A DNA stretch of 64,000 nt. Source: Plazaster borealis (taxonomy: Eukaryota > Echinodermata > Asteroidea > Forcipulatida > Labidiasteridae). The notes under the pieces are model-generated. The model saw only the letters and a program-made list of their open reading frames with translations, searched no databases and was not told where the DNA came from. Below are positions 1 through 64,000 of this stretch, in pieces (within the stretch, counting starts at the first letter, position 1; every line of letters begins with the position of its first letter). The position numbers and the translations under genes were made by a program. The stretch lies in contig CM037464.1 in NCBI GenBank assembly GCA_021014325.1, positions 3,379,127-3,443,126 of the forward strand, written 5' to 3'.

Positions 1-345
1 TTTGACTGATGGAAATTTCCTCCTTGGAATGTAAAGATCCATTAGTTGTTGATATCCACAGACATATTGTTTCAAGTTTCGCTCTTAAAAAGTCAGTTAT
101 GAACCAAAACATCCCCATACAAAAATGTAGAGACCAACTCTTCTCAGAATGATGTAATCAGATGTTTTGGATGTTGACAAATTTTGCACTGGAAGGGTAT
201 CGAATACAATGGCTATTTACACCATTAAAACATTAGGTTAGAGACTTGTAATTTTTCCCCCACTCACATGAGGACTCTATCGGAAAATGAGTAAATCACA
301 AAATTGAATTGGGCATTTCCCTTCTATGCCTCTTTAAGCAGGTTG
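1..345. mobile_element. MITE, right half (same family as 6161-6643)
   Basis: tttacaccattaaaac, gagacttgtaatttt and the terminal stretch with gaaaatgagtaaatcacaaa match the right arm of the element at 6161-6643. The left part is outside the window. Confidence 0.7.
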
Positions 346-2880
346 TCCAGTTTAGCACCCTGGCCACTCTTCATTGATAATTTTTTTCTTCCAAAGTATT
401 TGGTGGTAATATTTATCCAACACTTTAGGAAGTTAACAATTTAAGTAAAATGTTTACAAAAAGACCCAAACTATGAAATGTTTATGTTACGGGAATAATG
501 TTTTATTTGCAAAAGCTACTTTGACTAATGGACAAGATTTTAGCAAGCTTTTTACAAGTTAACGCGTCTATACTTCATCAGAATTAAGGGATTAAATTTG
601 TACAATTTATACAAAATTCACACTTTTTGTTAGAAAAGATTGAACAACATTTGTTTATGTTTTGAAGCTTGTTACTTTTCCCTGAAACTATTTAGGTTCA
701 ATCCGAGACAAACCCACACCAAATAAAATCAAACAGTGTAATTTGTTTGACTCTTTTGGACTTAGTACGGCACCGACAATCCAATCATGATTTGCATGGG
801 GCCAGTCATACCACGCTACTTAGATTAGTGTAGAATTGCTACATCAGGCTTGGAATTATGCGTAGGCCATGGCCTCTGTTGCCCTGGTCTTGGCCCTGGT
901 GCCCCTACAAATGTTTCCCATAGACTCGAACATTTTTCAGTGGAAGTGCCCCATGCAAAATGAAAATGGCCTTGCCCTCTAAAAAAGATAAAATTCCAGG
1001 CCTGCTATTTAGTGATGGACTTCAAGTGCAGACAAATATTTTGGAGCAGTTCTTATGGTTTAAAACATCGTAATGATGTGACTACTGTCCAGAATGGAAC
1101 ATGAATAATAAACATGAAATTATTTGTGTGTGATTAACAAGTTTTATTTGGATTTTTTTGATTATTGGGCAATTGTATATTTACATGAACATATCTATTG
1201 CTGGTTAAAAAGAAGAAGTTTTATTTAGCGGATTGACTTGTGAGATTAAAAAATTACCAGAGTAAAATGTTACATTTTATAAGCTTGAATGTGATAATTT
1301 AATTGCTTTTAAAGCTATTTTTCCATTTACAAGCAGACAATGTATATTTGTTAATGCTCACGTCAGATTAAATCTTATAAAAAATAACAGTAAATGGCAT
1401 AACAAAAGCACTGAAAATGGGCTTGTTTAACAGAAATGCAAAGGGAAACTAGTTTTAACTGGCAAGAAGTGCTCCTTGAAAAAATGGTGCACCCCTTGTG
1501 CCCGCCCCACTACAATGTTCCCCTAGTTTCAGCGCTGCACTCGCCTCTTTTACACTAATTTATTTTACACTGTAAGAAAACTACCTGTCACTTGATTAAG
1601 ACAGTGAAGTTATACTAAAATGACTGATAATAGTAATTGTTTATGTGATAAACATTTAGTTGTTTCCAACATTTAAGAACATTTCAAGTTTGGTTTTAAT
1701 GTTGCAAAAATTTATGTTAATGGTTTTACACATTACTTTATTTGATTATTGACACTACATTTATGGGATGTAAAGACCAATTAATGACTGTCAGGTTACC
1801 GTAATCACTTTATTTAGTTTACATAAACATTATTTATTTCTTGTAAGTGAGGGGAAAACAAATTAATATGGCAATTATTTTATTTTAACTGAACTGAAGT
1901 CTGTAAACTGTAACCAACAAATACTGGTACCTGTCTACTTGTATTAAACACAATAACAAAACTACTCAAACTACATCAACAAGCTAAAAAAATTCACGTA
2001 AAATGCAAATTTTGGCTTCTTAGCTTTACTGTTTAGTTAAAATCTGTAATGGTTTAGCATTAAATGATTTACGTGTAACCATAAACTATTGAAGAAACGT
2101 TAGTTTAGTCTTTGATCATTATTTAAAAAAAACTTGCAATAAAAGAGAAAGTTTGATGCGTCAGACTCTTAGACTCCATGGAGTGTCTTCTTAAACAAAA
2201 AGAGAACTTATTTACACGAAGAGTCGATACTTAATTCAGATCGTTAACACCAAGATAAAAAAACAATTAATTCTTATCCAGATTAAGCTTAAAATGCAGC
2301 TGGCTAAACAGAATGAATGTTTTTGTTTTTTAAAGAGTATATTTAACTAATTCTTGCTAGCCCAATTTATCAACAAATTAGTTTCTGCTTGAATTATTGT
2401 CCATTAAATAGGTGTCAGACGAGTATTTTCCTACTTTATTAAAACTAAATTATGTGTAAAAATGGAGAAGAGGCATTGTTTAGATGTTTTTGGCATTCAC
2501 ACACCACACCAGAAAAACTTAATATCCGAGTTGTTTGAGCGGTTTGTTTTATGGTATATTTCTCTGAGTTAAACAACAGATTTCACTGAATTATTTCTTA
2601 AATCAATACTGTACCGTTCTTTTAAAACATGGTGGGTGTCACATAAGTATTTTGATACAAGATGGAATTGCAATTGACTTGATTCTCTCCAGAGGCAAGG
2701 AAATGAATGCGGTTAAAAACTAGATAGAAAACAGTGTGAACAAAAACTCAGTATGGAGTACAACTTTTAAAACTGTAAGATTTTTGTTACAGATCTTCAA
2801 ACGTCAAACGTGAAAACAAGTTCTTTTACCTTTTATAGATGTAGAGTGGTTTAAGAGTATTCTTGCCATTTTTGTTGTCT
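345..2880. other. Non-coding region beyond the KHDRBS stop; no gene seen
   Basis: AT-rich, no frame with coding character. It may include 3' UTR. A GC-richer patch at 850-1010 (tggcctctgttgccctggtc) looks like a dispersed repeat rather than an exon. Confidence 0.5.
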
Positions 2881-3084
2881 TAAAGGGGTTGTGTCATTAT
2901 GATCAAAGCAGGCCTGTGGCTGTACATGGAATTATGAACTCTAACCTAGTTACACTACGCGAGCGTCCCCCTCTATATCATATCTATGAAGAGCGTATGC
3001 ACGCACGCTGTAACTGGGTGAGAGTTCATAATTCCATGTACAGCCACAGGCCTGCTTTGAATCATGACGACACAGCCCCTTTAA
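2880..3084. mobile_element. Foldback MITE (GGGGCTGTGTCGTCATGATC family)
   Basis: Near-perfect inverted repeat: left aaaggggttgtgtcattatg, right catgacgacacagccccttt, arms about 85 bp, bounded by TTAA-like ends. Other copies lie at 3346, 14974 and 35506, with broken copies in C and E intron 2. Confidence 0.85.
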
Positions 3085-3345
3085 TGCTTGAAATGATGAG
3101 CGTGTTGCATGTGGGTGTCAGATGTTTATTGAAATGTATTTTAAAGCTGTGACATATAAACTGGCAGTATCTTAAAAAGAGAAATTGTGAAGTACACTTG
3201 AACAAAGGATTTTGGATTGATGCAATATTGGGAAAAGGATGATAGGTCAAGGCTTTTTATGCAAGTTGAGAAAACAAGTACAGAGCAGTGTTCAAGGGTT
3301 GACTTGATCAAACTTAAGAATAACAAGTCGTCAGTCAATTATGCC

Positions 3346-3547
3346 TTTAAAGGGGCTGTGTCGTCATGATCACAGCAGGCCTGTGGCTGTACATGGAATT
3401 ATGAACTCGCACCCAGTTACTGCACGCGCGTACCTCCCTCCATTTGATACGGAGGAAGGGCGTGCGCGTGCAGTAAATTGGGTGAGAGTTCATTAATCCG
3501 CGTACAGCCACAGACCTGCTTTGATCGCGGCGGCGTGGCCCCTTTAA
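3346..3547. mobile_element. Foldback MITE, same family, in the KHDRBS 3' region
   Basis: ttaaaggggctgtgtcgtca on the left and its inverse on the right (ggcggcgtggcccctttaa, decayed). Starts about 350 bp from the first foldback copy. Confidence 0.8.
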
Positions 3548-3698
3548 ACTCCGAGAAACAGCAAATGATAATGAGGATTGGAGGGCATCATGAGTCCACA
3601 AACTTCGTCATTAAAATGAAGAAAAAAAAAAGTTTCAGGTTTATGAGATGAGAACATCCCTAAGGCCGTCTACTCGAGCCGTGTGTAATAATATCAAA

Positions 3699-6600
3699 TC
3701 AATACCGGTAAGGATGGGTGCGTTGCATGCCTTTCTGAGGGGGAAATGAGGATGGGGCCTTCAGACGAGCCCCTGCGTCACCCCAACTCTGCCCGTTGTT
3801 AACACCCCCACCTGTTAGTAATGAAAAGAGAAGAGAAAAGAAACATGCTGAGAACTAATTGGCAGCATTTTTGATAGTATTGGTTATTTTTTTGGTGCTA
3901 CCTTTAGAGTAAATAATGATGTGGCCATAGCATGCAGTATGAAAAAGGATGATGTTACTCGTTTTGAACAGTGGGCTGCAAGCTGACTAGGTTCGGCTAT
4001 TAAATTGTTGTATTAGTGCAAAATGTATCTCCTATACTAACATTACATGCGAGTTTGGAATTGTCGAAACGCTGCATTGCGCTTAAAATAGCCCGGATGT
4101 ACCGACAAAACAAATATGCGCTGAGATTTGACGTTTTTGAACGGAGACTTTTTGTGAGTGATACAAAAGTTTTGGAAAATCGAGATACAAAGTTTTTGTA
4201 CAAACACAGCGAAATCAAACAGGCATAACTCAGGACTCTGTATTTCATTAGACTTTGTGCTTGATTGCAAGGGAGCAAATTAAGTATCATTTTTCAGCCA
4301 AAAGAACCACCCAAAAACAATTAACTACATCAACTTTTAAGGAATCAATGCAAATTATTCAAATCTTAAATTTCATTATGAAACTTCTTTTCTAGAAGCG
4401 TTTCTACCCCCAACATCAACATTCGAAATACCAAGTATCTTGCGACCAAGCATAATGTCTTTGTTAAAGGCATCGTACACGTTTGGTAATGACTCTAATA
4501 ATTAATGGCAATAAAAACTTACTTGGTAAGAAGCACAGCAGCTTTGGATAGCTTAATGCATTTTGAGAAACTTTTCACTTCGAAAAACTGCGGTTATGGA
4601 AAAATATATCACTTTTTATCCCCTAAAACATTTGAATCTGAGAAGCGTTAAACGTAACGCTTCTCAGAGTGTGTATTCCAATGCAGATTATTCTTCCTGC
4701 GTGGACATAACCGCTCCAGATTTTCGGCAATATCTAAAAAACGCTACCACCTTTTGAAATGAAATGTTCACAGGTTAGTTTTATGGTATAAATCTACAAC
4801 TAAATGTATATAGGTTTGAAACAAACAATAGGCTCCCATTACCAAACGTGTACAATGCCTTTAACAGACTCCAGTAGTTTAAATGATATTGATAACAATT
4901 AACTAGAGAACTGTAGAAAAATAAATCTCACCATATCCTGATTGTCCGAAGTTGTTATCAGTTGTCATACCTTGGTATCCTGCAGAACTGAGAGAGAGAA
5001 GTTACAAATTAAATGAAAGAATCTAAATCTGAACCAGGTGACCTCAAAGCACGGCTGGGCAGAATGTCTTTCTGCTACGTTATTCAAAAAACTAAAGGAC
5101 AGTTTGAAAGTTTTAGGTCCTTACAATATTTTTGTAACGCAAAATGAATAAAGAGGACATCTTATTTACATTCCATTGCTGAATTTACAAAATCAGCCAC
5201 CATGAATTGATTGTATGAATTGTTAAAGTTTTTCAGACAGACTTGTGAGGCGGCTGTTACAATCATTAGCTTGTTTCGAGTTACATTTTGAAAAACAACA
5301 ATTTTTTAGTATTTTTTTCTTCTTGTGTTACTGCCGTGTCTTCTTAGTGAACGCTGTATTAAAAAGGCACGTTGCCTTTGGATGGGCGCTTTGGGCTCTA
5401 AAAAGTGTTTGCTACGAAACGAATATGGTTGGAAAGATATTTTAAAAGTAGAATATAATGATTCACATAAATTTTTGACTCCACAAATGGCGAACCTAAT
5501 GTTCCGCTGGTTGTATTTCCAGTCAGATTTATGTGTTTTTAATCACTACTCACTAATTACAGCACACTGTAGGTGTTTTAGTGCATGAGCAACTCTTAAA
5601 AAGGGATAAGGAGCAATTCCAAACAGCAAAATGTTGAAATATTGAAAGAAAATGGAATTTAATGGCGATACATTTTCACTTACCCTCCAGAATTGTTGAA
5701 TCCTTCCCCCCTTGCACTGTAACCTTCATTATACTAAATGGATAAAGAAATTAATCAAAGTTAAAAAACAAAATGCAAAAAAAAAGTATCTTGATTTTCT
5801 CGTACAAAAATGCCCGCCGCAAAAAACATCATATCTCGGCACATACTTGTTTTGTGTGTACATCTGGGCTATTTTAAGCGAGATGAAACGTTTTGACAAT
5901 TTCAAACTCGCACGTAAAGTAAGTGCTTTTTTAGGAGATATTTAATGTTTTTGCACCTCAGCGACGTTCTGATCTACAGCCCAATCATCATACCATGGCC
6001 AAGCTTCATTAAGCTAGTGTCACGCAATTCAAATGATTAACACTATAGCAGGAACAAGATAAGTACAACTCATTTACAGGTACAAAATGGACTTGAATTG
6101 CTGCATTTACAATAAGCTGTCAGCAATAAATGCTTTAAAGAAAGATGAGGCTTCTATGAGGGGCTCCAAGGTCAAATTCAGTTTTGTGATGCACTCATTT
6201 TCCAATAAATAGAGTCCACATGAAAGTGGGGGAAAACATTACAAGTCTCTAACCGCACGTTAAAATGGTGTAAAATATAGTTTTATTTTATCCTTTTTCA
6301 TAGCAAAGTTTGAAACGTGACATCATCGAACATTAAAAACAAAAGGGGCTGTACATTCCAAAGAGGAATTGTTTGTGTCAGTCAAAGGATCAAATTCAAT
6401 GAAGTTTTGATTGAAAATCATCAAAATTCAGGAATGAACTAAAAATTCTCTGTACAAAAACAAACAGACCATATATTCAAAATGTGATGTTAAAAATTGC
6501 ATTTGAAGGGTATTAAACACAGTGGCATTTTACACCGTTTTAACCTAAGGGTATAGAGACTTGTAATTTTGTTTCCATCATCATAAGGACTTTATCTATT

Positions 6601-9600
6601 TGAAAATGAGTGGGTCACAAAACTGAATTTTACCTTGGAGCCCTTCTTTAAGGGAAACCAGAACAAAAACTCTTTGTCCATGTATAAACAACTTTAAAAA
6701 GTATGCAAAGATAACTCACTTCGCCTTGAACTCCTTGAGGTGGTGGGGGCATTCTACCTGAATTAAACTGTGACGGTGATTGCTGTTGTCTTCCGAATCC
6801 CCCTTGGTAACCCCCTCTACTTCCTGCAAGTCCACCCCTGACTGATGGGCTAGGTGCCCCACCAGGAGGCCCAGGGAAAGGCCTCCCTGGAGGGCCCTGT
6901 GGACCCTGTGGGGGTGAGGGGAACCTCCCATGCATATTGGGAGGAGTTCCCCTTCCCATCGGTCCGGGGTGGGACATTGCACCTCTGGAACCAGCACTTC
7001 CGACACCGCGTCCGGTGCCTGCTGGAGGTTCATTGTAGGAGCCACTGATGATGGCTAGCTCTCGGAGTTGACTCTGTCTGATTTCATCGTTAGGGTCCTA
7101 TTGTAAACAGATGAGAAAACATCAAGGGATCACAGTGATGATCAAATTGTTTCAAATCCGTCGAATCAAAGCAAGGTGTGCTTTTGATGGTCTCAGCACT
7201 GGCAGGGCTGACCAATGATCTTTTGATGATGCCAGATATCCGTTTTTTTGTTTAGATGATCTTCCCGTCGAGGGAACTCAGCCAACTCTCACAAGGGGAT
7301 ATAAACACTTCGCTGGCAATAGCCAATCTCTCTCATAAAAACATTGGTTTATTTGGTAAGACATCTACTCTAGAATGGCAAAGGTCGTGGGTTGAATCCA
7401 ACCCAAATAATATGCATGTGGATTTTTTTTCACAGGACTTGGGCAAAGTACCGAGTATACAAGGCTTTACACACTTCGACGTACGGGTAAAACCAAATAA
7501 TATTCTTTATCCCCAATGCAAATTTAACATCTATCAAACTGTTGGAGAAAATAATATCTCTCTCTCGTTGTAATAGATCAATTGATCAACGGAAACTAAC
7601 CGGGATGAGGTATTTCCGTACTTCAGCGATGCCGTAAGCCAGTCTGTTGTAGGCGTCTGCAGCCGGGGCATACACCTCGATCAAAACATGGAGATCTTCG
7701 TTAAGATGGGCGTGCTTTTCTGATCCTTCTTCCCTCAGTTCATCTTCCTGTTGATTAACAGGAGAAGAAGATGGTCAGTAAATCATAAATACCTGGAACA
7801 GTTCATCTGTTCTGATTGGTCGAGAGGAGATCACATGACCATGTTTAAACATGCGATATAAACACGCTGAGGAGCGTTTTAAACACGGCTTAAGAAAAAT
7901 TGAGTCAAAAGAGGGCGCTACTACATTTCACAGCCCACTTTAAGTTGGTAGGGTCGCATATTAGCTCGCGCAAGTTTTAAACTTGCATGAAGAGCTACTT
8001 AGCGGATATAAATTCAGTGCAAAGTCAAGGTGAGCCGAGGCTAAACTGTAAAGGTTTTTGGATGTTTTTAATGGAAAGGTATATAAATTGGAATAAACGA
8101 GTGGTGACTCAGTCTTAAATGGCTGTTTAAAACCTTTGCTTTTAAAACCTCGTCGCCACTCTTTTATTTACACCTTAACCTTAGGACTTACATGTATTTA
8201 CACAAGTAGCAGCAGTTTACTCTAGTGTGAATAAATGTTCATGAACACATGCCCATTACCCATAATACATAACTTTTCTTAACCCTAACCACCCCAGGCC
8301 TGCCAAAATCAAACAGTGGTTTTGTTGGAATTTGGATGGTGAAAAGTACCCACTAAATCATAGTCCAGAAGCACAGGACCTGTTGGAGTATGATGGGTTG
8401 TGTACTGTTCCAGTACATAAACTGTTGGGGTATGATGGGTTGTGTACTGTTCCAATAAGTAAACTGTTGGAGTATGATGGGTTGTGGAAGCTTTTTAGTA
8501 GAAATGCTTAGGGGGTTAGGGGTGAGTGATTGAAATTTACTCCATTATACCTGTCCTTGCTGTATATAGCTGTGGTATTAGAAAATATGATCATCTCCAA
8601 CCCTGCTGCTTGCAAAAGAAACTCCTCGAATGGCCATGTTTGGAAAAGATCTAACTACTTACCTTTTTCTTGTCTCTTAATGACCCTCTTCCAAGAATAG
8701 ACATCCGTGTACCTGTCATTTCTTGCATTCGCTTCAGGGAATTCCCTCTTGGGCCGAGAAGTTTGCCGACAAAGTTAAACTGGAATAGAAACAAACAATT
8801 TACATCTTGTCTAACCTTTCATTAATGTTCATCTTATCACTTAAATCTGGATTGATCTGCTTAATAAAAGAGCCCTCTTGAAACAAACCTGTATTTTGAG
8901 CTCAAAGGTAGAGTCATAGATTGGTAAATACACCCAAAATTAATGACCATAAAAACTTACTTGGTGAGAAGCACTGCAGCTGTTGATAGTATAAACTATT
9001 TTGAGAAAGGATTCCCTGCAAAGTAATATGGTTTGTATAATTTTTCACCCCAAAAACATTTGAATCTGAGAACTGATTCATGCATGAATCGTTTCTCAGA
9101 TTTTTGAGAGTTGGTGCCCGTTCGCAAATGCTGCGGCCAGAGAGCGGCCAGAGATGCGGTTCGTACCCTCTGTCACCTCGCTAAACGGGGACGGATCCGA
9201 CATTCATGTGAAAATACAGTGACAGTTTGTTTTCCTTTTTCTCAACAAGTAGACACTGTATTCTTTCTTTATAATTTTGCCTATATATCAGCATTATGTT
9301 GACAAAAACCAATCTATGACCCCTACCTTTAAAGAGAATCAACCAATGGTCAGTACTGGGTTTTTAGTTAAGGTTTGTTACAGCATAATAATACACTGTC
9401 TGCTGAAAAACCCTGGACCTTGTGGTTACATGCATTGTTTATGAAACAAGGTTTTTTATTGAAACGCCTTCTGCTTTAATGACAAACCTCATTTCTTATT
9501 GAAGATTTTAAAAGATGGTTGGTGGTTTTGAGCACTTGCTTGAAGCGTCAATAATAGCTCGTTCTTATATAGTGCATTTTACAATAGCGTATCGATGTGC

Positions 9601-11743
9601 TTTACATAAGTGCCCCCGTCATTGGGCCAATAAAATTCCAGTAATCTTACTCAGCTCCCTGGGGAGTATACAGCCGCTTGGCCATGACACGATTAGCCCT
9701 AGACGATTTGTTTACAAACCTTTGGATGTTCTTCAACGGGGATAAGGACCCTGACTTCCAATTTGAGAGGCTTATCTGTTATTATATCAATATATTTAGG
9801 TTGTTGTATGATTCCTGCTTCCAGTCTTTTTATTTCTGTGGACCACAAAAGAAAGGGGTGAAAGGTCAAGGTGAAATGTCAAGGTGAAAGGTAAAAAGTA
9901 AGCTTGCACCGGTAAACTAATTTTGGCAAAACTCATGGAGGTAGAAAACACTATGGAATATGAGGTTCGTTTTTTTAAAATCCAAATAAATATAGATGCA
10001 TTTTATACCCTTTCAGTTAAGCATTGGACATGGCTGCCAGTCTGACCATAATTCTACCTCCATGGTCTGACCATAGAGGTCTGACAAAGCTCCTAGATAT
10101 CTTAGGAGTGAAAATGTCACTAAAATAATATGTAAGCAACATCCACAGACGTATTGGGATTCAAAGAAAAAAAACCCGAAACTCATAATCCATGAATTAC
10201 CAATAATCCAGATGAACTTGTTTATTTTAAATCATAAAAGATACATTGTTAACAAGCAACTGGCTTTAAAGTTGTTTAGTAGTAACTTTAATTTGCAAGT
10301 TTTCAGGATATTGACAGTATTTATACTTAGAATTCAATCAACATGACCAACTAAAAAAACAAGAATGTTTCACAACAATTATGGATAAATCTTGTCGGGG
10401 GGGGGGGGGGGTGGGACTAAACTTGAGTCTGTGTAAGTGACCAGCATGGTCACACAATAAACTCGTAGGCCAGCATGGTCACACAATAAACTCGTAGGCT
10501 ACTGCAATTTGTGAAAATTAGTTCCCTTCATAAATCCTCTGGTATACGGCCACTACCTGGTTATCTTTGTATGCTTTGAATTTGAGTGTCCCTGCATCAC
10601 TCAGGGCATGTATTTTAGGATGGGTTTCCCTAATTAATAATCGTGGAAATTACAGTCAACCCTAAGCACTGTTATGAAGAGGTTCTGCTGCTTATATTAT
10701 ATAAAGACCCGTATCTTATTTCTGTTTTGTGTTTCTTTGTTTTGCCTACTCTAGGACAACGTTCCTGTTAAAAGTGTTATAAAAAAGAGGTAATTTTGCC
10801 AGTTCCAACAATCCTGTTGTAACAACAAGGGTCAATCAGGTTTCTTGATGTTGCCGTGAATAGGGTTGTGCATGTATACGTTATATTTCCTCAACTAAAT
10901 TAAGGGAGATAAAGTGGTGGCTGGATGCGGAATTTTAGCCGCAAATTGAAACACTCAACTCAATTATTGAAATATTGTGTCTGTTCCAAAACTTTAAACA
11001 AGTGAAGTCTGTCTCATCTGACTCTGTATCTGTCAAGACCGCCTCAAGTACTGTATGTAGACTAGTGAGTGTGTAAATAAGGTTTATCGCGATTCAGAAC
11101 CGCAATGCATCATGGGAGGTCATAGGGGGCAAATGCATACCGCGGTACACGATGTTTGCACACATGGCCTAGGCCCTGTCATAGTCATGCCTGTGTAAAA
11201 CTAAGAAAAGTAAACAAGCATTATGATTTGAACGTTGCAACAATTTCATAAACAACAGTCGGTCGTCGTGTGCCCAGACTACCGATTTCCCAGGTTGCCC
11301 CCTTTACTACACCCGACATGCTTGGCAAAACGGCGCCCTCTCTTGGTATTTTGCTAATCGCGATAAACCTTATTATGGTGTAGACTGTAGGGTAGACAGT
11401 GGAAGATTAACAAACAACTTGACTTAATGTTTTTTGTTAAACAGTTTATAAACCTTCTAAAAACATGACAAAAGTACTCTAGTGGTACTACTGTACTTGT
11501 AAGTTGTAGTACTTGCCGTACTTCAGTACTACTAACATTCCAAGAATCAAACTGAACTCACACAGTCCATGGAGGTAGCACAGTCCCAGTGAGTCAGTGA
11601 ACAATCGAACTGTCCGTAAACTGGGCATCATTTTACTTACCATCGTTTATGACTTTCTTTAAGTGAGATAGAGAAGGATCAAGACACTCCCTTTCTTGCT
11701 TTAAAGTTTGAAGGCGAACACTTCTGTCCTCTACATTCTCCAT
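3699..11743 (-). CDS. KHDRBS: STAR/KH-domain RNA-binding protein (Sam68/KHDRBS family), 7 exons placed
   Basis: Coding exons on the minus strand: 11743-11641 (start ATG, ends phase 1), 8779-8663, 7747-7601, 7097-6720, 5733-5684, 4987-4932 and 3811-3699 (stop TGA). All junctions are GT-AG, and reading phases agree from 8779 to the stop. Exon 1 encodes a Qua1 segment ([15 protein letters not shown]), the dimerisation part of STAR proteins. The KH exon has [18 protein letters not shown] with the GPRG loop. The next exon, with [16 protein letters not shown], completes KH and Qua2. A 126-residue exon rich in Pro, Gly and Arg follows, then two small Gly/Tyr exons ([15 protein letters not shown]) and a terminal exon ending [10 protein letters not shown], like the Sam68 tail. 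Family members bind U/A-rich RNA in the nucleus and control splicing. An exon linking Qua1 to KH (length 2 mod 3) must lie in 8780-11640, but I could not find it. Family assignment is firm; which paralogue is not. Confidence 0.93.
4000..4240. repeat. Dispersed repeat, inverted relative to 5800-5945
   Basis: cgagtttggaattgtcgaaa and gcttaaaatagcccggatgt match the reverse complement of 5800-5945 at roughly 80 percent. The two copies flank KHDRBS exons 4932-4987 and 5684-5733. Confidence 0.75.
4464..4864. mobile_element. TTAAAGGCATCGTACACG-type MITE
   Basis: Starts ttaaaggcatcgtacacgtt and ends acgtgtacaatgcctttaa. An inner hairpin, gagaagcgttaaacgtaacg, lies in the centre. It sits between KHDRBS exons 3811-3699 and 4987-4932. 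I recall this family as very common in sea-star DNA. Confidence 0.8.
5800..5945. repeat. Dispersed repeat, partner of 4000-4240
   Basis: Reverse-complement match to 4000-4150, lying in the intron upstream of the exon at 5684-5733. Confidence 0.75.
6161..6643. mobile_element. MITE with long inverted arms
   Basis: Terminal gggctccaaggtcaaattca and its inverse, arms of over 120 bp, spacer with tgacatcatcg. Right next to the large KHDRBS exon 7097-6720, inside the following intron. Confidence 0.8.
7280..7565 (+). mobile_element. tRNA-derived SINE in KHDRBS intron
   Basis: B-box-like ggtcgtgggttgaatccaac, then a tail shared with 20176-20360 (caggactygggmaaagtac, ttacacac, ttctttatcc). The B box is degenerate. 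Confidence 0.65.
8381..8500 (+). repeat. 42-bp tandem repeat, about 2.7 copies
   Basis: Units tgttggagtatgatgggttg start at 8381, 8423 and 8465. Confidence 0.85.
9551..9690 (-). mobile_element. SINE 3' part, minus orientation
   Basis: ttcttatatagtgcatttta, ctccctggggagtatacagc and the tail order match, inverted, the 3' region of the SINE at 36695-37020. Confidence 0.75.
9933..10065. mobile_element. Short TIR element (CATGGAGGTAGAA ends)
   Basis: Left catggaggtagaaaa and right attctacctccatgg are inverse of each other. See the perfect palindrome of the same motif at 13960. Confidence 0.6.
10438..10500 (+). repeat. 31-bp tandem duplication
   Basis: ccagcatggtcacacaataa plus actcgtagg occurs twice in direct order, beside a G-run at 10397-10411. 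Confidence 0.85.
11077..11376. mobile_element. TIR element (AATAAGGTTTATCGCGATT ends)
   Basis: Left aataaggtttatcgcgatt, right aatcgcgataaaccttatt; no ORF. Lies in KHDRBS intron 1. Confidence 0.75.
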
Positions 11744-12130
11744 TGTTTTGGGTTGTCTGTTACGTCCACAATTTGATGTTTTTGACAATATTTTTATTAA
11801 TTACCCCGTGTGTCACGCTTTAAGGTGTTTTCACTGGTGTACATGTTTTTGTTATACGCAAGCGCGGTGATGCTTATTATTTGCCTAGTACCAGCTTTCA
11901 GTTTTTCTAGCGCCCTCTGTAGGTCAGAACTTATTATTTCCTGACCACTCGTCCCAAAAATTAATGGTTTGGGTTATTTTGGTTTGCTTGGGAACAATGA
12001 ATGGAAATTAACTGTTCAATCAAAATTTGACGGCAAGGTGCTTTTAAAAGTCAATTATTTTGATGACATTTGAAATAAAAAGGCGTGGAAAGCGACCATC
12101 GAGGCTCCAAAGATGGCATCGGCTCAGACG

Positions 12131-12588
12131 GGTCCTACTACTTGCCGTCAACTCACTTGTGCCGTCAACTCGCCGTCAACTCCTCCAATATACATTTAAA
12201 ATCCACAAAAGAAGCATAGAACTGTAAAGTATTAGCTAAAAGAGAATTCTCATAAGTTTTAGGTTACATTTCGGAATAAAAATTTAGTTTTTTCCTGTGA
12301 AAAAATTATCTCGCTTGCACAACATGGCAACTGAGGGCGCTTTTCCTGCATATGGATTAGTCTTGGCCCAAGATGTCAATGATTGGTACTATTTATATAT
12401 CAACACAAAATCGTTTTCGTAAATGAAATTTTACCGAAAACCAACGGAAATATGTAGTGTAGCCCAGACTTAACACTTCCATGCCCCATTTATAAATTTT
12501 TGATGTATATTTAATGAGTTGACGGCACGAAAATGAGTTGACGGCGAGTTGACGGCAAGTCGGCGAGTTGACGGCAAGTAGTAGGACC
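12131..12588. mobile_element. TIR element with 10-bp target duplication and GAGTTGACGGC repeats
   Basis: 458 bp. Termini are ggtcctactacttgccgtca and its inverse, flanked on both sides by ggctcagacg (12121-12130 and 12589-12598). Both ends carry iterated GAGTTGACGGC (or its inverse). No ORF. Lies between the divergent KHDRBS and ARFRP1 starts. Confidence 0.92.
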
Positions 12589-13018
12589 GGCTCAGACGAC
12601 CTCTCGCATTCTACTGCGATTTTAATTTAATGATCGTATGTTGGAATGATTTAAATTCGATAATGTGGTATTAATTCCTTGTGATATTAATTCCTCGGCA
12701 GTGATCTTAATGTTGAGTATTCAATGGTTCATGAAAAAAAAATCAATAACAATCGGACGGTGAACCATGTGTGATTTAAATTTAAAAGTCACCAATCATT
12801 GGACACGCAGGACATGTAGGAACAGTAACCATAACTCAATTTTCCGCCAACTTTTTGTCAATCCAAACAATTCCAAGTTCCCCAACCACACCTAGCCAAA
12901 CAGCATGCCAATTGTCTTGTTACCATCTTGTGTTTTTATTTTCACACAAAATACATAATGACCAGCTCTTCCGGACTTCCATAGGAATTGTACAACAATT
13001 ACTTAGACTTTGTGGATA

Positions 13019-13728
13019 ATAGACTGTGCAAGTCTCGCGCATATTTGAACTTCCGGGACCATTGTGGTCCCAACCATATGGAGATTTACGTGGGCAAGAT
13101 TTTGTTTTGTCAATTATTTTAGTTTAACGTGGTTTAGGACCATGAAAAAATAAATATGTGGTTGGGAATGTAATACTTAGTTATAAAAAAATATGAAAGT
13201 AAAATCAATTCAACAATATAACGAAGAAAATCCGATGATTAAACTTGACCTCAGCTTCCGGTTACTGCAAAAAAACTAAGAATTTTGTGCTCACCTCCGA
13301 TCACAAAACTTATGTAAACGCTTGTTTTGGATGCGCGATGACAATCGCCAGATGCTGTAATTGCAACGCGAAGCCTTTTCATAGCAGTCTATGATTGTTG
13401 AGGCGTCAGCGTCCTCTAAAATCTGCGTCAAGCGTTAATTTCACGCCCGTGTGACCTTCGCGAATCCGCGTAAGGGGTTTCCGAAAAGTTAAGATCAAAT
13501 AAGCATCCTTGTCCCAGAGTTTTAGTTTTGTTTCAATAATAATTAACACATTATTTATGTATTTATTATAAAAAACTAAAACTGATTATATAAACATGTA
13601 ATGAGTATTTTTTTGTTCAGAATTTGTCATTAGATATAATTTAAAACAAAGATTGTATTTTAGAAAAAAAAAGTTCTTCGTTTGACGTGTTTTCTCGTTC
13701 CGATACGCGCGAGACTTGCACAGTCTAT
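13019..13728. mobile_element. TIR element (ATAGACTGTGCAAGTCTCGCGC ends), long copy
   Basis: Left atagactgtgcaagtctcgc, right gcgagacttgcacagtctat; 710 bp with no ORF. Short relatives at 45494-45620, 47258-47397 and 59765-59875, and a partial one near 23150. Confidence 0.8.
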
Positions 13729-13959
13729 AGCCACTACTGGGTAAAAGGAGAACAAATGGTTTTCAGATTGCTTCTTCTCTGTAGACTAGGTTACCAGCCA
13801 AAATTCCATAAGGTTTACATTGTTGCGACTGGTGCCCCACTCTAAGCATTTTTCCCCGCTTGACAGCTTTATGAAATTGGGCCCTGACCGTGTAATGAAA
13901 CGTTTGATTGGCTATTTTTCAGATGTTTTTTACAGGAGTTGGGTACAATCATTGATATA

Positions 13960-13993
13960 ATCATGGAGGTAGAAATATTTCTACCTCCATGAT
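13960..13993. repeat. Perfect 34-bp palindrome
   Basis: atcatggaggtagaaat followed directly by its reverse complement, about 640 bp before the ARFRP1 start codon. Confidence 0.9.
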
Positions 13994-14632
13994 ATAGAGA
14001 TCAATGGGTTCGCTCGGCCCCAGCGGCCGGCCAGGGTCTATCCAGGACCGCTGGGATGAGCTAATCAGCTTGCACAGATTCTTGTTCAGGAAGTACGTCA
14101 TGCGTGCAGTGCATAGCAGTGTGAGCGTGATGCATGATGGGACTGAGCATTTTCGGGATATACCAATGAGCGTGCTTGATACGTTTGCCCATCCCAGCGC
14201 CTTGCCGAGCGAAATCAATGGGTACAATCCACAATCCGACACCAGAGTTAGCTCACAAGAGGGCGCGCTAAAGACACTCCAAAGGTGGGCGCTGTTTGTT
14301 TCAGCAGGCTGCTCGGTATCGTCGGTGTCACTCATTCCCTGCAAAATTATCTCCGCACAATTTGGAGATTTATTGGTACTGCTTCAACTTTAAAGGTAAT
14401 GATTTAATTTCCAAACCTGGAATTGAATAATTAGTGTATAGTTTGACGTTGATAACTTGCCTTGTTTCTAGGCAGGTTGAGAATTCAGCCTCGGAAATTT
14501 TCCCCATTTTTGATATTAGTTAGAATTAGATTGATTGAACAGTCTGACAGTGTGTGTACACAGCTCCACGATATATAATATAACACACGGAACAACCTTT
14601 TTGGGGTTATCATTATATTTCAGTTGTTCACC

Positions 14633-17600
14633 ATGTTCAGCTTAATGTATGGATTGTGGCAGTACATGTTTAGACGAGACGAATACTTTGTGCTGATTCT
14701 TGGACTTGACAATGCTGGAAAAACAGTAAGTTGAAGAATTTTTGTAAAATTGTGTAAAATGAGGACATCAGAGACAGACATGTCAGAATTAAAGTCTTGA
14801 TTTCATCACCAATATAATTTTTTTTAATGAACAACGCATCCTGGTGGTAGCCAAACCAACCCTGCCACAGACCTCTGCTTGGTGGAAGCTAGATGGATCT
14901 GTTTTATTAGAAATAATAGTTTTGAGTCTATATGATCGTCATCTAAGAGGTTGGGGTTGATGATATTAAACAAAGGGACTGTGTCGTCATGATCAAAGCA
15001 GGCCTATGGCTGTACATGAAATTCTGAACTCTCACCCAGTTACTGTACTTGCACACCCTCCCTCCGACTCATATGTATGGACTATGGAGAGCGCGTGCAC
15101 GCGAGCAGTAACTTGATGAGAGTTCATAATTCCATGTACAGCCACTCTTCTGCTTTGATCATGACGACACAGTCCCTGTCATGCCTGTGTAAGTACTTGA
15201 TTTACATGTAGTGTGTTCGCATTGGACTTTTTGGACACCATATTGGACACCGGTAATATGTACCCATTGGAATGTTACCTATGGTCTTGTTTAAATATTA
15301 ATCCAATGCCAAAGCAGCTTTAGCAAAAGTCTGCTAGTAAAAAAAATATGTGTGATCATTGCTCCATGGTTTGATGTATGACTTTAACGAACAGTGTTTT
15401 GAAATTGCACCTTGCAGACTTTCCTAGAAACCACACAGATGCAATTCAACAAAAACTACAAAGGCGTGCCCCTGGATAAAATCACAACTACAGTTGGCCT
15501 GAATAGTAAGTTACAGTTGTGTTTACCCCTTGTATGACTCCCAGCTCACTTACACCCGCCTATGCTAGCCCCCCATTTTGGGTTTTAAAATTTACACAAA
15601 GAAATTGACCCCAAAATCTTGGAAATTGTTAGCGGGGCATTGTGCGTCTGCAAGTGGTCAATAGCAATGTTTTGAATATACTGACATGCGTTTAATGTTT
15701 TCTTTATTTATTAAGTTATAAACCACAAGGGAAACCGACTGGGTAAATTGTTATTGAAAAAATATTGACCAGAGCGGAATATGAACCTGCGACCTGCGGA
15801 TTAACGTGCCAGTGTAGCAGGAGATTCTGTCCTCCCGGAGATTCTGTCGCTTCATACGGCGAACTGTGTACAAACTTCTTCTGATAGTGCCCTCTTTTGA
15901 TTCATCCTCCTTCAGCCCATGCTAATTTTCCATATGGAGGGCAGAATCTCCAGGGGACAGATTTCCCTATGACACCTGCACTCTATCAACTGAGCTACAT
16001 TTACTGACCATTCAAAAAATGACAGTTCGTTGATTTTATCATTATTAATTTGGAACACTTTTATTTCTTGACACATGCAGACAAACTCGATCACCCAAAT
16101 GGTATTACAATGTAGAAAGCCTGTAAGAGTTAGGTTGATATAAGAGATGTTGGGTAAAATCAGTTTTTTTGTCTGTCTAAATAGTTGGAAAGATCGACAC
16201 TGGTCGAATACGTTTGATGTTTTGGGACCTTGGTGGACAGGAAGAGCTACAAGCATTATGGGATAAGGTAGGGAGGAATAAGTCTCTTGTCAAACCCAAG
16301 TTCTGTTTGAATTAATAGTGTTAATTTTAAAAACAAAATTTATAGAAGCTCCCATCGCAAGGCACAAAAGGCCACTTGAAAATCGTAAAGAATTTAGTTC
16401 AAAGAATCCCATTCACATTACACTTAATTTGGGACCAATTATAGGCAGCTGCTGAAACATAGGCTTCTAACCACCTGTAGCCACTGGGCTGGCTCAGTGG
16501 TCTAGTGGTAAGACATCAGGGCCCAATTTCATAGAGCTGCTTAAGCAGAAAATATTGCTTAACAATTTTCTGCTTAGCAGCAATGAGCAGGATACCAGGC
16601 ACAAATTGTACTTGTGACATGGTAGTTTAGCTGGTAACCTTATTCTGGTAAGCATAATTTTGATGTGCTTAGCTACTTTTTGTGCTTAAGCAGCTCTATG
16701 AAATTGGGCCCTGCTCTGCAATGCAAAGGTCATGGGTTCGAATCCCAACTGAGTGATTTGCCTGTGAAGCTTTTGCCTGAGTGATTTGCCTGTGGGGATC
16801 AGGTTGGCTCAGCTATACAGGTGTATGTTCCCTTATAAATGTTTTACAGATTGACACAATCGTAGTCTCGCCCTTAATATTCAACCTTGTCCAAATTTTC
16901 TGCAGTATTATGCAGAGTCTCATGGGCTGATCTATGTTGTGGATTCATCAGATAAGGAGAGGTTGGAAGAGTCAAGACTAGCATTTGGTAAGTATAATCA
17001 GGGCGCCAATTTGGGGCAAAAATCCACAAGACCGCAGGGCTTGTAGCTCATAATGTTTACTGGACCAGAATTTTTTGTACAAGACCAGAATCAAAATGAG
17101 GAATTCTTTGTGTTTACAAGCTTTGTGGAAATGAGTACATGGGGAGGGGGGGGGGGGGTTGCCAAATGCCACTGGTGTAGCAATGGTTTAAATGGTAAGG
17201 ATTATAATACTTGAATGTGACTGAGACTCATTTACCTTTGTCTGCTTTTTTGTTTGTTTTTCTTTTCACTTTACAGGAGATTATTTAATTGCCTTTAAGT
17301 CTGAGTCTTTGCTTTTGTGACTTCCGTATACTTTGTATTTTAAATGTCATCTATACTATACTGTACTGTAATTGATTGACATTTTGGACTAACTGATATT
17401 TCCATTTGAATATCTGCTATATTTTATGAGAGATTTCTGTGCCTTTATTTTATGTAGCCTTCTTTGCTTAGCCTTATTAGCTGATCTATTTTTTAATACC
17501 ATTGAAAATTGAAAACTCTACTTAGTTCTCTGTGCTGTATAGTTTCATTTTTTATGCAATTATGAAGTTGCATAACTGCCACTCCATTGACTTGATTATG

Positions 17601-19293
17601 AAATCTACCCATATTGCCATATTTGTTGATTGTTTTATCTTTTAATTTTGATTATGATATTACTGTGTTTGCTTCACAAACTTGATGATCTTTTAATTTT
17701 GATTATGATATTACTGTGTTTGCTTCACAAACATGATAATATTTAATACTGTGTTTGCTTCACAAACTTGATGGTATTTAAAATGAATTTCTTCTGCCAT
17801 TTTTCATATTGAATTTACAATACTAATATGAAATATATTGATACTTTTTCTGTTTATAATTAATTTTATGTTCATATTTATTGATGATATTTTCTAACTT
17901 CTTGCTATACAAAGATTTTATCAGATCTTTAAATTGTTTATTCTTTATACCTTTAGAGTATAGGCCACTGGCGTAGTTGGGGAAGTTGATTGGTGAAAGC
18001 AGTAAAAAACAATACTTTTTTGTTTTTAAGTATATACTTTTTTTAACTTTCAGTTTCATGTAGTTTAAGGTTTCATAATTAGTGATAATTACTTGTTGCC
18101 AAAAGGTTGATAATAACAGTTTTGATTTCCTTTCTTCAAGACATGATGCTATCAAGTGAGACTCTGGATGGTGTGCCTCTACTTGTTCTTGCCAATAAAC
18201 AAGATTTACAGGTTAGTGTCTTATGTTATAAATATGTTTGGTTGAACAAAGAAAAATTGACAAGAGCGGGACTTGAACCTGCGACCTCCGGATTAACATG
18301 CCAGGAGACCCCTAACATGAGAGCTAGATGGCTCAGTTGGTAGAGCTTCGGCTTGTTAATTCAGAGGTCGTAGGTTCAAGTCCTGCAGTCTAACCACTTG
18401 ACCATTTGACCAAGGTGTATAGCTGCTGCAACTGTGCACAACATGCCCTTACCACATGATATCAAATGTAGGCTGGCATAGCTTAATATTCCTCAAATCC
18501 ATAGACGATGTGACCTCTGACGTCACTCGAAAACCATAACATGATGCGCGCGCATGTCGCCGGGCAAAACGTCCGTGTACTTGACAGCCAGCTAGCTAGC
18601 TAGTCGTTAACTTCTTGTCATTCGTCATGAAAGTACACGCAATCTTACCATGAGTGCGCGTCTTTTTGCCCGGCGGAACATGACTTGGACAGTGTTTTGT
18701 CAACAGAGGGCGGTTTGAATGTAAACAGAGGTCACATCCTCTATAGTGAATGGTATTGAATGGTCGGACAGTAAATGTTTAAAGCTTATATAAATCTATT
18801 TTATCCTTTGCTTTGACATGTTTTGCGTGTTGCCAATCATCGGGTTCTTATGTTTGTTTGAACAGGATGTGCTGAATATGTCCGATATAAAGGCAGAATT
18901 TAATCAAAGTTCAAGAAACATTGGAAAGAGAGATTGTCATATACAGCCAGTGTCTGCACTCACAGGGTAGGTGGTAGTGGAAACAAAAAAAGGATTTCTT
19001 ATAAGCCTAATACAGAGAGATTTTGTGAAAGGGAATTACAAACAAACTTTACTGGGGTCTTAATTCTGCTTTTAATACGTCTTTTAATTTTCTTTCAGCC
19101 TTGCTTGGTTTACATTACGATGAGTAGAAGATGGGTATGTTTATTACAATGACAAGCAGAGTCTTCTTGAAGATAAACGTCAAAATTATTTTGTATTTGC
19201 AGCCAAGGTGTAAACGAAGGTATTGATTGGCTAGTTGAATGCGTCCAACGGAACTCTTACCGGAGACCAGCACATACCAAAGAAATCAGCTGA
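14633..19293 (+). CDS. ARFRP1: ADP-ribosylation factor-related protein 1 (Arf-like GTPase)
   Basis: Seven exons: 14633-14725, 15418-15505, 16185-16267, 16906-16987, 18141-18211, 18866-18966 and 19203-19293. All junctions are GT-AG with consistent phases. The product is 202 residues; human ARFRP1 is 201. The P-loop is GLDNAGKT (residues 24-31), switch I contains ITTTVGLN, switch II contains WDLGGQEELQALWDK, the guanine-specificity motif is NKQD and the base-binding motif is SAL. The protein starts Met-Phe, not Met-Gly. This fits ARFRP1/yeast Arl3, which are N-acetylated and recruited by Sys1 to the trans-Golgi rather than myristoylated; that role is known for the family, not shown here. It lies head-to-head with the KHDRBS gene (about 2.9 kb between start codons) and converges on the first NTF2-like gene. 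Introns carry several SINEs and MITEs. Confidence 0.97.
14974..15177. mobile_element. Foldback MITE (GGGGCTGTGTCG family) in ARFRP1 intron 1
   Basis: agggactgtgtcgtcatgat and the inverse end at 15177, arms over 80 bp. Confidence 0.85.
15737..16015 (-). mobile_element. tRNA-derived SINE interrupted by a TIR element
   Basis: Minus-strand SINE: B-box side gaacctgcgacctgcgg at 15783, A-box side ctctatcaactgagctac at 15981. Between them, at about 15820-15966, lies a copy of the element also seen at 25161-25300 (shared core catacggcgaactgtgtaca). Confidence 0.75.
16485..16800 (+). mobile_element. tRNA-derived SINE split by a 193-bp MITE
   Basis: A-box part ggctcagtggtctagtggta at 16490 and B-box part gggttcgaatccca at 16733 are separated by a MITE at 16519-16711. 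The MITE termini are gggcccaatttcatagagct and its inverse. Confidence 0.85.
17636..17780 (+). repeat. Tandem repeat of about 54 bp in ARFRP1 intron 4
   Basis: ttttaattttgattatgata and tactgtgtttgcttcacaaa repeat twice, then a third partial unit. Confidence 0.85.
18240..18400. mobile_element. Two tRNA-like SINE heads in inverted order
   Basis: Minus-strand head at 18255-18302 (cgggacttgaacctgcgacc) and plus-strand head at 18325-18395 (A box tggctcagttggtagagc, B box ggttcaagtcc). The acceptor-stem pairing of a real tRNA is lacking, so I call it a SINE. Confidence 0.7.
18502..18746. mobile_element. MITE in ARFRP1 intron 5
   Basis: Ends atagacgatgtgacctctg and cagaggtcacatcctctat. The inner arms with gccgggcaaaacg and tttttgcccggcgg are also inverse. 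Confidence 0.75.
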
Positions 19294-19366
19294 GGTTAAA
19301 GGTTACAGATCTCAAACTTCACCCTTTGAAAGGTGAAAGCTTTGAAGTTCGTATCTAAACTCAGGA

Positions 19367-20160
19367 AGTCAGCTGAGTGGTCAACGATAACAAGTCGTGC
19401 ACCGCGGCTTCACGGCATGCCACCACAATTTGAAATCTGTATTAATGTATTTATAGACCAGAAGCACCAAACCAGTCAAATATAAAATTAGATATCAAAA
19501 TACACTTCCAGGGTTATGATCGAGCAAGGCATTCGCGGAAGGGGGGCTGGGGGGAAATGCGCGACGAGATCGTACACCACTGGGAACGAGGTTGCAGAGC
19601 AGGAAGTCAGCCGAGGTCGTAGATAACAAGTCTTTTCATAGCAGGCCACCACAATTTGAAATATGTTAATGGATTTACAGACCAGAAACACCAGACCAGT
19701 CAAATATAAAATTAGATATCAAAATGAACTTCCAGGGTTATGATCGAGCAAGGCATTCGCGGAAGGGGGGCTGGGGGGAAATGCACGACGAGATCGTACA
19801 CCACTGGGAACGAGGTTGCAGAGCAGGAAGTCAGCCGAGGTCGTAGATAACAAGTCTTTTCATAGCAGGCCACCACAATTTGAAATATGTTAATGGATTT
19901 ACAGACCAGAAACGCCAGACCAGTCAAATATAAAATTAGATATCAAAATGAACTTCCAGGGTTATGATCGAGCAAGGCATTCGGGGAAGGGGGGGGTGGC
20001 AAATGTCGCGACGACATCGTACACCATTGGGATGAGTGTCAGGGCAGGAAGTCAGCTGAGGTCGTAGATAACAAGTCTTTTCATAGCATGCCGCCACAAT
20101 TTGAAATGTGTTAATGGATTTAGAGACCAGAAGCGCCAGACCAGTCAAATGTCGATGAAG
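19367..20160 (+). repeat. 224-bp tandem repeat just beyond ARFRP1
   Basis: About 3.5 units with period 224 (for example gatatcaaaatgaacttcca recurs). The first unit starts about 75 bp after the ARFRP1 stop. Each unit makes the same minus-strand 71-codon frame, which I consider a by-product. Confidence 0.9.
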
Positions 20161-20175
20161 GACTTGAGTTACAAT

Positions 20176-20370
20176 ATTGAATGGCAAAGGTCGTGGGTTC
20201 GAATCCCACCCGAGTAATATGCCTGGTTTTTTTTTCACAGGACTCGGGAAAAGTACTGAGTATACAGTGCTTTACACACATCGGTGTATGGGTAAAACTA
20301 AATATAATATTCTTTATCCCTGATGCAAATTTAACATCTATTAATATTGAAATTGTTCAGTCGAGATGGT
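20176..20370 (+). mobile_element. SINE 3' portion (B box and tail)
   Basis: ggtcgtgggttcgaatccca, then the same tail as at 7380-7560. The A-box half is missing. Confidence 0.65.
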
Positions 20371-20647
20371 TGTATGCTAATTCAATTTGATTGTAGTTAT
20401 CAGTCGTGTCACATTTTTTTTCAACTTCGGTGGCTTCATCAGACCCTCAATAATTTAAATTAAAAAATTTACGTTTCGAAGTCTACCAAATCGGATTAAA
20501 AATTGCAAACATTACAAATACATTGTTGCACCAAACTGAAAAATAAAAGAAATTGAAACTAAATACATGTATCGTTAGGGAATGATTGAACAGCTCACTT
20601 GCTCCTCAAATAATTATTGAACATGTTTTCCATAGTGACATAGTACT

Positions 20648-21033
20648 TAAAGGCAGTGGACACTATTGGTAATTACTCAAAATAATTATTGGCATAAAAC
20701 CTTGCTTGATGGCGAGTAATGGGGAGAGGTTGATGGTATAAAACATTGTGAGAAACGGCTCCCTCTGAAGTGCCATAGTTCTCGAGAAAGAAGTAATTTT
20801 CCACGAATTTGATTTCGAGACCTCAAGTTTAGAACTTGAGGTCTCGAAATCAACCATCTAAACGCACACAACTTCGTGTTGCAAGGGTTGTTTTTCTTTC
20901 ATTATTATCTCGCAACTTCGATGACCGATTGAGCTCAAATTTTCACAGGTTTGTTATTTTATGCATATGTTGAGATACACCAAATGTGAAGGCTAGTCTT
21001 TGACAATTACCAATAGTGTCCACTGCCTTTAAA
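20648..21033. mobile_element. GGCAGTGGACACTATTGG-type MITE
   Basis: Starts ttaaaggcagtggacactat and ends with its inverse. An inner hairpin (gatttcgagacctcaagttt) lies in the centre. From memory, an abundant sea-star repeat. Confidence 0.85.
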
Positions 21034-22596
21034 ATAAGTCTTTCTAGGTAAACTTCCTTCAAGTAATTGACTATCTGTCCCCGGTTTTACAGTAGATGAT
21101 AATATAACCAGCGAGGTCGGTAAATATTTTCATGGAATGCCACAATTGAATTTATTGGCGTTTGCTAATAATTATTTCAAGTCGGTTGTCTCTTTCTTAC
21201 TGCTACATAATGCTAAACTGGGTCCCGAGTTTAAAAAAGGAAAATAAAGAATTGGCAATTGTATGATAAGTTTATATTTTCATTAAAGTTCATAAGTCTA
21301 CCTTTTGAAACGCAACGAGAAATGTAATCGTTTCGAAGAAAAACCAACACCGGTCAACTTATTGATACGGAGCGCCTAAAGGGACAAGCAAAATAAAATA
21401 AAGTAAATACATAATAATAATAATAATTTTGTTCCCTCAAATATAAATGACAATTGACAACTCTACAAATAATATGATCAAGACCTGCAGGAGCGTTTTT
21501 AAAAGACCCAGCCATTTTACAAATTCCGAATGAAGAAGTGGAATCAAGAGAAAAGGAATCGATCTTGGGCTGACCAAGGAACTGTATAACATCATTGTGG
21601 GCAGAAGGGATCTGTTTGTCCAAGGATGGATGGTCCAATCTGAGTGAAATAATTGTTGAAAGCTATTTCACTGGAGTCGTAGTCCTGCAATTATATTTGA
21701 ATTTTCCTTGACTACGCTCTTTGGAGTTTTGCACTGACTTGTTCAATATTCAAAGTTTCTATGACACTGGAAAACAACTCTGCATAACACTTAGCTTTCT
21801 CTGTAAAGGGTGTGAACAACATTGGTAAGAATGAAAATATAAATGCTCACCAAATTTGCACATAGCTTACACGGTATAAAGATGGTCATGGTAGAAAACT
21901 TCCCTTGAAATAGTTTTGCTTGAAATTCCTTAGTTTTTACGAAATGAGTAAAATAATAGTAATTATCCTGCAGGATAAAATCCGATGTTTGAAAAAAAGA
22001 AAAACACATAAGGGGGTTTTCACTGTTTTCTCATGACTCCGAAGACCGATTTAGCTTAAACTTTCACAGGTTTGTTATTTCATGTATATGTTGGGTCACA
22101 TCGAGTTTGGATACAGGTCTTTGGCAATTACCGATGTTGAACACGCCCTTTATATGTAGCGTCATACTTTGGTTATGACCCCGAAAAAATGGTGTAGTTT
22201 TTTATCCGAAAGCTTGTTATACAGATGGTAATGGTGGTAAGCATTCTGCGAAATTATTTCGTCTAAAGTGATTAGAAATCAATAAAAGTTCGTCGTAAAA
22301 TTTGAATCTCCAAAACTGACCTCAATTTTTGTTGGATGGTTTTTGTTGTTGAGACTTTAAATAAGGACCAAATTGATCAGCTGTTCTCAGTGTGTATACC
22401 TCAATAAAGATAATAAATTAATAACGGAAAAAGCTTCCCGAATAGTAACATATAATTTAACATTCCCCATTCTTAATAATCTGAATATAATTAGAGTAAC
22501 GATAGTCAGAGAGCCACTTGGATCGAAGTACATGTCTATACCATATAGATCTCTGTGTTATAAATCCGTAGTGTCAGGGTATAACTACAGAGTGCG

Positions 22597-25500
22597 TTAT
22601 TCAGATGAAGTTGATTGATTATGACTGTTGAACATTGTCAAGTAAAACTTGTATCCATCCACAGTCTTCCTGAAGATGAACAATCCACTGCAAACAGACA
22701 AAAATAATGTGAGCTTTTAAACAAGTTTATTAATTCGGCTATTTCTCCAGTCTCTGCAATTCGTCCTCAAATTACCGGATTGAGTTATGTCTTGTTCCCA
22801 AACAATGTAACATGCCTGGAGTTTTACATCTACATCTGTCTTTGGAAAGAAGCTCAAGTTGAAAAGGAGTGCTAATAAGCCCCCCCCCCCCACACACCGC
22901 TCAAACCCTTGCTCCCTATCCCCTCCAAAATGAGATTTAAAAATGTACAATGAATGATTTGATGTATTTTCCCCCACCCCAAATGAAAATGTCCGGAACG
23001 CCATTGCCGATGCTGTTATGATGAATTCATTGTTTCGTCTCGCTTCCAGACACACGGTTCGGTTGCATTGATTTGAATGAGAGAAGAACGAGACGGACGC
23101 ACCAAACACTCGTCACAGCTGCTCGTCATTCCATATTCAATTAGGGCCTCGCGCATAAATCTCGCGCATACTTCGAACTTCCGGGACCATTGAGGGCCTA
23201 ACCATATGGAGTTTTACGTACGCGGGATTTTGTTTCGTCATCTATTTTAGTTTTACGTAGTTTATGGCCATGCAAATTGTATATGATGTTGGGAATTTAA
23301 TACTAAGTGATAAACAATATGAAAGTAAAACCAATTCAACTAAATAACGAAGAAAACCAGAGAATAAGACTTGACCTCCGTTTCCGGTTACTTGTAAAAA
23401 ATTAAGAACGCTGCCCAACTGACGGGCATGTTGTCATTAAACCTAAAAGTGATAAACGCACAAACTCTGGCAAATTGCACACATTTTTATAACAACTTGC
23501 TACGGGTATTTTTATTTTCAAGAATTTTCGATATCGTGTGCGATATTTATAGGGCGACCTCAAGAGTTTACACTAGATGATGATTCAGAAAGACGGGGAT
23601 ACTTACTTGCCATCCCTAACATTTTCATCCAACTGGTTGAAAAAATCAAAGTGGAGATGAATGTACACATACTCTGCATCTTTGTCCATGGGCTGAATCT
23701 CTTTATAGGTATTTTTTACGCGAGTTACGCCCTCAAATGTGAGATGGAATAAAACTTGTTCCCCTGCCGTAATAAAAATAGAATTATAAATGACGAACAC
23801 AATAGTAAAACCAGACGATAAAGAATACTGATATTTAAGCTGGTGGCTGGTGACACCATCAGAATAAAATCAGACGCTTACACCATTGTACTGCTTTCAA
23901 CAGTGCCTTTATAATTAGCATGTATTTTTAGGGGATGAACATACACCCGTTCAAAATGTCTGAAACGTCAGATAAGAGCCTTATTAAGGGTCATGTCACA
24001 CGAGGCAATTTACAAGCAACCAGTTCCGGGCAATCTCCTCTAGAAGAGAATCCATTCACATTATTTTGAATGTTCACATGTTATTCTTGGAGATCGTAAG
24101 ACATTGTTTGAAAAATTACTGATGTGCTACCAAAGTGGTCCTGTAGCACGCACTGCAGTTGGTTGCCTCCAAGTTGCCTGTAAAAGTTGCCTCGTGTGAC
24201 AAGTACCTGAAGTAATTTAGTGTTTAGACTCAAAATAAGCAAATTCCAACCCGTCAAGCCATGGCTAAAAGACATGATTGGCTATTTGGAGTGGGAATTC
24301 TTAAAGGGGAGGTCATTGATGGCATTGGTTTACCCAAATGATCAACCCAGGGTAATTTCCTTTTTCCATGCTATTTGGCAAGGTCTCATTTGTTTAAAGG
24401 CATCGTACACGTTTGGTAATTGTCAAAGACCAGTGTTCTCGTTTGGTGTATCCCAACATATGCATAAAACAACAAGCCTGTGAAAATTTGGGCTCAATTG
24501 GTCATCGAAGTTGCAAGAAAATGATGAAAGAAAAAACACCCTTGTTGTACAAATTTGTGTGCTTTCAGATAGGAATAAAAGGCTTCTAGCTAGAAGTCTT
24601 TTATTATTTTAGTGCGAAATTACCTCTTTCTCAAAAACTACGTTACTTCAGAGGGAGTCGTTTATCACAATGTTTTATACTATCAACAGCTCTCTGTTGT
24701 TCGTTACCAAGTCAGTTTTTATGCTAATATATATTTTGAGTAATTACCAAATGTGTATGATACCTTTAAGAGAGACTGTTCAAAATAGTACCATGGCTTC
24801 ACGGAGGGTTGTAATCGATCATCCAGCAGCAGCTTCCATTCCTATCTCACGCCCGCGAGAACACATGTTTGCAAGGGGGTGCTGGTTTTTCATAGATAAT
24901 TGGCGAGCGCGAAGTGCGAGGCCATTACAGAGTGGGGTCCGGGCCCACTTAAGGGCTCCGGAAGCCTTTGGGTCCTAGATGCTCTGGCGTGCAATCAGAG
25001 CCACTATAATATGATATGTTTAAGTTTCAAAATATGACATGCTACACGTGTTTATACATTTTTGACCTTTTCCAAGCTGTCCGTTCATGTAAGGGTGAAT
25101 TTATAAAACATGTTTCCTAAGGTGCTGCAGCACACACAGCACCCCCGCTCTAGCGGGCCGCGAGATTTTTTTCCTACGAACTGTTTGTCCCCCCATACGG
25201 CGAACTGTGTACAAACTTCTTCTGATAGCGCCCTCTTTTGAATCATCCTCCCAGCCCATGCTAATTTCCCGTATGGGGACAAAAAGTTCGTAGGAAAAAA
25301 ATCTTGCTCGAAGGCCTGCATGCTCCTACTCAACCAGCATGACTTGTTCGAACCTTTTACGATAAGTCTGATAATGATGCACTTATTATAATCACCAACA
25401 GCTTGATATATTATTACTTGTTGTTATGATTTAATTTAAGACAGACAAAAAATTGTAAATACCGTTATTTCCATCAACAGGTGGAAAACCGTCTACCAGT

Positions 25501-27558
25501 ACTTTGCCATCGGGGTGAACCACGGCCATTACGGCATCCATGTCACCTTCCAAACTGGCTTCAAGAAATCTCTTAAAAACGGGCACAATCTTTTCTGTGA
25601 AATCAAAAAAATTACCATGTTTGTTAAAGACTCTGGACACCTTTGGTAATTGTCAAAGACCAGTCTTCTCACTTGGTGTATCTCAACATATGCACAAAAT
25701 AACAAACCTGTGAAAATTTGAACTCAATTGGTCATCGAAGTTGCGAGAAAATAATGGAAGAAAAAAAACACCCTTGCACACGAAGTTGTGTGCTTTCAGA
25801 TGCTTGATTTTAAGACCTCACGCGCGTGAGGTCTCGAAATTAAATATTTTACTGAGAAATTACTTTTTCTCAAAAAAGACGTTACTTCAGAGGGAGCCGT
25901 TTCTCACAATGTTTTATACTATCAACAGCTCTCAATTGATCGTTACCAAGTAAGTTTTTATGCTAACAATTATTTTGAGTAATTACCAATAGTGTCCAGT
26001 GCCTTTAACATTGTTCATCACATATACTAAAACAAAAATGTAATTGCTAAATTGATAGTTTAATAAAATAGGTAAGTAGATGCAACCATTAAAAAGTAAT
26101 CTCAATTTCAGATTTTTTTTTATTTTGGTCGATTTATTGTCTTTTAATAAATAACAAATATATTTTTAATTAGAACCCTCCGGGGACAGTTTAAATCAGA
26201 ATCCAACGGCGGCAGGACGTCTACTGTAGCTGCAGTAAGTGATTATTTTGTTTGTTTAAATTAATACAAAAATAAGCGAAGTTGACTTGTATTAGGCTTG
26301 CAACTGTTTGACAACGCTTATGTCCTTTGTACCAATGTTCAGGTCTAAGTTGGCAGACTATAACGATGATTTTTGGCGATATGGCTATTACATGAAAAAT
26401 CGTTTGTTGGCTAAAACAAATGGGAGTAGCATTAATTTCTTTTGTCTAAGTTGATCCTTTGAACTGAAGTGAAATGCAATGGAATATTAGGACTTTGGAA
26501 GGATAGCGCCAAAATCCGCCTAAAAAGACGCCCAAGGCGCTTTAAAGATATATAAAAGATGTAAATCAAGAATCCAACAAACATACCGATCAATATAAAA
26601 CAACTGAATACAGAAACAGTAGTTTTGGTGAGACAGGAGGTGTTTTTCAATTGTTAATAGTAGTATTAATAACTATAACAGACTATGGCAGACTATAAAC
26701 CTAACGATCATTTTTGGCGATATGGCTATTACATGTAAAAAATCGTTTGTTGGCTAAAACAAATGGGAGTGGCATTAATTTCTTTTGGTCTAAGTTGATC
26801 CTTTGAACTGAAGTGGAATGCAATGGAATATTAGGACTTTGGAAGGATAGCGCCAAAATCCGCCTAAAAAGACGCCCAAGGCGCTTTAAAGATATATAAA
26901 AGATGTAAATCAAGAATCAAACAAACATACCGATCAATATAAAACAACTGAATACAGAAACAGGAATTTCATGAACCCCTTAAAAACACGAAACTACTAA
27001 AAACTTAGAGGAGTCTTAAGAAGTAGTACATAAGAAGAACCGTTAACCAAACAGGTGACACTTCATGGATGCAGACAAAAAAAGAATTAATAAAAAAAAA
27101 GGAGTAATTATAAATCAAAGGAATGGGCAAAAGTTAAACGCACTAAGGACCTGGCTATTTCAAAGTACTTAATCAATACCAGAAAAACAACGACTGAACA
27201 AATTAAAATTACAAAAGGTAAGAAAGGTATTGTATTTCACAATGACTGAAAATAAAATTAATGATTCACTGTGAGAAAGATCCAGTCATGTATCCAATAC
27301 AAATGTGTCGATGTTTTGGGAAAAAAATCGAGATTGCCTGCAGAGATTTCCACTTAAAAATTACACCATAATAATTATACGTGGTCTTATTTTATGCAAA
27401 CGAGTCTACAACTAAAGCAAACCATATAGACAGAACTCATATTCACCTCGAAGATCACTTGATCGTTCCCTCTGATGTTCAGCTGCGTCTGCTACTCTTG
27501 ATTCATACAACACACCTACCAACAGAAGCAGGCGCACGAGGTTGACGAGAAACATCAT
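22597..27558 (-). CDS. Secreted NTF2-like (SnoaL/DUF4440-type) protein, copy A
   Basis: Four exons on the minus strand: 27558-27447, 25594-25463, 23763-23607 and 22687-22597 (stop TAA). Lengths are 112, 132, 157 and 91 nt with matching phases, giving 163 residues. Residues 1-26 form a signal peptide: two Met, then a hydrophobic LVRLLLLVGVLYES core ending near VADAAEH. The mature part has the DUF4440/SnoaL pattern: an acidic helix (EASLEGDMDAVMAVV), HPDGKVLVDGFPP, then strands (DAEYVYIHLHF) and a final FRKTVDGYKFYLTMF strand. The fold forms an open cone used by some enzymes and ligand-binding proteins; no activity can be read from sequence. It is the most diverged copy of the array and the one nearest ARFRP1. 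The second codon is also ATG, so either may start translation. Confidence 0.85.
23994..24200. mobile_element. TIR element (TGTCACACGAGGCAA ends)
   Basis: Left tgtcacacgaggcaattt, right aagttgcctcgtgtgac(a). Relatives of its right half lie at 36598, 48388 and 60250, close to exon 2 of B, C and E. Confidence 0.75.
24393..24769. mobile_element. TTAAAGGCATCGTACACG-type MITE
   Basis: ttaaaggcatcgtacacgtt to gatacctttaa, in the copy A region (intron 2). Confidence 0.85.
24880..25005 (+). repeat. Dispersed repeat (GCGAGCGCGAAGTGCGAGG)
   Basis: gcgagcgcgaagtgcgagg followed by ggggtccgggcccacttaag. I recall this as a widespread repeat of marine invertebrates; its type is unknown to me. Confidence 0.45.
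25161..25300. mobile_element. TIR element (GAGATTTTTTTCCTACGAAC ends)
   Basis: Left end gagatttttttcctacgaac and its inverse on the right. The core is shared with the insertion at 15820-15966. Confidence 0.75.
25624..26008. mobile_element. TTAAAG...CCTTTAA MITE, copy A intron 1
   Basis: Same family as 20648-21033, with caatagtgtccagtgcctttaa-type right end. Starts about 30 bp from copy A exon 2. Confidence 0.85.
26350..26965 (+). repeat. Direct repeat of about 275 bp, two copies 344 bp apart
   Basis: ggcgatatggctattacatg through gatcaatataaaacaactga occurs at about 26373-26610 and 26717-26950, in intron 1 of copy A. Confidence 0.9.
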
Positions 27559-27665
27559 GTTGTTCTTGTAACTTGTTCTGGTTATGTTGCAGACGACGAT
27601 TGTTTCTGATTTACTCTAAAGGTTTGTGACGATGTTATGGACGCGACTGCACTCAAATTATAACG

Positions 27666-27672
27666 TTATATA
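27666..27672 (-). promoter_or_regulatory. TATA box, NTF2-like copy A
   Basis: On the minus strand TATATAA lies about 110 bp before the start codon, at the place matching the TATAAAA boxes of the other copies. Confidence 0.5.
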
Positions 27673-28341
27673 GGGCTGTATTGAACAGTTACAAACAGTC
27701 GCCACCAGAGGTTTGACAGTGATGTGTTGTTAGTGGCCAATCACATTTTATAAGAAAGATCTTCTCTTACTTGGCAATACATCATGTGCATGTGACATCA
27801 CAGGTTTTACGAAAGTGATATGCACGGAATCCTGCAGGCGCAATTTTTACACAGCCCATATGGAAGATCACGTATAAAGTCTGACATTTTAATGAGATTG
27901 CATCGTCCAATTTTTAGCAACTTTTGATTTGAAGAAAGGGGGCGCATCTCAAAACTTGTTCTGCTGTTATTTTTATAACGCTTAAATGTATGTTGGAATT
28001 AGGCCTATAATATGACAAAACATGTACAATTTCCCGTATTACCTGTGTAGTATCTTGCCTACCAAAAAGGCCCTGGAATGTACAAAGCCCCTCTTTTTGT
28101 CAACAAGAGTTGCATGTCTTTAGAAAGTAGGCTAACAGTAGTTTAAATTGATGGGCTATTAATTTTGTTACTCATTATCATTAATCTGTTCATTAGGGTG
28201 TAATGGACTAAGTGCTCTAGCGAACTAAGCTAAAAATCCCCAATAAACTGTTTATAATTGTATAGAATCTAAACTATTTTTAATCTTTTGAGCTGCGCAC
28301 AATATTGAAACTATTTTACATCACTTGAGGTAGGAACAACC

Positions 28342-28715
28342 TTTAAAGATATCGTACACGTTTGGTAATGACTCAAAACAAATATTAGCAAAAAAAACAT
28401 ACTTGGCAACAAGCAACGGAGAGCTGTTGATAGTATAAAACATTGTAGGAAACGACCCCCTCTGAAGTAACGTAGTTTTTGAGAAAGAGGTAATTTCTCA
28501 CTAAAATAATAAAAACTTCTTGCAAGAAGTTCTTATTCCTATCTGAAAGCACACAAATGTACAACAAGGGTGTTTTTTCTTTCATCATTTTCTTGCAACT
28601 TCGATGACCAATTGAGCCCAAATTTTCACAGGCTTGTTACTTGATGCATATGTTGGGATACACCAAGTGAGAACACTGGTCTTTGACAATTTCCAAACGT
28701 GTTCAGTGCCTTTAA
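28342..28715. mobile_element. CGTACACGTTTGG-type MITE
   Basis: tttaaagatatcgtacacgt to gtgttcagtgcctttaa, with an inner hairpin acttcttgcaagaagt. Confidence 0.85.
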
Positions 28716-29513
28716 TGACAGAAAAGAAGAAAAAAGAAGAAAAAGAAACTAGTTAACCTATTGAACCCCTTGCACAACGCGCAGCGCACTTACACGTGCC
28801 TATCTTGTCCCCCATTGTGGAGTCAAAATGTACATAAAGGAATTGACTCCCAAAATTGCAGAATTAATGGTAGACGCGCATTTTGTGAAGGTGCGTTCCG
28901 TCAAAAATTTGACTCCACAAAATGGCCGACCGTGTTTGTTCACGATGTAAAAGAAAAACCACGCAATTTCGAGACATATTTGTGTGGATCATTGTATTCT
29001 ACTTTTAAAACATCTTTCTAACCATATGCATTTTATAACGGTTACAAATGCTTTCAATAGACCAACTCGCCCGATCCAAGGCAACGTGTCCCTTTAATTT
29101 CCGCTTCGCATACAAACTGGAGCAAGCTGCTACACTTTAGATAGTACGGTACCAAAACCGTGAGAAACAAGGACGTCAGTGGTGTCCCGGCGACTCCATG
29201 CAACGTCACGCAAGATCCATGCGACACAAATACAAGTACGTGCGTATCAAAGCACTTACATTATCCCGATGTAAAATAATTACCTAACTTCAGTTTGTTA
29301 GGGCAGTCGACACGGTTTGCGTAACACTGTCGGTGTAAATTTGCAGTTTAACACGCTTCGTGCTGGATGTTGGAGGTCGAGCACTATTTCTTATTTTTCT
29401 CATAAGTTTCCAGGTTGTATTATTATTAAATTTATTAAATTCCACCAATATGGTTTTGGGGTTGAAAAAAAAAATGATGTGACAGAAATAACAATCACAA
29501 ATTTACACCTGCG

Positions 29514-29890
29514 TTAAAGGTATCGCACACGTTTGGTAAGACTCAAAACAAATATTAGCATAAAAACTTACTTCTTTTGGTAACAAGCAACGGAGAGCTG
29601 TTGATAGTATAAAACATTGTAGGAAACGACTCCCTCTGAAGTAACGCAGCTTTTGAGAAAGAGGTATTTTCTCACTTAAATAATAAAAACTTCTTGCAAG
29701 AAGTTTTTATTCCTATTTGAAAGCACACAAGTGGACAACAAGGGTGTTTTTTCTTTCATCATTTTCGTGCAACTTCGATGACCAATTGAGCCCAAATTTT
29801 CACAGGCTTGTTATTTTATGCATAATGTTGGGATGCACCAAGTGAGAACTCTGGTCTTTGACAATTTCCAAACGTGTTCAGTGCCTTTAA
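29514..29890. mobile_element. CGTACACGTTTGG-type MITE
   Basis: ttaaaggtatcgcacacgtt to gtgttcagtgcctttaa; the same inner hairpin. Confidence 0.85.
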
Positions 29891-29955
29891 TCTCCCATGC
29901 CAAGAGGTGCCCTGAAGCTGAATGGTGACCTTATCGTCGCGAGACTTACACGGTC

Positions 29956-30217
29956 TATACACCAATCCTTCGCCGATCTTGAACTCTTGGTGGCAGCAGA
30001 AACGCCTCCATTACTGCGGTGGTACCTGGGTGGTACTGTGCTGCCTATCGATGAGCTTAAGGGCTGGGCTACACTAGTTAATTTATAAATGGTTATATGT
30101 AAATAATGGTTGTTTATAAATAATAGTTACATAAGTGGCAAGGTCGTACCACCGCAGTACCACCGCAGTTTGTCTGCTGCCACCAAGAGTTCAAGATCGG
30201 TGAAGGATTGGTGTATA
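29956..30217. mobile_element. TIR element (TATACACCAATCCTTC ends)
   Basis: Left tatacaccaatccttcgccg, right cggtgaaggattggtgtata. Arms of about 45 bp containing cttggtggcagcag. Confidence 0.85.
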
Positions 30218-30242
30218 AAACAGTGTGAAGGGCCGTTCTGCA

Positions 30243-30372
30243 TTGCATGATAATGACCTTGGTCGATGGTTGGCCACTGTTAATGGACCTTGCCTTCAGC
30301 TGGGTCCATTAACGGCGGCCAGCCACCAACCCGGTCATTCACCACGCAGTGAACCGGGTCAATACATTGTTA
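30243..30372. mobile_element. Long hairpin (GGTCCATTAACGG...)
   Basis: ctgttaatggacc and ggtccattaacggc lie around a short loop, with longer arms reaching aatgaccttggtcg and cccggtcatt. Confidence 0.7.
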
Positions 30373-30974
30373 TCATGTACCTTTAACGAAAGAACGGTAA
30401 AAATCGTCAGAATTTGTGATTTTTCTTTCGCCAATATTTTTTAGGGTTGTTCTATTCATATTCGAGAGACATTCTTATTAGGCTGTTCAATTTTCGCATG
30501 GGGCCTAATCTCGACACACAATATGTAACTATTTATGCATATTTTAAAGAATCAGACCATGGGCTTAGGAAATTAACAGCACCATAAATAGAATTATAAC
30601 ACACCTCTTGCTAGTTCTGTATTCTGGTTGGCTAAAATACGGTCACGTGGGCTACAGTAGTGCGTGAGATGCGGCCACCGTGAACTAGATGCACGTCAAG
30701 GTCAAGACATCGCGCGCGCATTTGCGGGAAATAGTTCCCGAACCGGGTAATACATACAATTTTGACTGGTTACAGCGCCCTCTCCTGAAGTGAACAGTGA
30801 ACAGCAACTAAAAAAATGAATCTTAGGGAAACTAAAAGCGTTCCTTTAATATTGTTGAATTGCTTATGTTAGTTGCGCATGAGTTAATTGTTGAACTAAA
30901 ACAGTTAAGTTATAAAACCATAAACATTTTCTTTTCTTATTTCATATTTTAGACTGAGGTGTGTCATAAAACGA

Positions 30975-31171
30975 TGGACTGGCAAATTCGGTCATTAGTG
31001 CACGTCTACCCCCCCCCCCCCGGGCCTGTGAGTGACCAGAAGTGGGACCTATTCCCCTCGGCCTTCGACCTCAGGAAATGTGTCCCTCTTTTGGTCGCTC
31101 ACAGTTCCTCGGGGGGGGGGGTGGGGAGGCAGGGGATAGACGTGCACTATAGTGACCTCATTGCCAGTCCA
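30975..31171. mobile_element. TIR element (TGGACTGGCAA ends, C/G runs inside)
   Basis: tggactggcaaattcggtca and the inverse with gacctcattgccagtcca. Inner gtgcacgtctacccc and its inverse include long C and G runs. Confidence 0.75.
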
Positions 31172-32577
31172 CTATGTGTATAATAATACTGTTCGGTTGG
31201 TGTTCGGCTTTATGCTTTGCATTATGTTGGTTTTATGCGCGTACCAGCTGCCATTAATTGATACAATGTCTGCTTGTTAACACAAACGCGTGGTGTGCAC
31301 AATCTCTCCCTGCAATTGCCCCAAAAACTCAAAAACAAGTCGCACAAAAAACCCAGTTGATTTGGTACTAGTTCCTAGCATAAACACGCACAGTGCTTAG
31401 AACTTTTATAGAGCAATATGCTTGTTAAGGGGCTATTTATTCGCTATAAGTTCACAGAGCTGGTCTGTATTTAACACATGTTAATACACCCCACATGACC
31501 AGTCTTTGACCAATCAGAGTGCACAAACTCTCCGAGGTAATTATTAAGATCGTGTAATAGTTTTCCTGGGGCGATCACAATCCATTTCAAATGGACTAAA
31601 TCATCATAAAGACCCCTTAGACCCAAATAAAACAAAATTCCAAGCCATCGAGCCATTTTGGAGCCATTTGGAAGACATGATTATTTCAGCCGGGAGTGGC
31701 TATTGGCCCTTTGCTAAGAGATTTGCTGTACAGTTCCTATGATAATTCATAGAGGGGTGGTCATTGGTGGAATTTTTAAGTCAAAGAATCAACCCAGGGT
31801 AATTGAAATTTCTGCAAAGGCCATTTGGCTATTTATAGGCCTATTATGTCTCAACAGGGAACTTGGAATTTTGAGATTTTTGACTGAATCTTTGGCTGAG
31901 TACACAACATACAAACAAACTGTTGACAATAAAAACATTCTTGTGGCATCATTGAGTGTTTTAATGTTTATGCTGACGTCATACTTTACGGCCCAAAACA
32001 AGGATATTGGCGGTAAAAATCAAATAAAAGGCGAAGCCAAGATTTACAGGTTTACAAGATTTAAAGGTTGGTGTTTTTTGTAATAAATACTTGCAAGGAA
32101 ACCGATACATCACTTATCAGTCTAAATCAATTTCAATTTAGCCAACGCTTTGTTTACCTAAATGTACAACCTCTTGCTAGACCACAAGAGGGCGCTTATT
32201 GAAGTTAGACTTTGATTGGCGGGGACAAGTCCGTGAAACAGAACTATAAAGTTTTAGTTGGATTCGTTCAGGCACTTTTTGTTTTTAAATGATGTAACTA
32301 TGTTGGGATCTTCTAATTGAAGAATAAAACCAAACCGAGAGGAGAATAAGTCACTTCGGTGTTTTACAGAGAATCAACTGTGTTCAATTTTGCCCTTGCA
32401 ATAATGGAACAGGGTGAAAATAGTGTGAAGCAAATTCATTGAAGAAACTTTATGACGCAGATCATTCCAGCTTTTAAAAACTTTAACCGTCCTATTTGTA
32501 ATCATTTGAAACTATTCATATGCATGGATTGTGTATGGTTGCACAACTGTGCCATGCCTTCACCACAAGCTATCATA

Positions 32578-33055
32578 CGGAGCTCTGGGAGTGCCATCCA
32601 ACTTGTTGAGATTCTGAGATAATTTATAGCAGGATGATGACACCATAAAGGTAAGATGACAATGATGAGATAATCTTGAAAGTAGATTGTCGTCTTCCAG
32701 ATATATTTTATCTCGGGTGACGACATCCTGAAAGTAGGATGTTGCTTTCCCAAGATGATTTATCTTTTGTTCTCGACCTTTTCAGGAATTTTGTCATCCC
32801 ATGATGAACGATCTCGACAAGTCGACATCCTACTTTCAGGATGTTGTTATCCCGAGATAATTTATCTCGGAAAGTCGTCATCTTACATTCATGATGTTGA
32901 CGATAAAATATATCAGGAAGAAAGCATCTTATTAAGCGGTGTCGTCATCCCGAGAAAAACCATCTCAGGATGTCGTATTCTTACGTTTATGATGTTATTA
33001 TCATGCAGTAAAATATCTGAGGATCTCGAGATGTTGGATGGCTCTAAGAGTTCCG
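32578..33055. mobile_element. TIR element of nested TCGTCATCC/GAGATAA palindromes, copy 1
   Basis: Termini cggagctctgggagtgccat and inverse ttggatggctctaagagttccg-like end. The inside is built of short stem-loops (tcccgagataatttatctcg). It splits an ARFRP1-derived segment. Confidence 0.8.
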
Positions 33056-33230
33056 TTCATATTGCAGATAGCATAATATATTATTTGAGTTGGAATGTTT
33101 TGTTTGTTGCCAATCAAAGGGTTTTTGTGTTTGTTTGAACAAGATGTGTTTGGCCAAAGGTAACAAGTCTGGTACCGTGGCTTCATAACATGCCACAACA
33201 ATTTGAATTGTCAAGGATCAATTCTTCATT
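33056..33230 (+). pseudogene. ARFRP1 3' fragment beside NTF2-like copy B
   Basis: The stretch from gttttgtttgttgccaatc through ttgtttgaacaagatgtg matches the end of ARFRP1 intron 5 and the start of exon 6 (18820-18875). It then jumps to sequence like the region beyond the ARFRP1 stop (19390-19430), including aacaagtc and catgccac.acaatttgaa. It has no open frame. It lies about 250 bp beyond the stop codon of copy B. Confidence 0.7.
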
Positions 33231-33476
33231 GAAGAAGTTAAATAACAATTTTAAAACTGTCAGATGGTTCGATATTTGATGTCATGTCAACTAAAAGTCA
33301 CTGTAGTCAAATGATTTCATATTAAATTGTACCCCACAAATCCACATTTTCTCAAAGAATACAACAATTATATGTAACTTCTCATTAAAATTCCTAATTC
33401 CACATAATCATTGAGGATAAAATCCGGAACCGGTGACCTTGTTGGAACTTAGGTATTATATGTTGGAGTTAACCAT

Positions 33477-36400
33477 CAAAAAGGAAACCTTGTAGCCGTC
33501 GTCAGTATTACGCCAGACCATCAGACACCTGTATAGAGTATAAAAACAAAACCAATCAAAATATGTTTCATCCAATAAGATCTAAAAGCAGACCTGTTAA
33601 AGGTGTTTTGGCCCCACCCACCCACTGAACAACCTCACGCCACTTTCTATCTAATGTGAACGGCAGATTTAAGCCCCGTTTGGGTAAAAGTCTTTACTTG
33701 ATCCGTCCGATCAGAGTTTGGTTAAGATAATTTTGTAATGATGTCGAAGAGATAATGAAGGCTAAAGTCAACGAAGAGTGTGTTTAAAGGCCCTGCACAC
33801 TATTGGTAAGATCGAAAAACACAAATGTTCACAAATTCACACATGACTTACATGATTTAAAGTAAGTAATGGTTTAATGGGTTCCTTACAATATTTAAAG
33901 TAAGTAATGGTTTAATGGGTTCCTTACAATATTTCTGCCTAAAATGCTATCGTTTCTGAGAAATGAGTAAAACAATAGTTTTTATCACGCGCGATATTTT
34001 GAAACCCCCCCCGAAGGTCTCTTTTCGCTATTTTCTCGTGATCTCGATGACCAATTGAGCTCAAACTTTCACAGGTTTGTTTGTTCATGCATATGTTGAA
34101 TCGCACAAAATGTGGACACTGATTTTGAGCTGTTACCAAAAGTGTACAAAACCTTTAAGAACGACCTGGTAAGTTTTTGTGACGTTTTCTATGACGTTAG
34201 TTCAAAAGTTATTTGTTCAATTCAACAATTTTAACTATGACGTTAGTTCAAAAGTTATTTGTTCAATTCAACTTTGTTAACTAATGCTTTATAACCAGCC
34301 CACCAGAGTGTATAAGGAAGTGTAAACTTACTTCACGTCACCAAACAGGTCGTGCTCCTGATGGTACCATTTCTCTCTAAATAAGACGTAAACGTAGTCA
34401 GCTCCTTCCTCGTTTGGTCCTATCTCGATGTACTCTGTATCCATGCTCTTGAATTTAGCGCTCACCTCTGCCTCAATTTTACGAATAGCTATACCGGAAT
34501 GACAACATATAATAATAATAATAATAGTGCAGTTCTTATATAGCGCTTTATACTCCCGATGGGTGTCTCAAAGCGCTCAGTATTTTTCCTATACAAGGTA
34601 TAAGTGGAGTTACGTGTTGAAGTATGAGACCTATTCCTTTACAAAGCACCATGTAATGGTTTACAAGATGCTGTGGCGCAATATGCAGCCAATCAGCCAG
34701 ATAGTGATACAAAATAATGATGACAATAGTTATAAATGTAATAACATTCTAACGATAGTAATGAAAAACAATGAGACTAATTACCAACAAATTCTTTTTT
34801 TTTTGCGTCGATAAAGAGCTAAAACAAAAACACGTTGAACGTTTTAGATTATCTACTGCTGACCGAAAAAGCAGATGTCCGCTTTTATGCCACTTAATTG
34901 TGTGACAAAACGCCCAATCTGCTTTGCAGGTAGCAGAAATGTAGAAGAAGAACAAATCATCTAAAACGACCAACCTGCTTTTCTGCTTCTTGGAAACCAA
35001 AAGAGGAAAATGTCAAATTATCGACTGTAAGTGTATAGGTGAATAACTGAAATCTGGTTGTTTTGAAACTAAAAAGCAAAACAGTAGAAAAACGGCTGAT
35101 ACGAAAATGTTCAATCTACGTCTAACAAAATGCAGAAAATATAAAAAAATGCACCAGAAAACAACGTTCAAACTGGTACTTTTTTCATTTAATAAGAAAG
35201 CTGACAAAACAGATTTTCAACTGTACACTCTGTGGACACTCTAAAAACTCCGGTCAGAATTGATCCGGATTCCGGGTCCCAGTGGGCCTGAACCTTTTAT
35301 GGGTCAGGCTGACCAGAAAGTGGTTAAAACCATAACTGGAATTTTAACTCGGATTCTGCGTCAGTTTGACCCATATTAAGTGGGTCATTTTGACACTTAT
35401 TCCGGGTCATACTGACCCAGAAACTTTCGACCTCTATAACCAGCCCCCCAAAATAGACATCTTATTATTCGCTTTGTGTTGTGAAAAGTAATAACAGATC
35501 GAATTTGAAGGGGCTGTGTCATCATGATCAAAGCAGGCCTGTGGCTGTACATGGAATTAGGAACTCTAACCTAGTTACTGCACGCGCGCCCTTTGCGCGC
35601 CGTAACTGGGTAAGAGTTCATATTATTTCCATGTCAAATTTAAAAACTTCCGCAAGCGTCGAATTTCTGTGCTAGCTGTGTAAAGCGAAGAATGCCTAGT
35701 CACGTGGAGTGCGCACGCGCACAAGCAACAATTCCCTGCCAACACTGCAAAACAATGGGTGTTAACAGTTACACCATGGGTGTTAAAATGACACTAATTT
35801 CTGCCAAAACAACTACATTGGTGTTTTTGTAACACCCTAAGGTGTTACACAACATATGATGTTAATTTTGATTCTCTCTTCGGTATCTATAATGTGACAA
35901 CACCCATACGCATGACGAAAGCGCGAAGTAATTCCCTGCTTCCGTGAGGGCCGATTATTTTTACGGTGAACATGAAATTAGTCCTATGCTTTGATCATAA
36001 CGACACACAGCCCTTAATTGTTATATTTACAAGCTTCAAGAAGTCATTACCTTCCTTTCCATGAGCTAGAGGGATTCCTTCAACTGAAAGATAACCGTCT
36101 GGAAGCCACATATCCATCACTGTATCAATGTCATGGCTAGCGAAAGCTTCACATCTCTTGTCCGTCAGTGCTTTTATTTTGTCTGAGGAACAGCAACAAG
36201 AAAACATTATAAAGTATCTTAAAGGTATCGTACACGTTTGGTAATGACTCAAAACAAATATTAGCATAAAAACGTACTTGGTAACAAGCAACGGAGAGCT
36301 GTTGATAGTATAAAACATTGTAGGAAATGACTCCCTCTGAAGTAACGTAGTTTTTGAGAAAGAGGTAATTTCTCACTAAAATAATAAACACTTCTTGCAA

Positions 36401-37992
36401 GAAGTTTTTATTCCTATCTGAAAGCACACAAATTTGTACAACAAGGGTGTTTTTTCTTTCATCATTTTCTTGCAACTTCGATGACCAATTGAGCCCAAAT
36501 TTTCACAGGCTTGTTATTTTATGCATATGTTGGGATGCACCAAGTGAGAACACTGGTCTTTGACAATTTCCAAACGTGTTCAGTGCCTTTAAAGCCATGT
36601 CAAACAGGGCATTTTTTCCAGGCAACGGAGGCAACCGACTGCACTGCATGCAATTCGGCAGCGCGAGAGGCCTTCTTCTAGTTGTAACTATAGGGTGTCA
36701 TGTGGCCGAGTGGTTTAGAGCATCGAAATCAAATTCTGATGGTCAAGTCATCGGGGTGTGGGTTCGAATCCCGGTCATGACACTTGTATCCTTGAGCAAG
36801 ATACTTCACTATAATTGCTTCTCTTCACCCAGGGGGTACCTGCGAGGGTAGGGGTTGATATTGTGTTTGAAAAGCCTTCGGAGCGCCACGGCGGCTCGGG
36901 GCTGTATACTCCCCAGGGAGCTGAGAAAGATTAACGGAATGTTATTTTGTCCATGACCAGGGCACTAATGTTAAGCACATTGATACGGAATTCTGAAATG
37001 CGCTATATAAGAACTACTAATTATTAACTCACTATCCCTGGGAAAATAATGAGAAAACTGAAATGTGAATTAATGTTCTCATTGGAGATTGCCTGGAGCT
37101 GGTTATCGTGTGACATAGCCTTTAGTCATTGATTTAAGGCAAAACAAGAAGGAACAAAGAGAAAAAACAGGGGAACAAAACCCCAAAGCAAAAACAAACA
37201 AACAAACACTCCAAAACCCCAACACCCCAACGAACAAACAAACAAACTTTGGTGTTGAAGTTCCCGACAACACAACATTTGGTATCGTAATGAATCAAGT
37301 TATTTAACAAATCATGAAAAAAAAAATCAAAACCAGTGTTTTTTGAAGCTTTGCATGCATGGTGTGGACAAATAAGAAGTAACTATATAAATAAATAGTA
37401 AACTTGCGGGTACAACCATTGTGTAAAATCTCTTTTGTGGGAGTGTTGGCTCTTAAAAGAGCCGGTGTGGTCTCGACGTTTCGACCAGTATACTCTGCTC
37501 TTCTCCTGAAGACGAGCAGAGCCAACACTCCCACAAAAGAGATTTTTACACATGGTTGTACCCGCAAGTTTACTATTTATTTAGAGATTTATTAAAATCA
37601 AAGCCGTTTAGTACTTTTCTGTTAATTAAACAACATTGATAAAGTAAACCAGATTTTGTTTTCCTTGTATAAAAAAATAAAATAAAAATGGGTTGTATTC
37701 TAAGATTATTATTAAGTATGCCTAACTGTATTTTCAATTATCAGTTATTGATGATGGATTCTCCCGTCGCCTCGACGGATGAGTGTTCAGCAAAGAGGTG
37801 AGACGATCACCGCCTAGGTTGATGCCGTCTCAAGTGAGTTATTAACACCTCTCGATTTGATAAGAATGATGTTAGTTATAGATATTTACCTTCAAAACTT
37901 CGTTCTTCCCTGTCATGTTCGGCTGCAATCACACTTGGTGCAATCAATGAGCCAAGGAACAGAAGTACACATACGAGTTGGATACGAGACAT
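33477..37992 (-). CDS. Secreted NTF2-like protein, copy B (shortened C-terminus)
   Basis: Exons on the minus strand: 37992-37890, 36182-36051, 34488-34332 and 33528-33477. Lengths are 103, 132, 157 and 52 nt, giving 147 residues. Exon 1 is a signal peptide (MSRIQLVCVLLFLGSLIAPS, then VIAAEHDREE). Exon 2 encodes DKIKALTDKRCEAFASHD, IDTVMDMW and LPDGYLSVEGIPLAHGKEG; exon 3 has TEYIEIGPNEEGADYVYVL; exon 4 has VWRNTDDGYKVSF then stop. Copies C and E continue for several residues after VSF. In B one A is missing from the A-run at 33479-33482, which brings a TGA into frame. The loss trims the end and does not touch the core strands. Intron 1 holds a SINE and a foldback element; intron 2 holds nested MITEs. 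Likely extracellular. Confidence 0.87.
33784..34159. mobile_element. TTAAAGGCCCTGCACACT-type MITE, copy B intron 3
   Basis: ttaaaggccctgcacactat to gtgtacaaaacctttaa. It has a 41-bp internal tandem duplication at 33857-33935 (aaagtaagtaatggtttaat). Confidence 0.75.
34190..34275 (+). repeat. 45-bp tandem duplication near copy B exon 3
   Basis: tatgacgttagttcaaaagt plus tatttgttcaattcaac occurs twice. Confidence 0.8.
34500..34650 (-). mobile_element. SINE tail, minus orientation, in copy B intron 2
   Basis: An (aat)n run, then gttcttatatagcgcttta and tctcaaagcgctcag, the 3' end of a SINE read backwards. Its (aat)n end lies right next to exon 3. Confidence 0.6.
35225..35440 (+). repeat. Iterated GGGTCAGNNTGACCC motifs
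   Basis: Repeated short palindromes: gggtcaggctgacc, gtcagtttgaccc, gggtcattttgacac, gggtcatactgaccc. In intron 2 of copy B only. Confidence 0.7.
35506..36025. mobile_element. Foldback MITE (GGGGCTGTGTCG family) split by insertion, copy B intron 2
   Basis: Left arm at 35506-35633, right end ctttgatcataacgacacac near 35990-36015. About 350 bp lies between, including the GGTGTTA-rich stretch 35740-35890 (gggtgttaacagttacacca). C and E have the same MITE at the same site with other insertions. Confidence 0.75.
36219..36593. mobile_element. CGTACACGTTTGG-type MITE, copy B intron 1
   Basis: ttaaaggtatcgtacacgtt to gttcagtgcctttaa, 37 bp from the exon 2 acceptor side. Absent from C and E at this place. 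Confidence 0.85.
36695..37020 (+). mobile_element. tRNA-derived SINE, full length
   Basis: Head gtgtcatgtggccgagtggt (A box), B box gggttcgaatcccgg, closing catgacac pairing with the first bases. Then a conserved centre (ttgagcaagatacttcacta) and tail (gcgctatataagaac). The head resembles a Leu/Ser-type tRNA, but the body shows it is a SINE. Confidence 0.88.
37393..37580. mobile_element. Foldback element (AAATAGTAAACTTGCGGGTA ends)
   Basis: Arms of about 75 bp, including ctcttttgtgggagtgttgg, around a centre with tcgacgtttcgaccagtata. In intron 1 of copy B. Confidence 0.85.
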
Positions 37993-38080
37993 AACTGCGT
38001 GCATTTATCGGCCAATATTTTAGACAAGATTGATTGATTTCGTTTAACCGTCTGTGCCAAGTGCTGCGTTCAAATGAGAC

Positions 38081-38087
38081 TTTTATA
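38081..38087 (-). promoter_or_regulatory. TATA box, NTF2-like copy B
   Basis: TATAAAA in the context cgcgTATAAAAgtctc, about 90 bp before the ATG. The same box and surroundings occur in C, D and E. Confidence 0.65.
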
Positions 38088-38417
38088 CGCGAAACAACTT
38101 ATAGTCACAGTGTGGTTATTAACAATCGGCGAACCACGTGATATTGAAGAGCAATAATCATTTGACACGTCCATTATTTAGGAAAAGTTTTTGTTGGTAG
38201 ATCGATGCCCGTAACACAATTATCGCAAGGAATTGTTTTGTATTTACTATGGGGGCTTAACAGAATTAGTGTTCAGAAATGTTCGAAATCCAGGTATTTG
38301 GCAGAGCTTACCCTGGTGCATGTAGATACAAAAAAGAGAGTTAGAGCTTATTTATTATAATCTTTTGTTAATTGTTGGCTTGTGTCGTGGAATTCAAGAA
38401 TAGGGTCTTGCGTGGAG

Positions 38418-38817
38418 CCGGTAAAGGGACAAGGTTTTTGTCATTATTTCGGTCCCTCGAAATAATATTTCATTCCCCCGAAAAATGTCTCATTCCCCGA
38501 AATATCATTTCGTCCCCTCGAAACAATATCTCGCTCCCTGGTAATAATATTTCATCCCAACGAAGTAGCCTGTAATCCTTTCCCTGTCAATATTATACCA
38601 TCCCCTCGAAATAGTAATTTAATATTTCGAGTGAACAAAATATTATTTCGGGGGAATGAAACATTTTTCGAGGGAATGAAATATTATTTCGAATGAACGA
38701 AATATTATTTCGGGGGAATGAAATCTTATTATTGAACGAAATAAAATGTCGAGGGGGGGGGGGTGGGCGAAAGAAAGAAAGAAGGTTTTTGTTTGTCCCT
38801 TTACGGGTTCCGTATTT
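38418..38817. mobile_element. TIR element filled with TCGAAATAATATTTC repeats, copy 1
   Basis: Ends ccggtaaagggacaa and ttgtccctttacggg. The inside is a run of about 20-bp units (tcgaaataatatttcattcc) in one direction, then in the inverse direction. The many short frames with repeated ISFPRNN come from this array and are not genes. Confidence 0.85.
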
Positions 38818-39301
38818 GCAGACTTCAACAAGTGAATATAAAGCAAAACTGAAAGTTTCGAAACCATTCACTGTTTTGCCCCCAGGTCTGGATGTGTGAT
38901 AGTTATAGGTTGATTGATAGATTTTAGAACAACCAAGATGTCAAATTCTTAAAAGGTTCTGGTAATATTAGAATGTGGTCATTGATAGACTTATGTAAGA
39001 ACCACTCTAAAGTCTCAGCGGTTATGTATTACAGGAGCAGACAACTCCATATATTGCATCCTCGTTTTGACTGTCGACCTATTGTATTTTGTACAATACT
39101 ATGCGTTTATAGGCGGACATTTGGGGCAACAAAGACAAAATAGGAAATACAAAACCCGACGATGAGGCGCTTCTCTCGTGCAAATGAAGTCAAATTCAAA
39201 GGGGGCACATCTCAAAACTTGTTCAGCTGTTATTTTTTTCAACGCTTTAATTCATGTTGGAATTACGACAAAATTTAATGGAAAAATTTTCCGTACGACC
39301 T

Positions 39302-39935
39302 GGGCCCAATTTCTACTATAGAGCTGCTCAACCCTGCGCGTGACACCATCAACAAAACCACACTCGGACAGCATCGGTCACTTTATTTGGTATTAGAATG
39401 TAATACATTTTTATGAAGAACAAAATTATTTTGAAAAGGCCAAAGCCATTAGATATGGACCCTACTGAATTCATCCAAATAAACAACCAGGTCACTGCTT
39501 ACAGCCATTGTACAAGTATACAGAAGAAGCCATCTGGAAACCATATTGTTCGTTTCACCCAGTAGTGGCTATTGACCCCAAGGTCAAGTAACTGCTGTAC
39601 AATTCCTATGGGAATTCCGGGAGAGCTGGTCATTGATGGATTTTGTGTGTGTGAAAAACCCCCCCGATGGTAACAAGACAATTGGCATGCTATTTGGCTA
39701 GGTATAGTTGGGGAAATTTGAATTTTTTAGACTTTTGAAATAAAAAATGGTGGAGTACCGACTGTTTAATTAAAAACGGACACCCAATAAGTGACCGATG
39801 GCATCATGCACAAAAGTAGCTAACTGCAACAAATCTTTGTGAAATTTTTGAGTGGTACCCTGCTAATTTCTGCTTAGCAGAAAACTGTTAAGCAATATTT
39901 TTTGCTTAAGCAGCTCAACGAAATGGGGCACCGTG
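39302..39935. mobile_element. GGGCCCAATTTC-type MITE, enlarged copy
   Basis: Left gggcccaatttctac at 39302, right gcttaagcagctcaacgaaa at 39903. Matches the compact copy at 62370-62565 at both ends but has several hundred bases inside, apparently another insertion. Confidence 0.65.
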
Positions 39936-41204
39936 TAGTGCCGGTATCTTGCCTCCCTGAAAGCCCTTGAATGTACAAGGCCCCTCTTTTTGTAAACAAA
40001 GGTTACATGGTCTATAGAAAGTACAGTAATTAAAATTGATGAGATTTTTTTACTCATCATCGTTAATCGCTATCATTAAAATGTGATGGACTAAGTGCTC
40101 GAGCGAACTTAAGCTAAAAATCCCCAATAAACTGATTATAATTATAGTGATCTCAATACTTTTAATCTTTTGAGCTGCGCACAATAGACGATGTGACCTG
40201 TGACATCACATGTTTACAAAAGAGCCACAGAGCCTGGACTTCCTGCAGGCACGATTTGTACACAGACTAAAGGAATAAAACATAAAATCTTATATTTTAT
40301 GGAGATTGCACTGTCTAATTCCTATCAACTTTTGATATGATGAAAGGGGGCACATCGGATTTATGTGGAAATTATGACACAAAATGTCAACTTTCCCATA
40401 GGACCTGTGTAGTATCTTGCCTGCCAGAATACCCTAAGAATGCACAAGATCACACTTACTGTAAACAAAGTTCACATGGTCTATATTGGAACTCATTACT
40501 TGAGGTAGGAACAAACTTTTATGAAAGGAAGAAGATGAAGAAGACCCGAACCAGTCGTAATGTTTTTGTAATGTTTTAATTTCTAGTTTCGAGAAAAGCA
40601 GATTTTAGGTATTCACCTTCACTTACGGTCGAAAAGTTGACATTTGCCTCTTTTGTTTCCACGAAGCAGGTTGATAAATAAATTGTTCAATTTTGTTGTT
40701 GGCCGCGAAGCAGATTGGACGTTTTGTCACACAAAGTGGCACAAAAGCAGACATCTGCTTTCTTCCCTCAAAACGTCCATCTGTATTGCAGCCAGCAGAA
40801 AAGAACAAAAAAATATGAACCTAAAATGTTCAACCTGCTTTTGTTTTAGCTCTTCATCGACGACAAAGTATAAACAGGTTTATTTTTAATGACAGTTTTT
40901 CATCGTTCACATTTTTGAGTAATATAATATAGCATTTTTTCTTGAAGTTGGAGGAACAAAGTAAGAAACTGGTGCACTTTGAAAAATATTTTCAACAGTT
41001 TTTTGATTTATCCCTTTTTGTTAGCAAAACAATTTGCCACATATTGTACCAAACTATTGCATCATAATATCAAAAGAAAAATACACTCACCTTTTTATTT
41101 ACAATAACACTTCATTATTGGGAAAGCTGACAAAAATACAATTTTTGTACATATTTGAGGTTCGGGTGATTATAATTTATGTAAAGGGATACATTTTTTC
41201 CTCA

Positions 41205-41345
41205 AACCCAACCGAAAAGAGGAGGGGATAGAATTTGTTATCCCTTGTTCCCCAAACTTAACCGAAATGAGGAGGGGATAGAATTGTCTATCCCTTGTTC
41301 CTCAAACCTAGCCGAACCAAGCGAAAAAAGAGGAGGGGATAGATT
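41205..41345 (+). repeat. 50-bp minisatellite, about 3 units, copy 1
   Basis: Units start ccgaaaagaggaggggatag or ccgaaatgaggaggggatag. Lies between inverted intron 2 and the exon-3 relic. Confidence 0.85.
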
Positions 41346-41717
41346 TTTTCCCTTGGACCTCAAATATGAACAAATGTGCGTTATATTGCTAACAAATAAC
41401 TGGAACTTATCCATTTTTAAATGTTAGCCTAGAAAAATGAGATTGGTTTGAAAAATCTGGAGCATGTTTTTCAAAATTTGGAGGAAAATAAGCTAAAGGA
41501 AAAATCTGATGCTTCAAAATCCTGCTTCGATTGCAATTGTCGGACTATAATGACATGACAATTTTAAGCTGTACATTTGAAAATTAATAAACGCAGTTTA
41601 ATATGAACCTGTTTATAACTTTTCAGAAGAAACATTAGGTTTTTTCATTGCTCTCGTTAGTATTTTTCTTACTCACTCTTATTATCATTCTTTGTATATT
41701 TGTTGTCATCCCGGTAG

Positions 41718-41830
41718 CTATTCGTAAAGGCAATCCACTCCACGACATGACGTCAGAGTACATCGAGGTGGGACCAAAAGAGGAAGGGGCTGTCTACGTT
41801 TACGTCCTATTCACCGAACAATGGCACGAT
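41718..41830 (+). pseudogene. Inverted, truncated exon-3 relic of an NTF2-like gene (first copy)
   Basis: On the plus strand, an acceptor (ccggtag) is followed by the exon-3 start AIRK, then NPLHDMTSEYIEVGPKEEGA and VYVYVLFTEQWHD. Similarity stops after cacgat, with no donor, and a stop follows soon. Relative to the twin at 55329 it lacks 15 nt (5 codons) after the AIRK codons. The 1.1 kb before it (about 40570-41700) matches family intron 2 in the same inverted orientation, broken by a 50-bp minisatellite. It is therefore a flipped intron-2/exon-3 piece, not an active gene. Confidence 0.8.
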
Positions 41831-43897
41831 TTCCTACATGTATTGTGATGTTTATTTCACCCATTGAATAAGGTTTGAAAAAAGAGCTAAACTCAGAAAT
41901 TGTAATTGTTAAAAGTTTCGCAAATCTTGGAAAAACATTTTTTCTTAAAGCTGACCTTTATTTCCGCTTCACGTTTGACCATAAAGATCCTGCAAGAAAA
42001 ACGCAAAGCACTTATATATCCCGATTTAAAATGTTTCCTAACTTCGGATTTGTAAGGGCAGTAGACACGGTTTGCGTAACACAGTCGGCGTAAAATTGCA
42101 GTTTTGACACTTAACCTCTCATTTAAATTTGATGACAATCAGTATTGTACACAAGGTACAAAAGTTTTTGTTGTCCTGGCAACATCTTTATGCTAGACAT
42201 AAAAACAAATTTTTCAACTGAGCACAACTTTATTTTAACACTCACTAAGAAAATATACAACCGAATGTTCCTCATTTTCCGTCACGTCGCGAAGGGGTAT
42301 AGTTTTGGATCCGACCCATAGGCCTAAGAGCCTTTAGACCCAAATAAAACAAAATTCCAACCCATCGAGCCATTTTGGAGCCATTTGGAAGACATGATTA
42401 TTTCAGCCGGGAGTGGCTATTGGCCCTTTGCTAAGAGATTTGCTGTACAGTTCCTATGATAATTCATAGAGGGGTGGTCATTGGTGGAATTTTTAAGTCA
42501 AAGAATCAACCCAGGGTAATTGAAATTTCTGCAAATGCCATTTGGCTTTATTATGGCTCAATAGGAACTTGGAATTTTGAGTTTTGGGGTGACTGAATGT
42601 TTTTGGCGTAGTAAACAACAGACAAACAAACTGTAGACAGCAGTCTCGTGGCACCATCGCTTGCTAGAGAATATGACGTAATAACTGATCCCGAACTAAT
42701 GAGCTTTACTGTAGTTCATAACAGTCTGAGAAATCGTATTACATCCGGGGTGTGAAGCTTTTCTCATATCATTAACAAGCCTAATACCCCTCAGAGGGGC
42801 TAGAGAGGTTTATCCCCAATAAAAAGTGGAATATGCTTTCTCTTTCCCCTCTCTGTCTGTTATAAATGATTGTTTGTTTGTTAGCCTTCTAGATCACAAA
42901 CATATGACCCAAAATACACAGACCATGGCTCCCCTGTATTGCCCAGGCTATTTGTGATGTCTGCAAGCTACCCTAGCTAAGGTTGATTGATGTCTGTATA
43001 TCAAGGCCACAATCCCAGCTGCGGTAAACTGACATTCTTTTTTTTCCCTTTTTTTTTGGGGGGGGGGGGAGGGTTGCTATCCTGTACACGATTCCATATT
43101 TCTGTGCACTTAGTAATGGGACGTGTGCTAAACCAATGGATAATGCCTGAACTGCTGAATTTGTAATGAGGTTTACAAGGTGACCCTAACCCCCTGTGAC
43201 AATGAGCTTCTGCAGTGTGTTTATTGAAGGTGTGATAGGGGTTACCCCAAAGACTGAATTTTGTTAACAGTCACAGACTGTACCCAGCTCTTTTGCCGGA
43301 GAGTTCTTTAATGTTTATCCTGACGTCATACGTTACGGCCCAAAACAAGGCTATCGGTGTTAAATTTCTCGTATGTCGGCGAAACCAACAAACAAGTTGT
43401 AGTCCTACAGGTTGGTGCTCTATGTAATAAATACTTGCAAGGAAACCGATACGTCACTCATCAGTCTAAATCAATTTTAATTTAGCCAACACTTTGTTTA
43501 TCTACATGTACAATAATACCTCTTTTTAGACCACAAGAGGGCGCTTATTGAAATTAGACTTTGATGACCGGGGTTAGGTCTACGGACATGTCCGTGAAAC
43601 AGAACTAAACTTTTGGTTGGATTCATTTAGGCTCAGAATAGTATAAATATCTATACAATTATATTCTAATTTGTTTTTAAATGATGTAGCCATGTTGGGA
43701 TCTTCTATCTGAAGCCTGAATTACTGAGAATAAATTGTGTTTGCCATTGCACTCATGGAACAAGGTGAAAATAATGTGCAGTAAAATCATTAAAGAAACT
43801 CTATGACGCAGATCATTCCAGCTTTTAAAAACTTTATTCATATGTTGTGTATGGTTGCACAACTGTGCACTACATGCCCTCACCATAAGCTATCATA

Positions 43898-44302
43898 CGG
43901 AGTTCTCGGAGTGCCATCCAACTTGTTGAGATTCTGAAATAATTTACTAGATACCCCGAAATAAATTTTGAAAGTAGATTGTCGTCTTACAGATATATTT
44001 TATCTCGGGGTGACGACATCCTGAAAGTTTAGGGTGTTGTCTTCGTAAGATATTTAACTTGTCTCGATATTTTCAGAAATGTTATCATCCCATGATGAAC
44101 TATCTGGACAAGTCGACATCCTACTTTCAGGATGTCGACATCATAAGATAAAATATACCGGGAAGAAAGCATCTTGTTGTAGGATGTCATCATCCCGAGA
44201 AAAATCATCTCAGGATGTCGTCACCTTACATTTATGCTGTCATCATCGTGCAGTAAATTATCTGAGGATCTCGAGATGTTGGATGGCACTTCCAGAGCTC
44301 CG
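43898..44302. mobile_element. TIR element of nested palindromes, copy 2
   Basis: Same as 32578-33055 with shorter inside; ends cggagttctcggagtgccat and ggcacttccagagctccg. Confidence 0.8.
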
Positions 44303-44560
44303 TACATATTGCAAGTTGGCAAAGTTTATTTATCACTCAAATCTGTAGTGAATCATGGTATTGAACGGTCGGACAGTAAAAGTTAAAGTTTATAATCTAT
44401 TTCATCATTGAGTTGGAATGTTTTGTTTGTTGCCAATCATAGGGTATTTGTGTTTGTTTGAACAAGATGTGTTTGGCCAAAGGTAACAAGTCTGGTACGG
44501 TGGCATCATAACATGCCACCACAATTTGAATTGTCAAGGATCAATCTTCATTCAAGAAGA
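44303..44560 (+). pseudogene. ARFRP1 3' fragment beside NTF2-like copy C
   Basis: This is the best-preserved of the three relics. It includes ggtattgaacggtcggacag, close to 18750-18772 of ARFRP1 intron 5, then the intron-5/exon-6 junction region, then the post-stop segment with catgccaccacaatttgaa. A palindrome-rich element (43898-44302) separates it from a further match to intron 5 at 43848-43897. Confidence 0.75.
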
Positions 44561-44783
44561 AGTTGAATAATTTTTTTAAATTATTGGTATCAGATGGTTG
44601 GATATATGCCATGTCAAATAAAAGTCACTGTAGTCAAATGGTTTCATTTTAAATTCTACCCCACAAATCCACATTTTCTCAAAGAATACAACAATTACCA
44701 ATGATTTAATTTCACATTAAAGTTCATAAGTCCACATAATCATTGTGGGGAAATTCCGGAACCGGTGAATTTGTTGGAACTTA

Positions 44784-47700
44784 TTACACGTTGGAGTTTA
44801 CCATGAAAAAGGAAACCTTGTATCCGTCATCAGTATTACGCCAGACACACAGACACCTGTATAATATAAAAACAAAACGAATCAAAATATGCTTCATCCA
44901 ATAAAATCTAAAAGCATACCTGTCTGTCAGAGGTTAGCCCCACCCACTGATCAATATCATGCCACTCTCTGTCTTTAGTGAATGGCAGGTTTGAACCCCA
45001 TTTGGGTACAAGTTCTTCTTGAAATCCAATCACAGTATGCTTTATCCAATAAGATCTAGATCTGTCAGAGGTGTTTTGGCCCCACCCACCCACCCACTGA
45101 TCAATCTTATGCCACTCTCTGTATTTAGTGAATGGCAGGTTTGAGCCCCATTTGGGTAAAAGTCTACTCGAAATCCAATTCAATAAGACAATTTTATAAT
45201 GATGACGAAGAATTAAGGATATGAAAGGCAACGAAGAATGTATTGAAGAACTAAAAATGGTTATGCACAGAGCGGTACCAAGGCCGAGTGGGAAAATCTG
45301 AAGAAATAATAAATAAATAACGAACTGCATCCAAAACACAAATATATCGTTAGCGATTTTTGACCCAGTATTTTGACCCAGTACACATGACGTCATCGCC
45401 ACAATTATCTTGGTCGCGCCATTTCCGGAGTCAGTGTGCCTTTGTGTTATACAGTCTGTTGCAAATTGTTGCGGAGTTTACACGCTATACGTGTAGACTG
45501 TGCAAGTCTCGTGCGTATTCTCGTGCGTGAGTTTGTTTCCTTCACGCGTTAAAGCAATGTGTGTGGGACCAAAGTGGTCCCAAAAATGTTCGAATACGCG
45601 CGAGACTTGCACGGTCTACGTGGCGCAGTTAGCCTTGTGTGACGTGCGTGCAATGCAAGGGGGTCAATGCGTACAACTCCATCCTTTATGATTTATTGTC
45701 AGTCATTTCAAACAAGCCATAAACCGAAACCAGCCTAAGTTTTCCCTCCAGCTTGCACCAGTCAAACCCACCAAAACCCACCCCAACTCATCAGAGAGTC
45801 GTTAAGGAAGTGTAAACTTACTTGTTGTCAACAATCAGTTTGCCTTGCTGATCGTGCCATTTGTTGGTGTATAAGACGTAAACGTAGTCAGCCCCTTCCT
45901 CTTTTGGTCCTACCTCGATGTACTCTGACGTCATGTCGTGGAGTGGATTGCCTACCTTTTCAGAAACTTTACGAATAGCTACCGGGATGACAACAAATAT
46001 ACAAAGAACGACAATACGAGTAGTAATAAAAATACTTACGATAGCAATGAAAAACCTAATTTTTCTTCTGAAAAGTTATACTTTGTCATCGATGAAGAGC
46101 TAAAACAAGAGCAGGTTGAACGTTTTAGATTAATATATTGTTGTTCTTTTCTGTTGGCTGCAATACAGATGGACGTTTTGAGGGAAGGAAGCAGATGTCT
46201 GCTTTTGTGCCACTTTAGTGTGTGACAAAACGTCCAATCTGCTTCGCGGCCAACAGATTGAACAATTTATTTATCTAACGGATCGACCGTGAATACCTTA
46301 TCTGCTTTTCTCGAAACTGAGAGTAAAACAGTAGAAAAATGGCTGATTCAAAAAATTGTTCAATCTACTTTTTTACAAAATAAAAAAAATGCACCAGAAA
46401 ACAACGTTTCTGGTATTTTTTCATAAAATAATTTGAAAACTGAAAAGCAGATGTCCGCTTTTCGACCTCCATAATCAGCCCCCTAATATCCACATTGTAT
46501 TGTGAAAAGTAACAACAGGGGCGGATTGCAATAAAACGGTCTTAGTCAGCGGTCTAAGACCAGTCAGTTATAGCCGGCTATCTGCCTTAGACGGTCTTAG
46601 CTTAGTCGGTCTTTAAGCCCGTTGCAATAAGCCGGTCTTAGTTAAGTCGGCGAAGAGTAATGAAACACGAACAAACGTCCCTTACTTAGCTTTGCTCCGT
46701 CCGTAGCGACCGGCCGCCATTATTCAAACTTGCCAAACGAGCCGTAAACAACAATCAATCACCAATGGCCTCGATGCACGGCATTGTTCTTATTGCTTTG
46801 GTTTAAATCATTGGATATCAAATCTGTGAGTTGTAATATTTTTACTCTTGGGAATCTATATTTACGATCTATTTCTACCTCCATGGTATCATCATCTCGT
46901 CGTAGAGCTCGTCGCATCAAATCATCTACAACTAACAGCGCCATCTTTAAAAACCAAAACTAAGACCGGTTATAGCCAGCTCATAGCGGGCTTAAGATTT
47001 AAGACCGGCTTTAATTATAGACCGCGCTATTGCAATCGGTCTATAATTCAAGACTGTCTAAGCGCGTCTCAAGTTAGCCGGCTATAGCACATAGACCAGT
47101 TTAAGACCGCTTGTTGCAATCCGCCCCAGATCGAATTTAAAGGGGCTGTTTGGTCGTCATGACCAAAGGAGGCATGTGGCTGTACATGGAATTCACCCAA
47201 CAGCACGCGCGCGCCCTTCCTCTCTACATTTGGGAGTGCGCGCGCGTGTGCTTTAACTACAAGTCTCGCGCGTATTCGAATTTTTTTGCGGACCTCTTTG
47301 GTCCCACGTGCATGCATTGCACTAACGCGTGAAAGAAACAATCGCGCGCTTTATTGGGTTCCAATGTTCGAACACGCGCAAGAGTTGCACAGTCTATTCC
47401 ATGTGCAGCCTAGACTTGACTCAAGTCCCAATCCCGTGCCATCGCCAGAAAACTATTGTTTTGTGATGGTCTGCATTCCCCAACCTGTTCCACACGCGGG
47501 ACAGGGACTTGACGATGCCGCAGTCGCCTGATATGTAAATGTATTCACTTATGAATATGTAAACTTGCTGCGTTATACGTGTTGTCCAATCAAACGCATT
47601 CAAAAAGAAGACTCGTTCATTTGTTATTTGTGGGGGTTAAGTACTTAGATGAGGATTGAAATACATTTTTGAATAAATTAACCAATTAATTCTAAAAAGA

Positions 47701-49114
47701 AAGCACTGAATGTTCATTAAAATTTAAGTTAATACGTTGTAACATACATTTGGGTCGGTTTTGTTTGCAAAATTTGAACTTTGGGAAGTGCAATTCAACG
47801 ACTTTGGTACCGACACCCACTTGCCTGCTATTGAGTTTTCCCCCCACGTGTCACCGCGTTTAGACGCGTGCACTTACAATGTCTTGCACTGTGATGTCAC
47901 AGAGTGTAATGAATATTTTACCGGCGGGGCAGCGCTTCCACGCTCCCATTGGTTTTGTGCATCTCCCCATTTGGGGAGATTTTCCAATAACAACGTGCAG
48001 TGTAGGAAACGACCTCGTCAAGTCCCATTCTCGGGACGACATTTCTGACGGCGAGCGCGCACTGTACGGCTTGTTTGCTAGATGACGCGATATGCTTGGG
48101 GATCTCGCACGAGAACGGCACTTGAATCAAGTCTATGTGCAGCCTAGCCACAGACCTGCTTTGAGTATGACGACACAGCCCATAGTTTTACAAGCTTCAA
48201 GAAGTCATTACCTTCCTTTCCATGAGCAAGAGGGATTCCTTCAACTGAATAATAACTGTCTGGATGCCACAAGTCCATCTCTGCATCATAGTCATGCTTC
48301 TCGAAATCGTCATTTAGCTTCTTCGTCAGTGCTATTATTTTGTCTGAGGAAAGGCAAAAAGAAAACATTATAAAGTCTCTTCTTAAGGCCATGTCAAACA
48401 GGACAATTATTTTCAGGCAACTTGGAGGCAACCAACTGCACTGCATGCCCTTCGGCAGCACAAGAGCAGTCTTCTAAAGTTGTAACTCACTATCTACAGG
48501 AAAACAATGAACAAAATGAAATGAATTAAATGTTCTTATAAGCAGAGCCATGAAATTGGGCCCAGCTGGAGCTGTTTATAACCGGCTGGGATTCGCGTAT
48601 TGGACGCGCAAGCTCCGCCAATTTACTTACGCGGAACGCAATATAGTTCCCGCGCGTAGCCTAATCCTTTTGTACACGCGCGTACACACAACCCAACGCG
48701 CACAAAACAGAATTTTACAAAAGTTTTTGAAAATGTACAAACTTCGAAAATTCGCTTAACAAACAGAAGATTGTCTTTTTACCACCGATTTTCCTTATTC
48801 TTTCACATTTTAACAAAAAGGCAATTATGAATGGGAATAAATGAGTAGTGACTCGTTCTTAAACGGCCGTTTAAAACCATGCAGGGTCGCGGACGGCCAC
48901 GACCCTGCCGGTTTTAAACGGCCGTTTAAGAACTCGTCGCCACTCTTTTATTCCCTTAATTATTAATACCTCTACATTAAGACTGAACATCTTGAAGTTA
49001 TAACTATTTACCTTCAAAGCTTCGTTCTTCCCTGTCATGTTCGGCTGCAATCACACTTGGTGCAATCAATGAGCCAAGGAACAGAAGTACACATACGAGT
49101 TGGATACGAGACAT
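44784..49114 (-). CDS. Secreted NTF2-like protein, copy C
   Basis: Exons on the minus strand: 49114-49012, 48343-48212, 45978-45822 and 44856-44784. Lengths are 103, 132, 157 and 73 nt, giving 154 residues. The signal peptide is the same as in B. Exon 2 is the most changed among B, C and E: DKIIALTKKLNDDFEKHD, then YDAEMDLWHPDSYYSVEGIP. Exon 3 starts AIRKVSEKVGNPLHDMTSEY and keeps EYIEVGPKEEGADYVYVLY. Exon 4 has VWRNTDDGYKVSFFMVNSNV and stop. Intron 2 is swollen by a Harbinger-like element (46519-47126) and by an element with a 9-bp target duplication (47411-48135). A second signal exon (D, 51414-51516) lies upstream and could be spliced to C exon 2 in phase. Confidence 0.87.
44879..45175. 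repeat. Tandem duplication of about 147 bp beside copy C exon 4
   Basis: ctgatcaat..atgccactct and gaatggcaggtttga.cccc occur twice; B and E have one copy. In intron 3. Confidence 0.8.
45494..45620. mobile_element. Short ATAGACTGTGCAAGTC-type TIR element
   Basis: tagactgtgcaagtctcgtg and gcgcgagacttgcacggtcta; contains gggaccaaagtggtccc. Confidence 0.75.
46519..47126. mobile_element. Harbinger-like element with CAG target duplication
   Basis: 608 bp, termini gggcggattgcaa and ttgcaatccgccc, with cag on both sides. Copy B has the uninterrupted site (aacagatcgaattt). Subterminal regions are full of ggtcttag and ctaagacc motifs. A minus-strand 61-codon frame (46944-46759) lies inside. Confidence 0.85.
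46759..46944 (-). pseudogene. Possible N-terminal remnant of a Harbinger transposase
   Basis: 61 residues, Arg/Asp-rich start (LMRRALRRDDDTMEVE), then RFPRVKILQLTDLI. The composition and the helix-like second half recall the N-terminal part of PIF/Harbinger transposases, but no catalytic motif is present. The CAG target duplication supports the family; the protein match is only an impression. Confidence 0.35.
47258..47397. mobile_element. ATAGACTGTGCAAGTC-type element, left end decayed
   Basis: aagtctcgcgcgtattcgaa and gcgcaagagttgcacagtct. Confidence 0.65.
47411..48135. mobile_element. TIR element with 9-bp target duplication (TGTGCAGCC)
   Basis: Termini tagacttgactcaagt and acttgaatcaagtcta, flanked by tgtgcagcc on both sides. 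Copy E has the simple site ccatgtgcagccacagac. The inside has no recognised protein; inner inverse pieces exist (aatctccc-type hairpin catctccccatttggggaga). The 8-9 bp duplication suggests hAT or Mutator-like. Confidence 0.75.
48833..48955. repeat. Long hairpin in copy C intron 1
   Basis: gggaataaatgagtagtgac to gtcgccactcttttattccc, stem with ttaaacggccgtttaa in each arm. A weaker relative lies in a KHDRBS intron at 8094-8167. Confidence 0.85.
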
Positions 49115-49202
49115 AACTGCGTGCAATTATCGGCCAATATTTTAGACAAGATTGATTGATTTCGTTTAACCGTCTGTGCCAAGTGCTGTGTTTAAATGAG
49201 AC

Positions 49203-49209
49203 TTTTATA
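49203..49209 (-). promoter_or_regulatory. TATA box, NTF2-like copy C
   Basis: Same cgcgTATAAAAgtctc context and spacing as copy B. Confidence 0.65.
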
Positions 49210-49540
49210 CGCGAAACAACTTATAGTCACAGTGTGGTTATTAACAATCGGCGAACCACGTGATATTGAAGAGCAATAATCATTTGACACGTCCATTATT
49301 TAGGAAAGGTTTTTGTTGGTAGATCGATGCCCGTAACACAATTATCGCAAGGAATTGTTTTGTATATACTATGGGGGCTTAACAGAATTAGTGTTCAGAA
49401 ATGTTCGAAATCCAGGTATTTGGCAGAGCTTACTCTGGTGCATGTAGATACAAAAAAAGAGAGTTAGAGCTTATTTATTATAATCTTTTGTTAATTGTTG
49501 GCTTGTGTCGTGGAATTCAAGAATAGGGTCTTGCGTGGAG

Positions 49541-49929
49541 CCGGTAAAGGGACAAGGTTTTTGTCATTATTTCGGTCCCTCGAAATAATATTTCATTCCC
49601 CCGAAAAATGTCTCATTCCCCGAAATATCATTTCGTCCCCTCGAAACAATATCTCGCTCCCTGGTAATAATATTTCATCCCAACGAAGTAGCCTGTAATC
49701 CTTTCCCTGTCAATATTATACCATCCCCTCGAAATAGTAATTTAATATTTCGAGTGAACAAAATATTATTTCGGGGGAATGAAACATTTTTAGGGGGAAT
49801 GAAATATTATTTCGAAGGAACGAAATATTATTTCGGGGGAATGAAATCTTATTATTGAACGAAATAAAATGTCGAGGAGGGGGGGGGGGCGAAAGAAAGA
49901 AAGAAGGTTTTTGAGTGTCCCTTTACGGG
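49541..49929. mobile_element. TIR element with TCGAAATAATATTTC repeats, copy 2
   Basis: As at 38418, upstream of copy C. Confidence 0.85.
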
Positions 49930-50255
49930 TTCCGTATTTGCAGACTTCAACAAGTGAATATAAAGCAAAACTGAAAGTTTCGAAACACTTCACTGTTTTG
50001 CCAACAACCAAGATGTCAAATTCTTAAAAGGTTCTGGTAATATTAGAATGTGGTCATTGATAGACTTATGTAAGAACCACTCTAAAGTCTCAGCGGTTAT
50101 GTATTACAGGAGCAGACAACTCCATATACTGCATCCTCGTTTTGACTGTCGACCTGTTGTATTTTGTACAATACTATGCGTTTATAATAGGCGGACATTT
50201 GGGGCAACAAAGACAAAATAGGAAATACAAAACCCGACGATGAGGCGCAATTAAT

Positions 50256-50550
50256 AAATCAAATTCTGATGGTTAAGTCATCGGGGTGTGGGTTCGAATC
50301 CCGGTCATGACACTTGTATCTTTGAGCAAGATACTTCACTATAATTGCTTCTCTTCACCCAGGGGGTACCTGCGAGGGTAGGGGTTGATATTGTGTTTGA
50401 AAAGCCTTCGGAGCGCCACGGCGGCTCGGGGCTGTATACTCCCCAGGGAGCTGAGAAAGATTAACGGAATGTTATTGGCCCAATGACCAGGGCACTAATG
50501 TTAAGCACATTGATACGGAATTCTGAAATGCGCTATATAAGAACTAGTTA
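50256..50550 (+). mobile_element. SINE, 5'-truncated at the duplication junction
   Basis: Same SINE as 36695-37020, starting at aaatcaaattctgatgg in the middle of the tRNA-like head. The cut is the junction of the large duplication. Confidence 0.88.
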
Positions 50551-50915
50551 TTATTAACTCACTATCCTCGGGAAAATAATGAGAAAACTGAAATGTGAAT
50601 TAATGTTCTCATTGGAGATTGCCTGGAGCTGGTTTTCGTGTGACATAGCCTTTAGTCATTGATTTAAGGCAAAACAAGAAGGAACAAAGAGAAAAAACAG
50701 GGAAACAAAACCCCAAAACAAAAATAAACAAACACCGCAACACCCCATTACCCCAACGAACAAACAAACAAACTTTGGTGTTGAAGGTCCCGACAACACA
50801 ACATTTGGTATCGTAATGAATCAGGTTATTTAACAAATTAATTATGAAAAAAAGCAAAGCCAGTGTTGTTTGAAGCTTTGCATGGTGTGGACAAATAAGA
50901 AGTAACTATATAAAT

Positions 50916-51103
50916 AAATAGTAAACTTGCGGGTACAACCATTGTGTAAAATCTCTTTTGTGGGAGTGTTGGCTCTTAAAAGAGCCGGTGTGGTCTCGAC
51001 GTTTCGACCAGTATACTCTGCTCTTCTCCTGAAGACGAGCAGAGCCAACACTCCCACAAAAGAGATTTTACACATGGTTGTACCCGCAAGTTTACTATTT
51101 ATT
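50916..51103. mobile_element. Foldback element, second copy
   Basis: Twin of 37393-37580 in the large duplication, downstream of exon D. Confidence 0.85.
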
Positions 51104-51413
51104 TAGAGTTACTTCTTAAAATCAAAGCCGTTTAGTACTTTTCTGTTAATTAAACAACATTGATAAAGTAAACCAGATTTTGTTTTCCTTGTATAAAAAA
51201 ATAAAATAAAAATGGGTTGTATTCTAAGATTATTATTAAGTATGCCTAACTGTATTTTCAATTATCAGTTATTGATGATGGATTCTCCCGTCGCCTCGAC
51301 GGATGAGTGTTCAGCAAAGAGGTGAGACGATCACCGCCTAGGTTGATGCCGTCTCAAGTGAGTTATTAACACCTCTCGATTTGATAAGAATGATGTAAGT
51401 TATAACTATTTAC

Positions 51414-51516
51414 CTTCAAAGCTTTGTTCTTCCCTGTCATGTTCGGCTGCAATCACACTTAGTGCAATCAATGAGCCAAGGAACAGAAGTACACATACGA
51501 GTTGGATACGAGACAT
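51414..51516 (-). pseudogene. Orphan signal-peptide exon D of the NTF2-like family
   Basis: This 103-nt exon is nearly identical to exon 1 of B, C and E: start ATG, then a signal peptide reading GSLIALSVIAAEHDREEQSF (Leu where the others have Pro), then a GTAAAT donor. It keeps the TATA box at 51605-51611. No exon 2 follows before the next exon 1 (copy C), because the duplicated block begins inside the SINE of intron 1. Either it is dead, or it serves as an alternative first exon for copy C, since the phase-1 donor matches C exon 2. Confidence 0.75.
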
Positions 51517-51604
51517 AACTGCGTGCATTTATCGGCCAATATTTTAGACAAGATGGATTGATTTCGTTTAACCGTCTGTGCCAAGTGCTGTGTTCAAATG
51601 AGAC

Positions 51605-51611
51605 TTTTATA
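51605..51611 (-). promoter_or_regulatory. TATA box, orphan exon D
   Basis: Intact cgcgTATAAAAgtctc context, so exon D may still be transcribed. Confidence 0.6.
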
Positions 51612-51942
51612 CGCGAAACAACTTATAGTCACAGTGTGGTTATTAACAATCGGCGAACCACGTGATATTGAAGAGCAATAATCATTTGACACGTCCATTA
51701 TTTAGGAAAAGTTTTTGTTGGTAGATCGATGCCCGTAACACAATTATCGCAAGGAATTGTTTTGTATTTACTATGGGGGCTTAACAGAATTAGTGTTCAG
51801 AAATGTTCGAAATCCAGGTATTTGGCAGAGCTTACTCTGGTGCATGTAGATACAAAAAAAGAGAGTTAGAGCTTATTTATTATAATCTTTTGTTAATTGT
51901 TGGCTTGTGTCGTGGAATTCAAGAATAGGGTCTTGCGTGGAG

Positions 51943-52330
51943 CCGGTAAAGGGACAAGGTTTTTGTCATTATTTCGGTCCCTCGAAATAATATTTCATTC
52001 CCCCGAAAAATGTCTCATTCCCCGAAATATCATTTCGTCCCCTCGAAACAATATCTCGCTCCCTGGTAATAATATTTCATCCCAACGAAGTAGCCTGTAA
52101 TCCTTTCCCTGTCAATATTATACCATCCCCTCGAAATAGTAATTTAATATTTCGAGTGAACAAAATATTATTTCGGGGGAATGAAACATTTTTAGGGGGA
52201 ATGAAATATTATTTCGAAGGAACGAAATATTATTTCGGGGGAATGAAATCTTATTATTGAACGAAATAAAATGTCGAGGAGGGGGGGGGGCGAAAGAAAG
52301 AAAGAAGGTTTTTGAGTGTCCCTTTACGGG
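51943..52330. mobile_element. TIR element with TCGAAATAATATTTC repeats, copy 3
   Basis: As at 38418, upstream of exon D. Confidence 0.85.
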
Positions 52331-54814
52331 TTCCGTATTTGCAGACTTCAACAAGTGAATATAAAGCAAAACTGAAAGTTTCGAAACACTTCACTGTTTT
52401 GCCCCCAGGTCTGGATGTGTGATAGTTATAGGTTGATTGATATATTTTAAAACAACCAAGATGTCAAATTCTTAAAAGGTTCTGGTAATATTAGAATGTG
52501 GTCATTGATAGACTTATGTAAGAACCACTCTAAAGTCTCAGCGGTTATGTATTACAGGAGCAGACAACTCCATATACTGCATCCTCGTTTTGACTGTCGA
52601 CCTGTTGTATTTTGTACAATACTATGCGTTTATAGGCGGACATTTGGGGCAACAAAGACAAAATAGGAAATACAAAACCCGACGATGAGGCGCTTCTCTC
52701 GTGCAAATGAAGTCAAATTCAAAGGGGGCACATCTCAAAACTTGTTCAGCTGTTATTTTTTATAACGCTTTAATTCATGTTGGAATTACGACAAAATTTA
52801 ATGGAAAAATTTTCCGTACGACCTGGGCCCAATTTCTACTATAGAGCTGCTCAACCCTGCGCGTGACACCATCAACAAAATCACACTCGGACAGCATCGG
52901 TCACTTTATTTGATATTAGAATGTAATACATTTTTATGAAGAACAAAATATTTTGAAAAGGCCAAAGCCATTAGATATGGACCCTACTGAATTCATCCAA
53001 ATAAACAACCAGGTCACTGCTTACAGCCATTGTACAAGTATACAGAGGAAGCCATCTGGAAACCATATGGTTCATTTCACCCAGTAGTGGCTATTGACCC
53101 CAAGGTCAAGTAACTGCTGTACAATTCCTATGGGAATTCCGGGAGAGCTGGTCATTGATGGATTTTGTGTGTGTGAAAAAAACCCCGATGGTAACAAGAC
53201 AATTGGTATGCTATTTGGCTAGGTGTAGCTGGGGAAATTTGAAATTTTTAGACTTTTAAAATAAAAAATGGTGGAGTACCGACTGTTTAATTAAAAACGG
53301 ACACCCAATAAGTGACCGATGGCATCATGCACAAAAGTAGCTAACTGCAACAAATCTTTGCTTAACAGAAAAGGTTATACCAGCCAAACTACCATGTCAC
53401 GTGTACAATTTTTGAGTGGTATCCTGCTAATTTTTGCTTAGCAGAAAACTGTTAAGCAATATTTTTTGCTTAAGCAGCTCAACGAAATGGGGCACCGTGT
53501 AGTGCCGGTATCTTGCCTCCCTGAAAGCCCTTGAATGTACAAGGCCCCTGTTTTTGTAAACAAAGGTTACATGGTCTATAGAAAGTACAGTAATTAAAAT
53601 TGATGAGATTTTTTTACTCATCATCGTTCATCGCTATCATTAAAATGTGATGGACTAAGTGCTCGAGCGAACTTAAGCTAAAAATCCCCAATAAACTGAT
53701 TATAATTATAGTGATCTCAATATTTTTAATCTTTTGAGCTGCGCACAATAGACGATGTGACCTGTGACATCACATGTTTACAAAAGAGCCACAGAGCCTG
53801 GACTTCCTGCAGGCACGATTTGTACACAGACTAATGGAATAAAACATAAAATCTTATATTTTATGGAGATTGCACTGTCTAATTCCTATCAACTTTTGAT
53901 ATGATGAAAGGGGGCACATCTCAAAACTTGTCCAGCTTTTACTTCTATAATTCTTGGATTTATGTGGAAATTATGACACAAAATGTCAACTTTCCCATAG
54001 GACCTGTGTAGTATCTTGCCTGCCAGAATACCCTAAGAATGCACAAGGTCACACTTATTGTAAACAAAGTTCACATGGTCTATATTGGAACTCATTACTT
54101 GAGGTAGGAACAAACTTTTACGAAAGGAAGAAGATGAAGAAGACCCGAACCAGTCGTAATGTTTTTGTAATGTTTTACTTTCTAGTTTCGAGAAAAGCAG
54201 ATTTTAGGTATTCACCTTCACTTACGGTCGAAAAGTGAACATTTGCCTCTTTTGTTTCCAAGAAGCAGGTTGATCCGTTAGATAAATAAATTGTTCAATT
54301 TTGTTGTTGGCCGCGAAGTAGATGGGACGTTTTGTCACGCAAAGTGGCACAAAAGCAGACATCTGCTTTCTTCCCTCAAAACGTCCATCTGTATTGCAGC
54401 CAGCAGAAACGAACAAAAAAATATGAACCTAAAATGTTCAACCTGCTTTTGTTTTAGCTCTTCATCGACGACAAAGTATAAACAGGTTTATTTTTAATGA
54501 CAGTTTTTCATTGTTCACATTTTTTAGTAATATAATATAGCATTTTTTCTTGAAGTTGGAGGAACAAAGTAAGAAACTGGTGCACTTTGAAAAATATTTT
54601 CAACAGTTTTTTGATTTATCCCTTTTTGTTAGCAAAACAATTTGCCACATTTTGTACCAAACTATTATTGCATCATAATATCAAAAGAAAAATACACTCA
54701 CCTTTTTATTTACAATGACACTTCATTATTGGGAAAGCTGACAAAAATACAATTTTTCTACATATTTGAGGTTCGGGTGATTATAACTTATGTAAAGGGA
54801 TACATTTTTTCCTC

Positions 54815-54960
54815 AAACCCAACCGAAAAGAGGAGGGGATAGAATTTGTTATCCCTTGTTCCCCAAACTTAGCCGAAATGAGGAGGGGATAGAATTGTCT
54901 ATCCCTTGTTCCTCAAACCTAGCCGAACCAAGCGAAAAAAGAGGAGGGGATAGATTTTTT
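54815..54960 (+). repeat. 50-bp minisatellite, copy 2
   Basis: As at 41205. Confidence 0.85.
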
Positions 54961-55328
54961 CCCTTGGACCTCAAATATGAACAAATGTGCGTTATATTGC
55001 TAACAAATAACTGGAACTTATCCATTTTTAAATGTTAGCCTAGAAAAATGAGATTGGTTTGAAAAATCTGGAGCATGTTTTTCAAAATTTGGAGGAAAAT
55101 AAGCTAAAGGAAAAATCTGATGCTTCAAAATCCTGCTTCGATTGCAATTGTCGGACTATAATGACATGACAATCTTAAGCTGTACATTTGAAAATTAATA
55201 AACGCAGTTTAATATGAACCTGTTTATAACTTTTCAGAAGAAACATTAGGTTTTTTCATTGCTCTCGTTAGTATTTTTATTACTCACTCTTATTATCATT
55301 CTTTGTATATTTGTTGTCATCCCGGTAG

Positions 55329-55456
55329 CTATTCGTAAAGTTGCTGAATTGGTAGGCAATCCACTCCACGACATGACGTCAGAGTACATCGAGGTGGGAC
55401 CAAAAGAGGAAGGGGCTGTCTACGTTTACGTCCTATTCACCGAACAATGGCACGAT
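55329..55456 (+). pseudogene. Inverted, truncated exon-3 relic of an NTF2-like gene (second copy)
   Basis: This is the twin of the relic at 41718, carried by the large duplication. It keeps AIRKVAELVGNPLHDMTSEY, the five extra codons missing from the other copy, and is thus nearer the exon-3 form of copy C. It breaks off at the same cacgat point, without a donor. The unit of copy E probably has the same relic, but the window ends just before it. Confidence 0.8.
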
Positions 55457-57519
55457 TTCCTACATGTATTGTGATGTTTATTTCACCCATTGAATAAGGT
55501 TTGAAAAAAGAGCTAAACTCAGAAATTGTAATTGTTAAAAGTTTCGCAAATCTTGGAAAAACATTTTTTCTTAAAGCTGACCTTTATTTCCGCTTCACGT
55601 TTGACCATAAAGATCCTGCAAGAAAAACGCAAAGCACTTATATATCCCGATTTAAAATTTTTCCTAACTTCGGATTTGTAAGGGCAGTAGACACGGTTTG
55701 CGTACCACAGTCGGCGTAAAATTGCAGTTTTGACACTTAACCTCTCATTTAAATTTGATGACAATCAGTATTGTACACAAGGTACAAAAGTTTTTGTTGT
55801 CCTGGCAACATCTTTATGCTAGACATAAAAACAAATTTTTCAACTGAGCACAACTTTATTTTAACACTCACTAAGAAAATATACAACCGAATGTTCCTCA
55901 TTTTCCGTCACGTCGCGAAGGGGTATAGTTTTGGATCTGACCCATAGGCCTAAGAGCCTTTAGACCCAAATAAAACAAAATTCCAACCCATCGAGCCATT
56001 TTGGAGCCATTTGGAAGACATGATTATTTCAGCCGGGAGTGGCTATTGGCCCTTTGCTAAGAGATTTGCTGTACAGTTCCTATGATAATTCATAGAGGGG
56101 TGGTCATTGGTGGAATTTTTAAGTCAAAGAATCAACCCAGGGTAATTGAAATTTCTGCAAATGCCATTTGGCTTTATTATGGCTCAATAGGAACTTGGAA
56201 TTTTGAGTTTTGGGGTGACTGAATGTTTTTGGCGTAGTAAACAACAGACAAACAAACTGCAGACAGCAGTCTCGTGGCACCATCGCTTGCTAGAGAATAT
56301 GACGTAATAACTGATCCCGAACTAATGAGCTTTACTGTAGTTCATAACAGTCTGAGAAATCGTATTACACCCGGGGTGTGAAGCTTTTCTCATATCATTA
56401 ACAAGCCTAATACCCCTCAGAGGGGCTAGAGAGGTTTATCCCCAATAAAAAGTGGAATATGCTTTCTCTTTCCCCTCTCTGTCTGTTATAAATGATTGTT
56501 TGTTTGTTAGCCTTCTAGATCACAAACATATGACCCAAAATACACAGACCATGGCTCCCCTGTATTGCCCAGGCTATTTGTGATGTCTGCAAGCTACCCT
56601 AGCTAAGGTTGATTGATGTCTGTATATCAAGGCCACAATCCCAGCTGCGGTAAACTGACATTCTTTTTTTTCCCTTTTTTTTGGGGGGGGGGAGGGTTGC
56701 TATCCTGTACACGATTCCATATTTCTGTGCATTTAGTAATGGGACGTGTGCTAAACCAATGGATAATGCCTGAACTGCTGAATTTGTAATGAGGTTTACA
56801 AGGTGACCCTAACCCCCTGTGACAATGAGCTTCTGCAGTGTGTTTATTGAAGGTGTGATAGGGGTTACCCCAAAGACTGAATTTTGTTAACAGTCACAGA
56901 CTGTACCCAGCTCTTTTGCCGGAGAGTTCTTTAATGTTTATCCTGACGTCATACGTTACGGCCCAAAACAAGGCTATCGGTGTTAAATTTCCCGTATGTC
57001 GGCGAAACCAACAAACAAGTTGTAGTCCTACAGGTTGGTGCTCTATGTAATAAATACTTGCAAGGAAACCGATACGTCACTCATCAGTCGAAATCAATTT
57101 TAATTTAGCCAACACTTTGTTTATCTACATGTACAATAATACCTCTTTTTAGACCACAAGAGGGCGCTTATTGAAATTAGACTTTGATGACCGGGGTTAG
57201 GTCTACGGACATGTCCGTGAAACAGAACTAAACTTATGGTTGGATTCATTTAGGCTCAGAATAGTATAAATATCTATACAATTATATTCTAATTTTTTTT
57301 AAATGATGTAGCCATGTTGGGATCTTCTATCTGAAGCCTGAATTACTGAGAATAAATTGTGTTTGCCATTGCACTCATGGAACAAGGTGAAAATAATGTG
57401 CAGTAAAATCATTAAAGAAACTCTATGACGCAGATCATTCCAGCTTTTAAAAACTTTATTCATATGTTGTGTATGGTTGCACAACTGTGCACTACATGCC
57501 CTCACCATAAGCTATCATA

Positions 57520-57924
57520 CGGAGTTCTCGGAGTGCCATCCAACTTGTTGAGATTCTGAAATAATTTACTAGATACCCCGAAATAAATTTTGAAAGTAGA
57601 TTGTCGTCTTACAGATATATTTTATCTCGGGGTGACGACATCCTGAAAGTTTAGGGTGTTGTCTTCCTAAGATATTTAACTTGTCTCGATATTTTCAGAA
57701 ATGTTATCATCCCATGATGAACTATCTGGACAAGTCGACATCCTACTTTCAGGATGTCGACATCATAAGATAAAATATACCGGGAAGAAAGCATCTTGTT
57801 GTAGGATGTCATCATCCCGAGAAAAATCATCTCAGGATGTCGTCACCTTACATTTATGCTGTCATCATCGTGCAGTAAATTATCTGAGGATCTCGAGATG
57901 TTGGATGGCACTTCCAGAGCTCCG
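57520..57924. mobile_element. TIR element of nested palindromes, copy 3
   Basis: Nearly identical to 43898-44302; part of the large duplication. Confidence 0.8.
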
Positions 57925-58180
57925 TACATATTGCAAGTTGGCAAAGTTTATTTATCACTCAAATCTGCAGTGAATCATGGTATTGAACGGTCGGACAGTA
58001 AAAGTTAAAGTTTATAATCTATTTCATTATTTGAATTGGAATGTTTTGTTTGTTGCCAATCATATGGTTTTTGTGTTTGTTTGAACAAGATGTGTTTGGC
58101 CAAAGGTAACAAGTCTGGTACGGTGGCATCATAACATGCCACAACCATTTGAATTGTCAAGGGTCAATCTTCATTAAAGA
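57925..58180 (+). pseudogene. ARFRP1 3' fragment beside NTF2-like copy E
   Basis: Almost the same as the relic at 44303-44560: ggtattgaacggtcggacag, gttgccaatcata, ttgtttgaacaagatgtg and the aacaagtctggtacggtggc segment. It sits between the palindromic element at 57520-57924 and the 3' end of copy E, as expected for a repeated unit. Confidence 0.72.
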
Positions 58181-58409
58181 AGAAGTTGAATAACAATTTT
58201 AAAATTGTTGGTATCAGATGGTTGGATATATGCCATGTCAACTAAAAGTCACTGTTGTCAAATGGCTTCATTTTAAATTCTACCCCACAAATCCACATTT
58301 TCTCAAAGAATACAACAATTACCAATGATGTAATTTCACATTCAAGTTCATATAAGTCCACATAATCATTGTGGGGAAATTCCGGAACCGGTGAATTTGT
58401 TGGAACTTA

Positions 58410-61035
58410 TTACTCGTTGGAGTTTACCATCAAAAAGGAAACCTTGTATCCGTCGTCAGTATTACGCCAGACCAACAGACACCTGTATAATATAAAAACA
58501 AAACCTATCAAAATATGTTTCACCCAATAAGATCTAGAAGCAGACCTGTCAAATGTGTTTTGGCCCCACCCACCCTCCCACTGATCAATCCAGTGCCACT
58601 CTCTGTCATGTCTTTAGTGAATGGCAGGTTTGAGCCCCATTTGGGTAAAAGTCTATACTTTAAATCCAATCACAGTTTGGTTACTCGGACTATTTTGTAA
58701 TGATGACGAAGAATCAGGCCGTATTAAAGGCATCGTACACGTTTGGTAATGACTCAAAACAAATATTAGCATAAAAACTGACTTGGTAACAAGCAACAGA
58801 GAGCTGTTGATAGTTTTTTAACATTGTAGGAAACGACTCCCTCTGAAGTAACGTAGTTTTTGAGAAAGAGGTAATTTCTCACTAAAATAATAAAAACTTC
58901 TTGCAAGAAGTTTTTATTCCTATCTGAAAGCACACAAATTTGTACAACAAGGGTTTTTTGTTCACCATTCTCTTGCAACTTCGATGACCAATTAAGCCCA
59001 AATTTTCACAGGCTTGTTATGTTATGCATATGTTGGGATACACCAAGTGAGAACACTGGTCTTTGACAGTTTCCAAACGTGTTCAATGCCTTTAAAGACA
59101 AAGAACAAAATGATAGTTATGCACCCAGCTTGCACCAGTCCAACCAACCAAAACCCACCCAAACCCATCAGAGAGTCGTTAAGGAAGTGTAAACTTACTT
59201 CACGTCACGAAACAGTTTGCCTTGCTGATCGTGCCATCTTTCGGTGAATAAGACGTACACGTAGTCGGCCCCTTCCTCCTTTGGTCCCACCTCGATGTAC
59301 TCTGTCGTCATGTCGTGGAGTCCATTGTCTGACAGTTCATAAACTTTATGAATAGCTACCGGGATGACAACAAATATACAAAGAATGACAATAAAAGTAG
59401 TAATACAAATAATAAGCAATGAAAAACCTAGTGTTCCTTCTAAAAATTTATACTTTGTCGTCGATGAAGAGCTAAAACAAAAGCAGGTTGAACGTTTTAT
59501 ATTAATATCGTTTTGTTTTTTCCTGCTGGCTGCAATACAGATGGACGTTTTGAGGGGAAAAAACCCAGATGTCTGCTTTTGTGCCACTTTAGTGTGTGAC
59601 AAAACGTCAAATCTGCTTCGCGGCCAACAGAAAAGTAAGACATTTTATTTATCTAACGGATGAACCTGCTTTCCGCTTCTTGGAAACAAAAGAGGCAAAT
59701 GTTAGACCGTAAGTGAAGGTGATTGCCTAAAATCTGCTTTTCGCGAAACTAGAAAGTAAAACAGTAGTATTCGCGCGTATTCGAACATTTTTGGGACCAC
59801 TTTGGTCCCACGTGCATGCATTCAATTAACTTGTGAAGGATTCGAATACGCACGAGAGTTGCACAGTCTATTCCATGTGCAGCCACAGACATGGGCCTAA
59901 TTTCATGGCACTGCTTACCAAATATTTCGGCGCTTACGCGCATTGTAACGTGTGTATTTCTATAGGACGCAGCTGGGCGTAAGTGCAGAATTCCGCGGTA
60001 AGCAGAGCCATGAAATTGGGCCCCGCTTTGAGTATGACGACACAGCCCTTACAAGCTTCAAGAAGTCATTACCTTCCTTTCCATGAGCTAGAGGGATTCC
60101 TTCAACTGAAAGATAACCGTCTGGATGCCACATATCCATCACTGTATCAATGTCATGGCTAGCGAAAGCTTCACATCTTTTGTCCGTCAGTGCTTTCATT
60201 TTGTCTGAGGAAAAGCAAAAAGAAAACATTATAAAGTCTCTTCTTAAGGCCATGTCAAACAGGACAATTATTTTCAGGCAACTTGGAGGCAACCGACTGC
60301 ACTGCATGCCCTTCGGCAGCACAAGAGCACTCTTCTAAAGTTGTAACTCACTATCTACAGGAAAACAATGAACAAAATGAAATGAATTAAATGTTCTTAT
60401 AAGCAGAGCCATGAAATTGGGCCCAGCTGGAGCTGTTTATAACCGGCTGGGCTTCTCGTTTTGGACGCGCAAGCTCCGCCAATTTACTTACGCGGAACGC
60501 AATACATGGCTATTAGTTCCCGCGCGTAGCCTAACCCTTTTGTACACGCGCGTACACACAAACCAACGCGCACAAAACAGAATTTTACAAAAGTTTTTGA
60601 AAATGTATACAAACTTCGAAAATTCGCTTAACAAACAGAAGATTGTCTTTTTACCACCGATTTTCCTTATTCTTTCACATTTTAACAAAAAGGCATTTAT
60701 GAATGGGAATAAATGAGTAGTGACTCGTTCTTAAACGGCCGTTTAAAACCATGCAGAGTCGCGGCCGTGCGATAAAGGCCCTCGCCTTCGGCTCGGGCCT
60801 TTATGGCACGGCCACGACCCTGCCGGTTTTAAACGGCCGTTTAAGAACTCGTCGCCACTCTTTTATTCCCTTAATTATTAATACCTTTACATTTGATAAG
60901 ACTGAACATCTTGAAGTGTTATAAATATTTACCTTCAAAGCTTTGTTCTTCCCTGTCATGCTCGGCTGCAATCACACTTGGTGCAATCAATGAGCCAAGG
61001 AACAGAAGTACACATACGAGTTGGATACCAGACAT
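58410..61035 (-). CDS. Secreted NTF2-like protein, copy E
   Basis: Exons on the minus strand: 61035-60933, 60204-60073, 59355-59199 and 58482-58410. Lengths are 103, 132, 157 and 73 nt, giving 154 residues. The signal peptide is MSGIQLVCVLLFLGSLIAPS, with Gly for Arg at residue 3. Exon 2 resembles B (CEAFASHDIDTVMDMWHPDG). Exon 3 starts AIHKVYELSDNGLHDMTTEY and ends RDVK; exon 4 ends VSFLMVNSNE. This is the most compact copy, with introns of 728, 717 and 716 bp. Its core is intact, so it is the best reference for the array. The final stop is followed at once by a second TAA, as in C. Confidence 0.88.
58723..59095. mobile_element. CGTACACGTTTGG-type MITE, copy E intron 3
   Basis: ttaaaggcatcgtacacgtt to gttcaatgcctttaa; the inner hairpin acttcttgcaagaagt is kept. 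Confidence 0.85.
59765..59875. mobile_element. ATAGACTGTGCAAGTC-type element in copy E intron 2
   Basis: ttcgcgcgtattcgaacatt and gagttgcacagtcta; contains gggaccactttggtccca. Confidence 0.65.
59893..60022. mobile_element. GGGCC(C/T)AATTTCATGG-type MITE in copy E intron 2
   Basis: gggcctaatttcatggcact to agccatgaaattgggcccc. It interrupts the foldback MITE whose ends are at gccacagac and gctttgagtatgacgacaca. Confidence 0.8.
60705..60870. repeat. Long hairpin in copy E intron 1, with extra inner stem
   Basis: Same hairpin as 48833-48955 plus about 43 bp in the middle that is itself palindromic (aaaggccctcgccttcggct, gggcctttat). Confidence 0.85.
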
Positions 61036-61130
61036 AACTGCGTGCATTTATCGGCCAATATTTTAGACAAGATTGATTGATTTCGTTTATAACCGTCTGA
61101 TCTGTGCCAAGTGCTGTTTTAAATTGAGAC

Positions 61131-61137
61131 TTTTATA
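61131..61137 (-). promoter_or_regulatory. TATA box, NTF2-like copy E
   Basis: Same box about 96 bp before the ATG. The stretch between box and ATG has small indels compared with B-D. Confidence 0.65.
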
Positions 61138-61475
61138 CGCGAAAATAACTTAAGTCACAGGTGGTTATTAACCATCGGCGAACCACGTGATAATGAAGAG
61201 CAATAATCATTTGACACGTCCATTATTTAGGAACAGTTTGTTGGTATAGACTGATGCCCGTAACTCAATAATTACTGCTAGGAATTGTTTTGTAATTATT
61301 CTGGGGGCTTAACAGAATTAGTGTTCTTCAGAAATGTTCGAAATCCAGGTATTTGGCAGAGCTTACTCTCTGGTGCATGTAGATACAAAAAAGAGAGTAA
61401 GAGCTTATTTTATTCTAATCTTTTGTTAATTGTTGGCTTGTGTCGTGGAATTCTAGAATAGGGTCTTGCGTGAAG

Positions 61476-61875
61476 CCGGTAAAGGGACAAGGTTTTTGAC
61501 ATTATTTCGGTCCCTCGAAATAATATTTCATTCCCTCGAAAAAGTTCTCATTCCCCCGAAATACTATTTCGTCCCCTCGAAACAATATCTCGCTCCCTGG
61601 AAATAATATTTCATCCCAACGAAGTAGCCTGTAATCCTTTCCCTGTCAATAATATACCATCTCCTCGAAATAGTAATTTAATATTTCGAGTGAACAAAAT
61701 ATTATTTCGGGGGAATAAAACATTTTTAGGGGGAATGAAATATTATTTCGAAGGAACGAAATATTATTTCGAAGGAATGAAATCTTATTATTGAACGAAA
61801 TCTTATTATTGAACGAAATAAAATTTGGGGGGGGGCGAAGGAAAGAATGAAGGTTTTTGTTTGTCCCTTTACGGG
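61476..61875. mobile_element. TIR element with TCGAAATAATATTTC repeats, copy 4
   Basis: As at 38418, upstream of copy E, with one extra unit near 61795. Confidence 0.85.
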
Positions 61876-62369
61876 TTAGCAGACTTCAACAAGTGAATAT
61901 AAAGCAAAACTGAAAGTTTCGAAACCATTCACTGTTTTGTCCCCAGGTCTGGATGTGTGATAGTTATAGGTTGATTGATATATTTTAGAACAACCAAGAT
62001 GTCAAATTCTTAAAAGGTTCTGGTAATATTATAATGTGGTCATTGATAGACTTATGTAAGAACCACTCTAAAGTCTCAGCGGTTATGTTTTATAGGAGCA
62101 GACAACTCCATATATTGCATCCTCGTTTTGACTGTCGACCTATTGTATTTTGTACAATGTAGGCCTACTATGCGTTTATATGCGGCCATTGCCTTGGGGC
62201 AACAAAGACAAAATAGGAAATACAAAACCCGACGCTGAGGCGCTTCTCTCGTGCAGATAAAGTCAAATTCAAAGGGAGCACATCTAAAAACTTGTTAAAC
62301 TGTTATCTTTATAATGCTTTATTTCATGTTGGAATTACGACAAAACTTAATGTAAACATTTCCCGTATG

Positions 62370-62565
62370 ACCTGGGCCCAATTTCATGGAGCTGCTAAAG
62401 CATTAAGAGTAGCTGACTGCATAAAATATTGCTTTAACAGAAAAAGTTTACTAGCCAAACTACCATGTCAAGTGTACAATTTTCGACTGGTATCCTGCTA
62501 ATTTCTGCTTAGCAGAAAACTGTTCAGCAATATTTTCTGCTTAAGCAGCTCAACGAAATGGGGCA
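62370..62565. mobile_element. GGGCCCAATTTC-type MITE, compact copy
   Basis: gggcccaatttcatggagct to cttaagcagctcaacgaaat, about 195 bp, like the one at 16519-16711. Confidence 0.8.
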
Positions 62566-63589
62566 CCGTGTAGTGCCGGTATCTTGCCTCCCTGAAAGCC
62601 CTTGAATGTACAAGGCCCCTCTTTTTGTAAACAAAGGTTACATGGTCTATAGAAAGTACAGTAGTTAAAATTGATGAGATATTTTTTACTCATCATCGTT
62701 AATCGCTACATTAAAATGTGGTGGACTAAGTGCTCGAGCGAACTTAAGCTAAAAATCCCCAATAAACTGATTATAATTATAGTGATCTCAATATTTTTAA
62801 TCTTTCGAGCTGCGCACAATATTGGAACTATTTTACATTACTTTAGGTAGGAACAAACTTTTATGAAAGGAAGAAGATGAAGACGACCCGAACCAGTCGT
62901 AATGTTTTTGTAATGTTTTACTTTCTAGTTTCGAGAAAAACAGATTTTAGGTATTCACCTTCACTTACGGTCGAAAAGTGGACATTTGCCTCTTTTGTTT
63001 CCAAGAAGCAGGTTGATCCGTTATTTTTCTGTTGACCGCGAAGCAGATTTGACGTTTTGTCAAACACTATAGTGGCACAAAAGCAGACAAAGCTGCCTTT
63101 CCCCCTCAAAATGTCCAGCTGTAGTGCAGCCAGCAGAAAAAAACAAACATTATATGAATCTAAAATGTTCAACCTGCTTTTGTTTTAGCTCTTCATCGAC
63201 GACAAAGTATAAAGAGGTTCATTTTTAATGACAGTTTTTCATTGTTCACATGTTTTGAGTAATATATAGCATTTTTTCTTGAAGTTATTAAAATTTTAAA
63301 ATCATGCTGATTTTCTCCATAACATATCTCTGAAGGAACAAAGTAAGAAACTGGTGTACTTTGAAAAATATTTTCAACAGTTTTTTTATTTATCCCTTTT
63401 TGTTAGCAAAACAATTTGCCACATTTTGTACCAAACTATTATTGCATCATAATATCAAAAGAAAAATACACTCACCTTTTTATTTACAATGACACTTCAT
63501 TATTGGGAAAGCTGACAAAAATACAATTTTTGTACATATTTGAGGTTCGGGTGATTATAATTTATGCAAAGGGATACATTTTTCCTCAA

Positions 63590-63730
63590 ACCCAACCGAA
63601 AAGAGGAGGGGATAGAATTTGTTATCCCTTGTTCCCCAAACTTAGCCGAAATGAGGAGGGGATAGAATTGTCTATCCCTTGTTCCTCAAACCTAGCCGAA
63701 CCAAGCGAAAAAAAGAGGAGGGGATAGATT
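63590..63730 (+). repeat. 50-bp minisatellite, copy 3
   Basis: As at 41205, in the unit of copy E. Confidence 0.85.
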
Positions 63731-64000
63731 TTTTCCCTTGGACCTCAAATATGAACAAATGTGCGTTATATTGCTAACAAATAACTGGAACTTATCCATT
63801 TTTAAATGTTAGCCTAGAAAAATGAGATTGATTTGAAAAATCTGGAGCATGTTTTTCAAAATTTGGAGGAAAATAAGCTAAAGGAAAAATCTGATGCTTC
63901 AAAATCCTGCTTCGATTGCAATTGTCGGACTATAATGACATGACAATTTTAAGCTGTACATTTGAAAATTAATAAACGCAGTTTAATATGAACCTGTTTA

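Follow-up and report, generated by a model that had tools for sequence, protein, structure and literature searches.

A tandem sea star family of probably secreted NTF2-like proteins with apparent exchange of exon 2 between its genes

The 64-kb window, that is, the whole stretch of DNA analysed, holds four four-exon genes (B, C, D and E) and one orphan exon 1, all on the minus strand, in a repeat array that continues outside it. Our tentative but leading reading is that these genes form a multigene family of secreted, non-catalytic small-molecule binders, multiplied by tandem duplication and with exon 2 exchanged between two copies. The original prediction of a tandem family of secreted NTF2-like proteins in an animal was supported as a whole and was largely right. 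New here are the apparent exchange of exon 2, the better conservation of the leader than of exons 2 and 3, the pattern of amino acid change in those two exons, the TATA boxes and the continuation of the array past the window.

The genes reach from the end of the stop codon of the lowest, B (22597), to an ATG of the highest, E (61035). All four, and the orphan exon 1 (51414–51516, with a GT donor and a TATA box), lie exactly where they had been predicted. The internal exon lengths and phases claimed to be common to the genes were likewise found in 4/4: exon 2 is 132 nt long, phase 1 on entry and exit, and exon 3 is 157 nt long, passing from phase 1 to phase 2. All introns are GT-AG, and the joined coding sequences (492 nt in B; 465 nt in each of C, D and E) are in frame with a single final stop, encoding 154–163 amino acids. 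The spliced model of B comprises exon 1 with the leader (27447–27558), exon 2 (25463–25594; profile i-E 4.8e-17), exon 3 (23607–23763; 2.3e-17) and exon 4 (22597–22687, 91 nt including the stop; 2.4e-8). The donor of its exon 1 was placed at 27447 rather than 27459 because the resulting SDLREKI junction is present in A. rubens P0006. In C, the leader exon (37890–37992, with a possible upstream ATG at 38004) is followed by exons 2 (36051–36182), 3 (34332–34488) and 4 (33456–33528); in D, the corresponding exons lie at 49012–49114, 48212–48343, 45822–45978 and 44784–44856. In E they lie at 60933–61035, 60073–60204, 59199–59355 and 58410–58482, and a possible upstream ATG at 61047 is the start used by A. 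rubens P0001. Exons 3 and 4 of C, D and E are also supported by the family profile. A TATA box stands at every first exon of the array, and the orphan could serve as an alternative first exon of D.

The family profile was run on stop-to-stop pieces of at least 14 amino acids in six frames of the whole window, with E values up to 1. It gave 20 matches: four each of exons 2, 3 and 4, five of exon 1, two inverted exon 3 fragments and one stray. The stray match had an i-E of 0.17, and the other 19 ranged from 1.8e-19 to 2.4e-8. The inverted fragments, on the plus strand, lie at 41729–41833 (i-E 1.9e-11), where the likeness ends short of the end of exon 3 and its donor, and at 55328–55459 (i-E 2.3e-14), its counterpart in the second copy of a duplicated segment. 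Since the window proteins are themselves in the profile, the scan shows the completeness of the set and not the independence of the models. Asterias rubens and A. amurensis have proteins that are 58–71% identical to E, and their alignments cross the proposed junctions. We take as independent support, at the level of protein alignment, the gap-free match of Asterias P0001, P0002 and P0004 to C, D and E across exons 2 to 4.

The uncharacterised A. rubens loci LOC117293232, LOC117304501, LOC117296369 and LOC117296739, for which no mention was found in the literature, and their A. amurensis homologues share with the window proteins a leader, the domain and a similar length. In a tree with 4/12 inner branches well supported, B groups with LOC117304501 (support 86/84) and C–E fall inside the LOC117293232 clade. 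The Asterias members found occupy at least three contigs, differing in length, in each of the two species, whereas here both subfamilies lie within 40 kb. The search for relatives needs shared five-residue words and once missed its own query members P0006 and P0007, so the relatives it returned do not establish absence outside Asterias. A recent bacterial gene transfer was rejected, no bacterial name appearing among the 12 proteins returned (P0003 and P0009 are nameless).

That each product has a single small NTF2-like domain is borne out by Pfam for two of the four and by the AlphaFold models of one Asterias relative from each subfamily, in which helices pack on the curved sheet of an NTF2-like cone. 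The curated DUF4440 (PF14534) cut-off of 25.2 bits divides the four proteins, with E (31.0) and C (25.4) above it and D (22.1) and B (17.4) beneath it. Up to an E value of 1, the only SnoaL-type profiles among the Pfam matches were SnoaL_2, SnoaL_3 and SnoaL_4, and the SnoaL polyketide cyclase profile itself was absent. With the DUF4440, SnoaL_2 and SnoaL_3 families of the NTF2-like superfamily the window proteins have a sequence profile and fold in common, but they are animal, leader-bearing, four-exon and tandem, with two of four below curated cut-offs. In NCBIfam, 8/12 members match the SgcJ/EcaC family TIGR02246 (best E 1.5e-4), with nothing clear, and the sequence search of the PDB was weak (best E 0.12 for one protein and 0.0017 for the profile). 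The fold matches include designed steroid binders, ketosteroid-isomerase-like proteins and CaMKII hubs; the presence of designed steroid binders among the nearest structures reflects a shared scaffold and is not evidence of the ligand.

The array contains an 8.4-kb repeat. Its first copy (36726–45042) spans C exon 1, D exon 4 and the intergenic DNA between the two genes, and is 96.5% identical to the second (50256–58682), which runs from the orphan exon 1 to E exon 4. By the spacing of this unit, a further exon 4 would be expected some 3.2 kb past the last base of the window (near 67.2 kb), with one more gene behind it. Between D and E, exon 2 differs at 25/132 sites and adjoins a 98%-identical intron 1; the adjoining aligned non-exon sites (600 upstream and 50 downstream, indels not counted) differ at 10/650 (Fisher p = 2.7e-13). 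Between C and E the relation is reversed, with 3/132 differences in exon 2 (129/132 identical) and 11/87 in the aligned flank (p = 0.003). Exon 2 of E has a C-type sequence beside a D-type intron 1, and sites within it pair C with E 23 times, D with E once and C with D twice. Read from these site patterns, exon 2 was exchanged between C and E as an exon-sized unit by a short conversion tract. Positive selection as the sole cause of this island was ruled out because silent D–E sites in exon 2 are raised too in comparison with the intron (4/27, p = 0.0015). The edges of the tract are poorly fixed. The 30 nt upstream of exon 2 hold only three informative sites, two pairing D with E and one C with E, and beyond them C carries a repeat; downstream, the first aligned bases are identical in C, D and E, and D–E likeness drops to 68/86 across 100 nt.

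Exon 2 had been predicted to vary most between copies, a claim that did not hold, exon 3 being just as variable. Amino acid identity in exon 2 is 29/44 for C–D, 42/44 for C–E and 29/44 for D–E; in exon 3 it is 27/52, 29/52 and 39/52, respectively. Across exons 2 and 3, dN/dS with kappa 1 was 1.95 for C–D (p 0.051), 1.08 for C–E (p 0.54) and 1.39 for D–E (p 0.22), in pairs that are not independent of one another; with kappa 2, the p values for a ratio above 1 were 0.013, 0.35 and 0.10. Amino acid changes in these exons thus equal or outnumber silent ones, mostly without significance, and relaxed constraint is possible. In eight C-type proteins, helices and the loop after helix 3 carry 3.25 residues per site and strands 2.25 (p = 0.001), a grouping picked after looking at the data.

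All 15 members have a hydrophobic N-terminal leader, as a putative signal peptide of probably secreted proteins would have; in B, C, D and E its last residues, by inspection, are V-I-A or A-D-A. Mean pairwise identity among C-type proteins (25 pairs, window–window pairs left out) is 0.80 in the leader, 0.57 in exon 2, 0.55 in exon 3 and 0.73 in exon 4; among B-type proteins (21 pairs) it is 0.79, 0.42, 0.42 and 0.47. By these identities the leader is better conserved than exons 2 and 3 in both subfamilies. Its conservation may be due in part to homogenisation of exon 1, which is 96–99% identical between copies. A constant export tag joined to a changing working part would resemble a pattern known also from some animal defence proteins.

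Under the reading we favour, a sea star close to Asterias would have a multigene family whose products are small, soluble and secreted. The conserved leader would export each protein, and the remainder would form a single NTF2-like cone; its cavity most likely binds, but does not convert, a small molecule that is probably lipophilic. New copies would arise in tandem through duplications that break within introns, which would let exon 1 and its promoter, the two middle exons and exon 4 travel as separate blocks. In addition, a short conversion tract would have carried exon 2 from one to the other of C and E. The outcome would be proteins alike in promoter, leader and scaffold and unlike in helices and rim loops, perhaps with different ligands or partners, a divergence that may be adaptive. 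A bolder extension, which we consider doubtful, is a private repertoire of secreted NTF2-like binders in Asterias-group sea stars, in which conversion shuffles single pocket-helix exons among tandem genes. Each individual would then carry a changing set of binders, doing on this fold what lipocalins or odorant-binding proteins do on theirs; the ligands might be, for instance, steroid saponins, lipids of microbes or pheromones.

The cone could instead be the active site of a secreted enzyme of isomerase, hydratase or cyclase type, acting for example on sea-star steroids, with substrates differing by paralogue. The closest solved folds include ketosteroid-isomerase-like proteins, and an acidic residue at 69 together with Y143, K144 and N151 (E numbering) is kept in 15/15 members; the acidic and Tyr-Lys positions could be catalytic. 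However, the column of the isomerase active-site tyrosine, which we take to be Tyr14 in helix 1, reads I, I, M, L, L, F, L, F, F, F, V, F, R, L and R (Tyr in 0/15), as located by profile alignment to 6uad, and membership of the ketosteroid isomerases was rejected for this reason. The bacterial ketosteroid-isomerase-like proteins 3d9r and 3hx8 show 15–18% identity. In the same alignment the kept acidic residue lies one place off the isomerase acid, which is weak evidence, and extracellular members tend towards non-enzymatic roles (PMC3924330). We regard an enzyme as unlikely.

Slightly less likely is a defence effector striking microbes, prey or predators and diversified in an arms race, as are secreted defence peptides or sea-urchin SpTrf. 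The tandem array, exon mosaic and steady leader with a changing mature part would suit it, as would the purifying selection on the leader with diversification elsewhere described for frog defence peptides in part of one report (PMC3731216) and the SpTrf segmental duplications with repeats in exon 2 (PMC8634487, in part). Against it, the proteins have 0–3 cysteines and no shared cysteine pair, the Pfam scans gave no known defence domain, and positive selection is mostly non-significant. A structural or adhesive oligomer of mucus, matrix or tube-foot adhesive, in which the fold would be a multimerising hub as it is in the association domain of CaMKII, we judge improbable. CaMKII hubs among the fold matches would fit it; as weak evidence against it, a paper on the A. 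rubens footprint (PMC9382459) does not use the words SnoaL, NTF2 or DUF4440 in its main text. We give least credence to relaxed birth-and-death duplicates lacking a strong function, with the mosaic as ordinary conversion in a repeat-rich array. A dN/dS near 1, the orphan exon 1, the two inverted exon 3 scraps and the many repeats in the window agree with it, but frames and splice sites are intact in all four genes, invariant residues and the TATA box are retained, and relatives persist in two named species.

The NTF2-like fold is a much-used scaffold for designed small-molecule binders, several of which are among the fold matches. If the favoured reading is true, a family of natural counterparts in an animal, secreted, duplicating and swapping pocket exons, would show how evolution tunes the NTF2-like cavity, and the array would offer a ready set of paralogues for testing. 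Literature searches for starfish with SnoaL, or with secreted nuclear transport factor 2, found nothing; those joining SnoaL, signal peptide and metazoan gave fungal works only, judged by title. No title among the matches listed in the wider literature names this family, and SnoaL and NTF2 were not found in the main text of an A. rubens coelomocyte proteome paper (PMC13409769).

The family would then join, as a candidate, those gene families of echinoderms in which duplication and conversion create diversity. The sea-urchin SpTrf immune family likewise consists of tightly clustered, similar small genes, as part of one account describes (PMC5491942), and shows segmental duplication and a mosaic exon 2, according to part of another (PMC8634487). 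Segmental duplication and apparent conversion among copies were both found here, in the 8.4-kb repeat and the exon 2 tract. In contrast to the four-exon sea-star genes, SpTrf genes have two exons with internal repeats (PMC5491942, in part). The likeness, drawn from descriptions of the genes, is one of genome behaviour and not of descent.

Four genes, each with four exons and named B, C, D and E in order of rising coordinate, lie at 22597–61047 on the minus strand of the window, together with an orphan exon 1 (51414–51516). Internal exons were sought as open stretches 132 or 157 nt long, bordered by AG and GT, and were found among the matches listed; first and last exons were sought afterwards. 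The two internal lengths recur with equal phases in all four genes, and the joined exons of B, C, D and E encode 163, 154, 154 and 154 amino acids, with no internal stops. The exon 1 donor of B is ambiguous, position 27447 being favoured by the A. rubens orthologue. A family profile run against the six-frame window recovered the exons of the four genes, the orphan exon 1 and, on the plus strand, two inverted pieces of exon 3. The coordinates and gene count of the original prediction are correct. When further family exons were sought over the whole window in six frames at E values up to 1, a single other match appeared (E = 0.17).

All four products had been predicted to contain a single NTF2-like domain. 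In Pfam, E reached both DUF4440 (31.0 bits) and SnoaL_2 (28.5 bits) and C barely reached DUF4440 and SnoaL_3, whereas D and B fell below the cut-offs; at this level the assignment held for E and C only. Across A6, a protein alignment of 12 family members, DUF4440 was matched in 8 and SnoaL_2 in 7 at E values up to 0.1. AlphaFold models, each built with 8 sequences, of the related database proteins P0001 (A. rubens; pLDDT 84.9) and P0007 (pLDDT 82.0) follow the order helix–helix–strand–helix and then four strands, as in the NTF2-like fold. The models represent the window proteins by homology only. A hydrophobic leader precedes the fold. Each protein has 0 to 3 cysteines, and no cysteine pair common to the family proteins was found.

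A search with E against 5.8 billion proteins returned five: P0001 (71% to E), three A. amurensis proteins (58–64%) and one further protein of 153 aa (63%). Independent support for the gene models comes from the database relatives P0001, P0002 and P0004, with which the C-type proteins C, D and E align gap-free from exon 2 to exon 4; P0005 is one residue short in exon 3. Members of the B type were gained through profile searches, and those bearing species names are all from Asterias. These matches make a sea star closely related to A. rubens and A. amurensis the probable source of the window. In Asterias, members are spread over at least three contigs per species (21.7, 12.3 and 18.1 Mb in A. 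rubens; 15.2, 17.1 and 20.4 Mb in A. amurensis), whereas in the window both subfamilies lie within 40 kb.

Two segments are 96.5% identical: one reaches from C exon 1 to D exon 4 (36726–45042), the other from the orphan exon 1 as far as E exon 4 (50256–58682). Since the repeated segment runs from one exon 1 to the neighbour's exon 4, a single duplicated block carries the 5' part of one gene together with the 3' part of its neighbour. The repeat finder also showed 63709–64000 to be identical to 41324–41615 and 54935–55226. The end of the window therefore cuts through a third copy, and another gene is expected beyond it.

Exon 2 departs from this pattern. In exon 1, D and E share 97% identity, and in intron 1 about 98%, but they differ at 25/132 sites in exon 2 against 10/650 adjoining aligned sites (600 upstream, 50 downstream); farther downstream they diverge too (68/86 over the first 100 nt). 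C and E differ at only 3/132 sites in exon 2, against 11/87 in their aligned flanks (p = 0.003). Variable sites inside exon 2 pair C with E 23 times, C with D twice and D with E once. The simplest account of these alignments is a short conversion tract over exon 2 between C and E, in which either gene may have been the donor. The limits of this tract are poorly defined: only three informative sites lie within 30 nt upstream of exon 2 (two group D with E and one groups C with E), past which a repeat is inserted in C, and on the downstream side the closest aligned bases are identical in C, D and E.

For exons 2 and 3 together, the nonsynonymous/synonymous rate ratio was 1.95 for C–D, 1.08 for C–E and 1.39 for D–E. 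Only C–D nears significance (p = 0.051; 0.013 with a transition bias of 2), in tests that assume an independence which conversion tracts violate. Conservation of the leader above exons 2–3 is a stronger pattern than these rates. Mean identity in the two subfamilies was 0.80 and 0.79 for the leader, 0.57 and 0.42 for exon 2, and 0.55 and 0.42 for exon 3, exon 4 being intermediate (0.73 and 0.47). Within the domain, under a grouping chosen after inspection, strands vary less than the helices and the loop that follows helix 3.

All four C-type exon 1 copies, the orphan included, are preceded by TATAAAAG and CACGTG, which lie 95 and 148 bp upstream of the ATG, respectively (102 and 154 bp in E). 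In B, TATATAA lies 114 bp upstream of the ATG, and CACGTG was absent upstream of exon 1. Paired 21-bp tandem arrays lie upstream of each C-type copy (38445–38730, 49568–49853, 51970–52255 and 61503–61789); the consensus units of a pair are near reverse complements of one another.

Elsewhere in the window, a minus-strand exon-like ORF at 8660–8815 matches a KHDC4/BBP-type KH domain (E = 1.7e-11). Two others on that strand, at 7592–7747 and 6651–7097 (Pro/Gly-rich), have no Pfam match; by eye they resemble what is presumably the remainder of a KHDRBS/Sam68-type RNA-binding gene. A tandem array of 224-bp units (3.3 copies, 93% matches) occupies 19415–20150. A dispersed repeat of ~380 bp occurs at 20647–21033, 24393–24771, 25624–26011, 28343–28733, 29514–29891, 36213–36597 and 58724–59110, in both orientations and with copies 74–96% identical; one copy starts roughly 30 bp upstream of exon 2 of C and another lies within intron 3 of E. 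E intron 1 contains a ~200-bp imperfect palindrome (60689–60888, 81% self-complementary). ARAGORN found no tRNA, despite a marginal Rfam match on the plus strand at 18325–18393 (30 bits, cut-off 29).

The best solved fold matches include ketosteroid-isomerase-like proteins, CaMKII hubs and NTF2 itself, together with proteins designed to bind vitamin D3, digoxigenin, cortisol and apixaban. The family proteins could be enzymes, defence effectors or structural hubs, and the window genes could also be relaxed duplicates. The combination of a fold with a cavity, a leader and promoter that stay constant and helices that change fits diversifying, putatively secreted binding proteins. For such binding proteins, steroids as ligand are a guess, drawn from the fold neighbours and from the saponin chemistry of sea stars.

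Both the NTF2-like fold and this way of expanding a gene family have precedents; no instance of the two together in an animal, with exons exchanged singly, appeared among the open-licence papers listed. Frog defence peptides pair a conserved leader with a changing product, as the window family does (PMC3731216). The array likewise resembles, in its kind of segmental duplication, the SpTrf genes of sea urchins (PMC8634487).
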